This document shows, piece after piece, positions 1 through 64,000 of a stretch of 64,000 nucleotides of DNA (the first letter of the stretch is position 1; the number at the start of each line of letters is the position of its first letter). The stretch is taken from assembly GCF_038593265.1 (NCBI RefSeq), contig NZ_CP151979.1, positions 3,107,001 through 3,171,000 of the forward strand, in the 5' to 3' direction. The notes below the pieces were generated by a model, which worked only from the letters and a program-made list of their open reading frames with translations, did no database searches and was not told the DNA's origin. This stretch comes from Ureibacillus sp. FSL W7-1570. GTDB taxonomy: Bacteria > Bacillota > Bacilli > Bacillales_A > Planococcaceae. Position numbers and translations under genes: made by a program.

Positions 1-1304
<1,304 letters not shown>

Positions 1305-1575
1305 TTTTTTACGCTCCTTCTAAAGGTCTAATATAGACACCCATGTTATTCTATCAAACTTTTGGGGGTATGACTACTTTAATCCCGGGGAAAATAAAGG
1401 ATGAAAAGGGCTTTTGGAAATTAGTATCTTCGATGCAACGCCATTTGATTCTTCATTTGAAATTTATTGGATTTTTAATTACATTTTATAGTAAAGACTA
1501 GGTTTTCTTTTATAATCGTGCTATAATAGCATAGGTTTATATGATGGTACGTATCATTTTTTGAGGAGGATAGAC

Positions 1576-2640
1576 ATGGTTTACGTGTCTTTGGTAGTGG
1601 CGCTTGTTGCGTCCGTAGTACTGACTCCTATCGTTAGACGATTAGCGTTTCGCATAGGTGCAGTGGACGCACCGAATTATCGGAAAGTGCATCAGAAAAT
1701 CATGCCACGTTTAGGTGGTTTAGCTATATTTATATCGTTTTTAATGGGACTGGCAATCCTGAGACCTGCCAGCCCTCCCTTTGAAAGTTCATTGATGCCT
1801 TTATCCCTTGTGTTGGGGGCAACGGTGATTGTGATTACGGGCATTTTGGATGACAAGTACGAGATCAGCGCGAAGGCGAAAATGTTGGGACAATTCATCG
1901 CCGCTTCGATTGTGGTGTTTTTGGGCGGTGTGCAAATCGATTTCATCAACTTGCCTTTCGATAATGGAATTTTGAATTTTGGATTTTTGAGTATTCCATT
2001 GACGCTGTTGTGGATTGTCGGAATCACGAATGCGGTAAACTTGATCGACGGTTTGGATGGACTGGCAGCGGGTGTGTCAACGATCGCGTTGATCACGCTT
2101 GCAACGATGGCCTTCATCATGGGCAACGGTTTCGTACTTGCCGTTGCTGCAATATTAGCATGTAGTACGATTGGATTTTTATTCTTTAACTTTCATCCTG
2201 CAAAAATTTTCATGGGAGATACAGGAGCCCTGTTTTTAGGGTTTATGATTGCGGTACTTTCTTTGTTGGGTTTCAAAAACTTGACGTTGGTATCATTCAT
2301 CATCCCGGTTATTTTGTTGGGGGTTCCGATTTCAGATACATTCTTTGCCATCGTGCGTCGCGTACGCAATAAGCAAAAATGGTCCGATCCGGATAAATCC
2401 CACTTGCACCATTGTTTGATGAAAATGGGCTTCTCCCATCGTCAAACGGTGTTGATTATTTATGGAATTGCCGCAATGTTCGGTGTGGCGGCCATCATCT
2501 TCTCCATGGCGAAACTTTGGGGGGCCATTTTATTGATTACCGTGATTTTGGTTGCCCTCGAATTGTTCGTGGAAGTGATCGGGTTGGCGGGCAAAAACTA
2601 CAGACCGCTGATTAATTTAGTGAAGATGTTCAGCAAGTAA
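1576..2640 (+). CDS. tagO: UDP-GlcNAc:undecaprenyl-phosphate GlcNAc-1-phosphate transferase (TagO/WecA)
   Basis: This integral membrane enzyme starts wall teichoic acid linkage-unit synthesis by moving GlcNAc-1-P from UDP-GlcNAc to undecaprenyl phosphate. The 354-residue protein has about ten hydrophobic segments and the MraY/WecA family signatures. These are a DDK motif after the third helix (GILDDKYEIS), NLIDGLDGLAAG, FMGDTGALFLG and the histidine loop SHLHHCLMKMGFSHRQ. The start is ATG 1576, placed by GAGGAGGA at 1563-1570; an upstream TTG at 1561 overlaps that Shine-Dalgarno and is unlikely. It lies beside an LCP ligase and YigZ/DegSU, as in B. subtilis. A strong terminator follows, then a long repeat array. 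Confidence 0.93.
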   Translation: MVYVSLVVALVASVVLTPIVRRLAFRIGAVDAPNYRKVHQKIMPRLGGLAIFISFLMGLAILRPASPPFESSLMPLSLVLGATVIVITGILDDKYEISAKAKMLGQFIAASIVVFLGGVQIDFINLPFDNGILNFGFLSIPLTLLWIVGITNAVNLIDGLDGLAAGVSTIALITLATMAFIMGNGFVLAVAAILACSTIGFLFFNFHPAKIFMGDTGALFLGFMIAVLSLLGFKNLTLVSFIIPVILLGVPISDTFFAIVRRVRNKQKWSDPDKSHLHHCLMKMGFSHRQTVLIIYGIAAMFGVAAIIFSMAKLWGAILLITVILVALELFVEVIGLAGKNYRPLINLVKMFSK

Positions 2641-2674
2641 TTGGATAGCGTTTTTGAAATGGACGGGTTATATG

Positions 2675-2706
2675 ACCGCTGCTTCGTGGGAAGTGGCGGT
2701 TTTTTA
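2675..2706 (+). terminator. Intrinsic terminator of tagO
   Basis: The stem pairs ACCGC..CTTC with GAAG..GCGGT, with a small TG/TG internal loop, and runs into TTTTTT. It lies 35 bases after the tagO stop. The 21-bp repeat array starts about 25 bases further on. Confidence 0.8.
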
Positions 2707-2730
2707 GTGTGGAAATGAATGTGAGGGACT

Positions 2731-4420
2731 CATCCGGCAAGTGGAATCTGCATCGGGGCAAAAGAGAGTTTTTTCTGTGCAAGAGTTGAAGTTATCCGCG
2801 CGTGAGGAGTAGTCATTCGCGCGAAGTGGTCGTATCCGGGCAAGAGGAGTGATTATCCGAGCAAGAGAAGTGCTTATCCGAGCAAACAGTGGTCGTATCC
2901 GAGCAAGAGAAGGAGTTATCCGGGCAAGAGGAGTGATCGTCCGAGCAAGAGGAGTGCGTATCCGTGCAAGAAGGAGTACCATCCAAGCAAAAAGAGGAAT
3001 CATTCGAGCAAGAGGGAGAGTCATCCACGCAGGAAGAGGAATCATCCGCACGAAAAGAAGTCTCATCCGCACCAAAGAAGCCGCCATCTGCACTAAAAGA
3101 AGTCTCATCCGCACCAAAGAAGCCGCCATCTGCACTAAAAGAAGCCTCATCCGCACTAAAGAAGCCACCATCCGCACGAAAAGAAGTCTCATCCGCACTA
3201 AAGAAGCCACCATCCGCACGAAAAGAAGTCTCATCCGCACTAAAGAAGCCACCATCTGCACTAAAGAAGCCACCATCCGCACGAAAAGAAGTCTCATCCG
3301 CACTAAAGAAGCCACCATCCGCACGAAAAGAAGCCTCATCCGCACTAAAGAAGCCACCATCTGCACTAAAGAAGCCACCATCCGCACGAAAAGAAGTCTC
3401 ATCCGCACTAAAGAAGCCACCATCCGCACGAAAAGAAGCCTCATCCGCACTAAAGAAGCCACCATCTGCACTAAAAGAAGTCTCATCTGCACCAAAGAAG
3501 CCGCCATCTGCACAAAAAGTTGTCTCATCCACACCAAAGAAGCCACCATCCGCACGAAAAGAAGTCTCATCCGCACTAAAGAAGCCACCATCCGCACGAA
3601 AAGAAGCCTCATCCGCACTAAAGAAGCCACCATCCGCACGAAAAGAAGTCTCATCCGCACTAAAGAAGCCACCATCCGCACGAAAAGAAGTCTCATCCGC
3701 ACTAAAGAAGCCACCATCTGCACTAAAGAAGCCACCATCCGCACGAAAAGAAGTCTCATCCGCACTAAAGAAGCCACCATCCGCACGAAAAGAAGCCTCA
3801 TCCGCACTAAAGAAGCCACCATCTGCACTAAAGAAGCCACCATCCGCACGAAAAGAAGTCTCATCCGCACTAAAGAAGCCACCATCCGCACGAAAAGAAG
3901 CCTCATCCGCACTAAAGAAGCCACCATCCGCACGAAAAGAAGTCTCATCTGCACCAAAGAAGCCGCCATCTGCACAAAAAGTTGTCTCATCCACACCAAA
4001 GAAGCCACCATCCGCACGAAAAGAAGTCTCATCCGCACTAAAGAAGCCACCATCCGCACGAAAAGAAGTCTCATCCGCACTAAAGAAGCCACCATCCGCA
4101 CGAAAAGAAGTCTCATCCGCACTAAAGAAGCCACCATCTGCACTAAAGAAGCCACCATCCGCACGAAAAGAAGTCTCATCCGCACTAAAGAAGCCACCAT
4201 CCGCACGAAAAGAAGTCTCATCCGCACTAAAGAAGCCACCATCCGCACTAAAGAAGCCACCATCCGCACTAAAGAAGCCACCATCTGCACGAAAAGATGC
4301 CTCATCCGCACCAAACAAAACCTTGTCTACACTAAACGAAACACCATCCGCACCAAACGAATCCCCATGCACACTCAATGAAGCATCAACACCACCACAT
4401 CCCCCCAATCCCCAGCGCCA
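2731..4420 (+). repeat. 21-bp tandem repeat array 1 (about 80 units)
   Basis: Units of 21 bp with core YATCCGNRCNAA repeat without a break between convergent tagO and the LCP gene. The left part (about 2731-3050) is built on TATCCGAGCAAGAG-type units and is rich in G and A. The remainder alternates two 21-bp forms, containing CCACCATCCGCAC and GTCTCATCCGCAC, giving a 42-bp higher-order unit rich in C and A. A block with CATCTGCACAAAAAGTTG occurs twice, exactly 462 bp (22 units) apart, showing segmental duplication. Units are near-identical in the middle and decayed at both ends, including one 20-bp and one 19-bp unit on the left. The period is a multiple of three and the units lack stops, so several frames on both strands stay open. 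I see no convincing start signal for a protein. Confidence 0.92.
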
Positions 4421-4510
4421 TCAAAATATCCATTTTTTTCAATGAATAGCTTTGAAAGTGCCCGTTCAAACTGGAAAATGAAAAAACTACTCCCCTTTCC
4501 AAAAATAAAA

Positions 4511-4545
4511 AAATACACTCTCAAGCAACATTGAGAGTGTATTTT
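4511..4545 (-). terminator. Intrinsic terminator of the LCP gene (minus strand)
   Basis: A nearly perfect hairpin pairs AAATACACTCTCAA with TTGAGAGTGTATTT around a 6-base loop. On the minus strand it runs into a long T-rich tail. It lies about 110 bases past the LCP stop and bounds the right side of repeat array 1. Confidence 0.85.
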
Positions 4546-4653
4546 GCTGATGGCCACTTTTTATTTTATCTCATGGTGAAGCAGAACATTCTGCCATTAT
4601 TGGCCAATTTATCCGATAAGCCAGTCCATTTTTGATGAATCGAAACACTTCAT

Positions 4654-5727
4654 TTACCGATTAAAACTGGATGAATAGGAAAATGAATCGGAATCGACTT
4701 GCTCTTCATCCCCGCTGCTGAATTCTGAGATGCTTGATTTCGATTTGCTTGGGATGAGGCCCAAATGACTTTTCAAAATTTGTGTTGTTTCTTCCAAAGA
4801 TTCTTCATCCAACATGTAATAGTAAATTCCCGTTGACATGTCGCCTTGTCCTTGCAAGGTGAGTGTATCGATTTGTGGCATGCCGCCGGAGAAATAGGTC
4901 AAGAAAGATTTCATTTCATCAAAGGTCAAGTTGGTTTTCATGTTGTCACCGATCGCCAGGATGACATCATCATATTTTGAGATAGAGGATAAAGAAAGTG
5001 CTTTATTGGCAATGGCTTTCAAAATATCCTGCTGGCGTTCGCCGCGGGCAATATCCGTATCGTGTTTGCGGGTACGGGCAAGAGCCAACGCTTCACGGCC
5101 ATCCAAATGGTGGTATCCTGGTTCCAAATAGATGGAATATTTGTCATTTTCGTCTTTTTCGTAGAAGGCATATGGAATATTCACATCCAGATCAATACCG
5201 CCGAGTGCATCCACCACATCAATGAATGCGTTGAAGTTCATTCGTACATAATAATCGACCGGAATGTCAAACAGTTCTTCCACCGTTTCGATTGTTGCCG
5301 CAGTGCCGCCAAAAGCATGGGCATGGGTGATTTTATCCTCATAGCCCACTTCCGGGATGTATACATATGAATCCCGTGGGATGCTGACCAATTTCACCGT
5401 TTTTTCCTCACGATTCAACGTCATCAACATCAATGCGTCGGAACGGGAATGATCGGAACCTTGCGCGCGCACCTCACTGTCATCGACGCCGATGAACAGA
5501 ATCGATATGTTGTCGCTCAATGCTTCCGCTTTTGCGTCCCTTTTCGGGGAGGACTGTCTATCCTCAATCTCTTCGTATGATTTATTCGCCGCATATTCCG
5601 CTTTCTTCGTCAAATAAATTCCATAAGCAGTTGCGCAAATCAGGAATGAAGCCGCCAAAATTGCAAATACTATAAGTACCAAAGAAAATTTTGTCGGCCG
5701 TTTCTTTCTTTTTTCCGTTCTTTTCAT
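4654..5727 (-). CDS. tagV: LytR-CpsA-Psr (LCP) family wall polymer ligase
   Basis: LCP enzymes sit in the membrane and transfer lipid-linked teichoic acid or related glycopolymers to peptidoglycan. The 357-residue protein has a basic N-terminus, one membrane segment at about residues 15-35, and an extracellular LCP catalytic domain. That domain shows FIGVDDSE, SRSDALMLMTLN, VKLVSIPRDSYVYIP, the RMNFNAFIDVVDALGGIDLDV region and LARTRKHDTDIARGERQQ; the Arg and Asp residues that bind the pyrophosphate lipid are present. The C-terminus is Ser-rich. It is convergent with tagO across array 1. The position matches B. subtilis tagV (yvhJ), but assignment among TagT, TagU and TagV is by synteny only. 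Confidence 0.88.
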   Translation of the reverse strand: MKRTEKRKKRPTKFSLVLIVFAILAASFLICATAYGIYLTKKAEYAANKSYEEIEDRQSSPKRDAKAEALSDNISILFIGVDDSEVRAQGSDHSRSDALMLMTLNREEKTVKLVSIPRDSYVYIPEVGYEDKITHAHAFGGTAATIETVEELFDIPVDYYVRMNFNAFIDVVDALGGIDLDVNIPYAFYEKDENDKYSIYLEPGYHHLDGREALALARTRKHDTDIARGERQQDILKAIANKALSLSSISKYDDVILAIGDNMKTNLTFDEMKSFLTYFSGGMPQIDTLTLQGQGDMSTGIYYYMLDEESLEETTQILKSHLGLIPSKSKSSISEFSSGDEEQVDSDSFSYSSSFNR

Positions 5728-5845
5728 AAAAACTCTCCTCTATCGTACGTAGGAATGTTGGTTTTGTTAGGCTTATTATGGCTTCAAAAATAAGAATCAT
5801 CACAGGGAAATCTTATGCGAAAAGCAAAATCATTCAATCCTTTAA

Positions 5846-5874
5846 ATTATACTACTTTGTCGAATATCAGTAAA
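5846..5874 (-). promoter_or_regulatory. SigA-type promoter of the LCP gene
   Basis: On the minus strand TTTACT (5869-5874) is separated by 17 bases from TATAAT (5846-5851), about 120 bases upstream of the LCP start. Spacing and -10 box match the vegetative consensus. Confidence 0.6.
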
Positions 5875-5943
5875 TTACAAAAAAATGACAAAGTGTTTTT
5901 TACATAAAAATACATATTTTTTGTGAAATCGCACATAAATGGA

Positions 5944-6579
5944 TCAGGAAACCACTTTTTCAATGAAAATTTTGTCGATGCATGCAATTTTTGCTTGCCC
6001 GTTTGTCAATTCCGTCATCCATTCCGTAAAGGCCTGTTCATCATCTTTCAATACATGGATGATCATATCCACATTCTCAGCATATTGTATGTCGGCTAAC
6101 GTATATTTTGAATTGCGGACTTCATTCTCCACTTTGCCAAGCCAAGTGTAATCGATTGTCACTTTCATGACGTGATGCAGTCTTCTTTCCACCACTTGGG
6201 CGGCGGCAATCCCTTCCGATGTGGCTTTTCCGTATGCACGGACGAGGCCGCCTGCACCAAGCTTGATGCCCCCAAAGTACCGTGTCACCACAACCACCGT
6301 ATCTTGAAGGCCCTGTTTTTTCAGCACTTCCAACATAGGGACGCCGGCTGTTCCGCTAGGTTCCCCATCATCATTCGCTTTCTGAATTTGATTATGCTCG
6401 CCGATCAAGTAACATGAGCAATTGTGTGTTGCATTATAATGAAGTTTCTTTATTTTATTGATAAAATTAATGGCTTCCTCTTCCGTTTCAGCCCGATCCA
6501 CATACGCGATAAAGCGGGATTTGGAAATGACAATTTCCTTTTCACCAAATCCTTTGACAGTTTTATAGTCCTTTCGCAT
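5944..6579 (-). CDS. yvyE: YigZ/IMPACT family protein
   Basis: This 211-residue protein belongs to the IMPACT/YigZ family. Relatives have an N-terminal domain related to ribosomal S5-like folds and a ferredoxin-like C-terminal domain; their biochemical role is not settled, though links to translation regulation are proposed. Visible family blocks are KSRFIAYVDRAETEEEA, THNCSCYLIG, NDDGEPSGTAGVPML and VVVTRYFGGIKLGAGGLVRAY. The start is ATG 6579, preceded by AAAGGAG on the minus strand (6588-6594); an upstream in-frame start gives 13 more residues but has no ribosome binding site. It stands divergently from degS, as yvyE does in B. subtilis. Confidence 0.9.
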   Translation of the reverse strand: MRKDYKTVKGFGEKEIVISKSRFIAYVDRAETEEEAINFINKIKKLHYNATHNCSCYLIGEHNQIQKANDDGEPSGTAGVPMLEVLKKQGLQDTVVVVTRYFGGIKLGAGGLVRAYGKATSEGIAAAQVVERRLHHVMKVTIDYTWLGKVENEVRNSKYTLADIQYAENVDMIIHVLKDDEQAFTEWMTELTNGQAKIACIDKIFIEKVVS

Positions 6580-6747
6580 TACAAATACTCCTTTATCTTC
6601 CAAAAAAACAATGTGCATGTAATGGAATTTTTTCTTAAATCTTCTTTGTAAAATGGTATAATAATGTTAAAATAATATACTCATTTAACTATTAAAACTG
6701 ACTTATATAGTTTTATTATATTACACCAATTGGGTTGGGGACAAATT

Positions 6748-7902
6748 ATGTATTTAGATGAAAAAAACAAAATTGACTTCCAATCAATTGATTTTATTTT
6801 TAATCGAATGATTGAGAACATCACCAATTCGAAAAATGATATTTTCGTCATTTGCGAACAAAGTCGCAGAACTTACGAAGAAATGAAAATTGAATTGGAA
6901 CTGATCAAACAAAAATTGAAAGTCGTCATCGCGAAAAGTGATACTTTGGCCAGACAAACACAAATGGCCAAGCAACGGCTGGTGGAAGTCAGCAAGAATT
7001 TCGGCAAATATTCGGAAGAGCAAATCAGGGAGGCCTATGAATTGGCCCATGATTTGCAAATGCAGTTATCCCTGTCCGAAGCGGAAGAGAAAAGCTTGCG
7101 GGAAAAACGGGATGATCTTGAACGCCGGTTAAAAGCCCTGTACGATACGATCCAACGGGCGGATCATATTGTAAATCAAGTGAATGTCGTGTTAAATTAT
7201 TTAACATCCGATCTGAAAAATGTAGGCGCCGCTTTGGAAGAAGCGAAAATCAAACATGATTTCGGCATCAAAATCATTGCAGCCCAAGAGGAAGAAAGAA
7301 AAAAATTGTCCCGGGAAATCCATGACGGCCCTGCCCAAATGATGGCGAACGTGTTGATGCGGGCGGATTTGATCGAACGAATCTATCGGGATAAAGGGAT
7401 AGAAGAGGCGATGAAGGAAATTTCCGAGCTCAAAGCAACCGTTCGGGAAGCGTTGTCTGAAGTCAGAAGGATCATTTACGATTTGCGCCCGATGGCTTTG
7501 GATGATTTGGGAATTGTACCGACATTGAAAAAATATTTATCTACCATAATGGATTATAATAAAGGTGTGGACGTACATTTCCAGTCTTATAACAGCGAAA
7601 TCCGTTTGCCGTCCAATTATGAAGTCGCCATATTCAGATTGGTGCAAGAATGTGTGAATAACGCTGTGAAGCATGGAAGCCCTACAGATATTTGGGTGAA
7701 GCTTGAATGGAATAAAAACCACCTAAACGTGATTGTGAAAGATAACGGCCGTGGTTTCGACATTGACGAGAAAAGGGAACATTCCTTTGGCATTATCGGC
7801 ATGAGAGAGAGAGTAGAAATTTTGGACGGCTCGATGGAAATTAAAACAAAAATTGGCAGTGGTACGATTGTAATATTTAAGATACCATATCCAAATAACT
7901 AA
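6748..7902 (+). CDS. degS: Sensor histidine kinase DegS
   Basis: DegS is a cytoplasmic two-component kinase that phosphorylates DegU to control exoenzymes, motility and competence. The 384-residue protein has no membrane segments. Residues about 1-180 form a long coiled-coil sensor domain, followed by the HisKA_3 phospho-acceptor EIHDGPAQMMANVLMRADL. The ATPase domain shows RLVQECVNNAVKHG (N box), VKDNGRGFD (G1) and FGIIGMRERV. ATG 6748 follows a G-rich Shine-Dalgarno at about 6732-6740; the upstream TTG at 6730 is less likely. degU starts 40 bases after its stop, so the two form an operon. Confidence 0.93.
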   Translation: MYLDEKNKIDFQSIDFIFNRMIENITNSKNDIFVICEQSRRTYEEMKIELELIKQKLKVVIAKSDTLARQTQMAKQRLVEVSKNFGKYSEEQIREAYELAHDLQMQLSLSEAEEKSLREKRDDLERRLKALYDTIQRADHIVNQVNVVLNYLTSDLKNVGAALEEAKIKHDFGIKIIAAQEEERKKLSREIHDGPAQMMANVLMRADLIERIYRDKGIEEAMKEISELKATVREALSEVRRIIYDLRPMALDDLGIVPTLKKYLSTIMDYNKGVDVHFQSYNSEIRLPSNYEVAIFRLVQECVNNAVKHGSPTDIWVKLEWNKNHLNVIVKDNGRGFDIDEKREHSFGIIGMRERVEILDGSMEIKTKIGSGTIVIFKIPYPNN

Positions 7903-7942
7903 CCGAATTTAAAACAGTCAAACGGTTGAGGGGGAATGCTTT

Positions 7943-8617
7943 GTGACAAAAATCATCATTATCGACGATCATCAATTGTTCCGTGAAGGGGTCAAACGTA
8001 TTCTGGAGTTTGAAGAGTCTTTTGAGGTTGTTGCTGAGGGGGATGACGGCAGCGATATCATCGGTTTATATAAAGAACATATGCCGGATGTAGTCTTGAT
8101 GGACATCAATATGCCAGGAAAAAATGGTGTGGAAGCGACTGCGGATTTGATTAAAGAATTCCCGGATGCAAAAGTTATCATGCTTTCCATTCACGATGAT
8201 GAATCTTACGTTACACATGCATTAAAATCCGGTGCATTGGGCTATATGCTGAAAGAAATGGATGCGGATGAAATTGTGGAAGCCATCAAAGTGGTGGCCA
8301 ATGGAGGTTCCTACTTGCATCCGAAAGTGACGAAAAACTTGGTGGCTGAGTTCCGCCGCTTAAGCGAACATGAAAATAAAGGCAGCTTCCATCAAACAGA
8401 AGTGCGCCGTCCATTCCACTTGCTTACGAAACGTGAATGCGAAGTGTTGCAATTGTTGACGGATGGACAATCCAACCGCGCAATCGGCGAAACATTGTTC
8501 ATCTCTGAGAAAACAGTGAAAAACCATGTTTCCAGCATTCTGCAAAAAATGAATGTAAACGACCGTACCCAAGCGGTGGTTACAGCAATCAAAAACGGCT
8601 GGGTGGAAGTAAGATAA
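7943..8617 (+). CDS. degU: Response regulator DegU
   Basis: This is a NarL/FixJ-family transcriptional regulator of 224 residues. The receiver domain (about 1-120) shows the acidic pocket IIDDHQLF, the phospho-acceptor Asp in [10 protein letters not shown], and the conserved Ser/Thr and Lys switch residues in MLSIHDD and [10 protein letters not shown]. The LuxR-type helix-turn-helix follows, with [31 protein letters not shown] and [11 protein letters not shown] 7943 is preceded by GAGGGGG at 7928-7934. It is cotranscribed with degS. In B. subtilis DegU-P also assists ComK and flagellar gene control; both target sets lie in this window. Confidence 0.95.
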
Positions 8618-8701
8618 TTTGGTTTATGTAGGGTTGAAGATGGGATACTTGGCAGCAGGTTGCCGGGAGGAAGTAAGACATTCTACATAAGGTATGTTCA
8701 G

Positions 8702-8741
8702 GATCCAATTGACGATGAAACATCGTTGATTGGATTTTTTT
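8702..8741 (+). terminator. Intrinsic terminator of degSU
   Basis: A 15-base stem, ATCCAATTGACGATG with CATCGTTGATTGGAT, closes a 3-base loop and is followed by TTTTTTTA. It lies about 85 bases after the degU stop. Confidence 0.88.
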
Positions 8742-8749
8742 ATGCGGTG

Positions 8750-8855
8750 ATTGATCCCGAAAAGGAGAGGCGCCCGATATCAACGTTCGACTGATTCGTC
8801 CGTTAGCATACCGTTTGAAGATTGATCCCGAAAAGGAGAAGCGCCCGATATCAAC
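8750..8855 (+). repeat. 35-bp direct repeat pair in the degU-lipoprotein gap
   Basis: Copies at 8750-8784 and 8821-8855 differ at one position (GAGAGGCGCC versus GAGAAGCGCC) and share ATTGATCCCGAAAAGGAG and CCCGATATCAAC. The start-to-start distance is 71 bp. They follow the degU terminator in the 8618-9075 gap, where I see no gene. Only two copies are visible. Confidence 0.8.
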
Positions 8856-9075
8856 AGAAAAGATTTTTATTTTTTGCAACTAAATCGGAAGTGGTTTCGT
8901 CTTATGAACTGCGATTTCGACAAAAGCAGCCAGCAAGAGGCTGATCAGGATAGAAGATTGGGCAAATTGGTTAACTTCGGCATCCATGATGCGCAAGTTC
9001 TCGGACCAAAAATCAATGCTGATAGAAATGGCAGTGGCACTTATGCTACAATATTGCGCGGGGAGGTAAAGAGTA

Positions 9076-9612
9076 ATGAAGAACTGGCTAATCTTAACAG
9101 TTGCAGCACTATTCCTGCTAACTGCTTGTAGTAATACAAATTCAAAAGAGACACCTTCATCCGAAGAAAATACGAAAGTGCAGTCAGAAGATTCAGTCGG
9201 CTTTGAAATGATTGGCGATAAATTTGTGGAAGCCGAGAATGTTCCGGCAGATGAAAAAGTGAAAATTCTCGCTGCCTTTGATGAATATATCCATTCATTT
9301 AATGCGAAAGACATCAATCGCTACGGAAACGTTCTTTCCAAACATGCAACCGGTTTTGATTATGATGAAGAAATCGAAATGGTGAAAGCAACGTTTAAAA
9401 ATCATGATGTGAAGTTGGTCGAATCGGATGCGACAATCATTAAATATAGTGAAAATGAAGCACAGGTGGCGGCCAATATCGACTATCATGTGAAAGAAAA
9501 TGGCACCGATGCGACACTGAATCGAACAGTGAGACAAGTGACCATCTTCGTGAAAGAAAATGACGGCTGGAAAATCACCCGGATTGTGGGCATGGAGAAA
9601 TTGGATCAGTAA
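9076..9612 (+). CDS. Small lipoprotein with a probable NTF2-like domain
   Basis: The 178-residue protein begins with a lipoprotein signal peptide, MKNWLILTVAALFLLTAC, with lipobox LTAC and lipidated Cys18. A Ser/Glu/Asn-rich linker (about 19-60) follows. The rest, with the HSFNAKDINRYGNVLSKHA region and a final ITIFVKEND-type strand ending GWKITRIVGM, resembles the alpha/beta cone of SnoaL/DUF4440-type NTF2-like proteins. The fold is inferred from pattern and no catalytic role can be named. The start is ATG 9076, preceded by GGGAGG at about 9060. It is a single gene after degSU, is absent from this place in B. subtilis, and is followed at once by repeat array 2. Confidence 0.8.
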   Translation: MKNWLILTVAALFLLTACSNTNSKETPSSEENTKVQSEDSVGFEMIGDKFVEAENVPADEKVKILAAFDEYIHSFNAKDINRYGNVLSKHATGFDYDEEIEMVKATFKNHDVKLVESDATIIKYSENEAQVAANIDYHVKENGTDATLNRTVRQVTIFVKENDGWKITRIVGMEKLDQ

Positions 9613-9623
9613 TGGTGGATCAG

Positions 9624-9658
9624 GAATCATTCAATCAGTTGATTGGATGATTTTTTAT
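9624..9658 (+). terminator. Intrinsic terminator of the lipoprotein gene
   Basis: The stem pairs ATCATTCAATCA with TGATTGGATGAT and is followed by TTTTTTATTTT, 13 bases past the stop codon. Array 2 begins immediately after it. Confidence 0.85.
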
Positions 9659-9660
9659 TT

Positions 9661-11610
9661 TGGACAGGTTTGGGGGAGGGGAGGGGATGTCCTGGGTGAG
9701 AGGGAGTGCATCTGGGGAAGGGGAGGGAGTATCTGAGTGAGAGGAATGCTTATCCGCGCAAGCATGGGTTGCATCCAGGTAGGGAGGGGATGTCCTGGGT
9801 GAGAGGGAGTGCATCTGGGGAAGGGGAGAGATATCTGAGCGAGAGGAATGCTTATCCGCGCAAGCATGGGTTGCATCCGGGTAAGGGAGGGGATGTCCTG
9901 GGTGAGAGGGAGTGAATCCGGGTAAGAGGGGGGAGTTAGGGATGCTATCCGAGCAAGAGGAGGAGTTATCCGAGCAAGAGGGAGTGCTATCCGAGCAAGA
10001 GGAGTAGCTATCCGAGCAAGAGGGAGTGCTATCAGAGAAAGAGGGAGTGCTATCCGAGCAAGAGGAGGAGTTATCCGAGCAAGCAGAGAGCGTATCCGAG
10101 CGAGAGGGAGTGTTATCCGAGCAAGAGGGGATGTTATCCGAGCAAGATGAGGGCTTATCCGAGCAAGAGGAGGAGCTATCCGAGCAAGCAGGGGCCGCAT
10201 CTGAGCTGGAGTAGGAATCCGAGCAAGAGGGGATGTTATCCGAGCAAGATGAGGGCTTATCCGAGCAAGAGGAGGAGCTATCCGAGCAAGCAGGGGCCGC
10301 ATCTGAGCTGGAGTAGGAATCATCCGCACCAACCGAGGCCGTATCCACACTAAATGAAGGAGTATCCGCACCAACCGAGGCCCTATCTGCACCAAATGAA
10401 GTATCAACCGCACCAAACGAAGCCGTATCCACACAAAATGAAGTAGTATCCGCACCAACCGAGGCCGTATCCACACAAAATGAAGTAGTATCCGCACCAA
10501 CCGAGGCCGTATCCACACAAAATGAAGTAGTATCCGCACCAACCGAGGCCGTATCCACACAAAATAAAGTCGTATCCGCACCAAACGAGGCCCTATCTTC
10601 ACCAAATGAAGTAGTATCCGCACCAACCGAGGCCGTATCCACACTAAATGAAGGAGTATCCGCACCAACCGAGGCCCTATCTGCACCAAATGAAGTATCA
10701 ACCGCACCAAACGAGGCCGTATCCACACTAAATGAAGTAGTATGCGCACCAAACGAGGCCGTATCCACACTAAATGAAATAGTATCCGCACCAACCGAGG
10801 CCGTATCCACACTAAATGAAGGAGTATCCGCACCAACCGAGGCCCTATCTGCACCAAATGAAGTATCAACCGCACCAAACGAGGCCGTATCCACACTAAA
10901 TGAAGTAGTATGCGCACCAAGAGGCCGTATCCACACTAAATGAAATAGTATCCGCACCAACCGAGGCCGTATCCGCACCAAATGAAGTAGTATCCGCACC
11001 AACCGAGGCCCTATCTGCACCAAATGAAGTATCAACCGCACCAAACGAGGCCGTATCCACACAAAATGAAGTAGTATCCGCACCAAACGAAGCCGTATCC
11101 ACACAAAATAAAGCCGTATCCGCACCAAACGAGGCCGTATCCACACAAAATGAAGTAGTATCCGCACCGAACGAGGCCGTATCCACACAAAATGAAGTAG
11201 TATCCGCACCAAACGAGGCCGTATCCACACTAAATGAAGCACCAACCGCACCAAACGAGGCCGTATCCACACTAAATGAAGGAGTATCCGCACCAAACGA
11301 GGCCCTATCTGCACCAAATGAAGTATCAACCGCACCAAACGAAGCCGTATCCACACTAAATGAAGGAGTATCCGCACCAAACGAGGCCCTATCTGCACCA
11401 AATGAAGTATCAACCGCACCAAACGAGGCCGTATCCACACTAAATGAAGTAGTATCCGCACCAAAAAAAGTCGTATCCGCACCAAACGAGGCCCTATCTG
11501 CACCAAATGAAGTAGTATCCGCACCAAACGAGGCCGTATCCACACTAAATAAAGCACCATCCGCACCAAGCCCACCCCAAATAAGGAGGCATCCCCACTG
11601 AATAAAACAG
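9661..11610 (+). repeat. 21-bp tandem repeat array 2 (about 90 units)
   Basis: This is the same family as array 1. It starts in very G-rich sequence (GGGGGAGGGGAGGGG), with a higher-order block of about 103 bp (five units, some only 19-20 bp) present about 2.5 times around 9687, 9790 and 9892. Units with TATCCGAGCAAGAGG follow, and from about 10320 units with TATCCGCACCAA and TATCCACACTAAATG, ending in C-rich sequence (CCCCCCCACCCC). Blocks of several units recur in the right half. One unit near 10915 has lost two bases relative to its twin at about 10743, and several left-hand units are off-length. These shifts break every long reading frame, which argues against a coding role. It fills the convergent gap between the lipoprotein and HD genes. 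Confidence 0.92.
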
Positions 11611-11654
11611 CACCAAACCAAAAAGCACCCCCCCACCCCAAAGCACAACCTCCA

Positions 11655-11687
11655 CACAAAAAAAGAGCGAATCATCACCATTCGCTC
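11655..11687 (-). terminator. Intrinsic terminator of the HD-domain gene (minus strand)
   Basis: On the minus strand GAGCGAAT and ATTCGCTC form an 8-bp stem with a 7-base loop, followed by a T tract. It lies about 50 bases past the HD gene stop and bounds array 2 on the right. Confidence 0.8.
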
Positions 11688-11736
11688 CAATCAAAAAGTG
11701 TGCGCAAAGCAGAGAAGCTCCGCGCCACCATCCACC

Positions 11737-12603
11737 TTATAACTTCGATTTATTTTTTTCCACATACTTGAACAGTTCCTGATCGGACCATTGCAATTTG
11801 TTTTGCAGCGCAATGAAAAATGCTGCCAAAATGAGCGGGCCTTCCGAATTCATTTCAAACTGCATTCCTTGGGAAGAGAGATCTTCCAACTTGTCCAAAA
11901 GATGTTCCTGTTCATCCCGATACAGTTGTTCCGCCTCTTCCACGATGCATTCCACAAACCGGAGCAATTGCCGGGACGCCAATTCTTTACCGACATGTTG
12001 ATTGATATGAAGATACGCGCATTCAAAAATCAGGGAAATTTCCTGCTCCGAAAGAAAATCAATGGAACCGAAAACCGCTTTCACTTCTTCCTCCAAATCG
12101 CCAATCAACGGAAATTCCCTCTTTCTTCGTGAAAGCGCCTTCACAATGCTTGAATAATACCAATGCTGCTCCCGCTTTCCCCGATTGAACCGTTGCCAAA
12201 TGGCATCCCCCATCACATCCAAATCCTCGTGAATCGTCTGCAAATTATGGAGTTTATCAGCCACAATGACTTGCAGTTCTTCCAAAGAAGCGTCTTTTAT
12301 ATGCTCAATTGTGTGCTGCTTTCTCACTTCCCAAGGCAAGCTTTTGTCCTGCTCGGAGGCTGATTGCACGAGAATTGCGATGCGGAGTCCGAATTCATCT
12401 TTCAACTCCTCAAATGTCGTATCCGTATCTTCCAGCGTATCATGCAAGATTCCGGCAGCAATCACTTCTTCGGAACAGTTCGCCCGCTGCAGCATCATCC
12501 CCACTGCAAAAGGGTGTGTTATGTATGGGATATCCGTCCCTTTCCGCACTTGATTTCTATGTACTTTCGCAGCAAATACAATCGCTTTGTCTACAATGTT
12601 CAT
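11737..12603 (-). CDS. HD-domain phosphohydrolase related to (p)ppGpp hydrolases
   Basis: The first 150 residues of this 288-residue protein carry the metal-binding HD motifs of the RelA/SpoT/MESH1 hydrolase family: AAKVHRNQVRKGTDIPYITHP, GILHDTLEDTDTTFEELKDEFG and VIVADKLHNLQTI. No synthetase, TGS or ACT domain follows. The extra C-terminal 130 residues (acidic and helical) are not recognised. It could hydrolyse (p)ppGpp or another nucleotide; the substrate is unproven. The start is ATG 12603, set by GGAGGGTG just upstream on the minus strand; a longer frame of 17 extra residues lacks a ribosome binding site. Confidence 0.82.
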   Translation of the reverse strand: MNIVDKAIVFAAKVHRNQVRKGTDIPYITHPFAVGMMLQRANCSEEVIAAGILHDTLEDTDTTFEELKDEFGLRIAILVQSASEQDKSLPWEVRKQHTIEHIKDASLEELQVIVADKLHNLQTIHEDLDVMGDAIWQRFNRGKREQHWYYSSIVKALSRRKREFPLIGDLEEEVKAVFGSIDFLSEQEISLIFECAYLHINQHVGKELASRQLLRFVECIVEEAEQLYRDEQEHLLDKLEDLSSQGMQFEMNSEGPLILAAFFIALQNKLQWSDQELFKYVEKNKSKL

Positions 12604-12823
12604 TTTCACCCTCCTGTCAGTTTTAAGAATATACCAAAATTCGCTCCAACACAATTTGAGTGGTGAAATTCGGCCATGAAAAAATTCCTAGTGGAAACCT
12701 TTTCCACTATTCACAGAAAATTTATAGGATTATCGAGAATGAAATAATCAATTCACAGAAAATTTTTTCGTATTAACAAGTAAGACATCTTTTTGTATGA
12801 TAGGTTCATAGGAGAGTGGAAAT

Positions 12824-13675
12824 ATGAGCATTGCAGTCGTAACAGATAGTACTGCCTAATTATCGCCCGAAGAACGTAAGCAACACAATATTTACATGAT
12901 TCCATTAAGTGTCACGCTGGAAGATGGCGTTTATGAAGAGGAAGTCGAAATCCAGGCAAAGGAATTTTACGATAAAGTTCGGAATGCCAAAGTGTTTCCA
13001 AAAACTTCTCAGCCGTCCATCGGCAAATTTGTCGAGTTGTTTGAAACGCTGGCAAAAGAGTATGATGAAGTCATTTGCATCCATTTATCCAGTGGAATCA
13101 GCGGGACATATCAAAGCGCGATGCAAGCCGGAAACATGGTGGAAGGCATCAAAGTGCGCGTCTTTGACAGTGAGATTTCCTGTTCGCCGCAAGGATATTA
13201 TGCTTTGCAGGCGGCAAAAATGGCGGGCGAAGGGAAATCGTCCGCGGAAATTCTGGAAACTTTGGAAGCTTTGAAACGCCGGATGCGCGCTTACTTTATT
13301 GTGGATGATTTATCCCACTTGCAACGGGGAGGAAGGCTTTCATCCGCGGCGGCCATCGTGGGCGGATTATTGCAAATCAAGCCGATTCTTCATTTTGAAA
13401 ATAAAGTCATCGTTCCTTTTGAAAAAATCCGCACGAAGAAAAAGGCAATGAACCGCGTGGAGGAGCTGCTTGCACAGGATGCGGCCCAATATGATCGCAT
13501 TTATGCCATGCTGATTCATGCCAATCGTGAGGAAGAAGCGCGGGATTGGATGGCGAAATTGCAGGAAAAGTTTCCAAACGTGGAATTTGCATTGAGTTAT
13601 TTTGGCCCGGTAATCGGCACCCACTTGGGAGAAGGATCTTTAGGATTGGGATGGGTGCCGGAAATCAGTGAATAA
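12824..13675 (+). pseudogene. degV: DegV family fatty-acid-binding protein, interrupted by an early stop
   Basis: DegV/FakB proteins bind a fatty acid and present it to the FakA kinase. The reading frame from ATG 12824 (ribosome binding site GGAGAG) starts MSIAVVTDSTA, the typical DegV N-terminus whose TDST loop contacts the ligand head group. The next codon, 12857-12859, is TAA where family members usually have Tyr. The rest continues in the same frame (LSPEERKQHNIYMIPLSV to the stop at 13673). It includes HLSSGISGTYQSA, FDSEISCSPQGY and DDLSHLQRGGRLSSAAA, with no other lesion. Internal ATGs such as 12896 would drop the first beta-alpha unit. A recent nonsense mutation, a sequencing error or readthrough are all possible. 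The position between degU and comFA matches B. subtilis degV. Confidence 0.8.
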
Positions 13676-13688
13676 AAGAAATACATGC

Positions 13689-13720
13689 AGCCTCTACTTG
13701 CCATAGTAGGGGCTTTTTTA
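13689..13720 (+). terminator. Intrinsic terminator after degV
   Basis: AGCC.CTAC pairs with GTAG.GGCT across a loop of about eight bases and is followed by TTTTTTATTTG. It lies between the degV stop and comFA. Confidence 0.7.
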
Positions 13721-13754
13721 TTTGCTTAAGACAAATCCAGGAAAGGAGAATGCC

Positions 13755-15188
13755 ATGAAATACATCTTAAAAAACAGTCAAGCCAAACGGTACAAGGGAA
13801 TCATCGTGGAACCGGAAATCCGGGATTTCTTCATCGGGAAAATTTGGTCGAGAGAAAATCCCCCTTTTCCAAGAACGAAAATGGAACAATATATCAAGAA
13901 AAACTTTTTTAAAATAACACCTGCTATATCAATCAAACATTCCTCTTCCATATTCGCCAATAAGAAATATGTTTGCAATCGATGCCACAATGACAACCGG
14001 CATGAATTTGTGGAATTTGACTGTGCCCGATGCGGAAAAATTTGCGTTTATTGCAGACATTGCATCAACATGGGGAGGATGTGCAGCTGTACGGATCTCC
14101 TAAGTTGGAATGGGCCTGTCGGGAAATTAAATCGGCGCCACATTTTCGACTGGAGCGGCACTTTTACCGAATTGCAGCGGCAAGCTTCGGAAGAATTGCT
14201 GGAAAGTCTCAACCGGCAGAGGAATCACCTCGTCCATGCGGTTTGTGGCGCCGGGAAGACGGAGATCTTGTTTCCGGCCGTTTTTCATTGCTTGCGGAAA
14301 GGATGCAGAGTTTGTATTGCAACCCCAAGAACCGATGTTGTATTGGAATTATTTCCACGTTTTCAAAAGGTTTTCCCAAATACTATTATCCATGCTTATT
14401 ATGGGGATGCCCCCAAACAAACGGGATTTGCGCAGCTGGTCATTGCAACGACCCACCAACTGTACCGTTTCGAGAAGGCGTTTGATGTTGTCATTGTGGA
14501 TGAAGCGGATGCGTTTCCGTACACCTTCGATCTTTCTTTGCAAAAAGCCGTTTGGAAGGCGCGGAAGGAAGGGGCTCCCGTTGCGCTCGTCACTGCCACG
14601 CCGTCTGTCGGGATTTTGTCCAAAGTAAAAAAAGAGAATTGGGGTTATTCGTTCATCCCGAAAAGGTATCATGGCCACCCGCTCCCGGTGCCGCGTTTTG
14701 AGCCCCTATGGTTTTATGAAAGGCAAATGATGAAAGGAAGAATCCCGAAAAAATTGGCTCAATGGACGAAAAAGCGGCTTGAGCGCGGGGAACCGTTTTT
14801 CATTTTCTTCCCGACGATTCAGCTAATGCAGAAGGCGGCACCTTCCTTTCAACATTTTCACCCTGGCATTGTAAGCGTCCATGCAAATGATCCGGAGAGG
14901 AAAGAGAAAGTCATGCAACTGCGGAAGGAAGAAGTTCCCGGATTATTGACGACGACGATTTTGGAGAGGGGCGTGACAATCAAAAATGTGCAAGTGGCGG
15001 TCGTTGGGGCGGAGTCAAAGATATTCACTTCCAGCGCTTTGGTCCAAATCAGCGGCCGCGTCGGAAGGAATGCGGAATTTCCTGATGGGGAAATCGTCTT
15101 TTTCCATCATGGAATCTCCGCAGAAATGGACGCGGCCAGAAACGAAATCCTTCGATTGAATAGGGAAGCGTTCGGCGTTACGGAATGA
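13755..15188 (+). CDS. comFA: Competence DNA-uptake helicase ComFA
   Basis: ComFA is a membrane-associated DEAD-box ATPase thought to help pull single-stranded DNA into competent cells. The 477-residue protein has an N-terminal four-Cys zinc region (CNRCHNDN, CARCGKICVYC) and then the helicase core. The core shows Walker A CGAGKTE, TPRTDVVLELFPR, IVDEADAFPY (DEAD box) and VTATPS. The C-terminal RecA-like half shows TTTILERGVTIKN and QISGRVGRN. The start is ATG 13755, placed by GAAAGGAG at 13741-13748. comFC follows; no comFB is visible. ComK, whose gene lies at 47.6-48.1 kb here, is the expected activator by analogy with B. subtilis. Confidence 0.93.
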   Translation: MKYILKNSQAKRYKGIIVEPEIRDFFIGKIWSRENPPFPRTKMEQYIKKNFFKITPAISIKHSSSIFANKKYVCNRCHNDNRHEFVEFDCARCGKICVYCRHCINMGRMCSCTDLLSWNGPVGKLNRRHIFDWSGTFTELQRQASEELLESLNRQRNHLVHAVCGAGKTEILFPAVFHCLRKGCRVCIATPRTDVVLELFPRFQKVFPNTIIHAYYGDAPKQTGFAQLVIATTHQLYRFEKAFDVVIVDEADAFPYTFDLSLQKAVWKARKEGAPVALVTATPSVGILSKVKKENWGYSFIPKRYHGHPLPVPRFEPLWFYERQMMKGRIPKKLAQWTKKRLERGEPFFIFFPTIQLMQKAAPSFQHFHPGIVSVHANDPERKEKVMQLRKEEVPGLLTTTILERGVTIKNVQVAVVGAESKIFTSSALVQISGRVGRNAEFPDGEIVFFHHGISAEMDAARNEILRLNREAFGVTE

Positions 15189-15305
15189 ATGGCACCGCTC
15201 CACTCAATCAGGATGGAATCAGGAAGGGCAATTAAAAATATGGAAGGGAGTTTAGAGGCAAAACCGCCTTCACCCGAAAAGAAATTCAGTCGAAAGGAGG
15301 ATCCG

Positions 15306-16004
15306 ATGAACCGTTCCGAGATAGAAAATTGCCTTCTTTGCAACTCTCCGTTAAACACCCAAATGGACTGGAAAGGGCTTTTCTTCAACCGGTTCCCAAA
15401 AACCATCTGCCATGAATGCGAAGAAAAATTTGTACGGTATAATCATGACAAAGATAAAGAAGTATTTTCATTATATGAATATAATAAACCGATGCAAGAT
15501 TATTTGCATCGATATAAGTTCATGCATGATGTGCTGCTGGCCAAAGTATTCGCGGAACCGATCCATCAGTGCCTGAAAAACAGGAAAGAAATGATTGTGC
15601 CGATTCCAATGCATCCCCAAAAATTAAAGGACCGCACTTTTGCCCATGTGGATGAATTGCTGAAGCAGGCACAAATCCCTTTCGTCCACGTCCTTGAGAA
15701 AACCACGATGGAAACGCAAGGGGGAAAAACGCGGGAGGAGCGGATGAACACGCCCCAGATTTTCCGGTTAAAAGAGAATGCCCAAATCAAAGACAGGGAC
15801 ATTCTCCTGGTTGACGACATTTATACGACCGGAACGACCATCCGCCATGCCAAACGGGCGCTTATGGAGGGAGGGGCCAAATCGGTAAAAGCCTTTACGT
15901 TAATCAGGGTAAGCGGTTTCCATGACCAAACAATTGACCGGTCCAGCCCCGCAAATCAAAAAATCACATCGTCGCAAGTCCCGAAAAATATTAAAAAATG
16001 GTGA
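15306..16004 (+). CDS. comFC: Competence protein ComFC (phosphoribosyltransferase-like)
   Basis: ComFC is a phosphoribosyltransferase-fold protein needed for DNA uptake that acts with ComFA. The 232-residue protein has an N-terminal zinc ribbon (CLLCNSP, CHECEEKF). The PRT domain follows, with VPIPMHPQKLKDRTFAHVDEL and the PRPP loop ILLVDDIYTTGTTIRHA. The start is ATG 15306 with GAAAGGAGGA at about 15292. The 117 bases between comFA and this start hold no comFB-sized gene. The C-terminal tail (QTIDRSSPANQK...) goes beyond the PRT core and looks disordered. Confidence 0.92.
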   Translation: MNRSEIENCLLCNSPLNTQMDWKGLFFNRFPKTICHECEEKFVRYNHDKDKEVFSLYEYNKPMQDYLHRYKFMHDVLLAKVFAEPIHQCLKNRKEMIVPIPMHPQKLKDRTFAHVDELLKQAQIPFVHVLEKTTMETQGGKTREERMNTPQIFRLKENAQIKDRDILLVDDIYTTGTTIRHAKRALMEGGAKSVKAFTLIRVSGFHDQTIDRSSPANQKITSSQVPKNIKKW

Positions 16005-16054
16005 ACAATATTTACAAATTTAGTTACTAAATAATAGTATGAATTTAACGAAAT

Positions 16055-16082
16055 ATGACAATTTTCATTGTTGGTGTATAAT
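16055..16082 (+). promoter_or_regulatory. SigA-type promoter of yvyF
   Basis: ATGACA (16055-16060) lies 16 bases before TATAAT (16077-16082), about 95 bases upstream of the yvyF start. The sequence is AT-rich and no other gene lies between comFC and yvyF. Confidence 0.55.
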
Positions 16083-16177
16083 GAAAACAAGGAAATCCGG
16101 CTTATACGAAGCTCATTGGAATCCGTGTTTTTGAAAGCCGTTACATGAAGAAATTCTGCTTGAGAGGGGGACCGGTC

Positions 16178-16606
16178 ATGGGAGAAATCCGAAATTGTCC
16201 GAGTTGCGGTGAATTTTTCAACTATGTGGGAATACGGGATGTTTGCTATAAGTGCGCCCAAAAGGAAGAGGAAATGTATCAAATCGTTTACCGTTTTTTG
16301 AGAAAACGGGAAAACCGCGCTGCGACAGTGGACCGAATTGTGGAAGCCACTGGTGTCGACCGGGAATTGTTGTATAAATGGGTTCGCAAAGGCCGCCTTC
16401 ATCCTGCGGTTTTTCCGAACTTGGGCTACCCTTGCGACAACTGCGGACGATTAACGACGCAAGGGAAACTTTGTGAACGTTGTACGGAAGAATTAAAAAC
16501 CGACTTGCGCACGTATGAAGCCGCGAAGGAATTCAGGGAAAATGTTCAGAAAAATGAACGCGCTACATATTTGGCGGATAAAGGGAAACATGCCAAAGAG
16601 AATTAA
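16178..16606 (+). CDS. yvyF: Flagellar operon protein YvyF
   Basis: This 142-residue protein matches the YvyF/TIGR03826 family found at the head of the late flagellar cluster in bacilli. It has two zinc-finger-like ends (CPSCGEFF, CYKC; CDNCGRLTTQGKLCERC) and a short helix-turn-helix-like middle (TVDRIVEATGVDRELLYKWVRKGRL) resembling MerR-like DNA binding. The start is ATG 16178 with GAGAGGGGG upstream; a longer frame starting at 16145 lacks a good ribosome binding site. Its molecular role is not established. A terminator separates it from flgM, so yvyF and flgM are probably expressed separately. Confidence 0.87.
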   Translation: MGEIRNCPSCGEFFNYVGIRDVCYKCAQKEEEMYQIVYRFLRKRENRAATVDRIVEATGVDRELLYKWVRKGRLHPAVFPNLGYPCDNCGRLTTQGKLCERCTEELKTDLRTYEAAKEFRENVQKNERATYLADKGKHAKEN

Positions 16607-16618
16607 TGGGTCAAAAGT

Positions 16619-16676
16619 TGCTCACATCACCATTATTGGTATACTGATAATGGTGCAATATGTGAGTTTTTTATTT
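16619..16676 (+). terminator. Intrinsic terminator after yvyF
   Basis: A two-part stem, CTCACAT..ACCATTAT with ATAATGGT..ATGTGAG, is followed by TTTTTTATTTTTTT. Confidence 0.85.
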
Positions 16677-16683
16677 TTTTATT

Positions 16684-16709
16684 TAACATTTTCGTGAACA
16701 AACCGAAAT
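16684..16709 (+). promoter_or_regulatory. SigD-type promoter of flgM
   Basis: TAAC (16684-16687) and ACCGAAAT (16702-16709) resemble the flagellar sigma consensus TAAA-N15-GCCGATAT with one mismatch in each box. The segment around GTGAACAAACCGAAATAAG aligns closely with the flaG promoter at 33008-33032 (GTGAACCATCCGATATAAC), which supports it. Confidence 0.65.
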
Positions 16710-16742
16710 AAGAATTAGACAGGTTATGAAGGGGGCTAACTT

Positions 16743-17006
16743 GTGAAAATTAATCCAATCAATACGAATTCGGTAAATCCTTATACCAAACAGATTCGGA
16801 ATATGAATGCTCCAAAAACAAAATCAACGAATATGGATAAAATCGAAATTTCGGATGCGGCGAAAGAATTGCAAGTGGTGTCCGACTACAGCACGGAACG
16901 CGCGGAAAAGGTCCAGCGCTTGAAACAGCAGATCCAGCTTGGCCAATATAAAGTGGATCCCCACAAAGTCGCGGAAGATATGTTGAAATTTTATCGTTTG
17001 AAATAA
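16743..17006 (+). CDS. flgM: Anti-sigma factor FlgM
   Basis: FlgM binds and inhibits the flagellar sigma factor (SigD/sigma-28) until the hook is complete. The protein is 87 residues with the expected disordered N-terminal half (MKINPINTNSVNPYTKQ). The helical sigma-binding C-terminal half follows, with DKIEISDAAKELQ, ERAEKVQRLKQQIQLGQY and VDPHKVAEDMLKFY. GTG 16743 is preceded by GAAGGGGG. It is the first gene of the flgM-flgN-flgK-flgL run and has its own SigD-like promoter. Confidence 0.93.
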   Translation: MKINPINTNSVNPYTKQIRNMNAPKTKSTNMDKIEISDAAKELQVVSDYSTERAEKVQRLKQQIQLGQYKVDPHKVAEDMLKFYRLK

Positions 17007-17066
17007 AAGGAAAGTTGTACGGAGCTTCATTCATGAAAACGAATTTATTCAAAGGAGTCCAAAACC

Positions 17067-17564
17067 ATGTCAGTTCAACCGATCATAACAATATTGGAAA
17101 AGCTTGAAAAAATGCATAAAAGTTTGCTCGAACATGCATACAGAAAGACGGAGCTTGTGAAAAACAATGACATGGAAGAACTGGATCAAATGTTGAAAAT
17201 CGAGCAATCCCACGTCGCGGCGATCGAACAGTTGGAAGCGCAACGGCAACAAAATGTCATGGAATATTTTCAGGAAAAAGGCATTGCGGTGTCCAACGCC
17301 CCAACGGTTGAGGAGCTGATTGAAGCGGTGGAGGATGAGGAAGAGCGAAAGCAGCTTGAGGATGTCCGCAATCGGTTAATGAAAATCATTGTGGATCTGA
17401 AGCTGCAAAATGAATTGAACCAACAGCTGATTTTCAATTCATTGCAAGTGGTGAACGTCACGCTCAACATGTTGCGTCCTCAGCAGGAGCAAATCAATTA
17501 TTCCGATAAAACGGTGCGCGGCGGAAACGCTCCACGGCAATCGCTGTTTGATTCGCAGGCGTAA
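17067..17564 (+). CDS. flgN: Flagellar chaperone FlgN (YvyG)
   Basis: FlgN-family proteins are cytoplasmic export chaperones for the hook-filament junction proteins FlgK and FlgL, whose genes follow. The 165-residue protein is predicted almost entirely helical and coiled-coil (EKLEKMHKSLLEHAYRKTEL, EEERKQLEDVRNRLMKIIV). It ends in the typical tail NVTLNMLRPQQEQINYSDK. ATG 17067 follows AAAGGAGTCC. A 255-base gap with two hairpins separates it from flgK. Confidence 0.88.
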   Translation: MSVQPIITILEKLEKMHKSLLEHAYRKTELVKNNDMEELDQMLKIEQSHVAAIEQLEAQRQQNVMEYFQEKGIAVSNAPTVEELIEAVEDEEERKQLEDVRNRLMKIIVDLKLQNELNQQLIFNSLQVVNVTLNMLRPQQEQINYSDKTVRGGNAPRQSLFDSQA

Positions 17565-17604
17565 GTGTCGGATTTGTTGAAACGCTAATGATTTGGTGAT
17601 TCAC

Positions 17605-17650
17605 GCTTTGCGGCGGGGCGCAACTTCTACAGTCCGCCGCAAGCTTTTAT
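17605..17650 (+). terminator. Hairpin with terminator character after flgN
   Basis: GCTTTGCGGCGG pairs with CCGCCGCAAGC (one bulge) over a loop of about 17 bases, followed by TTTTAT. It is the first of two such structures before flgK. Confidence 0.6.
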
Positions 17651-17759
17651 ACATAGATTTGCAAAATTGGATGCAGGTGCATAAAGCTTCACCTGGGTTG
17701 AAAGAACATCATCCAATGGTATCACGAAATGTTTTCCCCCCTTTTTAAAAATTGATTGC

Positions 17760-17793
17760 GGAAGGGGACCTGAATTCCCTTCCTCCCATTTTT
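17760..17793 (+). terminator. Second terminator-like hairpin just upstream of flgK
   Basis: GGAAGGG (17760-17766) pairs with CCCTTCC (17777-17783) and is followed by TCCCATTTTTTC. It ends about 20 bases before the flgK ribosome binding site, leaving no room for a promoter in between. Confidence 0.55.
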
Positions 17794-17825
17794 TCATACA
17801 TAATTTTAGTAAGGAGGAGACCCTT

Positions 17826-19493
17826 ATGCGCTCCACATTCATGGGACTGGAAGCAAGCAAACGAGGTTTGTTCACGCAACAGACAGCTTTATATACAACA
17901 GGCCATAACATTGCGAATGCCAATACGGAAGGGTATTCGAGACAAAGAATCATCATGTCGCCAACTTTGGGTTATCCAGGTGCAGGCTTAAATGCCCCGA
18001 TGACACCCGGCCATATCGGAACAGGGGTAAAAGCGGAATCTGTACAGCGGGTCCGGGATGAATTCATCGACCGCCAGTACCGCCAGGAAACGAACAAACT
18101 TGGCTATTGGGAAACGAAAGCCAGCGCAATTTCACAAATGGAAGATGTCATGTCGGAGCCCTCTGAATATGGTTTGGATGAAGCGTTCCGCCTGTTTTGG
18201 AGCGCCCTTCAAGACGTCAGCGCCAACCCGGACGATACAGCGGCCAGAAAAGTGGTCGTGCAACGGGCGATCCATTTGGCGGATTCCTTCAACTATATTG
18301 ATACGCAACTGAAACAGATTCAAGGAAACCTGGGCAACGAAATCAATGTTTCCGTTGAACAAATCAACTCCATCTTGGAACAAATCGCAAACATCAATAA
18401 AGAAATCCAAGCCGTTGAACCAAATGGCTATGTGCCAAACGATTTGTATGACAAACGGGATTTGTTGGTGGATCAATTGAATGAATACTTCCCGGTTTCC
18501 ATCGAGCGGGTCCCTTCTGGAGGAAACGCTTCGAAAGTGGCGGAAGGAAGCTACACCATCAAGTTGAATGTCAAAGATAATAGTGGCAGCTATTCGGAAA
18601 TTGTTTTGGTTGATGGTGGAAACTATGCCACTTTGCGGGCACTTGATACAAGCGGGAAGCTTGTAGACGGGGACGAAGATACGGATCCTGATAATCCCCA
18701 ATTGGCATATCTGCCGTTCCATCAATTAGAGATCAGCATGGGCAACAAAACTCAAACGATAGGACAAGAAAATTTCCAAGAGTTCAAAGGGAAATTGTTG
18801 TCGCTGATCGATTCCTTTGGGTATAGCACAGATGGCACCAACAACACCATCCAAGGCTATTTCCCGGAAATGCTCCAAAGTTTGGATAAATTGGCGAACG
18901 CTTTTGTACAAGCTTTCAATAAAGTCCATGAAGCAGGGTATACGTTGGGGAAAAGTGACGATTCGGACACATCTGTGAATGGAATTTCATTTTTTGATCC
19001 AGTCGGACTTACTGCGGGCACGATCAAAGTGAACGACGCGCTTGTAAAAGATCCGAACCTGGTGGCTGCATCCAGCGTTCAAGGGGAAGAAGGAAACGGC
19101 AAATGGGCGCTGATTCTGGCAAATCTGCAATCCATGCCGATCAATAATAAAGAATCCATCGGCAAGATCAAGGATAAAGACGGAAACGAAACAACGGTGG
19201 AATTGCCTGATAATCTGGGATTGGACGGCGCAACTTTCCAATCCTATTACCAAGGCCTCATTGGACAACTTGGGGTAGACGGGCAAAAGGCGAACTTGCT
19301 CAAAACGAACACTGAAACGATCCGCCTGACTGTTGAAAACAACCGTGCTTCGATGAGTTCGGTTTCCCTTGATGAAGAAATGACGGATATGATCCGCTTC
19401 CAGCAGGCATACAGTGCAAATGCCCGGATGATCACAGTGATTGATGAATTGTTGGACAAAGTCATCAACGGCATGGGAAGAGCAGGATTATAA
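17826..19493 (+). CDS. flgK: Flagellar hook-associated protein 1, FlgK
   Basis: FlgK forms the first hook-filament junction ring. The 555-residue protein begins MRSTFMGLEASKRGLFTQQ with the rod/hook signature TTGHNIANANTEGYSRQRI. It ends with the conserved coiled-coil segment SVSLDEEMTDMIRFQQAYSANARMI and VIDELLDKVINGMG. The size is usual for the family, and the middle is a variable exposed domain. The start is ATG 17826 with AAGGAGGAGA upstream. flgL follows 41 bases later. Confidence 0.95.
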   Translation: MRSTFMGLEASKRGLFTQQTALYTTGHNIANANTEGYSRQRIIMSPTLGYPGAGLNAPMTPGHIGTGVKAESVQRVRDEFIDRQYRQETNKLGYWETKASAISQMEDVMSEPSEYGLDEAFRLFWSALQDVSANPDDTAARKVVVQRAIHLADSFNYIDTQLKQIQGNLGNEINVSVEQINSILEQIANINKEIQAVEPNGYVPNDLYDKRDLLVDQLNEYFPVSIERVPSGGNASKVAEGSYTIKLNVKDNSGSYSEIVLVDGGNYATLRALDTSGKLVDGDEDTDPDNPQLAYLPFHQLEISMGNKTQTIGQENFQEFKGKLLSLIDSFGYSTDGTNNTIQGYFPEMLQSLDKLANAFVQAFNKVHEAGYTLGKSDDSDTSVNGISFFDPVGLTAGTIKVNDALVKDPNLVAASSVQGEEGNGKWALILANLQSMPINNKESIGKIKDKDGNETTVELPDNLGLDGATFQSYYQGLIGQLGVDGQKANLLKTNTETIRLTVENNRASMSSVSLDEEMTDMIRFQQAYSANARMITVIDELLDKVINGMGRAGL

Positions 19494-19534
19494 CGGTTTA
19501 ATGTTCTTCAACGAATGAAGAAAGGAGAAAGAAC

Positions 19535-20410
19535 ATGCGTGTAACTCAATCAATGTTATCGAATAATATGCTTCGAAACTTGAGCAACAGTTATTCCAAA
19601 ATCGGGAAATATCAGGAACAAATCACGACCGGCAGAAAATTCACACGCCCGTCGGATGATCCTGTTTCTACGGTAAAAGGCATGGCTTTCCGCACAGATT
19701 TGAATAAAGCGGAACAATTCACCCGCAATATCCAGACGGTCAACAACTGGCTGGATACGACCGATGACGCCCTTGACCAAGCGGGTACCGCCCTGCACCG
19801 CATAAAAGAATTGTTGGTTCAAGCGGCGAATGATACAAACACATCAAGCGACCGGACAAAAATAAAAGAAGAAATCGAACAGATAAAACAGCAATTAAGA
19901 GATATAGCGAATACTAAAGTGGGAAATAAATACATATTCTCAGGAACAAAAACATTGGCACCGGTTTTTGACGAGAGTGGCATGACGGGCCATATCAATG
20001 AAGAGATTGTACAAATCGAGGTTTTTGACGGGATTAAACTGGATGTGAATATCCCTGGAAAAACATTGTTTGGGAATATTGATAATTTTATGAGCAACCT
20101 TTCAAACCTTCTGAATGACGATACAAAAACCGGGGAAGATATTTCGGAGATGTTGGGCGATTTGGACCAGCTGTATGAAGAAGTTTTGGCGGCGCGTGCA
20201 GACATTGGGGCCCGTCAAAACCGGGTGGAATTGATGACAAATCGTCTGGCATTGCATGAAACGAATGTGACAAAACAGCTTTCAGAAAATGAAGATGTCG
20301 ATTATGCGAAAGCCATTACGGAAATGATCACAGCGGAATCCATTCACCAAGCCGCTCTGTCAGTCGGTGCAAAAATCATTCAGCAAACATTGGTAGATTT
20401 TATTCGATAA
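19535..20410 (+). CDS. flgL: Flagellar hook-associated protein 3, FlgL
   Basis: FlgL is the second junction protein joining FlgK to the flagellin filament. The 291-residue protein has the flagellin-like N-terminus (MRVTQSMLSNNMLRNLSNSY, ITTGRKFTRPSDDPV). It has the matching C-terminal helix (ITEMITAESIHQAALSVGAK, QQTLVDFIR) around a short middle domain. ATG 19535 follows GAAAGGAG. It lies in operon with flgK. Confidence 0.94.
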   Translation: MRVTQSMLSNNMLRNLSNSYSKIGKYQEQITTGRKFTRPSDDPVSTVKGMAFRTDLNKAEQFTRNIQTVNNWLDTTDDALDQAGTALHRIKELLVQAANDTNTSSDRTKIKEEIEQIKQQLRDIANTKVGNKYIFSGTKTLAPVFDESGMTGHINEEIVQIEVFDGIKLDVNIPGKTLFGNIDNFMSNLSNLLNDDTKTGEDISEMLGDLDQLYEEVLAARADIGARQNRVELMTNRLALHETNVTKQLSENEDVDYAKAITEMITAESIHQAALSVGAKIIQQTLVDFIR

Positions 20411-20441
20411 TTAAACCACTTTATAAAAAGAAAAATCGATC

Positions 20442-20475
20442 AGCGTTTGGACGACCCGGTTCAAACGCTTTTCTT
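20442..20475 (+). terminator. Terminator-like hairpin between flgL and yviE
   Basis: AGCGTTTG and CAAACGCT form a stem with a 12-base loop followed by TTTTCTTG. Its place inside the flagellar gene run suggests partial termination. Confidence 0.6.
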
Positions 20476-20492
20476 GAAATGCAGGTGATTTT

Positions 20493-21056
20493 ATGAGGTT
20501 CCCCGAAATTCATATCCGCACATACGATATCATCATGGATTGGAACATTCAAGATCCGGTCCAAACGATTCGCCAACCGAGAGCGGATCAGCATATCGAG
20601 CAGCCGGCTGCAATTCTGGAAATCAACTCCACTCGCGCCCAATTGCATCTCGATACAACACAGGCCCGCCGTGATCTTGGTTTGGTGGGGCCATTAGAGT
20701 CCATTGACAATTATGCGAAAGAAGGAAAAAAAGCGGTTCTGGAAGGGATGGCAAGACGGGCAAAGGAAGGGCGCCAAATCATGGAGAATGCCGGAAAGGG
20801 CATGGGGCGTCAAATCATTCAAAACATTGCCAAAGAAAAATTTGGTCCGAAGCCATTGCAATTCAACTTGAAATTCGTGCCTTCCATCGGCTCGGTAAAA
20901 GTTGATTATATCCCTGGCGAAACGGAAATAAATATTACACCGCAGAAACCGAAGATTGATGTGCAGATGAATAAACCGATCCATGAATATACACCTGGAA
21001 AAATTACAGGTGAAGTACTACAATATCCTAAAGTGGAAATTGATGTGACTTTATAG
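20493..21056 (+). CDS. yviE: YviE/DUF6470 family flagellar-cluster protein
   Basis: The 187-residue protein matches in size, context and style the YviE family found between flgL and fliW in bacilli. It shows an N-terminal beta segment (FPEIHIRTYDIIMDWNIQ), a central amphipathic helix (EGKKAVLEGMARRAKEGRQIM), and a C-terminal beta-rich region with many Pro and Ile residues. No signal peptide or membrane segment is seen. The molecular function is unknown; by location it should serve the flagellum. fliW starts 15 bases after its stop. Confidence 0.8.
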   Translation: MRFPEIHIRTYDIIMDWNIQDPVQTIRQPRADQHIEQPAAILEINSTRAQLHLDTTQARRDLGLVGPLESIDNYAKEGKKAVLEGMARRAKEGRQIMENAGKGMGRQIIQNIAKEKFGPKPLQFNLKFVPSIGSVKVDYIPGETEINITPQKPKIDVQMNKPIHEYTPGKITGEVLQYPKVEIDVTL

Positions 21057-21071
21057 ATGGGAGATAACACG

Positions 21072-21515
21072 ATGCAAATTCAAACGAAATTTTTAGGCGA
21101 AGTGGAAATCCAAGAAGAAGAAATCATCACATTGACAAGCGGGCTTTTGGGATTGGAAGATTATACGAAATACGTCTTGCTGCCATTGGAAAAAGACAGC
21201 CCCCTTGCATTTTTCCAATCAGTGGAAGAACCGCAAGTCGGGTTTGTTGTCGCCTATCCTTTTGCTTTCAAAAAAGATTATGCTTTCGATATCAGTGAAA
21301 CCGATAAAGAAGACTTGCAGGTTGAAAAAGAAGAAGAACTGATTGCCTATTCCATCGTCACTGTAAAAGAGCCTTTTGAGTCATCAACTTTGAATTTACT
21401 CGCCCCAATCGTGATCAATAGCGTAAAAAAATGCGGAAAACAAATTGTGTTGCAAGACAACGAAGCCTTTCCGCTGCGCTTCCCGATTGCTGAGCCAAAA
21501 GGAAGTGTAAAATAA
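21072..21515 (+). CDS. fliW: Flagellar assembly factor FliW
   Basis: FliW binds either flagellin (Hag) or the regulator CsrA. When flagellin is scarce FliW is freed and sequesters CsrA, relieving repression of hag translation. The 147-residue protein shows family blocks such as [42 protein letters not shown] and [24 protein letters not shown] 21072 is set by GGGAGA; an in-frame ATG at 21057 overlaps that signal. Its stop overlaps the csrA start (TAATG), which favours translational coupling. Confidence 0.94.
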
Positions 21516-21736
21516 TGTTAGTCCTCTCAAGAAAACTCAATGAATCTATCATCATCGGCGAAAATATAGAAGTTAAAGTGCTCTCCATTGAAGGAGATCA
21601 AGTAAAATTGGGAATCGTGGCGCCAAAAAATATCAAAGTCCACCGCAGGGAAGTATATGAATCTATCCAAGAACAAAATAAAGCGGCATTAAATATTGAT
21701 GCGAATTTAATTCAAAAATTAACAAAAAAGCGTTAA
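21515..21736 (+). CDS. csrA: Carbon storage regulator CsrA, translational repressor
   Basis: CsrA is a homodimeric RNA-binding protein recognising GGA in hairpin loops. The 73-residue protein has the canonical N-terminus [23 protein letters not shown], the core [20 protein letters not shown] and a short helical tail. In B. subtilis its main target is the hag leader. Here hag lies immediately downstream and its leader carries a strong CsrA-type hairpin at 21870-21885. The gene is coupled to fliW through overlapping stop and start codons. Confidence 0.96.
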
Positions 21737-21805
21737 AAGAATTTAGGTTAAAAAATATGAGAGGAATTTTAAAAAATAAATAGAAAAAAGATTAAAAAAA
21801 CATAT

Positions 21806-21831
21806 TAAACTTTTTTTCTTTCTTACGATAT
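21806..21831 (+). promoter_or_regulatory. SigD promoter of flagellin gene hag
   Basis: TAAA (21806-21809), a 14-base spacer and TACGATAT (21824-21831) match the flagellar sigma consensus TAAA-N15-GCCGATAT at 10 of 12 box positions. It lies about 80 bases upstream of the hag start. Confidence 0.8.
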
Positions 21832-21869
21832 ATAAAGTGTAAGGCTTAAGAATAAAGTGCTTGAGCCAA

Positions 21870-21905
21870 TCCACATGGATGTGGAAAATCAAAATTTCAA
21901 GGAGG
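21870..21905 (+). promoter_or_regulatory. CsrA binding sites in the hag leader
   Basis: TCCACATGGATGTGGA (21870-21885) folds into a 6-bp stem with GGA in the loop and contains ACAxGGAUGU, the core of the known high-affinity CsrA site. A second GGA lies in the Shine-Dalgarno AAGGAGGA at about 21898-21905. This is the arrangement by which CsrA blocks ribosome access to hag mRNA in B. subtilis. Confidence 0.8.
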
Positions 21906-21913
21906 ATTTCATA

Positions 21914-23449
21914 ATGAGAATTCAACACAATATTTCAGCGTTAAACACACACCGTAACCTATCTTTCAACAACTCTCAAGCTGCGAAAAACCTTGAGAAA
22001 TTATCTTCCGGTTACAAAATCAACCGTGCGGGCGACGATGCAGCAGGTTTGGCAATTTCTGAAAAAATGCGTGCGCAAATCCGTGGTTTGGACATGGCAT
22101 CCAAAAACTCACAAGATGCTATTTCTCTAATCCAAACAGCAGAAGGTGCGTTAAACGAAACTCACTCCATCCTTCAACGTATGCGTGAACTTGCAGTACA
22201 ATCTTCAAACGATACAAACGTAACGGATGACCGTGAAGCATTACAAAAGGAAATTGAACAATTAATTGAAGAAATCGATCGTATTGCAAACACTACTGAG
22301 TTCAATACTCAAAAATTACTAGACGGTTCTTTCAAAGGTACGTTCCAAATCGGTGCCAACGAAGGTCAAAGCATTAACTTAAATATTAATAAAATGGGTG
22401 CAGCAGCATTAGGCTTAACTGCAACTACAACTGTTCAAAGTGATGTGGAAGTAACGAAAGTATCTGGTGCAGGTTCAGGAGCTACTCCAAAAGCATTAGC
22501 AGATGGAATTTATACTGTTGAAGGTAACAAAGTACTAGACAGCACTGGTAACCAAGTAGGTACAGTAAATGATAAAAGCGTCAAATTAACTGATGGTATT
22601 TCTCAGTATGAATTTGATGAATCCATTTCTGTAACAGACGGATCAACAATCACAGTGAAAAATGGTAAAGCTACATTAGAATCTAAATTGGCTGATATTG
22701 AACAAACAGTAATTGGTAAAGCTGCTTCTGGTTCTGGTGCTGCAATTGCAGATGGTGAGTATACAGTAAGCTCTGACGGTACGAAATTATTAAATAGTTC
22801 TGGTACTGAAGTGACAGGTGTAACAATTTCAGGTAATACAATTACTAAAACTTCTGGATCTGATTCAACTACTTATACATTTTCTGCTAATTTGAATGCT
22901 GGAGACAAAATCACTTTGGATTCAGATCAAGCAACTGCTAAAATTGCGAATGGAGCAAAAGAATTACCTGCTGGTAATTATGAAATCTCTGGTTCAAATG
23001 TGATTAAAGATGGTCAAGTAGTTGGTTCATTTGATGATACTAAAAAGGAAGCAACAATCAAAGTTGGCGATAAAGAAATTAAAGTTGATGCGGGTAAATT
23101 AAATTTAGCAACTGCATTAGCTGATGGTTCTACTTTCACAATTAATGGTGTTGACATCTCTAACCGTGAATCCGCTTCTGCAACAATCTCAAAAATCGAC
23201 GAAGCAATCAAATCAGTATCCGAACAACGTGCAACTCTTGGTGCTGTGCAAAACCGCTTAGAACATACAATCAACAACTTAGGAACAGCATCAGAAAACT
23301 TGACAGCTGCTGAATCTCGTATCCGTGATACAGATATGGCGAAAGAAATGATGGAATTCACGAAAAACAACATCTTAATGCAAGCTGCTCAAGCAATGTT
23401 AGCTCAAGCAAACCAACAACCTCAAGGTGTTCTACAGTTATTACAATAA
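21914..23449 (+). CDS. hag: Flagellin
   Basis: This is the main filament subunit, 511 residues. The conserved N-terminus (MRIQHNISALNTHRNLSFNN, LSSGYKINRAGDDAAGLAISEK) and C-terminus (AESRIRDTDMAKEMMEFTK, LAQANQQPQGVLQLLQ) form the D0/D1 core. The middle is about 240 residues longer than in the short Bacillus Hag. It consists of three related segments of about 65 residues, each starting with an ADG.Y/PAGNY-type strand (DGIYTVEGNKVLDS, DGEYTVSSDGTKLLNS, AGNYEISGSNVIKD). These are probably repeated surface domains and, being Ser/Thr-rich, plausible glycosylation targets. ATG 21914 has AAGGAGGA upstream. SigD promoter and CsrA sites lie in the leader. Confidence 0.97.
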   Translation: MRIQHNISALNTHRNLSFNNSQAAKNLEKLSSGYKINRAGDDAAGLAISEKMRAQIRGLDMASKNSQDAISLIQTAEGALNETHSILQRMRELAVQSSNDTNVTDDREALQKEIEQLIEEIDRIANTTEFNTQKLLDGSFKGTFQIGANEGQSINLNINKMGAAALGLTATTTVQSDVEVTKVSGAGSGATPKALADGIYTVEGNKVLDSTGNQVGTVNDKSVKLTDGISQYEFDESISVTDGSTITVKNGKATLESKLADIEQTVIGKAASGSGAAIADGEYTVSSDGTKLLNSSGTEVTGVTISGNTITKTSGSDSTTYTFSANLNAGDKITLDSDQATAKIANGAKELPAGNYEISGSNVIKDGQVVGSFDDTKKEATIKVGDKEIKVDAGKLNLATALADGSTFTINGVDISNRESASATISKIDEAIKSVSEQRATLGAVQNRLEHTINNLGTASENLTAAESRIRDTDMAKEMMEFTKNNILMQAAQAMLAQANQQPQGVLQLLQ

Positions 23450-23460
23450 TAAAACTAAAT

Positions 23461-23509
23461 GGGCTGTCCGAAAAGTCGAGTGAATCGACCTTCTGTACAG
23501 CCTTTTTTA
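23461..23509 (+). terminator. Intrinsic terminator of hag
   Basis: GGCTGT (23462-23467) and ACAGCC (23497-23502) enclose an inner GTCGA/TCGAC stem, followed by TTTTTTATATTTT. The same bases also form the left edge of a possible small mobile element. Confidence 0.7.
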
Positions 23510-23804
23510 TATTTTAAGGGTAAAAAATCGTCCTTTGTACAAGTTCTTGAGATGATCGGAGTTCCCATTAAAAGCTTCATGCACAAAATCCGAGTGTGTA
23601 AAAGGACATTAAGAGAAATTAGTGTTTCACTCGATTGCTATGGACGGAAAAAGTCAGAACAGAATTTAGATTAGTGGACATCTTCCAAAAAATAGGAAAT
23701 TAGGAGCTGATTCGCCAAGATAACTTCAAAATTCAGGAAAAAGAGCGAATAGGAAAACTAATTGTTTTCTCCATTCGCATATTTTTTAGTCTATTTAGAC
23801 AGCC
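23461..23804. mobile_element. Possible decayed IS/MITE-like element between hag and the glycosylation island
   Basis: GGGCTGTCCGAAAAGTC at the left and, in inverted orientation, TGGCTGTCTAAATAGAC at the right (near 23788-23804) are imperfect inverted repeats about 340 bp apart. GGGCTGTCC-type ends are typical of several IS families. No transposase is readable inside, and no clear target-site duplication was found. The 23450-23877 gap holds no other gene I can support. Confidence 0.35.
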
Positions 23805-23877
23805 ACTTTATTTAAATTGCAATTATGAATGCCGATATATTATTTGTGATCAACCTAATTTTGAGAGAGGTATTGTA

Positions 23878-24225
23878 ATGGAAAAATTAATAAATGAAAT
23901 AAAAAATTCTTATTATGAATATGTTGTTAAGATTGCTCCTGGTTGTGAAATTATCGCGAATAAATTACGTATTGGTGAAATAGAAGATGCACTTTATAAT
24001 ATAATTCAATTTTCTGAAGGTTTAAGTTGGCTGTTAGCTGTGGAAGAAAAATTAAAAGAGCAACACTTTATGATAAACAGTAGGATATCGGAAGCACAAG
24101 AATTATTAAAAGAAATTAATGAAGCTCTTGAACATAAAGATTTTATTACGGTTGCCGATTTGTTTGAATATGAAATTCAACCACTTTTTAATAGCGCATC
24201 TGAGTGGACTTTTGAAAAATTTTAA
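23878..24225 (+). CDS. Hypothetical helical protein upstream of Maf
   Basis: The 115-residue protein is not recognised. It is predicted mostly helical, acidic, without signal peptide or membrane span. It contains an amphipathic stretch IEDALYNIIQFSEGLSWLLAVEEKL and a C-terminal region LEHKDFITVADLFEYEIQPLF. ATG 23878 has GAGAGG upstream. It ends 15 bases before maf and shares the island's AT-rich composition, so it is probably cotranscribed with maf and may aid flagellin modification or secretion. That role is inference from position only. Confidence 0.6.
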   Translation: MEKLINEIKNSYYEYVVKIAPGCEIIANKLRIGEIEDALYNIIQFSEGLSWLLAVEEKLKEQHFMINSRISEAQELLKEINEALEHKDFITVADLFEYEIQPLFNSASEWTFEKF

Positions 24226-24240
24226 AAAGGTGGTATTAAG

Positions 24241-26112
24241 TTGTTAGTAGAAAATCGAATGCTTTTAAAAAATTTGAATCCAAAAACGTACTTTGCGTTA
24301 AATCACATTGAAAGTAAACTATCCAATGTCCGAGTATTTCCTTCTAAAAAGGGTGATGCTACATTAGCAATAACTATAGATAATAAGGAATACCTATATC
24401 ATAGTAAATATGATCCTAAACGAGAAGCTCAAACATTTGTAGATAAATTAATTAGTGACCAGCACATCAATGATGTTAAAAACATTAAACATTTGTTATT
24501 TATTGGTATTGGCCTAGGATATCATTTCGAAATGATAATGGAAAAATTCCCTTATGCATCCTTTTCAATTTTTGAACCCAATATTGAAGTATTACATACA
24601 TTTTTATCAAAAGTAAATTTATCCAAGTATAAGGTGAATAAAATAAAGGAAGTTTTTACAAACATAGATCAAATTAATCATTTAAATAATTTCCTTGATT
24701 TATCAATTGAAAATTCTATGACTATAATTTTGCCAATTTCATTTCAACTGTATTCTAATGAAATTGAATCTTTTCAAGGCTTCGTGAAAGATAATTTAAA
24801 ACAAAGAAAAGCTGTTTTGGCAACTAAGGTTTCTTTCCAGCAACGTTGGACAATTAATTCAATTGTAAATTTTCCAGAAGTAGTGAAAACACCCAATTTT
24901 TTTGAAGACATTAACAGTCATCTTTTAAAAGATAAGCCGGTTATTATAGTAGCAGCGGGACCTTCATTGTCTTTAGAAATTGAACATTTAAGAAGAATAA
25001 AAGAAGAGGGAAGAGCTTATTTATTTGCTGTCGGTTCAGCGGTAAATGCTCTAATAGAAGCGAAGATTTTTCCAGATGCCTTTTTTAGTTATGATCCGGG
25101 AGCACTAAATGCAAAAGTTGTGAGCAGAATAAAAGAAGGAAATTTAGATATTCCACTAGTTTTTGGAACTTCAATTGGGTATGAGGTATTAGAAGATTAT
25201 CCGGGAAAAAAAATACACTTCTTAACAAGTCAGGATACATTCTCTCATCATTTGTTAAAGGTTGATACAACCAATACAGTACCGGATGCAAAATCAATTG
25301 CGATTATAACACTTTACATTTTATTAAAGTTAAAAGTATCTACAATTATTTTAGTTGGTCAAAATTTAGGTTTTGTAAACAATAAACGTTACGCAAACGA
25401 AATTAATTACAATTTTTTGTCAAATGAATTAAGTGAAAAAGAAAAGGAAAATATTTTATTTATAGAAAGTGTTAATGGCGGAAAAATTGAAACAGATGAA
25501 CTTTTCCTAATGATGAAAAAAAATATGGAAAATGTAATTAAAAATATGAATAGTAGTTCTGAAATTATTAATACGACAAAAAATGGCGCGAAAATAGCAG
25601 GAACAACATTTATGCCATTAGAAGAGGTCATTGAAAAAAAACTCCAACGAACTAATATTACAGGTAAAGAGTGGCTTCAAGGTAAGCAGGATGTTGATAT
25701 GGAATTTGTACGAAAGAGGTATAATAATTTAGAGTATAGTTTCGATGAAATGATTTCTGCATTTAATGATGTTATACAAGTGCAAAATGAAATTATTGAG
25801 GATTATAAAAAGGGAATATTTACAAAATTGGAGTCCCAATTTGTTCGTTTTGATAAAGCATTCAATAAAGTAAAAAACTCAGAGTTCTTTAAAGTCATTA
25901 TTAAGCCTATGACAAGAGTACAACACGAGGATTTTTTAAAACATTCATATAAAGTTCAAGCGGCACATTTACCGAATAAAAAGGCTGAAAATTTTATTAA
26001 TATCTTTATTAAATATACTAACGCAATTTATGCAGCCATTATATATATACAACCAGCATTTAAAAAATTAAAAGAGTCAAATATTTTTAATGTAAAGGAA
26101 AATGTGAAATGA
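24241..26112 (+). CDS. maf: Motility-associated factor (Maf) flagellin glycosyltransferase
   Basis: Maf proteins transfer nonulosonic acids (pseudaminic or legionaminic) from CMP-sugars to Ser/Thr of flagellin. The 623-residue protein has the family architecture. An N-terminal domain contains HLLFIGIGLGYHFEMIMEKFP and FSIFEPNIEVL. The central DUF115/MptE-like domain shows IIVAAGPSLSLEIEHLRRIKEEG, LFAVGSAVNALIEAKIFPDAFFSYDPG and ILVGQNLGFVNNKRYA. A helical C-terminal domain follows. The start TTG 24241 follows AAAGGTGG; ATG 24259 is an alternative. The stop overlaps the legB start. CMP-legionaminic acid from the following genes is the likely donor and Hag the likely acceptor. Confidence 0.88.
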   Translation: MLVENRMLLKNLNPKTYFALNHIESKLSNVRVFPSKKGDATLAITIDNKEYLYHSKYDPKREAQTFVDKLISDQHINDVKNIKHLLFIGIGLGYHFEMIMEKFPYASFSIFEPNIEVLHTFLSKVNLSKYKVNKIKEVFTNIDQINHLNNFLDLSIENSMTIILPISFQLYSNEIESFQGFVKDNLKQRKAVLATKVSFQQRWTINSIVNFPEVVKTPNFFEDINSHLLKDKPVIIVAAGPSLSLEIEHLRRIKEEGRAYLFAVGSAVNALIEAKIFPDAFFSYDPGALNAKVVSRIKEGNLDIPLVFGTSIGYEVLEDYPGKKIHFLTSQDTFSHHLLKVDTTNTVPDAKSIAIITLYILLKLKVSTIILVGQNLGFVNNKRYANEINYNFLSNELSEKEKENILFIESVNGGKIETDELFLMMKKNMENVIKNMNSSSEIINTTKNGAKIAGTTFMPLEEVIEKKLQRTNITGKEWLQGKQDVDMEFVRKRYNNLEYSFDEMISAFNDVIQVQNEIIEDYKKGIFTKLESQFVRFDKAFNKVKNSEFFKVIIKPMTRVQHEDFLKHSYKVQAAHLPNKKAENFINIFIKYTNAIYAAIIYIQPAFKKLKESNIFNVKENVK

Positions 26113-27104
26113 AAATATTGGTGACGGGTGCTGATGGTTTTATCGGTTCTCATTTAACTGAAGGATTAGTTCGTTTAGGTTATAATGTAAAAGCATTCGT
26201 ATATTACAACTCCTTTAACTCTTGGGGCTGGCTAGACCATTCTCCACAGGAAATCAAATCCCAATTAGATGTATTTGCCGGCGATATTCGTGATCCATAT
26301 GGAGTAAAGGAGGCAATGAAAGGATGTACACATGTTCTCCATTTAGCCTCGCTTATTGCGATTCCATATTCTTATCATTCTCCGGCAACTTATGTTGAAA
26401 CGAATATTAACGGAACATTAAATGTGGTACAGGCCGCTCGAGAATTAGGGGTTGAAAAAGTTGTCCATACTTCGACAAGTGAAGTTTATGGAACGGCACA
26501 ATATGTACCAATTGATGAAAATCATCCGTTGCAAGGTCAGTCGCCTTATTCTGCATCAAAAATCGGAGCAGATCAAATTGCGTTATCATTTTATCGTTCC
26601 TTTGATACACCGGTTGCGATTATCCGACCATTTAATACTTATGGGCCGCGCCAATCAGCCCGGGCAGTAATTCCAACAATTATTACCCAACTAGCCAGTG
26701 GTAAAGAAACGATAAAACTTGGCGCTGTCAGCCCGACGAGAGATTTTAACTATGTAAAAGATACTGTCCAGGGATTTATTTCTATTATGAATTCACCCAA
26801 TTCAATTGGCGAAGTGATTAATATTGGTTCAAACTATGAAATATCTATTGGTGAAACTGCTGAAATGATTGCCGATATAATGGGTATAGATTTAAAAATC
26901 GAAACGGATGAACAGCGTTTGCGCCCTGAAAAAAGCGAAGTAGAGCGATTATGGGCAGACAATAGGAAAGCTAAAGAATTGCTTGGCTGGGAGCCAAAAT
27001 ATGGCGGTAAAGAAGGTTTCCGTCGAGGATTAGAAGAAACGATTGAATGGTTTACTAATCCAAAAAACCTATCTCAATATAAGGCAGATGTTTATAATAT
27101 ATGA
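26109..27104 (+). CDS. legB: NAD-dependent 4,6-dehydratase LegB (legionaminic acid step 1)
   Basis: This short-chain dehydrogenase/reductase removes water from an NDP-GlcNAc to give the 4-keto-6-deoxy sugar, the first step to legionaminic acid. The 331-residue protein has the NAD-binding motif VTGADGFIGSHL, the catalytic triad region HTSTSEVYG with YSASKIGAD (YxxxK), and RPFNTYGPRQSARAVIPT. It resembles the LegB branch rather than PseB because it is followed by the full Leg gene set; this branch call is by context. The start overlaps the maf stop (ATGA). Confidence 0.87.
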   Translation: MKILVTGADGFIGSHLTEGLVRLGYNVKAFVYYNSFNSWGWLDHSPQEIKSQLDVFAGDIRDPYGVKEAMKGCTHVLHLASLIAIPYSYHSPATYVETNINGTLNVVQAARELGVEKVVHTSTSEVYGTAQYVPIDENHPLQGQSPYSASKIGADQIALSFYRSFDTPVAIIRPFNTYGPRQSARAVIPTIITQLASGKETIKLGAVSPTRDFNYVKDTVQGFISIMNSPNSIGEVINIGSNYEISIGETAEMIADIMGIDLKIETDEQRLRPEKSEVERLWADNRKAKELLGWEPKYGGKEGFRRGLEETIEWFTNPKNLSQYKADVYNI

Positions 27105-28249
27105 ATGAACAATGGATTCAATTTGCAAATGAAATCAAAAAAATGTATGGAAAAGATGTTGTTCCTTTACATGAACCGACTTTTGATGAAAAAGAAATCG
27201 AATATGTGACAGAGTGTATTAAAACAGGTTGGGTCTCATCAGTTGGTTCTTATGTTACTCGATTTGAAGAAGAATTAGCGAAATTCGTTGGTGCAAAGCG
27301 GGCAGTTGCCGTTGTAAATGGTACTGCCGCTTTGCATATTGCGCTTAAAATTGTAGGGGTAGAAGAAAATGATGAAGTCTTAATGCCATCATTGACATTT
27401 GTTGCCACTGCCAATGCAGCGTCTTATCTAGGAGCTATTCCACATTTTGTTGATGTTTCTTATGAAACTTTAGGAATGGACCCAATAAAATTGAATAAAC
27501 ATTTAGAAGAAATTGGTGTTCTAAGAAATGGAAAGCTCTATAATAAGCAAACTGGTAGACGGATTGCTGCTGTTGTTCCAATGCATACCTTTGGGCATCC
27601 TGTAGATTTGGATGGACTACTCGAAGTATGCGATAAATTCAATTTAGTATTAGTAGAAGATGCGGCTGAATCATTAGGTTCTTATTATAAAGGAAAACAT
27701 ACAGGCACGTTTGGAAAAGTAGCCGCATTTAGTTTTAATGGGAATAAAATTGTTACAACTGGCGGCGGGGGAGCAATTGTAACGAATGATGATGCGTTGG
27801 CTGATTATGCGAAACATCTAACAACCACCGCTAAAATTCCACATCGTTGGGAATATGTACATGACGAAATTGGCTATAACTATCGAATGCCGAATATTAA
27901 TGCGGCGTTGGGATGTGCGCAACTTGAGAAAATAAAAGTTTTCTTACGAAAAAAGAAATTATTAACAGAAAAATATGAACAATTAATATGTAATTTAGAA
28001 GGTGTACAACTTTTTAAGCAACCGTTGAACAGTGAGAGTAACTATTGGTTACAAACTTTAATTTTAGAAGATTCATTAAATCGAAATAAAGTACTCTCTT
28101 TTTTAAATGATAATGGTGTAATGAGTCGTCCAATTTGGCAGCCTCTTCATGAACTAAAAATGTATAAAAATAATCCGATGATGGAAATGAATACAACAAT
28201 GCAATTAAAACAGAAAATTGTGAATATTCCAAGTGCACCAATATTATAA
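27101..28249 (+). CDS. legC: PLP-dependent aminotransferase LegC
   Basis: This DegT/DnrJ/EryC1-family enzyme adds the 4-amino group to the keto sugar made by LegB. The 382-residue protein shows AVVNGTAALHIALKIVGV, DEVLMPSLTFVATANA, VEDAAESLGSYYKGKHTGTFG and the PLP-lysine segment FSFNGNKIVTTGGGGAIV. YNYRMPNINAALGCAQLEK near the C-terminus is typical of sugar aminotransferases. Its start overlaps the legB stop (ATGA). It is shared with other sugar pathways; the Leg assignment comes from the operon. Confidence 0.88.
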   Translation: MNEQWIQFANEIKKMYGKDVVPLHEPTFDEKEIEYVTECIKTGWVSSVGSYVTRFEEELAKFVGAKRAVAVVNGTAALHIALKIVGVEENDEVLMPSLTFVATANAASYLGAIPHFVDVSYETLGMDPIKLNKHLEEIGVLRNGKLYNKQTGRRIAAVVPMHTFGHPVDLDGLLEVCDKFNLVLVEDAAESLGSYYKGKHTGTFGKVAAFSFNGNKIVTTGGGGAIVTNDDALADYAKHLTTTAKIPHRWEYVHDEIGYNYRMPNINAALGCAQLEKIKVFLRKKKLLTEKYEQLICNLEGVQLFKQPLNSESNYWLQTLILEDSLNRNKVLSFLNDNGVMSRPIWQPLHELKMYKNNPMMEMNTTMQLKQKIVNIPSAPIL

Positions 28250-28264
28250 ATACGGGAGCGAAAT

Positions 28265-29392
28265 ATGAAACGTAAAATTTGCGTAGTTACAGCTACTCGT
28301 GCTGAATATGGATTACTATGTAACTTAATGAAAAGGATACAAGAAGATGAAGAATTTGAATTACAAATAGTTGCTACCGGTATGCATTTGTCACCTGAAT
28401 TTGGACTAACCTTCCATCAAATAGAAAAAGATGGGTTTTTTATTAATGAAAAAGTAGAAATTCTTATATCTTCTGATAGCCCTCAGGGAGTAGTAAAATC
28501 GATGGGCTTAGCAAATATTAGTTTTGCTGATGTGTTTGAAAGATTAAAACCGGATTTAATAATTATTTTAGGAGATCGTTTTGAAATGTTGTCGGTTGCC
28601 CAAACTGCTCTAATTATGCAAATTCCAATTGCTCATATACACGGGGGAGAATGTACATTCGGTGCTTATGATGATGCAATAAGACATTCAATAACAAAGA
28701 TGGCAACATGGCATTTTACAAGTTGTGAAACCCATCGTAAACGCGTAATTCAACTTGGGGAGCATCCAAGTAGAGTTTGGAATGTAGGAGCTTTAGGTGT
28801 TGATAACATTATTAATTTAAAATTAATGAACAAAGAAGAACTTTTTTCTGAATTAAATTTAGATACGAACAAAGAACTTTTTTTAATAACCTATCATCCA
28901 GAAACGAATGGAGATATATCAGGGATTGGAGTATTACTCAAGGTGTTGGAACGTTATAAAGATAAAAATTTAGTTTTTACAAAATCCAATGCGGATAACG
29001 GGGGTAGATTTATTAATCAACAAATTTTTAAGTTTGTAGAGAAAAATAAAAATGCATATTTATTTGATTCGTTAGGGCAGCTACGTTATTTAAGTGCAAT
29101 GAAATATGCAGAATTAGTGATTGGTAATTCTTCCAGTGCACTAATAGAAGCGCCATATTTACATACACCAAGTGTGAATATTGGGAATAGGCAGGCGGGA
29201 AGAGAACGTCCAAATTCTGTATTCGATTCAAAGCCGGAATATGAAATGTTACTACAAACTATAGATAAAGCATTACATTTTAAAGGACCTTATGAGCAAA
29301 TATACGGTAATGGAAAAGCATCTTTAAAAATCATGGATATATTAAAAAGTATTGAAAATTTTTATATCGTTAAGGAGTTTTATGATAAATGA
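28265..29392 (+). CDS. legG: Hydrolysing UDP-sugar 2-epimerase LegG (NeuC family)
   Basis: LegG removes the nucleotide and inverts C2 to release 2,4-diacetamido-2,4,6-trideoxymannose. The 375-residue protein has the NeuC/WecB hallmarks VTATRAEYGLL, ILGDRFEMLSVAQTALIM, IAHIHGGECTFGAYDDAIRH, YHPETNGD and VIGNSSSALIEAP. The start ATG 28265 has GGGAGCG upstream. The legI start overlaps its stop. Confidence 0.89.
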   Translation: MKRKICVVTATRAEYGLLCNLMKRIQEDEEFELQIVATGMHLSPEFGLTFHQIEKDGFFINEKVEILISSDSPQGVVKSMGLANISFADVFERLKPDLIIILGDRFEMLSVAQTALIMQIPIAHIHGGECTFGAYDDAIRHSITKMATWHFTSCETHRKRVIQLGEHPSRVWNVGALGVDNIINLKLMNKEELFSELNLDTNKELFLITYHPETNGDISGIGVLLKVLERYKDKNLVFTKSNADNGGRFINQQIFKFVEKNKNAYLFDSLGQLRYLSAMKYAELVIGNSSSALIEAPYLHTPSVNIGNRQAGRERPNSVFDSKPEYEMLLQTIDKALHFKGPYEQIYGNGKASLKIMDILKSIENFYIVKEFYDK

Positions 29393-30465
29393 ATAAAATT
29401 TATATTATTGCCGAAGCAGGAGTGAATCATAACGGTTCACTTGAAATTGCAAAAAAATTAGTGGATGTTGCCAAAATGGCTGGTGCAGATGCCGTAAAAT
29501 TCCAAACCTTTAAAACTGAAAATCTTGTAACAAAAACCGCACAACAAGCAAATTATCAAATTGAAAATTTAGGTGAAGCGACTTCTCAATTTGAAATGCT
29601 GAAACAATTGGAATTGAGCTTCGATGAATTTGCTCAGTTGCAAGAATATTGCAAGACTCAAAATATTGAATTTTTATCGACACCCTTTGATTTTGAGAGT
29701 GTCGATTTTCTTTTCGATGATTTGAAGATTTCAATTGCCAAAATACCTTCTGGAGAGTTAACAAATTTACCGCTTATTCATTATATTGCAACAAAGCAAA
29801 AGCCTATTATTTTATCCACCGGAATGGCGACGATAGATGAAATTCATGAAGCTTTGGCATTTATCGCATTTGGTTTTGCCAATCCAAAAGATTTTGTTTC
29901 ATTGGAACGGGTCAATGAATTTTATAAAACACAAGAAGCAAAAAATATTTTGAAAACATATGTAACAATTTTGCATTGTACCACTGAATATCCAGCACCA
30001 TTTGAAACTATCAATTTAAAGGCAATGGAGCAAATGGAAAAGGAATTTGAATTACCAGTGGGATTATCGGATCATTCGAAAGGAATATCGGTTCCGATTG
30101 CTGCAACAGCATTAGGTGCAAGAGTGATTGAAAAACATTTTACCCTTGATCGAACAATGGAAGGTCCAGATCATCTTGCTTCATTGGAGCCTGATGAATT
30201 AAAAGAAATGGTAAAAAGTATAAGAGAAGTAGAATTGGCATTAGGAACAGGAAAAAAAGAACCATCATTTATCGAGCTTGAAAACAGGAAAGCAGCTCGA
30301 AAAAGTTTAGTGGCTAAAAAATCAATTAAAGCTGGTGAAGTTTTTAATAAAGGCAATTTAACTATTAAACGACCTGGCAGCGGAATTCCTTCTAAATACT
30401 ATTGGTCTTATATTGGAAAAATTTCTAAAAAATCATATAAAAAGGACGATTTAATCGATGAATAA
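29389..30465 (+). CDS. legI: N,N'-diacetyllegionaminate synthase LegI (NeuB family)
   Basis: LegI condenses the LegG product with phosphoenolpyruvate to form legionaminic acid. The 358-residue protein has a TIM-barrel NeuB domain (IIAEAGVNHNGSLEIAKKL, DAVKFQTFKTENLVT, IPSGELTNLPLIHYIA, LSTGMAT, LHCTTEYPAPF, VGLSDHSKGIS, IEKHFTLDRTMEGPDHLAS). A C-terminal antifreeze-like SAF domain follows (ARKSLVAKKSIKAGEVF, KRPGSGIPS). Complete and in operon; its end overlaps the start of legH. Confidence 0.92.
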   Translation: MNKIYIIAEAGVNHNGSLEIAKKLVDVAKMAGADAVKFQTFKTENLVTKTAQQANYQIENLGEATSQFEMLKQLELSFDEFAQLQEYCKTQNIEFLSTPFDFESVDFLFDDLKISIAKIPSGELTNLPLIHYIATKQKPIILSTGMATIDEIHEALAFIAFGFANPKDFVSLERVNEFYKTQEAKNILKTYVTILHCTTEYPAPFETINLKAMEQMEKEFELPVGLSDHSKGISVPIAATALGARVIEKHFTLDRTMEGPDHLASLEPDELKEMVKSIREVELALGTGKKEPSFIELENRKAARKSLVAKKSIKAGEVFNKGNLTIKRPGSGIPSKYYWSYIGKISKKSYKKDDLIDE

Positions 30466-31084
30466 GCCAATAATTATTCTTGGAAATGGCGGTCATGCTT
30501 CTGTTTTAACAGAGATATTATTGAGTCAAAATCGCAACATTATTGGTTTTACAGCCCCAAAAAAAGAAGAAAATCAGTTCGGTATACCTTATTTAGGAAA
30601 TGATGAAAAGATTTTAAAATATGATTCAAAAGAAGTGGAATTAGTATTAGGAATTGGATCTGTTGGTGTTAATGATTTTAGACGGAAAATATTTGAATTA
30701 TTTATAAATGAGGATTATACCTTTGTTAATGTAATTCACCCATCTGCAATTCTTGCTCCATCTGTAAAGTTGGGACAAGGTGTTCAAATTATGGCAGGTG
30801 CAATTATTCAAACAAATACTATTATTGACGATAATACTATTGTCAACACAGGTTCAAAAATTGATCATGATTGTGAAATTGGTGCCCACGTTCATTTAGC
30901 ACCAGGCACGACTCTTTCTGGTGGAGTAAAAATAGGAAATGGAACCCATGTGGGAACAGGAGCTTCGATTATTCAAAATATTCGTATAGGAAATAATTGT
31001 TTGGTTGGTGCTGGAGCTGTTGTTATTCATGATATTAATCATGATGTAAAAGCGGTAGGTGTGCCTGCAAAGGAAGTGAGATGA
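30458..31084 (+). CDS. legH: Sugar N-acetyltransferase LegH (PglD/NeuD-like)
   Basis: This enzyme acetylates the 4-amino sugar made by LegC. The 208-residue protein has an N-terminal PglD domain (PIIILGNGGHASVLTEILLS, ELVLGIGSVGVNDFRRKIFEL). A left-handed beta-helix of hexapeptide repeats follows, with ASVKLGQGVQIMAGAIIQTNT, VNTGSKIDHDCEIGAHVHLAPG and GTGASIIQNIRIGNNCLVGAGAVV. It has a ribosome binding site inside the legI tail. The next gene starts right after its stop. Confidence 0.88.
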   Translation: MNKPIIILGNGGHASVLTEILLSQNRNIIGFTAPKKEENQFGIPYLGNDEKILKYDSKEVELVLGIGSVGVNDFRRKIFELFINEDYTFVNVIHPSAILAPSVKLGQGVQIMAGAIIQTNTIIDDNTIVNTGSKIDHDCEIGAHVHLAPGTTLSGGVKIGNGTHVGTGASIIQNIRIGNNCLVGAGAVVIHDINHDVKAVGVPAKEVR

Positions 31085-32143
31085 ATGAAAGATTGGAAGT
31101 CAATTATTGTTAGTGAAAACAATACCCTTTTAGAAACAATGAAAATAATTGATCAGTCTACGCTACAATTTGCAGTAGTAGTAGATGTAAATGGTAGACT
31201 ATTAGGAACTGTGACGGATGGAGATATACGTAGAAGTATTTTACGGGGGGATTCTTTAGATGTGAAAATTACAGAAGTAATGAATCCTTCCCCTATTACT
31301 GCTTTAGTTGGACAATCTAGAAATAAATATTTTCGAGTAATGAGGGAAAAAAAACTTAAACAGCTTCCTATTGTTGATAAAAACAATAGAATTATCGATA
31401 TTTTATTCCTTGATAAAGCAGTTTCTAATAATGATAATTTAGTAGTATTAATGGTTGGCGGTTTAGGGACTAGATTAAGACCTCTAACAAATGAAATCCC
31501 TAAACCAATGTTGCAAGTTGGGGGGAAACCCATTTTGGAAACAATTATAGAAGGATTTAAACAATGTGGATTTACAAATTTTATTTTAAGTGTCAACTAT
31601 AAAAAAGAAGTGATTCAAAATTACTTTCAAAATGGTGGAGCATTTGATGTGAATATTTCTTATATAGAAGAAACAAAAAGAATGGGGACTGCTGGCGCTC
31701 TATCATTATTACCTATAAAACCATTAAAACCTTTTTTTGTAATGAACGGAGATTTATTAACACAAGTAAATTTTGAACAATTGATTCATTATCATATGGA
31801 GAATGAATCTTTGGCAACAATGTGTGTACGAGAATATGAATACCAAATACCATATGGTGTAATTGAAACTGATGGAGCAAGATTAATATCCATAAAAGAA
31901 AAACCAATACATAAAAGTTTTGTAAATGCTGGTATTTATGTTTTAAATCCCGAAACATTAGAATACATACCTAAAAATCAATTTTATGATATGCCGGAGT
32001 TATTTCAAAAATTATTAGACGAAGAAAAAAAGACAACGGTTTTTCCAATTAGAGAATATTGGTTGGACATCGGGAGAATGGATGATTTTGAAAGAGCCAA
32101 TTTAGAATTTAAGGAGCGTTATGAATGCAGCCGAAAATTTTAG
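31085..32143 (+). CDS. ptmE: CBS-domain nucleotidyltransferase, PtmE-like
   Basis: In Campylobacter jejuni PtmE makes GDP-GlcN for legionaminic acid synthesis. This 352-residue protein has the same layout. Two CBS motifs occupy about residues 1-115 (LLGTVTDGDIRRSILRG; LKQLPIVDKNNRIIDIL). An NTP-transferase domain follows, with VVLMVGGLGTRLRPLTNEIPKPML, FVMNGDLLTQVNF, FVNAGIYVLNPE and EYWLDIGRMDDFERANLEF. The nucleotide (GTP versus others) cannot be read from sequence. It overlaps legF by 19 bases. Confidence 0.83.
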   Translation: MKDWKSIIVSENNTLLETMKIIDQSTLQFAVVVDVNGRLLGTVTDGDIRRSILRGDSLDVKITEVMNPSPITALVGQSRNKYFRVMREKKLKQLPIVDKNNRIIDILFLDKAVSNNDNLVVLMVGGLGTRLRPLTNEIPKPMLQVGGKPILETIIEGFKQCGFTNFILSVNYKKEVIQNYFQNGGAFDVNISYIEETKRMGTAGALSLLPIKPLKPFFVMNGDLLTQVNFEQLIHYHMENESLATMCVREYEYQIPYGVIETDGARLISIKEKPIHKSFVNAGIYVLNPETLEYIPKNQFYDMPELFQKLLDEEKKTTVFPIREYWLDIGRMDDFERANLEFKERYECSRKF

Positions 32144-32814
32144 CTATTATTCCAGCTCGTGGAGGTTCAAAAGGTGTACCACGCAAAAATATCCGAGATT
32201 TAGCAGGTAAGCCCTTAATCGCTTGGACTATTGAAGAAGCAAAGAAATCCAAATATATTACGCGTTTAATATTATCGTCAGAAGATGAAGAAATCATTGA
32301 AGCGGCCAAAAAATATGGTTGTGAAGTTCCTTTTGTTCGACCAATTGAATTAGCTCAGGATAATACACCTGGTATAGAACCAGTTCTTCATGCAATTGAA
32401 AAATGTCCAGGGTATGATTATGTGTTATTATTACAGCCTACATCTCCTCTAAGAACTGTTGAGGATATTGATGGTTGTATTGAATTCCTATTAAATAAAA
32501 AATTAGACTTTTGTGTCAGTGTAACACATGCTGAAAAAAGTCCTTATTGGATGTACAATGTAGAAAAAAGTGGTCAAATGAATCCTTTAATAAAACAAGA
32601 GGAAGTGGCAACTAGAAGACAAGATTTGCCTCCAGTTTATATGTTAAATGGAGCATTATATATTGCGAAGGTAGAGAAGTTATTAGAGGAAAAATCATTC
32701 CTGACCCAAAATACAAAAGCATTTATTATGTGTAGAGAAAATTCATTTGATATTGATACCGAATTAGATTTTTTGATTTGTGAACAATTATTGAAACAAA
32801 GAGAAAAAGCTTAG
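32125..32814 (+). CDS. legF: CMP-legionaminic acid synthetase LegF (NeuA family)
   Basis: LegF activates legionaminic acid with CTP, producing the donor sugar for Maf. The 229-residue protein shows the cytidylyltransferase motifs ILAIIPARGGSKGVPRKNIRDLAGKPL, LLLQPTSPLRTVEDID, YMLNGALYIA and FDIDTELDFLICEQLL. It is the last gene of the island operon before a gene remnant and terminator. Together with legB, C, G, I, H and ptmE it completes a route from NDP-GlcNAc to CMP-Leg5,7Ac2. Confidence 0.9.
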   Translation: MQPKILAIIPARGGSKGVPRKNIRDLAGKPLIAWTIEEAKKSKYITRLILSSEDEEIIEAAKKYGCEVPFVRPIELAQDNTPGIEPVLHAIEKCPGYDYVLLLQPTSPLRTVEDIDGCIEFLLNKKLDFCVSVTHAEKSPYWMYNVEKSGQMNPLIKQEEVATRRQDLPPVYMLNGALYIAKVEKLLEEKSFLTQNTKAFIMCRENSFDIDTELDFLICEQLLKQREKA

Positions 32815-32817
32815 TAA

Positions 32818-32950
32818 TACGAAAGATGTAGCAATTATTGAAACTGAGCAATAAGGTAATAGGCATTTAAAAGCAATAATAAAAAATAAAGATGATCCTT
32901 GTATTGTTGAACCTTCTGAGCATTTTTTAGGACAGACTACATATTGGTAA
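32818..32950 (+). pseudogene. Possible remnant of a gene downstream of legF
   Basis: One frame reads NTKDVAIIETEQ, a TAA, then GNRHLKAIIKNKDDPCIVEPSEHFLGQTTYW and a stop. The composition is protein-like on both sides of the internal stop, but there is no start or ribosome binding site. I do not recognise the family. It may be the tail of a lost glycosylation gene. Confidence 0.35.
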
Positions 32951-32985
32951 TGCGTACGATAGATTGTACGCATTTTATTTTTTTA
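32949..32985 (+). terminator. Intrinsic terminator of the maf-leg operon
   Basis: AATGCGTAC pairs with GTACGCATT over an 8-base loop, followed by TTATTTTTTTATCC. Confidence 0.88.
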
Positions 32986-33007
32986 TCCACTTTTTTGTCA
33001 AACAGTA

Positions 33008-33032
33008 TAAATTTTTGTGAACCATCCGATAT
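33008..33032 (+). promoter_or_regulatory. SigD promoter of flaG-fliD-fliT-fliS
   Basis: TAAA (33008-33011), a 13-base spacer and TCCGATAT (33025-33032) match the flagellar sigma consensus almost fully. The promoter lies about 50 bases upstream of flaG and aligns with the flgM promoter at 16684-16709. Confidence 0.82.
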
Positions 33033-33083
33033 AACTATTAGAAAAATTCTCTTTTGTTCGGTTTCATTCAAGGAGGAAGATGT

Positions 33084-33443
33084 ATGCAAATTTCAGCAAA
33101 ATCAGCTGTTGAAGTTTCACAGGTTGTAAAAACGAACGATAATGCCCCTTTGGAAAAAGTCGGAGCGCAAGTAGATTCGGAAAATCCGGGCATTGCGAAA
33201 GAAGACCGTATCGAAATTTCAAAAGAAAAAATCGAGCAGGCAGTCAATTCCATGAACGAATTTCTGGAAATCAATCATCGCAGCACCAGATTTGTTTACC
33301 ATGATGAGTTGGAACGCTACTATGTTACGGTCATCGATCTGCAAACACAGGAAGTCATCAAAGAAATTCCGCCGAAAAAGCTGCTTGATGCCTTTTATGA
33401 AATGCAAAAACTCGTGGGAATGATCATAGACGAAAAAATTTAA
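33084..33443 (+). CDS. flaG: FlaG family flagellar protein (YvyC)
   Basis: FlaG proteins influence filament length and are encoded next to fliD. The 119-residue protein has a disordered N-terminal half and the conserved FlaG C-terminal region: IEQAVNSMNEFLEINHRSTRFVYH, ERYYVTVIDLQTQEVIKEIPPKKLLDAFYEM and VGMIIDEKI. ATG 33084 is set by AAGGAGGAAG; an upstream start at 33054 would include the ribosome binding site. fliD starts 12 bases after its stop. Confidence 0.9.
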   Translation: MQISAKSAVEVSQVVKTNDNAPLEKVGAQVDSENPGIAKEDRIEISKEKIEQAVNSMNEFLEINHRSTRFVYHDELERYYVTVIDLQTQEVIKEIPPKKLLDAFYEMQKLVGMIIDEKI

Positions 33444-33455
33444 GGAGGGGTTACA

Positions 33456-35306
33456 ATGGCAGACTCAGTTTCTTCAACGTCATCTTATTCCTATTTGCAG
33501 ACAGCCAATAAACGTTTGTCTGGACTTTCTTCAGGGATGGATATCGATTCGATTGTAGAAAAGCTCATGAAAGCTGAAAGTGCCAAAATGGAAAAACTTC
33601 AGCAACAAAAACAAAAATACGAATGGCAACGGGATGCTTATCGTGAGATCGACTTGAAGTTGGAGACATTTTCCAAAAACCTTTTCGACCAATTCGGTTT
33701 GCAAAAAAGTTTGCTTGTCCGCAAAACATCCGTCAGCGACGGAAGCAAAGTCAGCGTCACAGCAGACAATACGGCTGTCGGAACGTTGAATCTCTCTTCC
33801 GTTTCCCAACTGGCGACATCCGCATCCAAATTGGGAAGTCAATTGATGACATCCGCCATTAACGGCCAACATAAATTATCCGATTTCGGAATTAATGGAA
33901 GCTCCGAAGGCACAGGCAGCTTTACGATCAAATTGAATGGCGAAGATGAAGGGAAAACGATCACTTATACAAAAGACGATACCATTGATACGCTGCTTTC
34001 CAAATTAAAAGATGCAGGCTTAACAAATGCAAAGATAACTAATGGAAAATTATCCCTTGGAAGCGATTCGGTAATAGTCGAAAACAACCCTAATTTTTTT
34101 ATGAAACTGGGATTTTCGGTTGATGGCAATACGTTATCCGAAAGCAACGAGGAAGCAACAATCAATATTAAAGCCAATTCCGCTACGCTTTTAAAAGATA
34201 TAAAAAATTTTAGTGAAACCAATGGATCGTTCACTTTAAGTGTCATCCAAAGTGACGGCTCGATGAAGGATACAAAAATCAACTATTCCAGCTCGGATAC
34301 CATCGAAGATTTGGTGAAGTCCATCAATACTTCCGGTGCAGGGGTTACGGTTGTATTCGGCAACGGCCAGATGTCCATCACTGCCAATGCTACAGGCAGT
34401 GTGGCAGGAGGCGCCATTCAGATCAAAGAGGATAATGAAAATTTATTTAACGTTCTTGGATTCACTTCAGGCTCTTCAAAATTCGTTGCTAATGGAACGA
34501 ATGCCATCTACACAATCAACGGCATCCAAAAGGAAAGCACATCCAATTCCATCAAAGAGTCGGGATATTCAATTACATTGAAACAGACATTCAATCAGGC
34601 CAATGATCCAAATTATAATGGCACGGTTACCATTTCTTCTTCCATTGATACGGACGGCATGGTTGAAAAAATCAAATCATTCGTTAACATGTATAACGAA
34701 ATTATTGAAAGTATCAACACGCCGTTAAAAGAAAAGAAAAATTTGAATTATCCGCCGTTGACTGATGCGCAGAAAGCGGAAATGACCGAAGAGCAGATTA
34801 AAAAATGGGAAGAGAAGGCAAAACAAGGGTTGTTGCGGAATGACACCATCCTCAGCACGGCGCTTTCCGGAATGCGGAATGCGATTTATACGGTCAGTGA
34901 AAATAATCCATTCAAAGGTTTGTTCAATATCGGTGTTACAACCACTGCCACTTATACGGATGGCGGAAAACTTCAATTGGATGAGGACAAACTGAAAGAA
35001 GCCATTGCCAAGGATCCGGAAGCGGTGGTAAAACTTTTCACCGATTCCGAAAATGGCGTTGTTGCAAAATTGCGTACAGCCGTGGATACGGCAAGTAAAC
35101 AAATTGATGACAAAGCGGGTAAAACTTCTTTTGCCGATAATACTTATTCCCTTGGCAGAACCATCAGTTCGTTGGATGATCAAATTGAAGCATGGAAAGA
35201 CCGTTTAAAAGCTATCGAAGAACGTTATTATAATCAATTTACAAGAATGGAAGAAGCCATCAATAAAGCCAATATGCAATCGAGTCTGTTTATGCCATCG
35301 TACTAA
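33456..35306 (+). CDS. fliD: Flagellar filament cap protein FliD
   Basis: FliD caps the filament and guides flagellin folding. The 616-residue protein has the N-terminal FliD domain (RLSGLSSGMDIDSIVEKLMKAE, QKQKYEWQRDAYREIDLKLETF) and hook-associated IN-type repeats in the middle (GTGSFTIKLNGEDEGKTITYT; FTLSVIQSDGSMKDTKINYSS). The C-terminal domain shows IDTDGMVEKIKSFVNMYNEII and IEAWKDRLKAIEERYYNQFTRMEEAI. ATG 33456 follows AGGAGGGG. It is in operon with flaG and fliT. Confidence 0.94.
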   Translation: MADSVSSTSSYSYLQTANKRLSGLSSGMDIDSIVEKLMKAESAKMEKLQQQKQKYEWQRDAYREIDLKLETFSKNLFDQFGLQKSLLVRKTSVSDGSKVSVTADNTAVGTLNLSSVSQLATSASKLGSQLMTSAINGQHKLSDFGINGSSEGTGSFTIKLNGEDEGKTITYTKDDTIDTLLSKLKDAGLTNAKITNGKLSLGSDSVIVENNPNFFMKLGFSVDGNTLSESNEEATINIKANSATLLKDIKNFSETNGSFTLSVIQSDGSMKDTKINYSSSDTIEDLVKSINTSGAGVTVVFGNGQMSITANATGSVAGGAIQIKEDNENLFNVLGFTSGSSKFVANGTNAIYTINGIQKESTSNSIKESGYSITLKQTFNQANDPNYNGTVTISSSIDTDGMVEKIKSFVNMYNEIIESINTPLKEKKNLNYPPLTDAQKAEMTEEQIKKWEEKAKQGLLRNDTILSTALSGMRNAIYTVSENNPFKGLFNIGVTTTATYTDGGKLQLDEDKLKEAIAKDPEAVVKLFTDSENGVVAKLRTAVDTASKQIDDKAGKTSFADNTYSLGRTISSLDDQIEAWKDRLKAIEERYYNQFTRMEEAINKANMQSSLFMPSY

Positions 35307-35342
35307 TCAGATACTTATGCTTTTTGTCAGGAGAGTCGTTCA

Positions 35343-35702
35343 ATGGACTTAATTCAACAATTGCTGCAAGTGTCAGCGAAACTTTACAAGCATTTATCCG
35401 CGTTCCCTTCCGGCGAGGAAAGGACCGAATACATTGATGAAGTCAATGGGTTGCTGGATGAACGGGGAACACTTGTGAAGCAACTGCGGGAACAAAATTT
35501 TCAATATGATGAAACCGATGAAACCCATGTCACTTTATATAAGTTGGACAAAGGGATCCGGGAAAGGTTGGATCTTTTGTTCAATGAAGTCAAGGCGGAT
35601 TTAAAAAAATTCAACGATACCAAGAAATATGAAAAGCAATATATCAATCCATATGCGAGTGTACAGGCAATGGATGGCAGATATTACGACAAAAGAAAAT
35701 AA
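35343..35702 (+). CDS. fliT: Flagellar chaperone FliT
   Basis: FliT is the export chaperone of the cap protein FliD. This 119-residue, mostly helical and charged protein (YIDEVNGLLDERGTLVKQL, LDKGIRERLDLLFNEVKADLKKF) sits between fliD and fliS. It ends with the KQYINPYASVQAMDGRYYDKRK tail seen in bacillal FliT. ATG 35343 follows AGGAGAG. The call rests mainly on size, fold pattern and place, since FliT sequences vary widely. Confidence 0.82.
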   Translation: MDLIQQLLQVSAKLYKHLSAFPSGEERTEYIDEVNGLLDERGTLVKQLREQNFQYDETDETHVTLYKLDKGIRERLDLLFNEVKADLKKFNDTKKYEKQYINPYASVQAMDGRYYDKRK

Positions 35703-35705
35703 TGC

Positions 35706-35732
35706 GGATTGCTTTTTATAGCAATCCGGTTA
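35706..35732 (+). other. Short hairpin between fliT and fliS
   Basis: GGATTGC and GCAATCC form a 7-bp stem with an 8-base loop and a weak GGTTATTT tail. It could reduce read-through or stabilise mRNA ends. Confidence 0.4.
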
Positions 35733-35754
35733 TTTCCAAAAAGGAGAGTCTTAC

Positions 35755-36159
35755 ATGGCATTACAAAATACTGCATACAACGCTTATAAACAAAACAGCA
35801 TCAACACCGCTTCCCCAGGCGAATTGACGCTTATGCTATACAATGGCTGCATTAAATTTTTGAATGTGGCAAAAAAAGCCATCGAAGAAAAACACATGGA
35901 AGAAAAAAATGTCAATCTTCAGAAAGCCCAAAATATCATTAACGAACTGATGGTTACACTCAATATGGATTATGAAATTTCAAAACAAATTCTTCCATTA
36001 TATGAATATATGAATCGCCGATTAGTGGAAGCAAACATCAAAAATGATCCGGAGATTGTGGAAGAAGTGATCGGGCTTGCTACTGAGTTCCGTGACACTT
36101 GGAAAGAGGTCATTAAATTGAATCGCCAACAGCATTATCAAAACGTACAACAAGTGTAA
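35755..36159 (+). CDS. fliS: Flagellin export chaperone FliS, copy 1
   Basis: FliS binds the flagellin C-terminus in the cytoplasm and prevents premature polymerisation; in bacilli it also takes part with FliW and CsrA in controlling flagellin levels. The 134-residue protein has the signature AYNAYKQNSINTASPGELTLMLYNGCIKFL. The helical bundle LPLYEYMNRRLVEANIKND and ATEFRDTWKEVIKLNRQQ follow. AAAGGAGAG precedes the start. A near-twin lies at 38628-39032. Confidence 0.95.
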   Translation: MALQNTAYNAYKQNSINTASPGELTLMLYNGCIKFLNVAKKAIEEKHMEEKNVNLQKAQNIINELMVTLNMDYEISKQILPLYEYMNRRLVEANIKNDPEIVEEVIGLATEFRDTWKEVIKLNRQQHYQNVQQV

Positions 36160-36200
36160 GTTGTTTTTGAAACAGTTCCTTATTTTATTTCCCCTCAAAG

Positions 36201-36238
36201 ACCCCTTACATTCGACTTTAGGATGTAAGGGGTTTTTC
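36201..36238 (+). terminator. Intrinsic terminator of the fliD-fliS operon
   Basis: ACCCCTTACAT pairs with ATGTAAGGGGT, followed by TTTTC. The 36239-36468 stretch after it is AT-rich and holds no gene; I found no convincing SigD promoter for the second flagellin there. Confidence 0.88.
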
Positions 36239-36468
36239 TATTGAATCCAATGCGTATCGGTGGATTATGGGGCAAATTTTATTCATTCGATTCACCTTGT
36301 AAGGGAATATCGCTTTTCCAACTTCTTTTTGTTAATGTTGTGCCCTTTTTTATTCAAAGAAATTCAAACAAATTTTTATAACAAAATACACGAATTCGCA
36401 CAGGCATCATATCAGTTTAACTTGTACATGGGATGGGCGTTGTTTCATATTCGAAGGGGAGAATGCAT

Positions 36469-38414
36469 TTGATTATTCATCATAATATTGTGTCAATCAA
36501 CATTATCGGGCACCAGACTCGGAATCATAATGCCCAATCGAAAGTGTTGGAAAAATTATCGTCCGGTTTCCAGGTAAACAGGGCTGGAGACGATGCGGCA
36601 GGATTGGCCATTTCGGAAAAAATGAGAGGGCAGATCCGCGGCCTCCAAATGGCAAGCAAAAATATTCAAGATGGAATCTCCCTTGTTGATGTAGCAGAAG
36701 GCGGTTTACATGAAATCCATTCCCTGTTGCATCGGATGAGGGAATTAAGTGTCCAAGCCGCAAATGATACTTTGACAAAGGAAGACCGCCAATTAGTGCA
36801 AAATGAAATCGATCAATTGAAACAAAGTATAGACAATATTGCCAAAAATACAAATTTTAATGGAATCCACTTGTTGAACGTGAAGAAGGACCCTTCTTAT
36901 TACGATCAATATTTCCAATCCATTGATGATGAACTGCTGATTCCTCCCATTGATGAGGAGGATTTGCCTGCCAATCTGGTGCCGATGCGGTTTTATCACA
37001 TACGGCAAGAGGAACTCGGTATTAATATACTTTGGGATCACTATGGTGTCGAGTATAATGGGGACCTATTAGTCATTGTTGGACAAGATGGGGTCATCCG
37101 ATATGACGGCACCAATTGGTCGAAAGGGGCTGTCCTGAAAAACATGGATGGCGATGAAATCACTCTTGGGTCGAACTACTTCAAGGATGTCGTGTGGGAT
37201 GAAGATAACCGGCAATTTGTTGCGGTGAGTAATCAAGGAGGCGTTTTTGTCTCTGAAGATGCTTACGAATGGAAACAAACCATTCCGGATATTGTGCTCG
37301 AAAGTCCGTATACAGGTATAGAAATTTCGAGCATTGCTTCGAATGGAAGTGCCTATGTCGCGGTTGGCTGGAAACAGACGGGCGCATACGGGAACAACTT
37401 GAAAATTTATATGACCATGTATTCTTCAACCGATTTGAAAACATGGGATGAAATGGCGGTCCCCAATGATGGGACGAATCGAAGAATAGTGGATGTCATA
37501 TGGAATGAAGAAACCGATGAATTCTTTGTTTCCGGCACATCATTGACCGGCGTCTCAAGTGACGGGGTGATTTGGGAATTCCGCAAGCCTATATCTGGAA
37601 CGTTTTCAAGTGTCGCGTATGGCAATGGAAAATATGTCGCCGTTACTGGTTATGGGACACTTGGCAAGATCTATTATTCCACGGATGGGATTAATTGGTC
37701 GGATGATACTGAATTTATAGGCCCTTCAATCACCAATTCTCCGTTAAATAAAGTTCGATGGACAGGTGGGCATTTTGTGATAGTTGGTTCAGAAACGTTG
37801 GGCCACGCAATTTCTTTGGATGGCGAAACCTGGATCCGTGTGCCTTCAAATTACTGGAATAACGGATTATATGACGTTGTCTCTATGGGGGATCATTTCA
37901 TTGCGGTCGGAGATGCCGTTACCAATAATTCAGGGATTTATATCTCAGGACCCTATGATCTTGATTCTCTCCTTCTGATGATGCAGACAGTGGTAGCGAC
38001 TCGGGTTCTGAAGCGACTAAACAAAATTCTGTATTAGGTTTAATTTTGCAAGTCGGCCCAAATTCGGGAAATGAATTTATTGTCGATTTGACGGATGCCA
38101 CAACGGCGAGTTTAAGAGTTGAAAAGTCCAGGAATCATGCGAGTCAAGCAATTGGAAAAATAGATATTGCCATTCAAATCATCTCGGATGAGCGGGCAAA
38201 ATTTGGGGTGTATCAAAATTCCCTGGACCATATCGCGAATAATGTAGTGAACTATAATGAAAATATGACCGCATCCGAATCCCGTATAAGGGATGCAGAT
38301 ATAGCAAGCGAAATGTTGAAACAAGTGAAATACAGCATTTTATCTCAGGCGGTGCAAGCCGTGTTGGCCCAATCCAATCAACAATCTTCCGGGGTTTTAA
38401 ATCTTCTTGGTTAG
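36469..38414 (+). pseudogene. Second flagellin carrying a beta-propeller insert, frameshifted
   Basis: The N-terminus (MIIHHNIVSINIIGHQTRN, LSSGFQVNRAGDDAAGLAISEK, up to NTNFNGIHLLN) and C-terminus (ESRIRDADIASEMLKQVKYS, QSNQQSSGVLNLLG) are clear flagellin D0/D1 halves. Between them (about 36880-37960) lies about 350 residues of repeats with strand GKYVAV-type blocks and Asp-box-like SxDGxxW turns: RYDGTNW, SEDAYEW, SSTDLKTW, SSDGVIW, YSTDGINW and SLDGETW. This fits a six-bladed sialidase/BNR-like beta-propeller. The first frame stops at 38037, while the C-terminal half reads in another frame that is open from 37965. Removing one CT from TCTCTCC near 37966-37972 would join them. The start TTG 36469 follows GAAGGGGA; ATG 36463 sits too close to it. 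Confidence 0.75.
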
Positions 38415-38431
38415 TCAGGTTCGGATATTTT

Positions 38432-38468
38432 AGGAGGTACTAGATTCATTAGTATCTCTTTTTTCTTT
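38432..38468 (+). terminator. Intrinsic terminator after the second flagellin
   Basis: GAGGTACT (38434-38441) pairs with AGTATCTC (38451-38458), followed by TTTTTTCTTT. Confidence 0.75.
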
Positions 38469-38627
38469 ATGTAAAATGTCCGGAACAGAGGGGCTGGAAC
38501 GACAATACATTACGGATCATCCATTTACAGTATCAAGATAAAATATCTACAAAATACCAAAAATATGATAAAATGATAGTAAAATAATCGTAGTTCTTTA
38601 TATGTACGTTTAAAAGGGGAGTCGTAT

Positions 38628-39032
38628 ATGTCGTTTCAACTTAACGCTTACAAGGCGTACAAACAAAACAGTGTGAACACTGCATCTCCTGGGGAATTGA
38701 CATTAATGCTTTACAACGGCTGCATTAAATTTTTAAATTTGGCGAAAAAGGCAATGGAAGAAAAAAACATTGAAGAGAAAAATACGAATCTTCAAAAAGC
38801 CCAAAATATCATTACGGAATTAATGGTTACGCTCAACATGGAATATGAAATATCCAAACAAATTTATCCATTATATGAATACATGAACCGCCGCCTGGTT
38901 GAAGCGAATATAAAAAACGACACCGAAATGGTGGATGAAGTGATTGGGCTGGCAACAGAGTTCCGCGATACTTGGAAAGAGGTCATCAAGCTGAACCGCC
39001 AACAGCAATTTCAAAATGTGCAACAAGTGTAG
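38628..39032 (+). CDS. fliS2: Flagellin export chaperone FliS, copy 2
   Basis: This 134-residue paralogue differs from the first FliS (35755-36159) at only about 20 positions, mostly conservative, and shares AYKAYKQNSVNTASPGELTL and ATEFRDTWKEVIKLNRQQ. AAAGGGGAG precedes ATG 38628. The gene stands alone between terminators at 38432-38468 and 39072-39113. The two copies bracket the propeller-bearing flagellin, which suggests a tandem duplication in which the extra chaperone may have served the extra flagellin. It appears intact. Confidence 0.93.
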   Translation: MSFQLNAYKAYKQNSVNTASPGELTLMLYNGCIKFLNLAKKAMEEKNIEEKNTNLQKAQNIITELMVTLNMEYEISKQIYPLYEYMNRRLVEANIKNDTEMVDEVIGLATEFRDTWKEVIKLNRQQQFQNVQQV

Positions 39033-39071
39033 ATCGCTTTGAAATATCCTGCGTGTTTCCTATTTCCCCAT

Positions 39072-39113
39072 AAAAACGCTTTGCATCCTTCTGTTTGGCT
39101 GCAAGGCGTTTTA
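39072..39113 (+). terminator. Intrinsic terminator of fliS copy 2
   Basis: AAAACGCTTTGCA pairs with TGCAAGGCGTTTT (one G-U pair) and is followed by ATAAATC. Confidence 0.8.
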
Positions 39114-39258
39114 TAAATCAGGAAAAATGGAAAGTTCCCTGATGCGCACCTTCGCATTTCCTGTATGTAAATTAGCGGAAAAAGGAAAGATGTTTCGACA
39201 ATGCTCCAGGTATGGATCCAATCTTTTTATTAATATACAGTAATTTTTAGCAAAGGGT

Positions 39259-39283
39259 GTTTGTCCGTATGTACTTAGGGTAT
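39259..39283 (+). promoter_or_regulatory. SigB-like promoter upstream of hpf
   Basis: GTTTGT (39259-39264), a 13-base spacer and GGGTAT (39278-39283) match the general-stress sigma consensus GTTTAA-N13-GGGTAT at 10 of 12 positions. It lies about 235 bases upstream of hpf in an otherwise gene-free gap (39033-39520). Confidence 0.5.
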
Positions 39284-39458
39284 AAACGTTATAAGCACTG
39301 AAGGATTTCGGCAGTTGTATTCCGGTTGCGGATGACAGATCAATGGCGGTTGAAATCGGTCATGGAAGGGCATCTTTGTCCAATTTTCCTTGATTTATTC
39401 ATTCCTTTTTTGGATTTTGAAAATTTGTCGAATTCCTAAAAACATCACATAAATTATA

Positions 39459-39488
39459 GAAGGAATTTGCAAACTTATGTAGAATATA
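39459..39488 (+). promoter_or_regulatory. SigH-like promoter of hpf
   Basis: GAAGGAATTT (39459-39468) and GTAGAATAT (39479-39487), with the usual spacing, match the SigH consensus RnAGGAwWW / RnnGAATwW. The predicted start of transcription is about 25 bases before the hpf ribosome binding site. Confidence 0.65.
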
Positions 39489-39520
39489 ATTTACATAGGG
39501 TAAGTAAAGGAGGAGTTTAC

Positions 39521-40075
39521 ATGCTAAACTTTAACATTCGCGGTGAGAACATTGAAGTAACTCCAGCAATTCGAGAGTACGTTATCAACAAAGTTCAGAA
39601 AATTGAAAAATATTTCAATGAAGGAGTTAACGCAACTGCCAATGTAAACTTGAAAGTATACAATGACAAGAAAGCGAAAGTGGAAGTAACAATTCCGTTG
39701 AAAAACTTAACGCTCCGTGCCGAAGAACGTCATGAAGATATGTATGCAGGAATTGACTTGATTGTAGATAAACTTGAACGTCAAATCCGTAAACATAAAA
39801 CAAAAGTCAACCGCAAGCTCCGTGACCGTGAAGGTGTAGGCGTTTACTTCGCCGGCACTTCTGTTCCAAACAATCATGAAAACGGAAAAGAAGAAGAATT
39901 TGAAATCGTTCGTACAAAACAATTTGATTTGAAACCAATGGACGAAGACGAAGCCATCCTTCAAATGAACCTGCTCGGCCATGACTTCTATATTTACACT
40001 GATGCGGAAACAAACAGCACTAACATCGTTTACAGACGCAAGGACGGAAAATACGGCTTAATCGAAACAACTTAA
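39521..40075 (+). CDS. hpf: Long ribosome hibernation promoting factor
   Basis: Long HPF dimerises 70S ribosomes into inactive 100S particles in stationary phase or stress. The 184-residue protein has the N-terminal HPF/YfiA domain (MLNFNIRGENIEVTPAIREYV, YNDKKAKVEVTIPLKNLTLRAEE, DMYAGIDLIVDKLERQIRKHKTK) and the C-terminal dimerisation domain (VRTKQFDLKPMDEDEAILQMNLLGHDFY, YRRKDGKYGLIE). ATG 39521 follows AAAGGAGGAG; an upstream start at 39467 would bury the promoter and ribosome binding site. SigB- and SigH-like promoters precede it, as for B. subtilis yvyD. Confidence 0.95.
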   Translation: MLNFNIRGENIEVTPAIREYVINKVQKIEKYFNEGVNATANVNLKVYNDKKAKVEVTIPLKNLTLRAEERHEDMYAGIDLIVDKLERQIRKHKTKVNRKLRDREGVGVYFAGTSVPNNHENGKEEEFEIVRTKQFDLKPMDEDEAILQMNLLGHDFYIYTDAETNSTNIVYRRKDGKYGLIETT

Positions 40076-40096
40076 TTCTTTTCCCAAACCGAATCC

Positions 40097-40130
40097 AAGC
40101 TCTCTGCTGCATGTCAGCAGGGAGCTTTTT
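40097..40130 (+). terminator. Intrinsic terminator of hpf
   Basis: AAGCTCTCTGCTG pairs with CAGCAGGGAGCTT over a 4-base loop, followed by TTTTTC. Confidence 0.88.
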
Positions 40131-40146
40131 CACATTAACGATAATG

Positions 40147-40485
40147 CATGGGGGGGTTCAGAGAAGGGGTGTGACATGCTTTCACATAAGCTGCCGCAGT
40201 CATTACGGAGGCTCCTGAAGGTTGCGCTTCATACTTCCACACAAGCCGCCGCAGCACGTACAGCCGCCCCTGAAGGTTGCGCTTCATACTTCCACACAAG
40301 CCACCGCAAAATCGTACAGCGCTCCCCTGAAGGTTGTGCCACACTGCTGCACAAGCGCCGCAGCACGTACAGCCGCCCCTAAAGTTTTTGGGTTAGCCGC
40401 CCAAAATCGTATAGCATCCCCTAAAGTTTTTGGGTTAGCCCCCAAAATTCGTACAGCACTTAAATATTATGTCTGCTCCCCCATG
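40147..40485. repeat. Repeat cluster with 55-60 bp and 42-bp units between hpf and the EamA gene
   Basis: Three copies of a 55-60 bp unit start near 40219, 40274 and 40333 (GGTTGCGCTTCATACTTCC, CACAAGCCGCCGCAGCACG, TACAGCCGCCCCTGAA). Two copies follow of a unit with CCTAAAGTTTTTGGGTTAGCC, CCCAAAATCGTA. The left edge is G-rich with CATGGGGGGG (40147-40156) and the right edge carries CCCCCATG (40478-40485), an inverted pair. The cluster fills the 40076-40527 convergent gap. On the minus strand the last two units contain TTTTGGG/CCCAAAA hairpins. No gene is supported here. Confidence 0.8.
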
Positions 40486-40527
40486 AAACACTTTCCCTTA
40501 TCCCCGGCTTGAAATGGAGAAGTCCCC

Positions 40528-41442
40528 TTATCTGTTATTCTTCAAGTGATGACCAGTAGCTGCCCCCGTTCCGATGTTGCGATTCACCAAATAAATGCTT
40601 GAACCGACCAACATCATCCCGATAAACAAATTTTTAGTGATGGCTTCATCCAAAAAGATGGCACTGACGAAGACGGAGATGATCGGCACTAAAAACGTAT
40701 AGGCGCCGACTTTGCTTGCTTCCCCTTCATTCATCAGTTTAAAATAAATCACTTGCCCCGCAGCCATTCCTGCCGTTCCGCCCCAAACGATGGTGCTGAT
40801 CAAATCTACGTTCCAAACGATTGCATGGACGCCTTCAAAGAAGTACCCGGAAAGGAGAAGCGTTCCGCCGCCAAGGATCAATTGCATCACGACCATCCAA
40901 TAGAAATCGATGCGGGTTTTTAATTTCTTGACAAAAATGACCCCGCTGGCCCAAGCAAGTGCCGTGGCAAGGGCGAGAATCACCCCGATGGCCGAGAGAT
41001 GGATCATCAAGCCATCCATGCTCACCAGCACAATCCCGGTAAAGCCGAGCACCAGGCCTGCCATTTTGGCGATGGTCATCTGTTCATTCAAAAGCCACCA
41101 GGACAAAATGCCGAGCAGCACCGGCTGGATGTAGACAAGCACGGAAAACAGTCCCCCCGGCAAATACACCATCCCGACCGTTTGCAGGCCAAGGTAAAGG
41201 ATATTATTTAAAATTGCCGAGATGACGTAAAACTTCCAATGTTCTTTGAACCGGATCAAATGCCGCGATTTCCACGCGAATATGAACAGGAGGATTCCCG
41301 CGATAAAGGAACGGATGCCGGCGAAGAGGAGCGGAGGCATAAATTGAACCCCATGTTTATAGATGGGCCAGCTCACACCCCAAATGATGATTAACAAGGC
41401 AAGAAGTATATAGGAAACGGATGGATTTTTCCTTTCTGACAA
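40528..41442 (-). CDS. EamA/DMT-family membrane transporter
   Basis: This is a drug/metabolite transporter superfamily permease of 304 residues with ten predicted helices in two EamA repeats. It begins SYILLALLIIIWGVSWPIYK, and the second repeat starts near IGVILALATALAWASGVIFVKKL. The substrate is unknown; relatives export amino acids or metabolites. The start TTG 41442 follows GAAGAAGG on the minus strand; a longer frame with ATG 41487 is possible but lacks a comparable signal and adds a non-membrane extension. It is convergent with hpf and divergent from the kinase gene at 41666. Confidence 0.85.
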   Translation of the reverse strand: MSERKNPSVSYILLALLIIIWGVSWPIYKHGVQFMPPLLFAGIRSFIAGILLFIFAWKSRHLIRFKEHWKFYVISAILNNILYLGLQTVGMVYLPGGLFSVLVYIQPVLLGILSWWLLNEQMTIAKMAGLVLGFTGIVLVSMDGLMIHLSAIGVILALATALAWASGVIFVKKLKTRIDFYWMVVMQLILGGGTLLLSGYFFEGVHAIVWNVDLISTIVWGGTAGMAAGQVIYFKLMNEGEASKVGAYTFLVPIISVFVSAIFLDEAITKNLFIGMMLVGSSIYLVNRNIGTGAATGHHLKNNR

Positions 41443-41665
41443 TGGACAACCTTCTTCCGTAGCGTAGTGGCTTTGATGGGTGCCCATTAGTATATGTGGA
41501 AATTCCATGATTGGTGCCCTTTTGGAGATGCAGGCATTTGGCCTTTTCCTGCCTCCTCCATCTGACCTTATACAAATTGCCGGTTTTGAATATTTTCATC
41601 CATGCCATAAAAGAATTAAAATAAATTAAAAATTCTACTAGGGTTTGACAAAAGGAGCAAAAGTC

Positions 41666-42490
41666 ATGACATTACCTAAAGCATGTACAGTGGCAGGAGC
41701 AGCGGCCCGCAGTGGTGCCGGCATCCAGGCGGATTTGAAAACCTTCCAGGAACTTGGGGTGTACGGGTTTACGGCCATCACTGCCATCAACGCCAAACAT
41801 CCAAGCAAAGAACAAGGCTTGTTCATCCAGCCTTTAGATGCCATCGAAGCGCAACTTCTCATCATCAATGAACAAGAGGACATCGATGCATTGAAAACCG
41901 GCATGCTCTTTTCAAAGGAAATCATTGAATTGGTGGCAAATTGGCTGGAAACCGCTTCAATCGAAAACATCGTCGTCGATCCGGTGATGTTCGGGAAATT
42001 CGGCTCGCCACTCCTTGATTTTGATGCGATGGAAACGCTCAAAACGAAGCTGATTCCACAGGCGACCATCATTACGCCGAATATGCCGGAAGCCACTTAT
42101 TTGCTCGGCGGCCAGGAAATCAACTCCATCGGGGATTTGCAGGACGCGGCAAGAGACCTTCTGCAGCTCGGTCCAAAATATGTGCTTGTGAAAGGCGGCC
42201 GTCTTGAAGGGCCGGCAGTGGACATTTTGTACGATGGGAATAAAATGATCCGATTGGAAGCCCCTCGAATTGATACCATCCATACTAATGGCGCAGGTTG
42301 TTCCTATTCGGCAGCCATCACGGCGGAACTGGCGAAAGGAAAACCGATTGAAGAAGCGGTGGCGAATGCCAAAAAGTTTGTCACAGCGGGCATCAAACGC
42401 TTCATTCCTTTCGAATATGCCCCTGGAATGATTGATCATCGCGCTTATAAGCTGTATGGGGAAGAGGAAGTGCAAATAACGGAAGTTTAA
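41666..42490 (+). CDS. pdxK: Pyridoxine/pyridoxal kinase or HMP kinase (PdxK/ThiD family)
   Basis: This ribokinase-superfamily enzyme phosphorylates pyridoxal or hydroxymethylpyrimidine. The 274-residue protein shows GIQADLKTFQELGVYGFTAITAI, DALKTGMLFS, VDPVMFGKFGSPLL, TIITPNMPEATYLLGG, YVLVKGGRL and the anion-hole/base motif HTNGAGCSYSAAITAELAKG. The N-terminal substrate loop is unusual: TVAGAAARSGAGIQ replaces the common AGSDxSGGAGIQ. ATG 41666 follows AAAGGAG. PdxK is preferred over ThiD from overall resemblance to bacillal PdxK and its single-gene context; substrate preference is uncertain. Confidence 0.8.
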   Translation: MTLPKACTVAGAAARSGAGIQADLKTFQELGVYGFTAITAINAKHPSKEQGLFIQPLDAIEAQLLIINEQEDIDALKTGMLFSKEIIELVANWLETASIENIVVDPVMFGKFGSPLLDFDAMETLKTKLIPQATIITPNMPEATYLLGGQEINSIGDLQDAARDLLQLGPKYVLVKGGRLEGPAVDILYDGNKMIRLEAPRIDTIHTNGAGCSYSAAITAELAKGKPIEEAVANAKKFVTAGIKRFIPFEYAPGMIDHRAYKLYGEEEVQITEV

Positions 42491-42494
42491 TTGG

Positions 42495-42540
42495 TGAAAG
42501 GCAGTGTGTGTTGGTGTCCCGGCATAAACTGCTTTTCTTA
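42495..42540 (+). terminator. Probable terminator after pdxK
   Basis: AAAGGCAGT and ACTGCTTT form a stem over a long loop, followed by TCTTATTTG. Confidence 0.5.
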
Positions 42541-42689
42541 TTTGTGAGAATCCCCATTCCCCCAATCCATTTCCATTCATTTTCTCCCTTCCAATTTATT
42601 GTCTTTTGAGCAATAATAATTGTGGTTCATACTGTCATCTTTCTCCCGATTAAATCTGACAACTTCTTTAAAACAATGGCGCTTATTTG

Positions 42690-42718
42690 CACCAATATTC
42701 CACGAATGATAAAATGAA
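42690..42718 (+). promoter_or_regulatory. SigA-type promoter of secA
   Basis: TTGCAC followed after 17 bases by TAAAAT, about 35 bases upstream of the secA start. Confidence 0.45.
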
Positions 42719-42750
42719 AGTTAAGACTGAATGGGAAGTGAAGATTTTCG

Positions 42751-45258
42751 ATGGCAAATATTTTAAATAAATTATTTGATGTAAACAAAAAAGAATTGAA
42801 ACGGTTGAATAAAATCGCGGATGAAGTGGATGCATTGGCTCCACAAATGGAAAAGCTTTCTGATGAAGAACTTCGCAATAAAACAGAGGAATTCAAAGCG
42901 CGTTATCAAAACGGTGAAAGTTTGGACGACTTGTTGCCTGAAGCTTTCGCTGTTTGCCGTGAAGCCGCGCGAAGAGTGCTCGGCTTGTACCCTTATCGCG
43001 TGCAAGTGATGGGGGCCGCGGTGTTGCATGACGGAAACATCGCTGAAATGAAAACCGGGGAAGGGAAAACATTGACTTCCACAATGGCTGTTTATTTGAA
43101 TGCCCTTCCAGGCGAAGGTGTCCATGTGGTGACAGTCAATGAATACCTGGCAAAACGTGACGCCACAGAAATGGGCAAACTGTATGAATTTTTAGGTTTG
43201 ACGGTTGGGCTCAACTTGAACAGCTTGACGAAAGAAGAAAAACGCGCGGCTTATGCAGCGGACATTACATACAGCACCAATAATGAACTTGGTTTCGACT
43301 ATTTGCGCGACAACATGGTGCTTTATAAAGAGGATAAAGTGCAACGGCCATTAAACTTCGCCATTGTCGACGAGGTGGACTCCATCTTAATCGATGAAGC
43401 GAGAACACCGTTGATCATTTCCGGACATGCAGGGCGTTCCGCCAAACTTTATGTTCAGGCGAATGCTTTCGTCCGCATGCTCAAAAAAGATGAAGATTAC
43501 ACGTATGATGAAACGACAAAAACCGTTACACTTACGGAAAGCGGTATTACGAAAGCGGAAAAAGCGTTCGGTATCGACAACTTGTACGATTTGTCCCATG
43601 TCCGCTTGCTCCATGCCATCAACCAATCCTTGAAAGCCCATGTGGCGATGCACCGGGATGTGGACTATGTGGTGCAAGACGGGGAAGTCATCATCGTCGA
43701 CAGCTTCACTGGCCGTTTGATGAAAGGACGCCGTTATTCCGACGGGCTTCATCAGGCGATTGAAGCGAAGGAAGGCGTGGAAATCCAAAACGAATCCATG
43801 ACAATGGCAACGATTACCTTCCAAAACTACTTCCGTATGTACAAAAAATTGGCCGGTATGACCGGTACAGCGAAAACGGAAGAAGAGGAATTCCGCAATA
43901 TCTACAATATGAACGTTGTGGTGATTCCGACAAACAAACCGGTTGCCCGTATCGACAAACCGGATCTCATTTATGCCACAATGAAAGGGAAATTTGAAGC
44001 GGTGGTCAGAGACATTGCGGAACGCCATGCCAAAGGGCAACCGGTGCTTGTGGGTACGGTGGCCATTGAAACCTCTGAAATCATTTCAGAGATGTTGAAA
44101 AAACATAAAATTCCGCATAACGTATTGAATGCGAAAAACCATGAACGGGAAGCGGAAATTATCGCCCAAGCCGGACAAAAAGGCGCCGTGACCATCGCGA
44201 CCAACATGGCCGGCCGTGGTACGGACATCAAGCTCGGCGAAGGGGTTAAAGAGCTTGGCGGACTTGCGGTCATCGGGACAGAACGCCACGAATCCAGACG
44301 TATTGACAACCAGTTGCGCGGTCGTTCCGGACGTCAGGGGGATCCTGGGGTATCCCAATTCTATTTGTCCCTTGAAGATGATTTGATGCGCCGCTTCGGT
44401 TCCGACAGCATGAAAGCCATGATGACGAAATTGGGGATGGACGATTCCCAGCCGATCCAGTCAAGAATGGTGTCCAAAGCGGTGGAATCCGCCCAAAAAC
44501 GCGTGGAAGGCAACAACTTCGATGCCCGTAAACGTTTGTTGCAATACGATGAAGTGTTGCGCCAACAACGGGAAGTGATTTACAAAGAGCGGAACGCGGT
44601 GTTGGAATCCGAAAACATGCGCGAACTGGTGGAAAACATGATCCGCGAATCCATCGAAAACATGGTGCATACGCATACGGCAGGCAATAAAGATGACTGG
44701 AACTTCAAGGCGATGGAAGATTATATCAAAGCCAATCTCCTCGATGAAGGCGAGATTACGGTGAACGATCTTCAAGATAAATCCCCTGAAGAAATGATCG
44801 AGTTCATTTACGATAAAGTGATTGAACGCTATAACGAAAAAGAACAAGAATTGACGCCTGAGCGCATGCGCGAGTTCGAGAAAGTCATCTTGCTCCGTTC
44901 CATCGATACGAAATGGATTGACCATATCGACGCAATGGACCAATTGCGTCAAGGTATCCACCTCCGCGCTTATGGACAAACAGATCCGTTGCGTGAGTAT
45001 GAGCAAGAAGGTTTCGCGATGTTTGAAGATATGGTTGCCGCCATCCGCGAAGACGTGACAAGATATGCGATGAAAGCACAAATCCGCAGCAACTTGGAAC
45101 GTGAAGAAGTGGCAAAAGGACAAGCGGTGAATCCGAAAGAAGACGGCGAAAAGCCGAAACGCCAACCAATCCGCAAAAAACAGGAAATCGGAAGAAATGA
45201 CCCATGTCCATGCGGCAGCGGCAAAAAATATAAAAACTGCCATGGCGCAATATCCTAA
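42751..45258 (+). CDS. secA: Preprotein translocase ATPase SecA (housekeeping)
   Basis: SecA is the essential motor of Sec-dependent export. The 835-residue protein has the full set. NBD1 shows [39 protein letters not shown] and [19 protein letters not shown]2 shows [30 protein letters not shown] and [10 protein letters not shown]. The helical scaffold ([23 protein letters not shown]) follows. The C-terminal zinc motif [16 protein letters not shown] binds SecB or phospholipid in relatives. The start is ATG 42751. Location before prfB matches B. subtilis; a second SecA begins at 1304. Confidence 0.97.
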
Positions 45259-45431
45259 TGTGATTTTGCATAAGATGGGTTTGTGAAATTCAGGTTTTAC
45301 GTACAATGGTATTTATCCAAAACCGTTGTCATCTTTCCGATGGCGCGGTTTTGTTTCGTGAGGATGTGCATGGCGGCGGGATGCCGCTATTGTTCCCATT
45401 CAAAATCAAATGGATAAATGGAGGAACTTTT

Positions 45432-46542
45432 ATGGAATTATCAGATGTGAGAAACACGTTGGAAAATACAGCCGAAAAATTGGCGGATTTCAGGGGGTCT
45501 CTTTGACTTAGAAAACAAAGAAGCCCGCATTCAAGAGTTGGAAGAAATCATGATGATGCCGGATTTCTGGGATGATCAAAACAAAGCCCAAAGCATCATT
45601 AATGAAGTCAATAGTTTAAAATCCATCGTGAATGAACTGAATGATTTATCTTCCACTCAAGAAAATTTGGAAATGACCCTTGAACTGTTGAAAGAAGAGC
45701 CGGATGAAGATTTGCAGGCAGAGCTCGTCCAGGAGTTGAAAGAGTTCGAGGAAAGATTGGAAAACTTTGAGTTGCAGCTTTTATTAAGCGAACCATATGA
45801 TAAAAACAATGCCATCCTGGAGCTTCACCCGGGAGCAGGCGGTACGGAATCCCAGGACTGGGCTTCCATGCTTCTCCGCATGTATACCCGTTGGGCGGAA
45901 AAACATGGCTTCAAAGTGGAGACGCTGGATTATCTTCCTGGGGATGAGGCCGGAATCAAATCGGTGACATTGCTCATTAAAGGCCATAACGCATACGGTT
46001 ACTTGAAGGCGGAAAAAGGGGTGCATCGCCTCGTGCGCATTTCGCCTTTCGATGCAAACGGCCGCCGTCATACTTCTTTCGTTTCTTGCGAAGTGATGCC
46101 TGAGTTCAATAATGAAATTGAAATCGAAATCCGTCCGGAAGATTTGAAAATCGATACGTACCGTTCCACTGGTGCAGGCGGCCAGCACGTCAACACGACG
46201 GATTCCGCTGTCCGCATCACCCACATCCCGACAGGCATTGTGGTGTCTTGCCAGGCGGAACGTTCCCAAATCAAAAACCGCGAAAAAGCGATGAACATGT
46301 TGAAAGCGAAATTGTATCAATTGGAAATTGAAAAGCAGGAGCAAGAATTGGCCGCACTCCGCGGGGAGCAAAAGGAAATCGGTTGGGGCTCCCAAATCCG
46401 TTCATATGTGTTCCATCCATATTCCATGGTAAAAGACCACCGCACGAATGTGGAGACCGGAAACGTCCAAGCGGTGATGGATGGCGAGATTGACATGTTT
46501 ATTAATGCGTATTTGCGCTCCCAAATCGCATCGAAAAAATAA
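45432..46542 (+). CDS. prfB: Peptide chain release factor 2, with programmed +1 frameshift
   Basis: RF2 reads UAA and UGA stop codons. Translation starts at ATG 45432 (ribosome binding site AATGGAGGAA) and runs 24 codons to an in-frame TGA at 45504-45506. A +1 shift on CTT-TGA continues at GAC 45505 to the stop at 46540, giving about 369 residues. The shift site is AGGGGGTCTCTTTGAC (45492-45507), with an internal Shine-Dalgarno-like AGGGGG. RF hallmarks are [42 protein letters not shown] (GGQ) and [10 protein letters not shown]. The stop anticodon-like SPF motif is present in [17 protein letters not shown]. Confidence 0.96.
45492..45507 (+). promoter_or_regulatory. Programmed frameshift site in prfB
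   Basis: AGGGGG stimulator, CTT slippery codon and TGA stop followed by C, the poor-termination context. This autoregulatory element lets low RF2 levels favour the +1 shift. Confidence 0.95.
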
Positions 46543-46553
46543 TGGATGGTTAG

Positions 46554-46589
46554 CGTGCAGAATCAATGGATGGTTCTGCACGTTTTTTT
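46554..46589 (+). terminator. Intrinsic terminator of prfB
   Basis: CGTGCAGAA pairs with TTCTGCACG over an 11-base loop and is followed by TTTTTTTG. Array 3 starts about 40 bases later. Confidence 0.88.
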
Positions 46590-46630
46590 GTTTGAATAGG
46601 AGCCAATTTTGGCGAAGCACATTGATAGAT

Positions 46631-46985
46631 GTTATTTGTGCAAGTGGTGCTGGGATTTGAGGTGCTATCCGAGCAAGCAGAGGTGCTATCCGAGCAAGCA
46701 GAGGTGCTATCCGAGCAAGCAGAGGAGTTATCCGGGCAAGTCGAGGAGTTATCCGAGCAAGTAGGGGAGTTATCCGAGCAAGCAGAGGTGCTATCCGCGC
46801 AAGTGAAATATGCATTGGCAGGAGTTGAGAGTGAATCTGCACGAAACGCTCCCCCATAAATGCCCATCATCCCCCAATCCCCCTTTATCCCCACTAAATA
46901 AACCATCATCTAACCCCATTTAGGCAGCATCCACACCAATAATGGATTTTATCCCCACAAAGTGGCCTCCCATAGTTCAAAACCG
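46631..46985 (+). repeat. 21-bp tandem repeat array 3 (about 16 units)
   Basis: About eight well-kept units with TATCCGAGCAAGCAG (46665-46820) are flanked by decayed ones. The core is that of arrays 1 and 2 and lies in the same orientation. The right end becomes C-rich (CCCCCATAAATGCC, AATCCCCC, ATCCCCAC). The array follows the prfB terminator and is bounded on the right by a minus-strand terminator at 46998-47049, as if it once lay between convergent genes. No reading frame here has a start signal. Confidence 0.88.
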
Positions 46986-46997
46986 CACCCTCCATTT

Positions 46998-47049
46998 AAA
47001 AAAGAAAAAAGCTGCCAAAAAGTCGATATCAATCCACTTTCAGGCAGCC
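46998..47049 (-). terminator. Minus-strand intrinsic terminator right of array 3
   Basis: Read on the minus strand GCTGCC..AAAGT pairs with ACTTT..GGCAGC and is followed by TTTTTTCTTTTTT. The nearest minus-strand gene is comK, whose stop is 540 bases away, beyond a plus-strand gene. Confidence 0.7.
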
Positions 47050-47067
47050 ATTTCATATGAACACGGA

Positions 47068-47101
47068 GCCCACCCTTTTTACAGGGGGAAGATTGGGTGA
47101 G
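47068..47101. other. Unassigned hairpin
   Basis: GGAGCCCACCC can pair with GGGTGAGCTCC with one mismatch over a 12-base loop. No T tail lies on either side. It sits between array 3 and the YhjD-like gene. Confidence 0.4.
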
Positions 47102-47253
47102 CTCCGAATCACACCCTCTTCAGAAAGTTATGTATTTTGATCAAATTGGCTTCTCCCCAACAAATCCACAATTGCATTTTTCATGGAATATGTTCTATAA
47201 TAGAAATAGAACATTTGTTCCTATCCAAAGATTTTTATCAGGGAGGAATTTGT

Positions 47254-47634
47254 ATGGCGCACATCCCGATTGAAGCTGTGCCGTATTTGGAATCAGCCAT
47301 TTATTTGCCGATGTTGCTCATCGTGTTGGAAAAAGATTATGAACTTATAGAGAAAGGTCCGTTTAAATTAAAGCGGCCGTATGTACACTTGATTGAAGAA
47401 GCCAAAAAGTTGGCCGAGAAAGATTTGCAAAACACCAAATCCTATTTGAAAAAGAATTCTTTAAAGGTCGTTCAAGGGAAAAGGGACGACCTGTTCACAG
47501 AATACCTGTTTTATTACAAGCAGGTTTCCGAAGTCAGAAGGTATTCCAATATCCGGTTGCGAAATCGTGTTGAGGAATTGTTGAATGATTATTTGTCATC
47601 ATCCGGGTCATCCAGAAAATCCAGTTCCCTTTGA
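47254..47634 (+). CDS. Conserved hypothetical protein, YhjD-like
   Basis: The 126-residue soluble protein (AHIPIEAVPYLESAIYLPMLL, KGPFKLKRPYVHLIEEAKKLAEKDL, EYLFYYKQVSEVRRYSN, IRLRNRVEELLNDYL) resembles the small helical YhjD family of bacilli; I make this link from memory of its style and it is moderate. The function is unknown. ATG 47254 follows GGGAGGAA; a frame extending upstream to 47137 lacks a ribosome binding site. Its last 46 bases overlap the 3' end of comK on the other strand, so the two transcripts are complementary at their ends. Confidence 0.65.
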   Translation: MAHIPIEAVPYLESAIYLPMLLIVLEKDYELIEKGPFKLKRPYVHLIEEAKKLAEKDLQNTKSYLKKNSLKVVQGKRDDLFTEYLFYYKQVSEVRRYSNIRLRNRVEELLNDYLSSSGSSRKSSSL

Positions 47635-48110
47635 AAAAGCTTTCTCTGTTTTAACGCATATTTTAGAAGCATTGTGGCACATGCGTATTGTGCGCAGAAA
47701 GAAGTGTAGTGGATGGGCAATTCGATTTCCACTTCATTTTTTAAAGTGATGATGGTGCCATCTTTGCCTTTTCGGATGTTAATAATCGCATGTTGCGCAA
47801 TCCAAATATTTTTTGAAGAAGAGGGTGATAGGACCGGTAAAAAGACGTATGGTTGATCATAAGACAAAACGATTGGAACTTTATGTTTCCCCTTCCCCAA
47901 AAACCTTTTTGAAAAGTCCATAGACGCTTTGTAAGTGGTGCCCAGCTTTCTGAAAGTGTCATTGAGGAGTTTCAGCGGTTTCTTATCGATGTAAAAAATT
48001 TCGAATTTGTCATAGACCCGTGAACAAGATTTGCCGTTATACTCGACAGGTTCTACGACATACGTATTAGGAGTAATGTAATACCAATCGAAATCTTTCA
48101 AATCAGCCAT
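47589..48110 (-). CDS. comK: Competence transcription factor ComK
   Basis: ComK is the master activator of DNA-uptake genes in bacilli and binds paired AT-boxes. The 173-residue protein aligns in layout with ComK: EYNGKSCSRVYDKFEIFYIDKKPLKLLNDTFRKLGTTY, VPIVLSYDQPYVFLPVLSP, NIWIAQHAIINI and IELPIHYTSFCAQYACATMLLKYALKQR. It is slightly shorter than B. subtilis ComK (192). ATG 48110 follows GAAAGGGTG on the minus strand. Its promoter region carries ComK-box-like sites, suggesting autoactivation. comFA and comFC at 13.7-16.0 kb are expected targets. Confidence 0.85.
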   Translation of the reverse strand: MADLKDFDWYYITPNTYVVEPVEYNGKSCSRVYDKFEIFYIDKKPLKLLNDTFRKLGTTYKASMDFSKRFLGKGKHKVPIVLSYDQPYVFLPVLSPSSSKNIWIAQHAIINIRKGKDGTIITLKNEVEIELPIHYTSFCAQYACATMLLKYALKQRKLFQRELDFLDDPDDDK

Positions 48111-48157
48111 TTTTTTCACCCTTTCTAAAAATATGGTAATTTGGTAGTTCTAATATC

Positions 48158-48186
48158 ATAATAATAGGAAAGTGCTAGAAAATCAA
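48158..48186 (-). promoter_or_regulatory. SigA-type promoter of comK
   Basis: On the minus strand TTGATT (48181-48186) and TATTAT (48158-48163) are 17 bases apart, about 50 bases upstream of the comK start. Confidence 0.5.
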
Positions 48187-48217
48187 TACAAATTTTTGAA
48201 AATACAGAATAAACTGA

Positions 48218-48260
48218 AAAACGATATTTCAACCCGTTTTTGCGACCAAAATCAAAATTT
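48218..48260 (-). promoter_or_regulatory. Paired ComK-box-like sites upstream of comK
   Basis: AAAACGATATTTC (48218-48230) and AAAATCAAAATTT (48248-48260) each match AAAA-N5-TTTT at seven of eight positions. They lie 30 bp apart, just beyond the -35 box. AT-rich DNA makes chance matches likely, so this is tentative. Confidence 0.4.
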
Positions 48261-48401
48261 CGGCATTCCATTTCGCATAATGATGCGGAAAATCAAAAAG
48301 TGAATTCATGCACATATATGCTTTTTTACACATAATAAAAAGGAAAAAGAAAGTAGAAATGACTAAAATTATACTGCAAGAGTTTTATTTTTCTAAAAAT
48401 A

Positions 48402-48430
48402 TTGAAAATTCACACCCGATTTTTTATAAT
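48402..48430 (+). promoter_or_regulatory. SigA promoter of the IDEAL-domain gene
   Basis: TTGAAA (48402-48407) and TATAAT (48425-48430) with a 17-base spacer, 26 bases upstream of the gene start. The 48111-48456 divergent gap holds only these regulatory elements. Confidence 0.65.
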
Positions 48431-48456
48431 AGAAAAAAGGAATCGGGGTGATATCG

Positions 48457-48696
48457 ATGGATAAAAATAATTTTTACGCAAACTTCTCTAGTGCAGCAGG
48501 GTCAAATCCAGCAGTAAACGATTCTGAAAAATTGTTGAACGAAATTTACGTAGACTTGTTCTTGAACCGATTACAAAGATTACATCGGATTGAACAATTA
48601 AGGGATTTCATCGATCAGGCGTTGGATGAAAGAAATGAAGAAGCGTTCCATAAATATGCGAAGGAATTGAATGAGTTGCAGGAGTCACTGAACTGA
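48457..48696 (+). CDS. Small IDEAL-domain protein
   Basis: The 79-residue protein ends in an IDEAL domain (IYVDLFLNRLQRLHRIEQLRDFIDQALDERNEEAFHKYAKEL), a short two-helix motif found in small bacillal proteins and at the end of YpiB-type proteins. The N-terminal 30 residues (MDKNNFYANFSSAAGSNPAV) look disordered. ATG 48457 follows AATCGGGGTG. It is divergent from comK; whether it modulates ComK or another partner is unknown. Confidence 0.8.
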   Translation: MDKNNFYANFSSAAGSNPAVNDSEKLLNEIYVDLFLNRLQRLHRIEQLRDFIDQALDERNEEAFHKYAKELNELQESLN

Positions 48697-48720
48697 GCCA
48701 CCACTATCCATATAAAAAAA

Positions 48721-48769
48721 GCCGCCTTTTGCACAAGCTTATACAAGCATGCAAAAGGCGGCATTTTTT
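48721..48769 (+). terminator. Intrinsic terminator of the IDEAL-domain gene
   Basis: GCCGCCTTTTGCA pairs with TGCAAAAGGCGGC, followed by ATTTTTTG. An A tract before it makes it potentially bidirectional. Confidence 0.9.
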
Positions 48770-48790
48770 GTGCCTGTAAACACGTTTTTC

Positions 48791-48804
48791 AGAATGTACG
48801 TTCG
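48791..48804. promoter_or_regulatory. LexA (SOS) box upstream of uvrB
   Basis: AGAATGTACGTTCG (reverse CGAACGTACATTCT) matches the Gram-positive LexA/DinR box CGAAC-N4-GTTCG with one core mismatch. It lies just upstream of a promoter with -10 TAAAAT (48836-48841) in front of uvrB, an SOS gene in B. subtilis. Confidence 0.7.
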
Positions 48805-48876
48805 CAAAATGAATGATATTTACAGTAGGATATGCTAAAATATTCATACGACATATTGGGAAAGGACGAGTGAAAT

Positions 48877-50859
48877 ATGGCCGATACTTTTGAATTGCAC
48901 GCTCCCTATCAGCCGAGTGGCGATCAGCCAAAAGCGATTGCCCAGCTTGTTCAAGGCATCCGGGAAGGCAAAAAGCATCAAACGCTGCTCGGTGCGACAG
49001 GAACGGGGAAAACCTTCACCATTTCGAACGTCATCCAGGAAGTCAATAAACCGACGTTGGTCATTGCCCATAACAAGACCCTCGCCGGACAATTATACAG
49101 CGAATTCAAACAGTTTTTCCCAAACAATGCAGTGGAATATTTCGTCAGCTACTACGACTACTATCAACCGGAAGCGTATGTGCCGCAATCGGATACATAC
49201 ATCGAAAAGGATGCCAGCATCAACGACGAGATTGATAAACTGCGCCACTCCGCCACAAGCGCATTGTTTGAAAGAAGAGACGTCATCATTGTGGCATCCG
49301 TTTCCTGCATTTACGGTTTAGGGGATCCGGACGAGTACCGCGAGATGGTGGTGTCCATCCGAAAAGGGATGGAAATCGAGCGGAATCAGCTGCTCCGCCG
49401 GTTAGTGGACATCCAGTACGAAAGAAATGATGTGAACTTCCAGCGTGGTACGTTCCGGGTGCGCGGGGACGTAGTGGAAATCTTCCCGGCTTCCCGGGAT
49501 GAACATTGTATCCGCATCGAATTTTTCGGGGATGAAGTGGACCGCATCCGGGAAGTGGATGCATTGACCGGAGAAATCATCGGGGACCGCAATCACGTCG
49601 CCATCTACCCGGCTTCCCACTTCGTTACAAGAGAAGACAAAATGAAAAAGGCCATTGAAAACATCGAGAAAGAGTTGGAAGAACAACTGGAAAAATTCAG
49701 GGCGGAAGGAAAACTCTTGGAAGCGCAACGTTTGGAACAGCGCACAAAATACGACTTGGAAATGATGCGGGAAATGGGCTACTGCTCCGGCATTGAAAAC
49801 TATTCCCGCCACTTGACATTACGGGAACCGGGGGCCACTCCGTATACGTTGCTGGATTATTTCCCGGATGATTTCTTGATTGTTGTGGATGAAAGCCACG
49901 TGACATTGCCGCAAATCCGGGGCATGTATAACGGCGACCAGGCCCGGAAACAAGTGTTGGTGGATTACGGTTTCCGATTGCCTTCAGCCCTTGACAACCG
50001 CCCATTGAAATTTGAGGAATTTGAACAGCATATCCATCAAGCCATTTATGTATCCGCAACGCCTGGACCTTATGAGAAAGAGCATTGTCCGGAAATGATT
50101 GAACAAATCATCCGGCCGACGGGACTGCTTGATCCGACGGTTGACGTCCGTCCAATTGAAGGCCAAATTGATGATTTGGTGGATGAAATTCAAAAACGGA
50201 CGAAGAAAAATGAACGGGTGCTTGTGACCACATTGACGAAAAAAATGGCGGAAGATTTGACGGATTATTTGAAGGAAATGGGCATCAAAGTGGCCTATCT
50301 TCACTCTGAAATCAAAACCCTTGAGCGGATCGAAATCATTCGCGAATTGAGAAAAGGGACTTATGATGTGCTTGTCGGCATCAACTTGCTGCGGGAAGGT
50401 TTGGATATTCCGGAAGTATCGTTGATCGCGATTCTGGATGCGGATAAAGAAGGGTTCCTGCGCTCGGAAACATCCTTGATCCAAACGATTGGGCGCGCAG
50501 CCCGGAACGCCAATGGCCATGTCATCATGTATGCCGATACCATCACGGATTCGATGAGAAAAGCCATTGAAGAAACGAAACGCCGCCGTTCCATTCAGGA
50601 AGCTTATAATAAGGAACATGGCATCACACCAAAAACGATCCGAAAAGAAATTCCGGAACTGATCCGCGCAACCCATGCGGCGGAAGAGGAAGAAAAATAT
50701 ATTACAAAAGTGACAAAAGGCAAGAAATTGACGAAATCCGAATTGGAAAAATTAATTGAAGCATTGGAGAAAGAAATGAAAGAAGCTGCCAAGGCGCTGG
50801 ACTTCGAACGGGCAGCGGAATTGCGGGATACCATTTTTGAATTGAAATCAGAGATGTGA
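48877..50859 (+). CDS. uvrB: Excinuclease ABC subunit B
   Basis: UvrB is the damage-verifying helicase of nucleotide excision repair. The 660-residue protein has Walker [17 protein letters not shown], the beta-hairpin region [27 protein letters not shown] and [12 protein letters not shown] (DEAH-type). The C-terminal helicase motifs ([31 protein letters not shown]) precede the UVR domain [22 protein letters not shown] 48877 with AAAGGA upstream. A LexA box precedes the gene and uvrA follows 73 bases on, probably in the same operon. Confidence 0.97.
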
Positions 50860-50932
50860 CAGAATGGTCCGGTCAAAAAGAACAAGGGGGAAGGGAAATC
50901 CCCCGCTACTCGAAAACAGAAAGGTGACGAAT

Positions 50933-53800
50933 GTGGAAAATAAGCAAATCGTCGTGCGAGGTGCACGTTCCCATAACTTGAAAAATATTGATGTAACGAT
51001 TCCCCGGGACAAGCTTGTCGTGTTGACGGGCCTTTCCGGTTCCGGGAAATCTTCTTTGGCCTTTGATACGATTTACGCGGAAGGGCAACGTAGATATGTG
51101 GAGTCTTTGTCCAGCTATGCCCGCCAGTTTTTGGGACAAATGGACAAGCCGGATGTGGATTCCATAGAAGGGTTGTCCCCGGCGATTTCCATCGACCAGA
51201 AAACGACAAGCCGCAACCCCCGTTCAACGGTGGGGACGGTAACGGAAATTTACGACTACTTGCGCTTGTTGTTTGCCCGCATCGGGAAGCCGGTCTGCCC
51301 GACCCATGGAATTGAAATTACATCCCAAACGATTGAACAAATGGTGGACCGCATTATGGAATATCCGGAGCGGACAAAGGTGCAGCTGTTGGCGCCGGTG
51401 GTTTCCGGGAAAAAGGGAACGCATGCGAAGCTTTTGGAAGATTTGAAAAAACAGGGCTATGTCCGTGTCCGCGTCGATGGGGAACTGCGTGACTTGGATG
51501 ATAACATTGAACTGGATAAAAATAAAAAGCACAACATCGAAGTGGTGGTGGACCGCATCATCATCAAAGAAGGCGTTGAAGCGCGGTTGAGCGATTCGTT
51601 GGAGACGGCGCTGAAACTTGCCGATGGACGGGTCGTCGTGGATGTGATGGAGCATGAGGAATTGTTGTTCAGCGAGCACCATGCGTGTCCCATCTGCGGA
51701 TTTTCCATTGGAGAACTGGAACCACGCATGTTCTCCTTCAACAGTCCATTCGGGGCATGTCCGGAGTGCGATGGACTTGGCTCCAAATTAAAAGTGGACA
51801 TCGATTTGGTGATTCCTGATTGGAATAAAACCCTTGAAGAAAATGCCATCGCGCCATGGGAACCGACAAGCTCCCAATACTACCCGCAGTTGCTGAAAGC
51901 GGTGTGCAGCCATTACAACATTCCGATGGACGTGCCGGTATCCCAATTGCCGAAGGAACAATTGGACATCATTTTATATGGTTCGAACGGGGAAAAAATC
52001 CATTTCTATTACGAAAGCGAATATGGCAGCGTCCACAATAAAGATATTGTCTTTGAAGGCGTCGTGCACAACATCGAACGCCGCTACCGGGATTCCACAT
52101 CCGATTGGGTGCGGGAGACGATGGAAAAATTCATGACGGAGCAGAAATGTTCAACCTGCAAGGGGCAACGGTTAAAACCGGAAAGCCTCGCCGTCAAAAT
52201 TGACGGAAAAAATATTTCGGAAGTGACGGATTTATCCGTTGCGGAACTGTATCAATACTTTTCCGATATTCAATTATCGGATAAGGACATGCAAATCGCC
52301 CGTTTGATTTTGAAAGAAATCAAGGACCGCCTGGAGTTTTTATTGAATGTCGGTTTGGAATATTTGACATTGAGCCGCACAGCCGGAACGTTATCCGGGG
52401 GAGAAGCCCAGCGCATCCGTTTGGCGACCCAAATCGGTTCACGGCTCACAGGGGTATTGTATGTGCTGGACGAGCCATCAATCGGATTGCATCAGCGGGA
52501 TAATGACAAATTGATCCATACGTTGCAACAAATGCGGGATCTTGGCAATACGTTGCTTGTGGTGGAACATGATGAAGATACGATGCTTGCGGCGGATTAT
52601 TTGATCGATGTCGGTCCCGGAGCCGGTTCCCGCGGCGGGGAAATAGTGGCAGCCGGAACGCCGGAAGAAGTGATGAATAATGAAAAATCCATCACAGGGC
52701 AATATTTGAGCGGCAAGAAATTCATCCCACTGCCCCGCGACCGGAAAAAACCGGATGGCCGTAAAATTACGATTAAAGGTGCCGCGGAAAATAATCTGAA
52801 AAACATCAAAGTGGACATTCCATTGGGCATGTTTGTGGCGGTGACCGGTGTATCCGGCTCCGGAAAATCCACATTGGTGAATGAGATTTTATACAAAAAA
52901 CTGGCCCATGAATTGAATGGGGCAAGAACAAAACCGGGGAAACATAAGGAAATCACCGGCCTTGAACATTTGGACAAAGTGATCGACATCGACCAGTCGC
53001 CAATCGGACGCACGCCCCGTTCCAACCCGGCCACATATACAGGCGTATTTGATGACATCCGCGAAGTGTTTGCTTCAACGAATGAAGCGAAAGTGCGCGG
53101 CTATAAGAAAGGCCGATTCAGCTTCAACATCAAAGGCGGACGGTGCGAAGCCTGCTCCGGCGATGGCATCATCAAAATCGAAATGCACTTCTTGCCGGAT
53201 GTGTACGTTCCATGTGAAGTCTGCCATGGAAAACGGTACAACCGCGAAACGTTGGAAGTGAAATACAAAGGCAAAAACATTGCCGATGTATTGGATATGA
53301 CCATTGAAGAAGCGACGGAGTTTTTTGAAAACATTCCAAAAATCCACCGGAAGCTTCAAACATTGGTGGATGTCGGGCTCGGTTATATGAAATTGGGACA
53401 GCCTGCCACAACCTTGTCCGGTGGGGAAGCGCAGCGGGTGAAGCTGGCTTCTGAATTGCATCGCCGCTCAACAGGAAAATCCTTCTATATCTTGGACGAG
53501 CCGACGACCGGACTTCATACGGACGACATTGCAAGACTGCTTTCGGTGTTGCAGCGCCTGGTGGAAAATGGTGACACAGTGCTAGTGATTGAGCATAACT
53601 TGGACGTGATCAAAACGGTGGATTATATTATCGACTTGGGTCCGGAAGGCGGGGACAAAGGCGGCACGGTGGTCGCGACAGGCACGCCTGAAGAAGTGGC
53701 CGAGCATGAGAATTCGTATACCGGCCGCTACTTGAAACCGATTTTGGAACGGGATCGCAAACGGATGGAAAAGCTGTTGGCCCAAGCCGCGGATAAGTAA
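50933..53800 (+). CDS. uvrA: Excinuclease ABC subunit A
   Basis: UvrA is the ABC-type ATPase that detects DNA damage and loads UvrB. The 955-residue protein has two nucleotide-binding halves: [20 protein letters not shown] with [17 protein letters not shown], and [16 protein letters not shown] with [17 protein letters not shown]. Zinc modules are [28 protein letters not shown] and [27 protein letters not shown]. The start is GTG 50933, preceded by GAAAGGTG. An upstream ATG at 50864 is open but would add a basic extension not seen in the family. Confidence 0.96.
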
Positions 53801-53809
53801 GCAATAGGA

Positions 53810-53846
53810 AATAGTAGCACGCAGGACAGTGCTACTATTTTTTATT
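53810..53846 (+). terminator. Intrinsic terminator of uvrBA
   Basis: AATAGTAGCAC pairs with GTGCTACTATT over an 8-base loop, followed by TTTTTATT. Confidence 0.88.
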
Positions 53847-53894
53847 TGTATAAAAGAAAAATATTTATTTTGAAGATGCACTCATTTCGGGAAG

Positions 53895-53990
53895 GTGAAA
53901 TTTTTCCCCTAGGCGATTATTCTTCCAAATGTGGCGATAAAATTCATCCCCTAGGCGAAAAAATATTCCACTTCGGCGATGATCGCATTG
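53895..53990 (+). repeat. Short 21-bp-period repeat with GGCGA core
   Basis: GGCGA occurs at 53912, 53933, 53954 and 53975, exactly 21 bp apart. TCCCCTAGGCGA precedes the first and third copies, and TCCAAATGTGGCGA and TTCCACTTCGGCGA the others. One frame reads PLGDYSSKCGDKIHPLGEKIF, but there is no credible gene. It lies just after the uvrA terminator in the 53801-54127 gap. The consensus differs from arrays 1-3 although the period is the same. Confidence 0.75.
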
Positions 53991-54052
53991 AAGAAGGGAA
54001 ATGTTTTCTTTTCCCAAACACCCATCAAACTGACATGGTCTTATTATTAATA

Positions 54053-54076
54053 ATTGACACTTTTATAGATGTCAAT
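54053..54076. promoter_or_regulatory. Inverted repeat (operator candidate) upstream of the ECF S component
   Basis: ATTGACA (54053-54059) and TGTCAAT (54070-54076) form a perfect 7-bp inverted repeat with a 10-base spacer, about 50 bases upstream of the start codon. The TTGACA half may also be a -35 box. The regulator is not identifiable. Confidence 0.5.
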
Positions 54077-54127
54077 CTTCTGCTAATGTAATGATAAATT
54101 TCATTGCAATAAGAGGGGATGAAGAAT

Positions 54128-54661
54128 ATGCAAAATTCAAGGACAAAGACCGTTGATTTGGTCATCCAGGCGATGTTGATTGCCCTTGTTTTCATATCCA
54201 CCGTATTTTTGAATATTAAATTGCCGATTGCTTCAAATGGCGGGTTGGTTCATCTGGGAACGGCGATGCTATTTATTGCATCCATTTTATTTGGCCCCAA
54301 AAAAGGAGCGATTGCAGGGGCGGTTGGAATGGGGTTATTTGATCTTGTTGGCGGCTGGCTTGTATGGGCCCCAATTACGATTATATCCAGAGCATTTCAA
54401 GGATATATTGTCGGAAAAATCGCTTGGTCAAAGGGAAGCCAAGGGGAAAGCCTTCCGAAAAACATTTTTGCGATGATTGTATCCGTTCCTGTGATGATTG
54501 GTGTATATTACATCGGGGAAGCCATCATGTTTTCAAGTTTGATTATTCCACTGGCTTCAATTCCAGGGGATCTGGTGCAAAACGCGATCGGAATGATGAT
54601 TGCCATCCCGGTTTGCCTCGTATTGAAAAAAATTCCGTACATTGCATCCTTCGCTCGATAA
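54128..54661 (+). CDS. ECF transporter S component (COG4720/HmpT-like)
   Basis: S components are small membrane proteins that bind a vitamin or precursor and dock on the shared EcfAA'T energiser. The 177-residue protein has about five to six membrane segments. It has the typical S-component pattern: LVIQAMLIALVFISTVFLNI, GGLVHLGTAMLFIASILFGPKKGAIAGAVGMGLFDLVGGW, SRAFQGYIVGKIAW and PGDLVQNAIGMMIAIPV. Specificity is unknown; related COG4720 proteins are tied to thiamin pyrimidine or other vitamins. ATG 54128 follows AAGAGGGG; ATG 54119 abuts that signal. Confidence 0.83.
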   Translation: MQNSRTKTVDLVIQAMLIALVFISTVFLNIKLPIASNGGLVHLGTAMLFIASILFGPKKGAIAGAVGMGLFDLVGGWLVWAPITIISRAFQGYIVGKIAWSKGSQGESLPKNIFAMIVSVPVMIGVYYIGEAIMFSSLIIPLASIPGDLVQNAIGMMIAIPVCLVLKKIPYIASFAR

Positions 54662-54750
54662 AAATGTGCTAGATTCCGTTTACATCCATCTTATATTTCT
54701 AAAATTCGGAGGAATAGGTTCACTTAACCTATTTATTCATCAATAAAGTT

Positions 54751-54791
54751 GCCGATTCCGGTTAGAGAAGGGAGATCGGCGGCTTTTTTTA
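54751..54791 (+). terminator. Intrinsic terminator after the ECF S component
   Basis: GCCGAT (54751-54756) pairs with ATCGGC (54775-54780), followed by GGCTTTTTTTATTTG. Confidence 0.75.
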
Positions 54792-54922
54792 TTTGTTGAT
54801 AAATCATAAACGGAACTGAACGGCTCAAAAGCTTTCAATCCAATTGTCACATCATCCGTCACCACATGGGTTAGTCTTAGAAAGAAATTGTAGACAAACC
54901 ATTAGAAGATCGGGATAAAAAA

Positions 54923-54962
54923 TTAAGATTAAATTAAGATTTATATCGCTTTAACTTAAGAA
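54923..54962 (+). promoter_or_regulatory. Phased TTAAG direct repeats upstream of the VanZ-like gene
   Basis: TTAAGAT at 54923 and 54934 (11 bp apart) and TTAAGAA at 54956 (22 bp further) lie on one face of the helix, 50-90 bases before the gene. This is the usual layout of an OmpR/PhoB-family response regulator site. The rest of the 54662-55011 gap holds only the preceding terminator. Confidence 0.5.
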
Positions 54963-55011
54963 TTTTCCGCTAGCATAAAAGATGGAATACAGAATTTTGG
55001 GGGAATCTTAA

Positions 55012-55491
55012 ATGAAAAAATTTTTAAACATGGCTTATTGGATTGTTTTAGTATTTTATTCGTATCTGCTGGTTGATACGGTATTTTTGGCAAGAGATGT
55101 CCGCCGAAGCATTAACATCGTTCCCTTTGACATGATTTCCGAACAAGGATTTACGATAAATGTATGGGGAAATGTCTTGATGTTTATTCCATTGGGAGTC
55201 TACTTTGCAGACAATATGAAACAGTTCCGTTTTTGGAAAGTATTAGGGGGAATCATTGGGACAAGCTTGGCCATTGAAGTGCTGCAATATATTTTTAAAT
55301 GTGGGGCAAGTGATATTGATGATATAATATTAAATACCATCGGTGGCTTGCTGGGAATATTTATTTATCTGTTATTGAAAAGCATATCCAAATCAAAAGA
55401 GCAGGTACATATCGCCATCTCCATCCTGTCCATTATAGTGGGCGTTCCCGTGATTTTATTGGTGATCATCATTTTTGCCTATAACCATTAA
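55012..55491 (+). CDS. VanZ-like membrane protein
   Basis: The 159-residue protein has four predicted membrane segments and the VanZ-domain core: INIVPFDMI, INVWGNVLMFIPLGVYFADN, IGTSLAIEVLQYIFKCGASDIDDIILNTIGGLLGIFIYLLL. VanZ relatives give low-level teicoplanin resistance or affect surface polymers, but most chromosomal copies are uncharacterised. ATG 55012 follows TTTGGGGG. It precedes an envelope-stress-type LiaX/YvlB gene, which suggests a shared cell-envelope role; phased TTAAG repeats upstream hint at two-component control. Confidence 0.85.
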   Translation: MKKFLNMAYWIVLVFYSYLLVDTVFLARDVRRSINIVPFDMISEQGFTINVWGNVLMFIPLGVYFADNMKQFRFWKVLGGIIGTSLAIEVLQYIFKCGASDIDDIILNTIGGLLGIFIYLLLKSISKSKEQVHIAISILSIIVGVPVILLVIIIFAYNH

Positions 55492-55704
55492 AGAATATGG
55501 TTTTCCGAAAAACCGCAATGAAAATGTCAAATTTTTGCCCCATCATCGATCCTTTGAACCGTATGCCGTCACCGAAAATGGTTCATAATAATCCAATGTA
55601 TTCTTAACATAAAATTGAAAACTTTGTAATTTTGATAAAACAGGAAACTTTTTTGGGAATTCTAACGTATATGATGATATAGAACTATGAGGGAGGCAGT
55701 AAAT

Positions 55705-56919
55705 ATGGATAACGAACGCAAACGGATCATCAAATTAGTTGAAGAAGGAGCCATCTCTGCGGAAGAAGCGATCACTTTGCTTGAAGCGCTCAATAAAAAG
55801 CAAAGTTCCACAACGACCGAATCTCAATCCAACGCAGTTCCATTGCCACCAACAAACGAACAGTCATCCCACCAAGAGCAGCAATCCGAGTCGAAAAAAA
55901 CAACAGGCTTTGAAGATATTTTTGGAAAAAACTTTAACAACAAAGAATTCAGTAAAAAAATGGACGAGATCGTGAATGAAGTGAAAGAAGACTTGACGGA
56001 ATTCTCCAAAAGCATGATGGGCGTCATCGGTACCGCTTTCAAAAAATTGAAAGAATTGGACATTGAATTTCCTTTGAGTAATCCAAAAGTGGAATTTGAA
56101 AAGCAATATTCCTTTAACGGCGATGAAGTGAGAGGCATCCAAATCGAAATTCCAAACGGGAAAGTGGAAGCGGTACGCTCCGATTCCAATGAGCTGAAAG
56201 TCGTGGCGAAAGTCAAAACATTTGCCATCGACAATGATGAGGATAAGACGATTGCCGAATTTGAGCGGGATTTTGTCCGATTTAATGATGGCAAATTGGA
56301 ATTGAAATGCCCATCCAAGTTGACGCAAGTGAATGTGCAACTTTCCATTCCGGAAAAACAGTATGATATTGTGTTGATGAAGCTGTTGAACGGCGGCGTG
56401 TCCATTGACGGTGTGAATGCGAAACTCGTAAAATTGCGCACGTACAACGGACCAATCAAATATGCGGTTGGCCAATTTGAAAATGCGGATGTGGAATCCG
56501 GCAATGGCCCGATTGAAATTGTGCATGTAAAAGGGGAAGATTTGGAAGTTCAAACGGTGAATGGACGAATCTATATAGATGGAGAACTCAGAGAAGTGGA
56601 AGCGGAATCGGCAAACGGAGCGGTCATTGTTACAACAAATGATAAAAACGCGCGGAAAGTGAAAGCTCAAACGGTTGCCGGCGCTGTGGAGCTGTATGTT
56701 CCGAAAAACGTTTCCATCAACGGTACCGCATCGACCAATGTAGGAAAAATCGACCTCGGCCTGCAAGATGTGGTGACACGTACGGTGGAAGATCAATTCT
56801 TCGCCAAAACGATGCACTTCGATAAAATCATCGAAAATGCCCCAGTATTAAAATTGACAGGCGAATCCCGCACAGGAAGCATCATTATCCGATATACGAC
56901 ATTAGGTCAGGAATCCTAA
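55705..56919 (+). CDS. DUF4097 beta-strand repeat protein, LiaX/YvlB-like
   Basis: The N-terminal 35 residues (MDNERKRIIKLVEEGAISAEEAITLLEAL) form the SHOCT-like YvlB_N helix pair. An acidic, Gln/Ser-rich linker follows, then a DUF4097 beta-helix-like domain with repeated strand blocks (GIQIEIPNGKVEAVRSDSNEL, KLRTYNGPIKYAVGQF, ADVESGNGPIEIVHVKGED, VEAESANGAVIVTTND). Relatives include B. subtilis YvlB and enterococcal LiaX, a sensor of cell-envelope stress. The protein is 404 residues with no signal peptide visible. ATG 55705 follows GGGAGG. Confidence 0.82.
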   Translation: MDNERKRIIKLVEEGAISAEEAITLLEALNKKQSSTTTESQSNAVPLPPTNEQSSHQEQQSESKKTTGFEDIFGKNFNNKEFSKKMDEIVNEVKEDLTEFSKSMMGVIGTAFKKLKELDIEFPLSNPKVEFEKQYSFNGDEVRGIQIEIPNGKVEAVRSDSNELKVVAKVKTFAIDNDEDKTIAEFERDFVRFNDGKLELKCPSKLTQVNVQLSIPEKQYDIVLMKLLNGGVSIDGVNAKLVKLRTYNGPIKYAVGQFENADVESGNGPIEIVHVKGEDLEVQTVNGRIYIDGELREVEAESANGAVIVTTNDKNARKVKAQTVAGAVELYVPKNVSINGTASTNVGKIDLGLQDVVTRTVEDQFFAKTMHFDKIIENAPVLKLTGESRTGSIIIRYTTLGQES

Positions 56920-56954
56920 AGGGTCCCCGGATTTTCCCAGACATCTCTATCCAA

Positions 56955-56991
56955 CGCCAAACTCTTTTATATAAGGGTTTGGCTTTTTTTT
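56955..56991 (+). terminator. Intrinsic terminator of the LiaX-like gene
   Basis: GCCAAAC pairs with GTTTGGC over a 15-base loop, followed by TTTTTTTTG. Confidence 0.82.
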
Positions 56992-57157
56992 GCCGATTTA
57001 AAGGAGCAATTTCCGATTTGTAATATATTCTTTATCTTGAATTTTCAGAAAACTCATAGTATTTTAGAATAGTGATCAACATGATCGATTCTACTATAAG
57101 TACATAAGTATTTTTACGTATGTAAAGCATTCAATGAATTAGGTAGGTGGGAGCAAG

Positions 57158-58888
57158 TTGAAAAGAAGTATTACTGGAAAAATGATTGCGGTTTTTTCTT
57201 CCATTATACTGCTTTCCTGCATCATTATTTCTTGCACGAGTTACAGATCGTCCGTGAAACTGGCGGAAGAATCCTTGAGCGATGTGGCGCGGAATATTGC
57301 GGAAAGCGCCGTCCGTCTGATTGATGCGGAACGATATCAACAGGAAATTACGTTGGCGAAGGGGCCTGATACCGCTTATTATAAAGAGCTGCGCGAAAAA
57401 TTGAATGATTTGAGGGAAAGTACGGGGCTTACATATCTCTTTACCATGGGAAGAGAAAAAACAGGTGATGATTATACATATTTTTATATGGTGGACGGTT
57501 TCCCTCTGGATTCGGATGAAGCATCGCAAATGGGGGATGAGGAAGACGTAACCCTATACCCGAATATTGTCAAAGCTTTTGAAACTGGTAAAGCGCAAGT
57601 GCAAATCTCCAATACAAAAGAATTCGGGGCGCTTGTTACAACCTATGTGCCCATCCGATCCGAATCCGGGGAAGTCATCGGAATTGTCGGTGCCGACTTG
57701 GATGCGGCCACTTTCTTTGACGTCATGGATTCCAACCGGACACAATTAATCATGATTACCGGCATTATTTTACTTATAAGCATACTTGTCGTATATCTTT
57801 TCTCGGTTTATTTGATTAAACCATTAAAGAAATTAACCAATGAAATCGAAAAAGTGGGAAATGGCGATTTATCCGTCAAATTTGAAGTGAAACGCAACGG
57901 TGAGATTGGCGCATTGACCAATGCATTCCAAAAAATGATCGGCGATTTGAAACAGATCATCCATGGAATCAATGACAGTTCAAGCCGGTTGGTGGATTCA
58001 TCCGATCATTTATTGGCGAGTGCCAGTGAAGTGAAGGAAGGGAACGAACAAATCAATGCTTCGATGACGGAACTGTCGGAAGGGGCGGATCATCAAGCCA
58101 ATTCAACTAGCCAAGTGTCGGAAATCATGGTTCGATTTACAAATCATCTCCAAGAAGCGCGGGATGAAGGAGTCAAATTGGCGCATTCATCCAATGACGT
58201 CATTGAAATGACCAAAACAGGCACGGAGTTGATGGCCGACTACGAGAAACAAATGGAATCCATCCATCAAGGGGTGAAGCGCTCCATCGAAAAAGTGAAG
58301 GTTTTGGATGCCCAAACCAACATGATTACAGAACTGGTCAAAATCATCCAGGATATTGCGGAGCAAACGAATTTATTGGCATTAAATGCGGCGATTGAAG
58401 CGGCACGCGCCGGAGAACATGGAAGGGGATTTGCGGTTGTTTCCGAAGAGGTACGGAAACTTGCGAATGAAGTGTCCAATTCCATTGGCAATATTGTGAA
58501 GATTGTTGAGGGCATTCAACGGGAATCAAAAGAAACGGTGCAATCCCTTCAAGACAGTTTCTTGCAAGTGACGGAGGGGACATCGAAAATAAAAACAACA
58601 AGAGAAACATTCAATGACATCAACCAATCGATTTTACAAATGCAGTCGAAAATCGAAACCATCTCCAATCATTTGCAGGAGGTATTCCTTGAATGTGAAC
58701 AAATCAATGATGCCGTCAACCATATCACGGTCGTGGCACAGGAGTCTTCGGCAGGAATCGAGCAGAATACCGCTTTGATCCAAGAATCAACCAGTGCCAT
58801 GGATGAAATCGTTTCCTATTCGAAAGGAGTCGCCGATTTGGCCAAAAACCTCAACCAATTGGTCAGCCGATTTAAAATGGAAAGCTGA
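57158..58888 (+). CDS. Methyl-accepting chemotaxis protein
   Basis: This 576-residue chemoreceptor has an N-terminal membrane segment (about 8-28) and an extracellular Cache-type sensor domain (about 30-200, with [23 protein letters not shown] and [23 protein letters not shown]). A second membrane segment ([21 protein letters not shown]), a HAMP domain and the MCP signalling coiled coil follow. The signalling tip is [37 protein letters not shown]. The ligand is unknown; the sensor resembles dCache/sCache domains. The start TTG 57158 follows AGGTGGGAG. Confidence 0.93.
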
Positions 58889-58951
58889 GATGGGATGGAA
58901 ATCTTTACAAAAAATAGAATCAAGGGCGGGACAAACCCCGCCCCAAAATGG

Positions 58952-58990
58952 AAAAAGGAGAATTTGGGAAGGCTCAAATTCTCCTTTTTA
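58952..58990. terminator. Terminator of the chemoreceptor gene
   Basis: AAAAAGGAGAATTTG pairs with CAAATTCTCCTTTTT over an 8-base loop, with A and T tracts on the two sides, so it can act in both directions. A GC-rich hairpin (GGGCGGG with CCCGCCC) lies just before it at about 58924-58943. Confidence 0.85.
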
Positions 58991-59022
58991 TCTTGAAGTT
59001 TCTCCGCTCTGCAGCATCGGGC

Positions 59023-59059
59023 AGAAAAAAAGGTGCCTAGCTTTGTTGCCTGGCACCTT
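59023..59059 (-). terminator. Intrinsic terminator of the transglutaminase-like gene (minus strand)
   Basis: On the minus strand AAGGTGCC pairs with GGCACCTT over a 14-base loop and runs into TTTTTTT. The stem overlaps the stop codon. Confidence 0.8.
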
Positions 59060-60527
59060 AATAAGTTACGGTGATCGAAACGAGGTAGTCTTTCTCTTTC
59101 GTGCGTTGAATCTCACTCACATTCCAGTTCAAGTTCTTATATTTTAGTCCGTTTGTGGCTGCGGAAATGATCTGTTTGAAATTGTTAAGTACATTTGGTT
59201 TGTTTGTTACGTACCGGAACGTGAAGTTCTTTTCTTTTTTGGAAATCTTTGTTTTTAAATATGTAGAGAATTTATTGTCATCCACTGTATAGTCGGAAGT
59301 CAAATATTGGAGTCCTAAGCTCTCCATCAGCTTCTTGTCGCCGCGTTTTGTCAGTACTTCTATATAATATGTATTTGCGCGTGGATATGTCTTTTCGATA
59401 CCGGTGGATCCTCCATCTTTCCAGCTGTGGCTTTGGCGGATCTCATCATCGGCCAACAGATAATAATCGTATGTAACTTGCCCTTTTTTATCCGGAGTAG
59501 GATCGTCCCAAGTAACATCCAAGTGATACCACTTGCCATCCAGTTGAACGAGATTCCAGGCGTGGCTATCGCCTCCAGCTTTACCGCTGATCAACCGGAC
59601 CGGAATATCCAGTTCCTCCAACATTTTATAGACCAACATCGCATATCCATTGCACAGTGTTTTCCCTTTCGTCAAAGCGAAGTATGGTGCATTGTTCGCC
59701 TGACTGTAAGTTGTGTCATATGCCACATTTGATACGACATAATCATGGACGGCTTTCACTTTTTCGTGGTCGTTCATCGATGATTTGATGATTTTCGCTA
59801 AAATTTCCTGAACCCGCTTATTCACATAATCCACTTGTTCTTTTGTTTGATAAAACGTTGCTGTGAAATTGATGGTCGCTTCATTTCCCTTTCCATTCCA
59901 AGTAAAGCGATAGTTTCGGTAGTCATAAAACAAATATTCATCCTCGGATAATACTTCTTCCACCGTCTTTGTAATTTTGTCCGTCAAATTGTTCAGGTCC
60001 CCGTAATACTTGATGGAAAATGAGGTTTGCCGATTTTGGAATGCGGTTCTGATTTGCTCTTTCAGCGGATTTAAAGAAGAATCGGCAGTTGCTGTCAGCG
60101 AAGCGACGGTTTTTGTATGATGGTTGGATGCGTCCGAATTTGCGGTGGCATTTTTAATGGTAAAATTCATCTGCAATTCATTTGTTAATGGCTTTTGCTT
60201 TTCCGATAAAACATTGTCCGTCACAACCAACCGGTATGTTGAACCATAAGCATAGCCGGATTCCGGTGCCTCCACAACGACTTTGTATCCTCCATCGACC
60301 AATTTCGGTTCTTTATCCGTCACTATTTTTCCATTTTGATCAATAACGTGGATGTTTTTTATATGGACAGTCCTTTGATCGACTTTCTGATTAAAATAGA
60401 CCGTAAAATCATGATGCGGATCCACATCCTTCTTATCAATCGGGGATGCTGCAAAAATTTCAGTTGATCCGATGAACAATAAAACAATAAATAGGATGAT
60501 GGAAACAGAGCCTCTTACGAATTTCAT
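59058..60527 (-). CDS. Secreted transglutaminase-like protein
   Basis: The 489-residue protein starts with a signal peptide (KFVRGSVSIILFIVLLFIG, likely cleaved after IFAAS). An Ig-like SbsA/Big_5 domain (about 35-125: DFTVYFNQKVDQRTVHIKNIHVID, YGSTYRLVVTDNVLS) follows. Then comes a transglutaminase-core domain with the Cys-His-Asp triad in TKGKTLCNGYAMLVYKML, GGDSHAWNLVQLDGKWYHLDVTWDDP. The C-terminus is beta-rich and unrecognised. It probably acts at the cell surface; the substrate is unknown and the family includes proteases and cross-linkers. ATG 60527 follows AAGGAGGG on the minus strand. Confidence 0.87.
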   Translation of the reverse strand: MKFVRGSVSIILFIVLLFIGSTEIFAASPIDKKDVDPHHDFTVYFNQKVDQRTVHIKNIHVIDQNGKIVTDKEPKLVDGGYKVVVEAPESGYAYGSTYRLVVTDNVLSEKQKPLTNELQMNFTIKNATANSDASNHHTKTVASLTATADSSLNPLKEQIRTAFQNRQTSFSIKYYGDLNNLTDKITKTVEEVLSEDEYLFYDYRNYRFTWNGKGNEATINFTATFYQTKEQVDYVNKRVQEILAKIIKSSMNDHEKVKAVHDYVVSNVAYDTTYSQANNAPYFALTKGKTLCNGYAMLVYKMLEELDIPVRLISGKAGGDSHAWNLVQLDGKWYHLDVTWDDPTPDKKGQVTYDYYLLADDEIRQSHSWKDGGSTGIEKTYPRANTYYIEVLTKRGDKKLMESLGLQYLTSDYTVDDNKFSTYLKTKISKKEKNFTFRYVTNKPNVLNNFKQIISAATNGLKYKNLNWNVSEIQRTKEKDYLVSITVTY

Positions 60528-60713
60528 AGTATCCCTCCTTTTATTATTTGGGAGTATTCTATCATAAACATGAATGGAAATTGAAAAGTCTTTAGAATTA
60601 AATTGAGATTGAAACAACATCTATACGACTATTTAATTAGTTATATATTGGTATAATTGGTTATATAAAAAATTCTTATTATTCAAACTTTCATCCTAAA
60701 ACGAGGTAATTAT

Positions 60714-60744
60714 AAAAGCCCTCCTCCAAAGGTCAAGGGCTTTT
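60714..60744. terminator. Terminator-like hairpin in the transglutaminase-ftsE gap
   Basis: AAAAGCCCT pairs with AGGGCTTTT over a loop of about 13 bases, with A and T tracts on the two sides. No gene clearly ends here. A TATAAT-like sequence near 60650 could start a short rightward transcript ending at this hairpin. Confidence 0.5.
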
Positions 60745-60917
60745 GAAGCGAAGATATTTCAATGTTTGCAAAGTTTCTTCCATTTATAATATGAAAATGA
60801 CCTCCTTCCAATAAGAGCGATAAAACTTGCCGGATCGTCCTTCGCCAATCCTTGACTTTACCGGCGGGAATTCGAATATTTGAAGCTCGCTGACGGGCGG
60901 AAACTGGAGGATGGATA

Positions 60918-61100
60918 ATGGAGAAACTTATCAACAGCTCTTTTTTGATGACTATTCGTAATACAATTCGCTTTTTTCAGGATTGTACGGTGGAGGAATC
61001 GGTCCGGTTATTGTTGGGGGAGATCCATAAATGTAAAAAATGCGGAACATCCATTCCTTCCAAAAGAAAAAATACGGGCAATTTCATTTGCGGAATATAA
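60918..61100 (+). CDS. Possible small protein with a CxxC pair
   Basis: A 60-residue frame (MEKLINSSFLMTIRNTIRFF, then CTVEESVRLLLGEIHKCKKCGTSIPS) has a good ribosome binding site, GGAGGATG, eight bases before ATG 60918. It shows a helical first half and a CKKC pair near the end. I do not recognise the family. Strong translation signals are the main support; the frame may be chance. It is the only gene candidate in the 60528-61267 gap. Confidence 0.35.
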   Translation: MEKLINSSFLMTIRNTIRFFQDCTVEESVRLLLGEIHKCKKCGTSIPSKRKNTGNFICGI

Positions 61101-61267
61101 ATCCGGTTCATTGACAAGGCCTTTATTACTGATAGATTGATAATTAATTTGTATTTTTAAAAAAATAATGATAGTCAATGAAAAGAAAATGTAAAATTAT
61201 TAACCACATAAAGTGCTATAATAGAAATTGTTGAATGACTATAGATAGAACCAAGGTGATTATATTA

Positions 61268-61954
61268 ATGATACAAATGAAAGAGGTTTACAAAAAATAC
61301 CCAAACGGTGTGGTGGCTGTAAACGGTATTTCTGTCGATATAAAACAAGGTGAATTTGTTTATGTGGTAGGCCCTTCCGGTGCGGGGAAGTCGACCTTTA
61401 TCAAGCTGATGTACCGCGAAGAGATTCCTACTTCCGGTGAAGTGATCATCAACGGAATCAATACTTCCAAATTGAAGAAAAGGGAGATTCCCCATTTTCG
61501 AAGGAAGTTGGGGGTTGTTTTCCAAGACTTTAAGTTGCTTCCGAAGTTGACCGTTTATGAAAATGTCGCTTTTGCAATGGAAGTCATTGAAGAGCAGCCG
61601 AAAACAATTCGGAAGCGGGTATTGGAAGTGTTGGATTTGGTCGGATTAAAACATAAAATCCGCATGTTCCCGAACGAGCTGTCCGGTGGGGAACAGCAAC
61701 GGGTTTCCATTGCCCGCTCCATTGTGAATATGCCGAAAGTGGTCATTGCGGACGAGCCTACTGGAAATCTGGACCCGGAAACTTCCTGGGATATCATGAA
61801 AATCTTTGAAGATATCAATTCTTTGGGGACAACCGTTGTCATGGCAACGCATAACCGTGAAATCGTAAACAAAATCCGCAAGCGGGTGATTACGATTGAT
61901 GGCGGCATGATTGTCCGGGACGTCTTTGGAGGTGATTACGGTTATGAAATTTAG
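61268..61954 (+). CDS. ftsE: Cell division ABC transporter ATPase FtsE
   Basis: FtsE is the cytoplasmic ATPase of the FtsEX complex, which activates peptidoglycan hydrolases during elongation or division. The 228-residue protein has Walker A GPSGAGKSTFIKLMYRE, the Q-loop VVFQDFKLLPKLTVYENVAFA, the ABC signature LSGGEQQRVSIARSIV and Walker B KVVIADEPTGNLDPETS, with H-loop ATHNREIV. The start is ATG 61268 (AAGGTG upstream), giving MIQMKEVYKKYPNGV as in B. subtilis. Its end overlaps ftsX. Confidence 0.96.
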   Translation: MIQMKEVYKKYPNGVVAVNGISVDIKQGEFVYVVGPSGAGKSTFIKLMYREEIPTSGEVIINGINTSKLKKREIPHFRRKLGVVFQDFKLLPKLTVYENVAFAMEVIEEQPKTIRKRVLEVLDLVGLKHKIRMFPNELSGGEQQRVSIARSIVNMPKVVIADEPTGNLDPETSWDIMKIFEDINSLGTTVVMATHNREIVNKIRKRVITIDGGMIVRDVFGGDYGYEI

Positions 61955-62843
61955 AACCCTCCAGCGGCATTTCCGTGAAAGTCTAAAGAGTTTAAGCCGG
62001 AACGGATGGATGTCTTTCGCCTCGATCAGTGCGGTTACGGTGACGCTCATATTGGTCGGTATTTTCGCATTGGTGATGATGAATTTAAATCATATCGCGG
62101 ATAATATCGAAAATGATGTGGAAATCCGCGTTCTAATCGATATTATCAACGATCCGAAAGAAATGAAGGCCGCTGAAGACAAGCTCATGAAACAGGTGGA
62201 ACGCTTGCCGGAAGTGGCGGAAGTCAAGTACTCTTCCAAGGAAGATGAATTGAAGATTTTGATCGAAAACTATGGCGAAGATTTCAGTTTATATGAACAA
62301 AGCAATCCATTGCGGAACGTTTTATATGTAAAAGCGAAGGATCCGGAGCAGACGGCGGATCTTGCGAAAAAAATTGATAAGCTCGATCATACATATGACG
62401 TCATTTATGGGGAAGAAAAAGTTGAAAATCTGTTCAATTTCTTAAATACTGGCCGCAACATTGGCCTGGTTTTAATTTTGGGTCTTTTATTTACGGCGAT
62501 TTTCTTAATCTACAATACGATCCGTATTACCATTGTCGCCCGCAAAGACGAGATTGAAATTATGAAACTGGTGGGAGCGACAAGCTCTTTCGTGCGCATT
62601 CCTTTCTTATTTGAAGGATTGTGGCTTGGCGTGCTTGGGTCCATCCTTCCGATGATTGTTGTATCGGTCGTTTACTATAATGTGTACAACAAGTTGACTC
62701 CAAAAATTCAAGGAAACATGTTGCAGCTGCTTGAAGTGACCCCTCTGGTTTATGAAGTGAACCTGATCGTCTTGGCACTTGGCATTTTCATCGGTGTATG
62801 GGGCAGCTTCATGTCGGTTCGGAAATTCTTGAGAGTTTATTAG
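61944..62843 (+). CDS. ftsX: Cell division protein FtsX (permease-like)
   Basis: FtsX is the membrane partner of FtsE. The 299-residue protein has the conserved MKFRTLQRHFRESLKSLSRNGW start and four membrane segments (about 25-45, 170-195, 220-245 and 270-290). An extracellular loop lies between the first two and contacts the hydrolase. ATG 61944 lies inside the ftsE end and follows GGAGGTG, indicating coupled translation. The secreted M23 protein downstream is the expected target. Confidence 0.95.
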   Translation: MKFRTLQRHFRESLKSLSRNGWMSFASISAVTVTLILVGIFALVMMNLNHIADNIENDVEIRVLIDIINDPKEMKAAEDKLMKQVERLPEVAEVKYSSKEDELKILIENYGEDFSLYEQSNPLRNVLYVKAKDPEQTADLAKKIDKLDHTYDVIYGEEKVENLFNFLNTGRNIGLVLILGLLFTAIFLIYNTIRITIVARKDEIEIMKLVGATSSFVRIPFLFEGLWLGVLGSILPMIVVSVVYYNVYNKLTPKIQGNMLQLLEVTPLVYEVNLIVLALGIFIGVWGSFMSVRKFLRVY

Positions 62844-62863
62844 AAACAAGGAGGCACCATTTG

Positions 62864-64000
62864 ATGGGAAACTTTTTTAAACGCCATTTCAAAATCATTA
62901 CGGCGATGATCGCTGTACTGCTTTTCATACAGATACCTGTTACATATGCGGCAAATCTGTCCGATTTAAAAAGCAAACAGCAGCAAGTGGAACAACAGAA
63001 AAAAGAATTGAATAGTCAAATCAATCAAAAATCCAGCGCAATCAAATCCAATGAATCCAAACAGAAACAATTGTTAGCCCAAATTGATAAATTGATAGAC
63101 CAAATTTCAAAAACAAATCAAGAAATTAAACAAGTAGAAAATGAGATTGGACAAGCCAATCAAGAAATTGCCGCTTTAAAAGAAAAAATTGAAGCATTGC
63201 AAAAAAAGATTGATGAACGGAATGCATTGTTGGAAGAACGCGCCCGTGCATTGCAGGCAAACGGTTCGGTTTCATTTTTGGATGTGTTGTTGGGCGCCAA
63301 CAGCTTCGTTGATTTTATTGACCGTTTTTCAGCGGTCAATACGTTGATCGATGCTGACCGCCAAATCATCCGTGAACAAAAAGAAGACCAAAAACAATTG
63401 GAAGACCAAAAAGTGGTATTGGAAAATACAAAAAGAAAACTGGAAGAAAAACAAAACCAACTTAAAAACTTAAAAGCTTCTTTGGATTCCCAAAAACAAG
63501 AAAAAAATAAATTGATTGCCGAACTCGAAAAAGAGCAACAAAAACTATTAAGCGAGAAAAAATTATTGGAGAAACAATATTCCGAGTATCTTGAAATCAG
63601 TCAAGACTTGGAAAACCAAATCGCGGAACTTCAAAGACAACAATTAAGCAAAGCTCAGTCTTCCGGAAATTTACCGGTTTCATCCAGCGGTTTCATGAAA
63701 CCGACAAATGGTGTGTTGACAAGCGGTTATGGTTGGAGAAATTTAGGTTATGGTCCTGAGTTCCACTATGGTGTTGACTTGGCTAACCGTGCAGGAACGC
63801 CAGTCCTAGCCTCAGCAGATGGTGTGGTCACTTATGCATCCGCCCTAAGCACGTACGGAAATGTAATCATGGTTACGCACAATATTAACGGCCAAATCTA
63901 TACAACATTATATGCCCATTTAAGAGCATTTAATGTCGGCGTTGGCGATGTGGTAAAACAAGGCCAACAAATTGGTGAAATGGGAGCCACTGGACGCGCG
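62864..64000 (+). CDS. Secreted M23-family murein hydrolase with coiled coil, partial (runs off the window)
   Basis: The first 379 residues are visible. A signal peptide (FKIITAMIAVLLFIQIPVTYA) precedes a long charged coiled coil (about 30-260). A lysostaphin-type M23 domain follows, with TSGYGWRN, FHYGVDLANRAGTPVLA (zinc ligands HxxxD) and YTTLYAHL. This is the EnvC/PcsB-like layout of an FtsEX partner; in B. subtilis FtsEX controls CwlO, which has an NlpC/P60 catalytic domain instead. ATG 62864 follows AAGGAGG. Activation by FtsX through the coiled coil is inferred from gene order. Confidence 0.88.
   Translation, partial: MGNFFKRHFKIITAMIAVLLFIQIPVTYAANLSDLKSKQQQVEQQKKELNSQINQKSSAIKSNESKQKQLLAQIDKLIDQISKTNQEIKQVENEIGQANQEIAALKEKIEALQKKIDERNALLEERARALQANGSVSFLDVLLGANSFVDFIDRFSAVNTLIDADRQIIREQKEDQKQLEDQKVVLENTKRKLEEKQNQLKNLKASLDSQKQEKNKLIAELEKEQQKLLSEKKLLEKQYSEYLEISQDLENQIAELQRQQLSKAQSSGNLPVSSSGFMKPTNGVLTSGYGWRNLGYGPEFHYGVDLANRAGTPVLASADGVVTYASALSTYGNVIMVTHNINGQIYTTLYAHLRAFNVGVGDVVKQGQQIGEMGATGRA

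Follow-up and report, generated by a model that had tools for sequence, protein, structure and literature searches.

Among the described systems closest to the arrays reported here are the REP and BIME-2 elements of enterobacteria. According to two published studies (PMC3733652; PMC6379681), REPs of E. coli are targets of DNA gyrase and, like the present arrays, REP elements are extragenic, repeated, and located past gene ends, mostly in co-oriented or convergent gaps. For E. coli, the second study (PMC6379681) places gyrase sites both in part of the BIME-2 elements and beyond the ends of active operons, and gives a gyrase motif of 130 bp in which the GC content of the flanks is periodic at 10.75 bp. 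REPs are palindromes of 20 to 40 bp that often stand close by in opposite orientation, whereas inspection shows no self-complementarity in array units such as TATCCGAGCAAGAGGAGTGAT, and the units follow one another head to tail, in one orientation, at a helical period. With the Mu SGS, pSC101, and E. coli gyrase sites, the arrays share helix-phased G/C content over about 100 bp or more and enrichment downstream of transcription units. Each of those gyrase sites, however, stands alone, spans 130 bp around a central cleavage part, and has a 10.75-bp period, whereas the arrays are tandem, extend up to 2 kb, have 10.2 to 10.5 bp per turn, and are not known to be cleaved. Based on this comparison and the analysis below, we propose, with a probability of roughly 0.37, that the arrays are helically phased candidate wrapping sites, most likely for gyrase, which would resemble BIME-2 in their working without being BIME-2 members.

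Two other kinds of repeat invite comparison. Intergenic VNTRs and minisatellites are also non-coding tandem arrays with near-identical neighboring units, but ordinary VNTR loci are not known to have a core or period in common between genera, and in the present arrays both recur. CRISPR arrays likewise combine a conserved core, more variable intervening sequence, and fixed spacing; here, unlike in CRISPR, a core of about 11 bp alternates with stretches of about 10 bp, which in turn recur along the array, and no Cas family was found in the flanking genes scanned (26 of 42). A CRISPR-like array (65-67 bp) is present elsewhere in the window genome. The earlier note on this DNA knew of no matching system, and we also found no description of such repeats in the open-licence literature.

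The window, a stretch of 64,000 nucleotides, belongs to a Ureibacillus-like genome assembled as one 3.28 Mb contig. It contains the three arrays of 21-bp period that had been reported from reading the sequence, at 2751-4418, 9709-11737, and 46633-46970, where 9709-11737 are the array finder's bounds and the array proper stops at about 11570. Clusters of 21-bp period numbered three in the window compared with none in each of 20 dinucleotide shuffles. As had been described, every array starts 40 to 49 bp past a rightward terminator, shifts from G-rich to C-rich units, and has at its right side a hairpin with a leftward T-run, as read from the sequence. The core given for all three, YATCCGNRCNAA, fits the C-type units (ATCCGCACNAAA); the G-type units instead carry ATCCGAGCAAG.

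Array 1 follows the rightward intrinsic terminator (2674..2706, plus strand, fold z -4.7) of gene 1576-2640 (Glycos_transf_4, Pfam). Mostly G-type units with a decayed left edge (2751..3045, plus) give way to C-type units (3043..4418, plus) in a homogeneous 42/105-bp higher-order repeat whose right edge is decayed. To its right, sequence and scan locate a hairpin terminator (4501..4546, minus) serving the leftward LytR-family gene 4654-5727; it is possibly bidirectional because A/T runs flank both sides. Array 2 follows the rightward terminator (9625..9660, plus; sequence and terminator scan) of the DUF4440 gene 9076-9612 and consists of a very G-rich left edge with 2.4 copies of a 103-bp higher-order repeat (9679..9926, plus), G-type units (9946..10296, plus), and C-type units in a 42-bp higher-order repeat (10322..11570, plus). 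On its right, the HD-domain gene 11737-12603 (Pfam) has a leftward terminator at 11660..11688 (minus, fold z -3.8), which the terminator scanner passed over because the array finder's bounds covered it. Array 3 follows the rightward terminator (46553..46590, plus; sequence and terminator scan) of prfB (45538-46542; Pfam PCRF, RF-1), with G-type units at 46633..46825 (plus) and a C-rich decayed part at 46826..46970 (plus), and is bordered on the right by a strong leftward terminator (46998..47049, minus, fold z -6.7).

Across the window genome we counted at least 22 arrays, 20 from pattern searches and two (L179 and L170) from 400 kb of other stretches; the finder overlooked the array at L170, which was hence tallied as an ordinary gap. 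With genes called by a custom hexamer-based caller, the arrays of this genome sit between called genes, mostly past terminators. An intrinsic terminator lies within 140 bp of 24/30 array-facing gene ends, compared with 143/264 ordinary ends (p = 0.007, window genome). Nine of 21 arrays are in convergent gaps, 12 in co-oriented gaps, and none in divergent gaps. When relatives are included, the 80 array gaps comprise 28 convergent, 49 co-oriented, and 3 divergent, so that the location past gene ends with few divergent gaps is that of REP/BIME elements; the 488 ordinary gaps comprise 62, 309, and 117, respectively. For the relatives, 40 loci were fetched by a 21-bp core pattern, which partly preselected the spacing of the arrays found, and 33 of them gave 34 counted array gaps (L220, L247, L249, L251, L255, and L258 contained no array by our criteria, and L240, with two arrays, lacked a flanking gene on one side). 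The boundary position that had been proposed is supported, in that arrays start just outside terminators, are over-represented in convergent gaps, and seldom occur in divergent ones; the RNA-hairpin and general G-rich readings are not supported, as detailed below. The positional rule is also looser than envisaged: divergent gaps are avoided in the window genome, but, against the refutation test set in the earlier note, arrays between co-oriented genes exist, as do arrays with a single unit type (C-type only in 8 of the 21, G-type only in 4, both in 8, and neither exact type in 1). A replication-strand rule for array orientation was considered and set aside; about 13/20 arrays are oriented on the leading-strand side, as estimated by eye from gene directions.

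This location could also arise without function. Slippage might expand short repeats in the promoter-free non-coding DNA past terminators, where they would drift, and promoter avoidance alone would yield both the avoidance of divergent gaps and the convergent enrichment. Units do seem homogenized in mid-array and more decayed at the edges, as the earlier note had described, judging by eye only. Presence at a given gene end is also patchy among species, with an array past the LytR-family gene in 10/24 and past prfB in 7/24, at the same period with differing units. We consider such neutral satellites rather unlikely, given three features that they leave unaccounted for: the preference for multiples of the helical turn, the phasing of A/T, and the sharing of one core by several genera at unrelated loci.

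To examine the period independently of repeat sequence, we used gene-anchored loci from the same genus, picked by the genes bordering the window arrays; this set leaves out the window genome's own three arrays, and L285 and L310 (loci of that genome) as well as L260 were omitted. The top period lies within 0.6 bp of a multiple of 10.2 to 10.5 bp in 23/27 of these arrays, compared with a mean of 9.7 and a maximum of 19 in 4,000 null draws, a null that accounts for long periods always falling close to some multiple; slippage gives no such preference. This comparison and the p values of the window-genome G-type test and the unit clusters treat related arrays as independent. The exceptions have top periods of 28, 45, 98, and 249 bp. 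At the relatives' orthologous gene ends, arrays with differing units have about 20.4 to 21 bp per two turns. Among core spacings, 1069 are of 21 bp, 54 of 20 bp, and 11 each of 18 and 19 bp, the last two of which break the phase; irregular spacings taken modulo 10.5 show a weak signal (61 spacings, R 0.26, p 0.017). When spacing was left free between 12 and 36 bp, 141/150 core pairs among the matches listed (242 found) were 20 or 21 bp apart, in a scan where about 24 of the 29 genomes had been chosen for 21-bp pairs. A small unbiased sample, 400 kb from ten relatives, gave eight arrays, two with period 21. The helical period is the trait that recurs best across species, and it points to DNA over RNA. 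RNA hairpins, which the earlier note had considered, are not supported by folding: for RNAs from five array stretches, predicted folds are no stronger than those of shuffled sequence (z +0.5, -1.1, +2.4, -1.2, and +1.4). No Rfam family scored above the gathering threshold anywhere in the window (0 matches). Coding repeats are ruled out by periods of 20, 41, 82, 103, and 205 bp in relatives, none a multiple of 3.

The same periods could instead be footprints. Illegitimate recombination mediated by gyrase is known, and a wrapping enzyme at work at gene ends, whether a topoisomerase or another, might make occasional tandem duplications with lengths quantized in helical turns. No selection on sequence would then be needed for arrays at one gene end to differ in their units and still have quantized periods. 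Alone, such duplication leaves the shared core and the in-phase A/T within units unexplained, and we regard it as quite improbable.

In most families, A/T blocks (YAT ... AA) recur within the unit roughly every helical turn and are separated by a G/C block (CCGNNC). The once-per-turn A/T harmonic is the strongest of nine, for which chance expectation is 1 in 9, in 12/21 gene-anchored arrays, a set that leaves out arrays shorter than 100 bp and four dropped by the period filter (L265, L269, L278, and L279); with three of these four scored later, the count is 13/24. In the window genome, whose arrays share one core, it is strongest in 15/21. Phasing like that of the gyrase motif is found in these same numbers of arrays and is lacking in the remaining ones. 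Among unit clusters, 13/18 have a once-per-turn A/T oscillation at p < 0.05, by a permutation null that sets a low bar when the consensus unit is 41 bp or longer; the signal was not found in 5/18, including the CTTCAAGAG units at prfB (p = 0.79-0.91). A/T power at 10.2 to 10.8 bp is slightly raised in ordinary gaps as well (1.43 compared with 1.04 and 1.21 in adjacent bands). We also observe that 20-bp units are richer in A/T (0.68) than 21-bp units (0.48; p 6e-8), which suggests that unit length compensates for the shorter helical repeat found in A-tracts; the trend is driven by related Psychrobacillus units and is absent in two genomes (G000 and G010).

The core is conserved in a manner that is harder to reconcile with a wrapping site, because ATCCGNNCNNA is retained across genera beyond the needs of a degenerate site of this kind. 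Core pairs were found in up to 8/19 genera, some single pairs of which may be coding, with species dialects after ATCCG (GTCATAAA, AGCATAA, CTCTAAG, CGCATA, AGCAAG, and CACNAAA). Several units classed as different share a loose TTTTGNNC pattern akin to the core, and therefore are not fully independent. These data would also suit arrays of binding sites for a putative sequence-specific protein recognizing ATCCGNNCNNA, since a spacing of 20 to 21 bp sets neighboring sites in phase on one helix face. Some arrays at orthologous gene ends lack the core and retain the period, and we think this explanation unlikely. At least one relaxed core pair was detected in only 40/261 family genomes, and the element is therefore not essential. 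A class-wide scan matched 20/200 genomes, three of them within the family; each of the remaining 17 has a single pair, and several of these pairs are nearly the same from genome to genome and therefore perhaps coding. With a triple relaxed pattern, most of the matches listed are in unrelated phyla and are probably coding repeats or chance, and the informative matches come from Psychrobacillus sp. OK032, Bacillus sp. FJAT-22090, and Sporosarcina luteola.

The G-to-C shift along the arrays is strong in the window genome and not general across relatives. In all 8/8 mixed arrays of the window genome G-type units precede C-type units, and G-skew drops from the first to the second half in 19/21 arrays (9/9 convergent and, along transcription, 10/12 co-oriented). 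A gene is aimed at the G-rich end in 12/12 arrays that have G-type units, compared with 4/9 without (p = 0.006). Such a pattern would be expected of the element first suggested, in which G-rich non-template DNA promotes R-loops or polymerase pausing against convergent read-through, or is shaped by such transcription. The co-oriented arrays of all genomes agree in part, as skew drops along transcription in 34/49 compared with 125/309 ordinary gaps (p = 0.0002), a control that is biased by the G-rich ribosome-binding sites with which ordinary co-oriented gaps close. In convergent gaps the switch between halves is not clearly stronger in arrays (24/28) than in ordinary gaps (41/62; p = 0.075). 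Moreover, overall skew sign tracks unit orientation in 31/34 of the relatives' arrays, and the non-template strand is C-rich in 5/6 Sporosarcina and 5/14 Psychrobacillus co-oriented arrays. Skew as a general rule is rejected on this dependence together with the weak convergent contrast, and we judge an R-loop or pausing element very unlikely. A Rho-dependent back-stop terminator appears more improbable still. B. subtilis Rut sites are described as having more pyrimidine, less G, and C in excess of G (PMC12350095). Mixed arrays of the window genome do have this compositional order, since in the arriving transcript their far half is rich in C and poor in G. Different genera, however, do not keep the same composition relative to transcription, and Rho has no evident reason to need a spacing of 20.5 to 21 nt.

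Returning to candidate wrapping sites, the observed part of this explanation consists of the place of the arrays, their terminators, the period, the A/T phasing, and the turnover of unit sequence. As we envisage it, an array would be a helically phased DNA element lying in non-coding DNA 3' of transcription units. With a unit of about two helical turns, A/T and G/C would alternate in phase with the helix for hundreds of base pairs, and DNA phased in this way would be expected to bend and wrap readily. Its partner would be a DNA-wrapping protein, most likely gyrase, recruited by positive supercoils that presumably accumulate past gene ends, and do so most strongly between convergent genes. Standing between transcription units, the array could then provide a place for wrapping or a topological buffer, by analogy with what has been proposed for E. 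coli REP/BIME-2; wrapping, the identity of the partner, and any benefit to the cell are the parts we infer. More tentatively, and with real doubt, the arrays may represent a widespread class of supercoil buffers encoded in sequence. These would be satellites located outside terminators that change in letters from one species to another but retain the helical period and the once-per-turn A/T phase, with DNA shape selected for a wrapping enzyme (gyrase); the Sporosarcina-Ureibacillus-Psychrobacillus family would then have its own counterpart of BIME-2, independent and non-palindromic. If so, bacteria beyond the enterobacteria would encode where transcription-made twist is absorbed, through DNA shape and not letters, and sequence-encoded topological insulators would become testable by altering array spacing alone. 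Even as by-products, tandem repeats quantized in helical turns would inform on how repeats arise.

The terminator to the right of array 3 may perhaps end the transcript of comK (47592-48119, minus; ComK, Pfam). By read-through, that transcript would cross, antisense, the YhjD-like plus-strand gene 47254-47634, for which relatives were found.

The three 21-bp tandem arrays that the earlier note had described in the window (3107001-3171000 of one 3,280,775-bp contig) were confirmed by direct reading and by Tandem Repeats Finder (TRF), on whose thresholds repeat detection depends, at 2751-4418 (array 1), 9709 to about 11570 (array 2) and 46633-46970 (array 3). Clusters of 21-bp arrays were absent from 20 dinucleotide shuffles of the window. 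There are two main unit types, a G-type around TATCCGAGCAAGAGGAG and a C-type around CATCCGCACNAAA, which are G-rich and C-rich on the plus strand, respectively; the core written in that note matches C-type units but not G-type units. Pattern searches revealed at least 20 arrays in the window genome. An array finder run on a further 400 kb of this genome picked out one more (L179), and another (L170) was recognized by TRF only.

We observed that arrays favor particular gene arrangements. With genes called by a home-made script, the flanks of 21 window-genome arrays are convergent in 9 cases, co-oriented in 12 and divergent in none, compared with 33, 202 and 70 ordinary gaps of at least 100 bp in the same stretches (convergent enriched, P = 0.0004; divergent depleted, P = 0.01). 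An intrinsic terminator lies within 140 bp at 24/30 array-facing gene ends versus 143/264 ordinary ends (P = 0.007), a contrast in equal windows that is weaker than an earlier one in which the search stretched as far as the array and 26/30 ends were positive. The flanking genes scanned (26 of 42) are ordinary and include no transposase or integrase family; among them are prfB and genes for a glycosyl transferase, a LytR-family protein, class I tRNA synthetases, GatB and thymidine kinase (next to prfA). A C-type array sits between the thymidine kinase gene and prfA (L014:13277-13486), and in the window genome an array adjoins each of both release-factor genes. A relative (G010, contig near 977634) has a core pair about 0.5 kb before prfA. 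The chief rival explanation, neutral expansion of repeats in promoter-free space, accounts for this placement.

Neutral expansion does not account for the shared core, the quantized period or the helical phasing. A strict core pair at 21-bp spacing occurs in 14/250 family genomes and a relaxed pair in 40/261 genomes and 8/19 genera, although some single pairs look coding. Because the species are related, neither these counts nor the others given here are independent trials. The relatives include Psychrobacillus sp. OK032 and Sporosarcina luteola and, within the same genus, Ureibacillus composti, Lysinibacillus sp. PLM2 and Lysinibacillus timonensis; our genome collection places Ureibacillus, Sporosarcina and Psychrobacillus in one family, and NCBI taxonomy assigns the first two to Caryophanaceae and Psychrobacillus to Bacillaceae. 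Array-rich species carry dialects of the core. When the gap was left free between 12 and 36 bp, spacing was 20 or 21 bp in 141 of the 150 pairs listed among 242 found, the 242 coming from 27/29 genomes, most of them picked for 21-bp hits. Psychrobacillus arrays have period peaks at 82 bp per four units and 103 bp per five, and at L220-L233 the unit tails are A/T-rich in 20-bp units and mixed in 21-bp units. Unit length there may vary as if to make up for A-tracts having a shorter helical repeat; alternatively, it may reflect shared descent. In a genome labeled with the same genus as the S. luteola genomes (G039), a 14.6-copy 21-bp array (L028) stops some 120 bp short of an open reading frame resembling an IS256-type transposase.

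Most arrays at orthologous gene ends, which were chosen for genes bordering arrays in the window and not by repeat sequence, display the same periodicity. Beyond the end of the LytR-family gene next to array 1, 10/24 congeneric species, counting the window genome, carry arrays of fitting period and 2 carry arrays with other periods (18 and 45 bp); past prfB, the corresponding numbers are 7/24 and 2 more (11 and 28 bp). Units vary at one place (TTTTGTGCGGATA, CTTGGGC, ATTTTGCCCATTCAG, TTTCGTCCATATAACG, TATTAGAAAATATCA, CTTCAAGAGAATCCATTC and others), several of them having in common a loose TTTTGNNC pattern that resembles the core when reversed. Periods at these gene ends are 20-22, 41, 42, 98, 102, 103, 105, 123, 124 and 205 bp. 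With the window genome left out, the top-scoring period differs by at most 0.6 bp from a multiple of 10.2-10.5 in 23/27 arrays from 17 gene-anchored loci; periods drawn within 35% of each gave a mean of 9.7 such arrays and a maximum of 19. The exceptions are 28, 45, 98 and 249 bp; where 98 and 249 scored highest, TRF additionally listed 21 and 42. Base composition follows the helix as well: among nine harmonics, a once-per-turn A/T oscillation ranks first in 13/24 gene-anchored and 15/21 window-genome arrays, and it is significant in 13/18 unit clusters. Eight species or genus sets of 21-bp units, which have the core in common, each give P values of 0.002-0.04 for A/T phasing. Clear exceptions to the phasing are the CTTCAAGAG-like units at prfB (P = 0.79-0.91). 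Two 51/102-bp arrays near prfB (L325:826-1247 and L328:2738-3276) oscillate very strongly in A/T content, with a period of about 10.2 bp, and their units have no obvious ATCCG core.

Folding of five array RNAs was no stronger than that of shuffled sequences. Together, the helical phasing, its partial independence from the letters and the lack of RNA structure point to the DNA itself. According to PMC6379681, gyrase of Escherichia coli favors a 130-bp motif flanked by sequence in which GC content oscillates with a period of 10.75 bp; the enzyme is located both downstream of active operons and at some of the BIME-2 elements. PMC3733652 describes REPs, which lie mostly in co-oriented or convergent gaps, as targets of gyrase that are believed to relieve twist. 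The arrays resemble such sites in their place past gene ends and in helical phasing of the kind gyrase would want; by this analogy, the leading interpretation is that a DNA-wrapping enzyme, most likely gyrase, would act on them.

The earlier note had observed that the arrays, which start past rightward terminators, shift from G-rich to C-rich, and had proposed a boundary element acting on convergent read-through, or DNA shaped by such transcription. This skew rule describes the window genome well: G-skew drops from the first to the second half in 19/21 arrays (9/9 convergent), all G-type units precede all C-type units in the 8/8 mixed arrays with both exact types, and a gene points at the G-rich end in 12/12 arrays with G-type units versus 4/9 without. 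It is not a general principle, since in relatives the sign of the overall skew is not conserved, tracking core orientation in 31/34 arrays, and a drop is also common in ordinary convergent gaps (24/28 arrays versus 41/62 gaps, all genomes pooled; P = 0.075). In co-oriented gaps, pooled likewise and read along transcription, the drop occurs in 34/49 arrays versus 125/309 ordinary gaps (P = 0.0002); the ribosome-binding sites with which ordinary co-oriented gaps end bias this control.

Array 3 was counted as co-oriented, the YhjD-like gene (PF26325) on its right pointing away from it. Between the two, folding places a strong leftward terminator (46998-47049, minus strand). The 3' ends of comK (47592-48119, minus strand) and of the plus-strand YhjD-like gene overlap by about 43 bp. 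The location of the terminator, past the YhjD-like gene, hints at an extended antisense 3' end for comK: a comK transcript running antisense through that gene could end there, in which case array 3 would also lie between converging transcripts.

A fourth tandem repeat in the window (40140-40460; 55-bp then 42-bp units by TRF) starts G-rich, and no ATCCG core was seen in it. Its neighbors, an S30AE/Hpf-like gene on the left (39521-40075, plus strand) and a gene for an EamA transporter on the right (40528-41487, minus strand), converge on it. The repeat directly follows a rightward terminator-like hairpin, and its 55-bp period fits helical quantization poorly. Elsewhere in the window genome, a CRISPR-like array with a repeat of about 30 bp and a 65-67-bp period is present at L189:12354-14267 (contig about 3042354-3044267).
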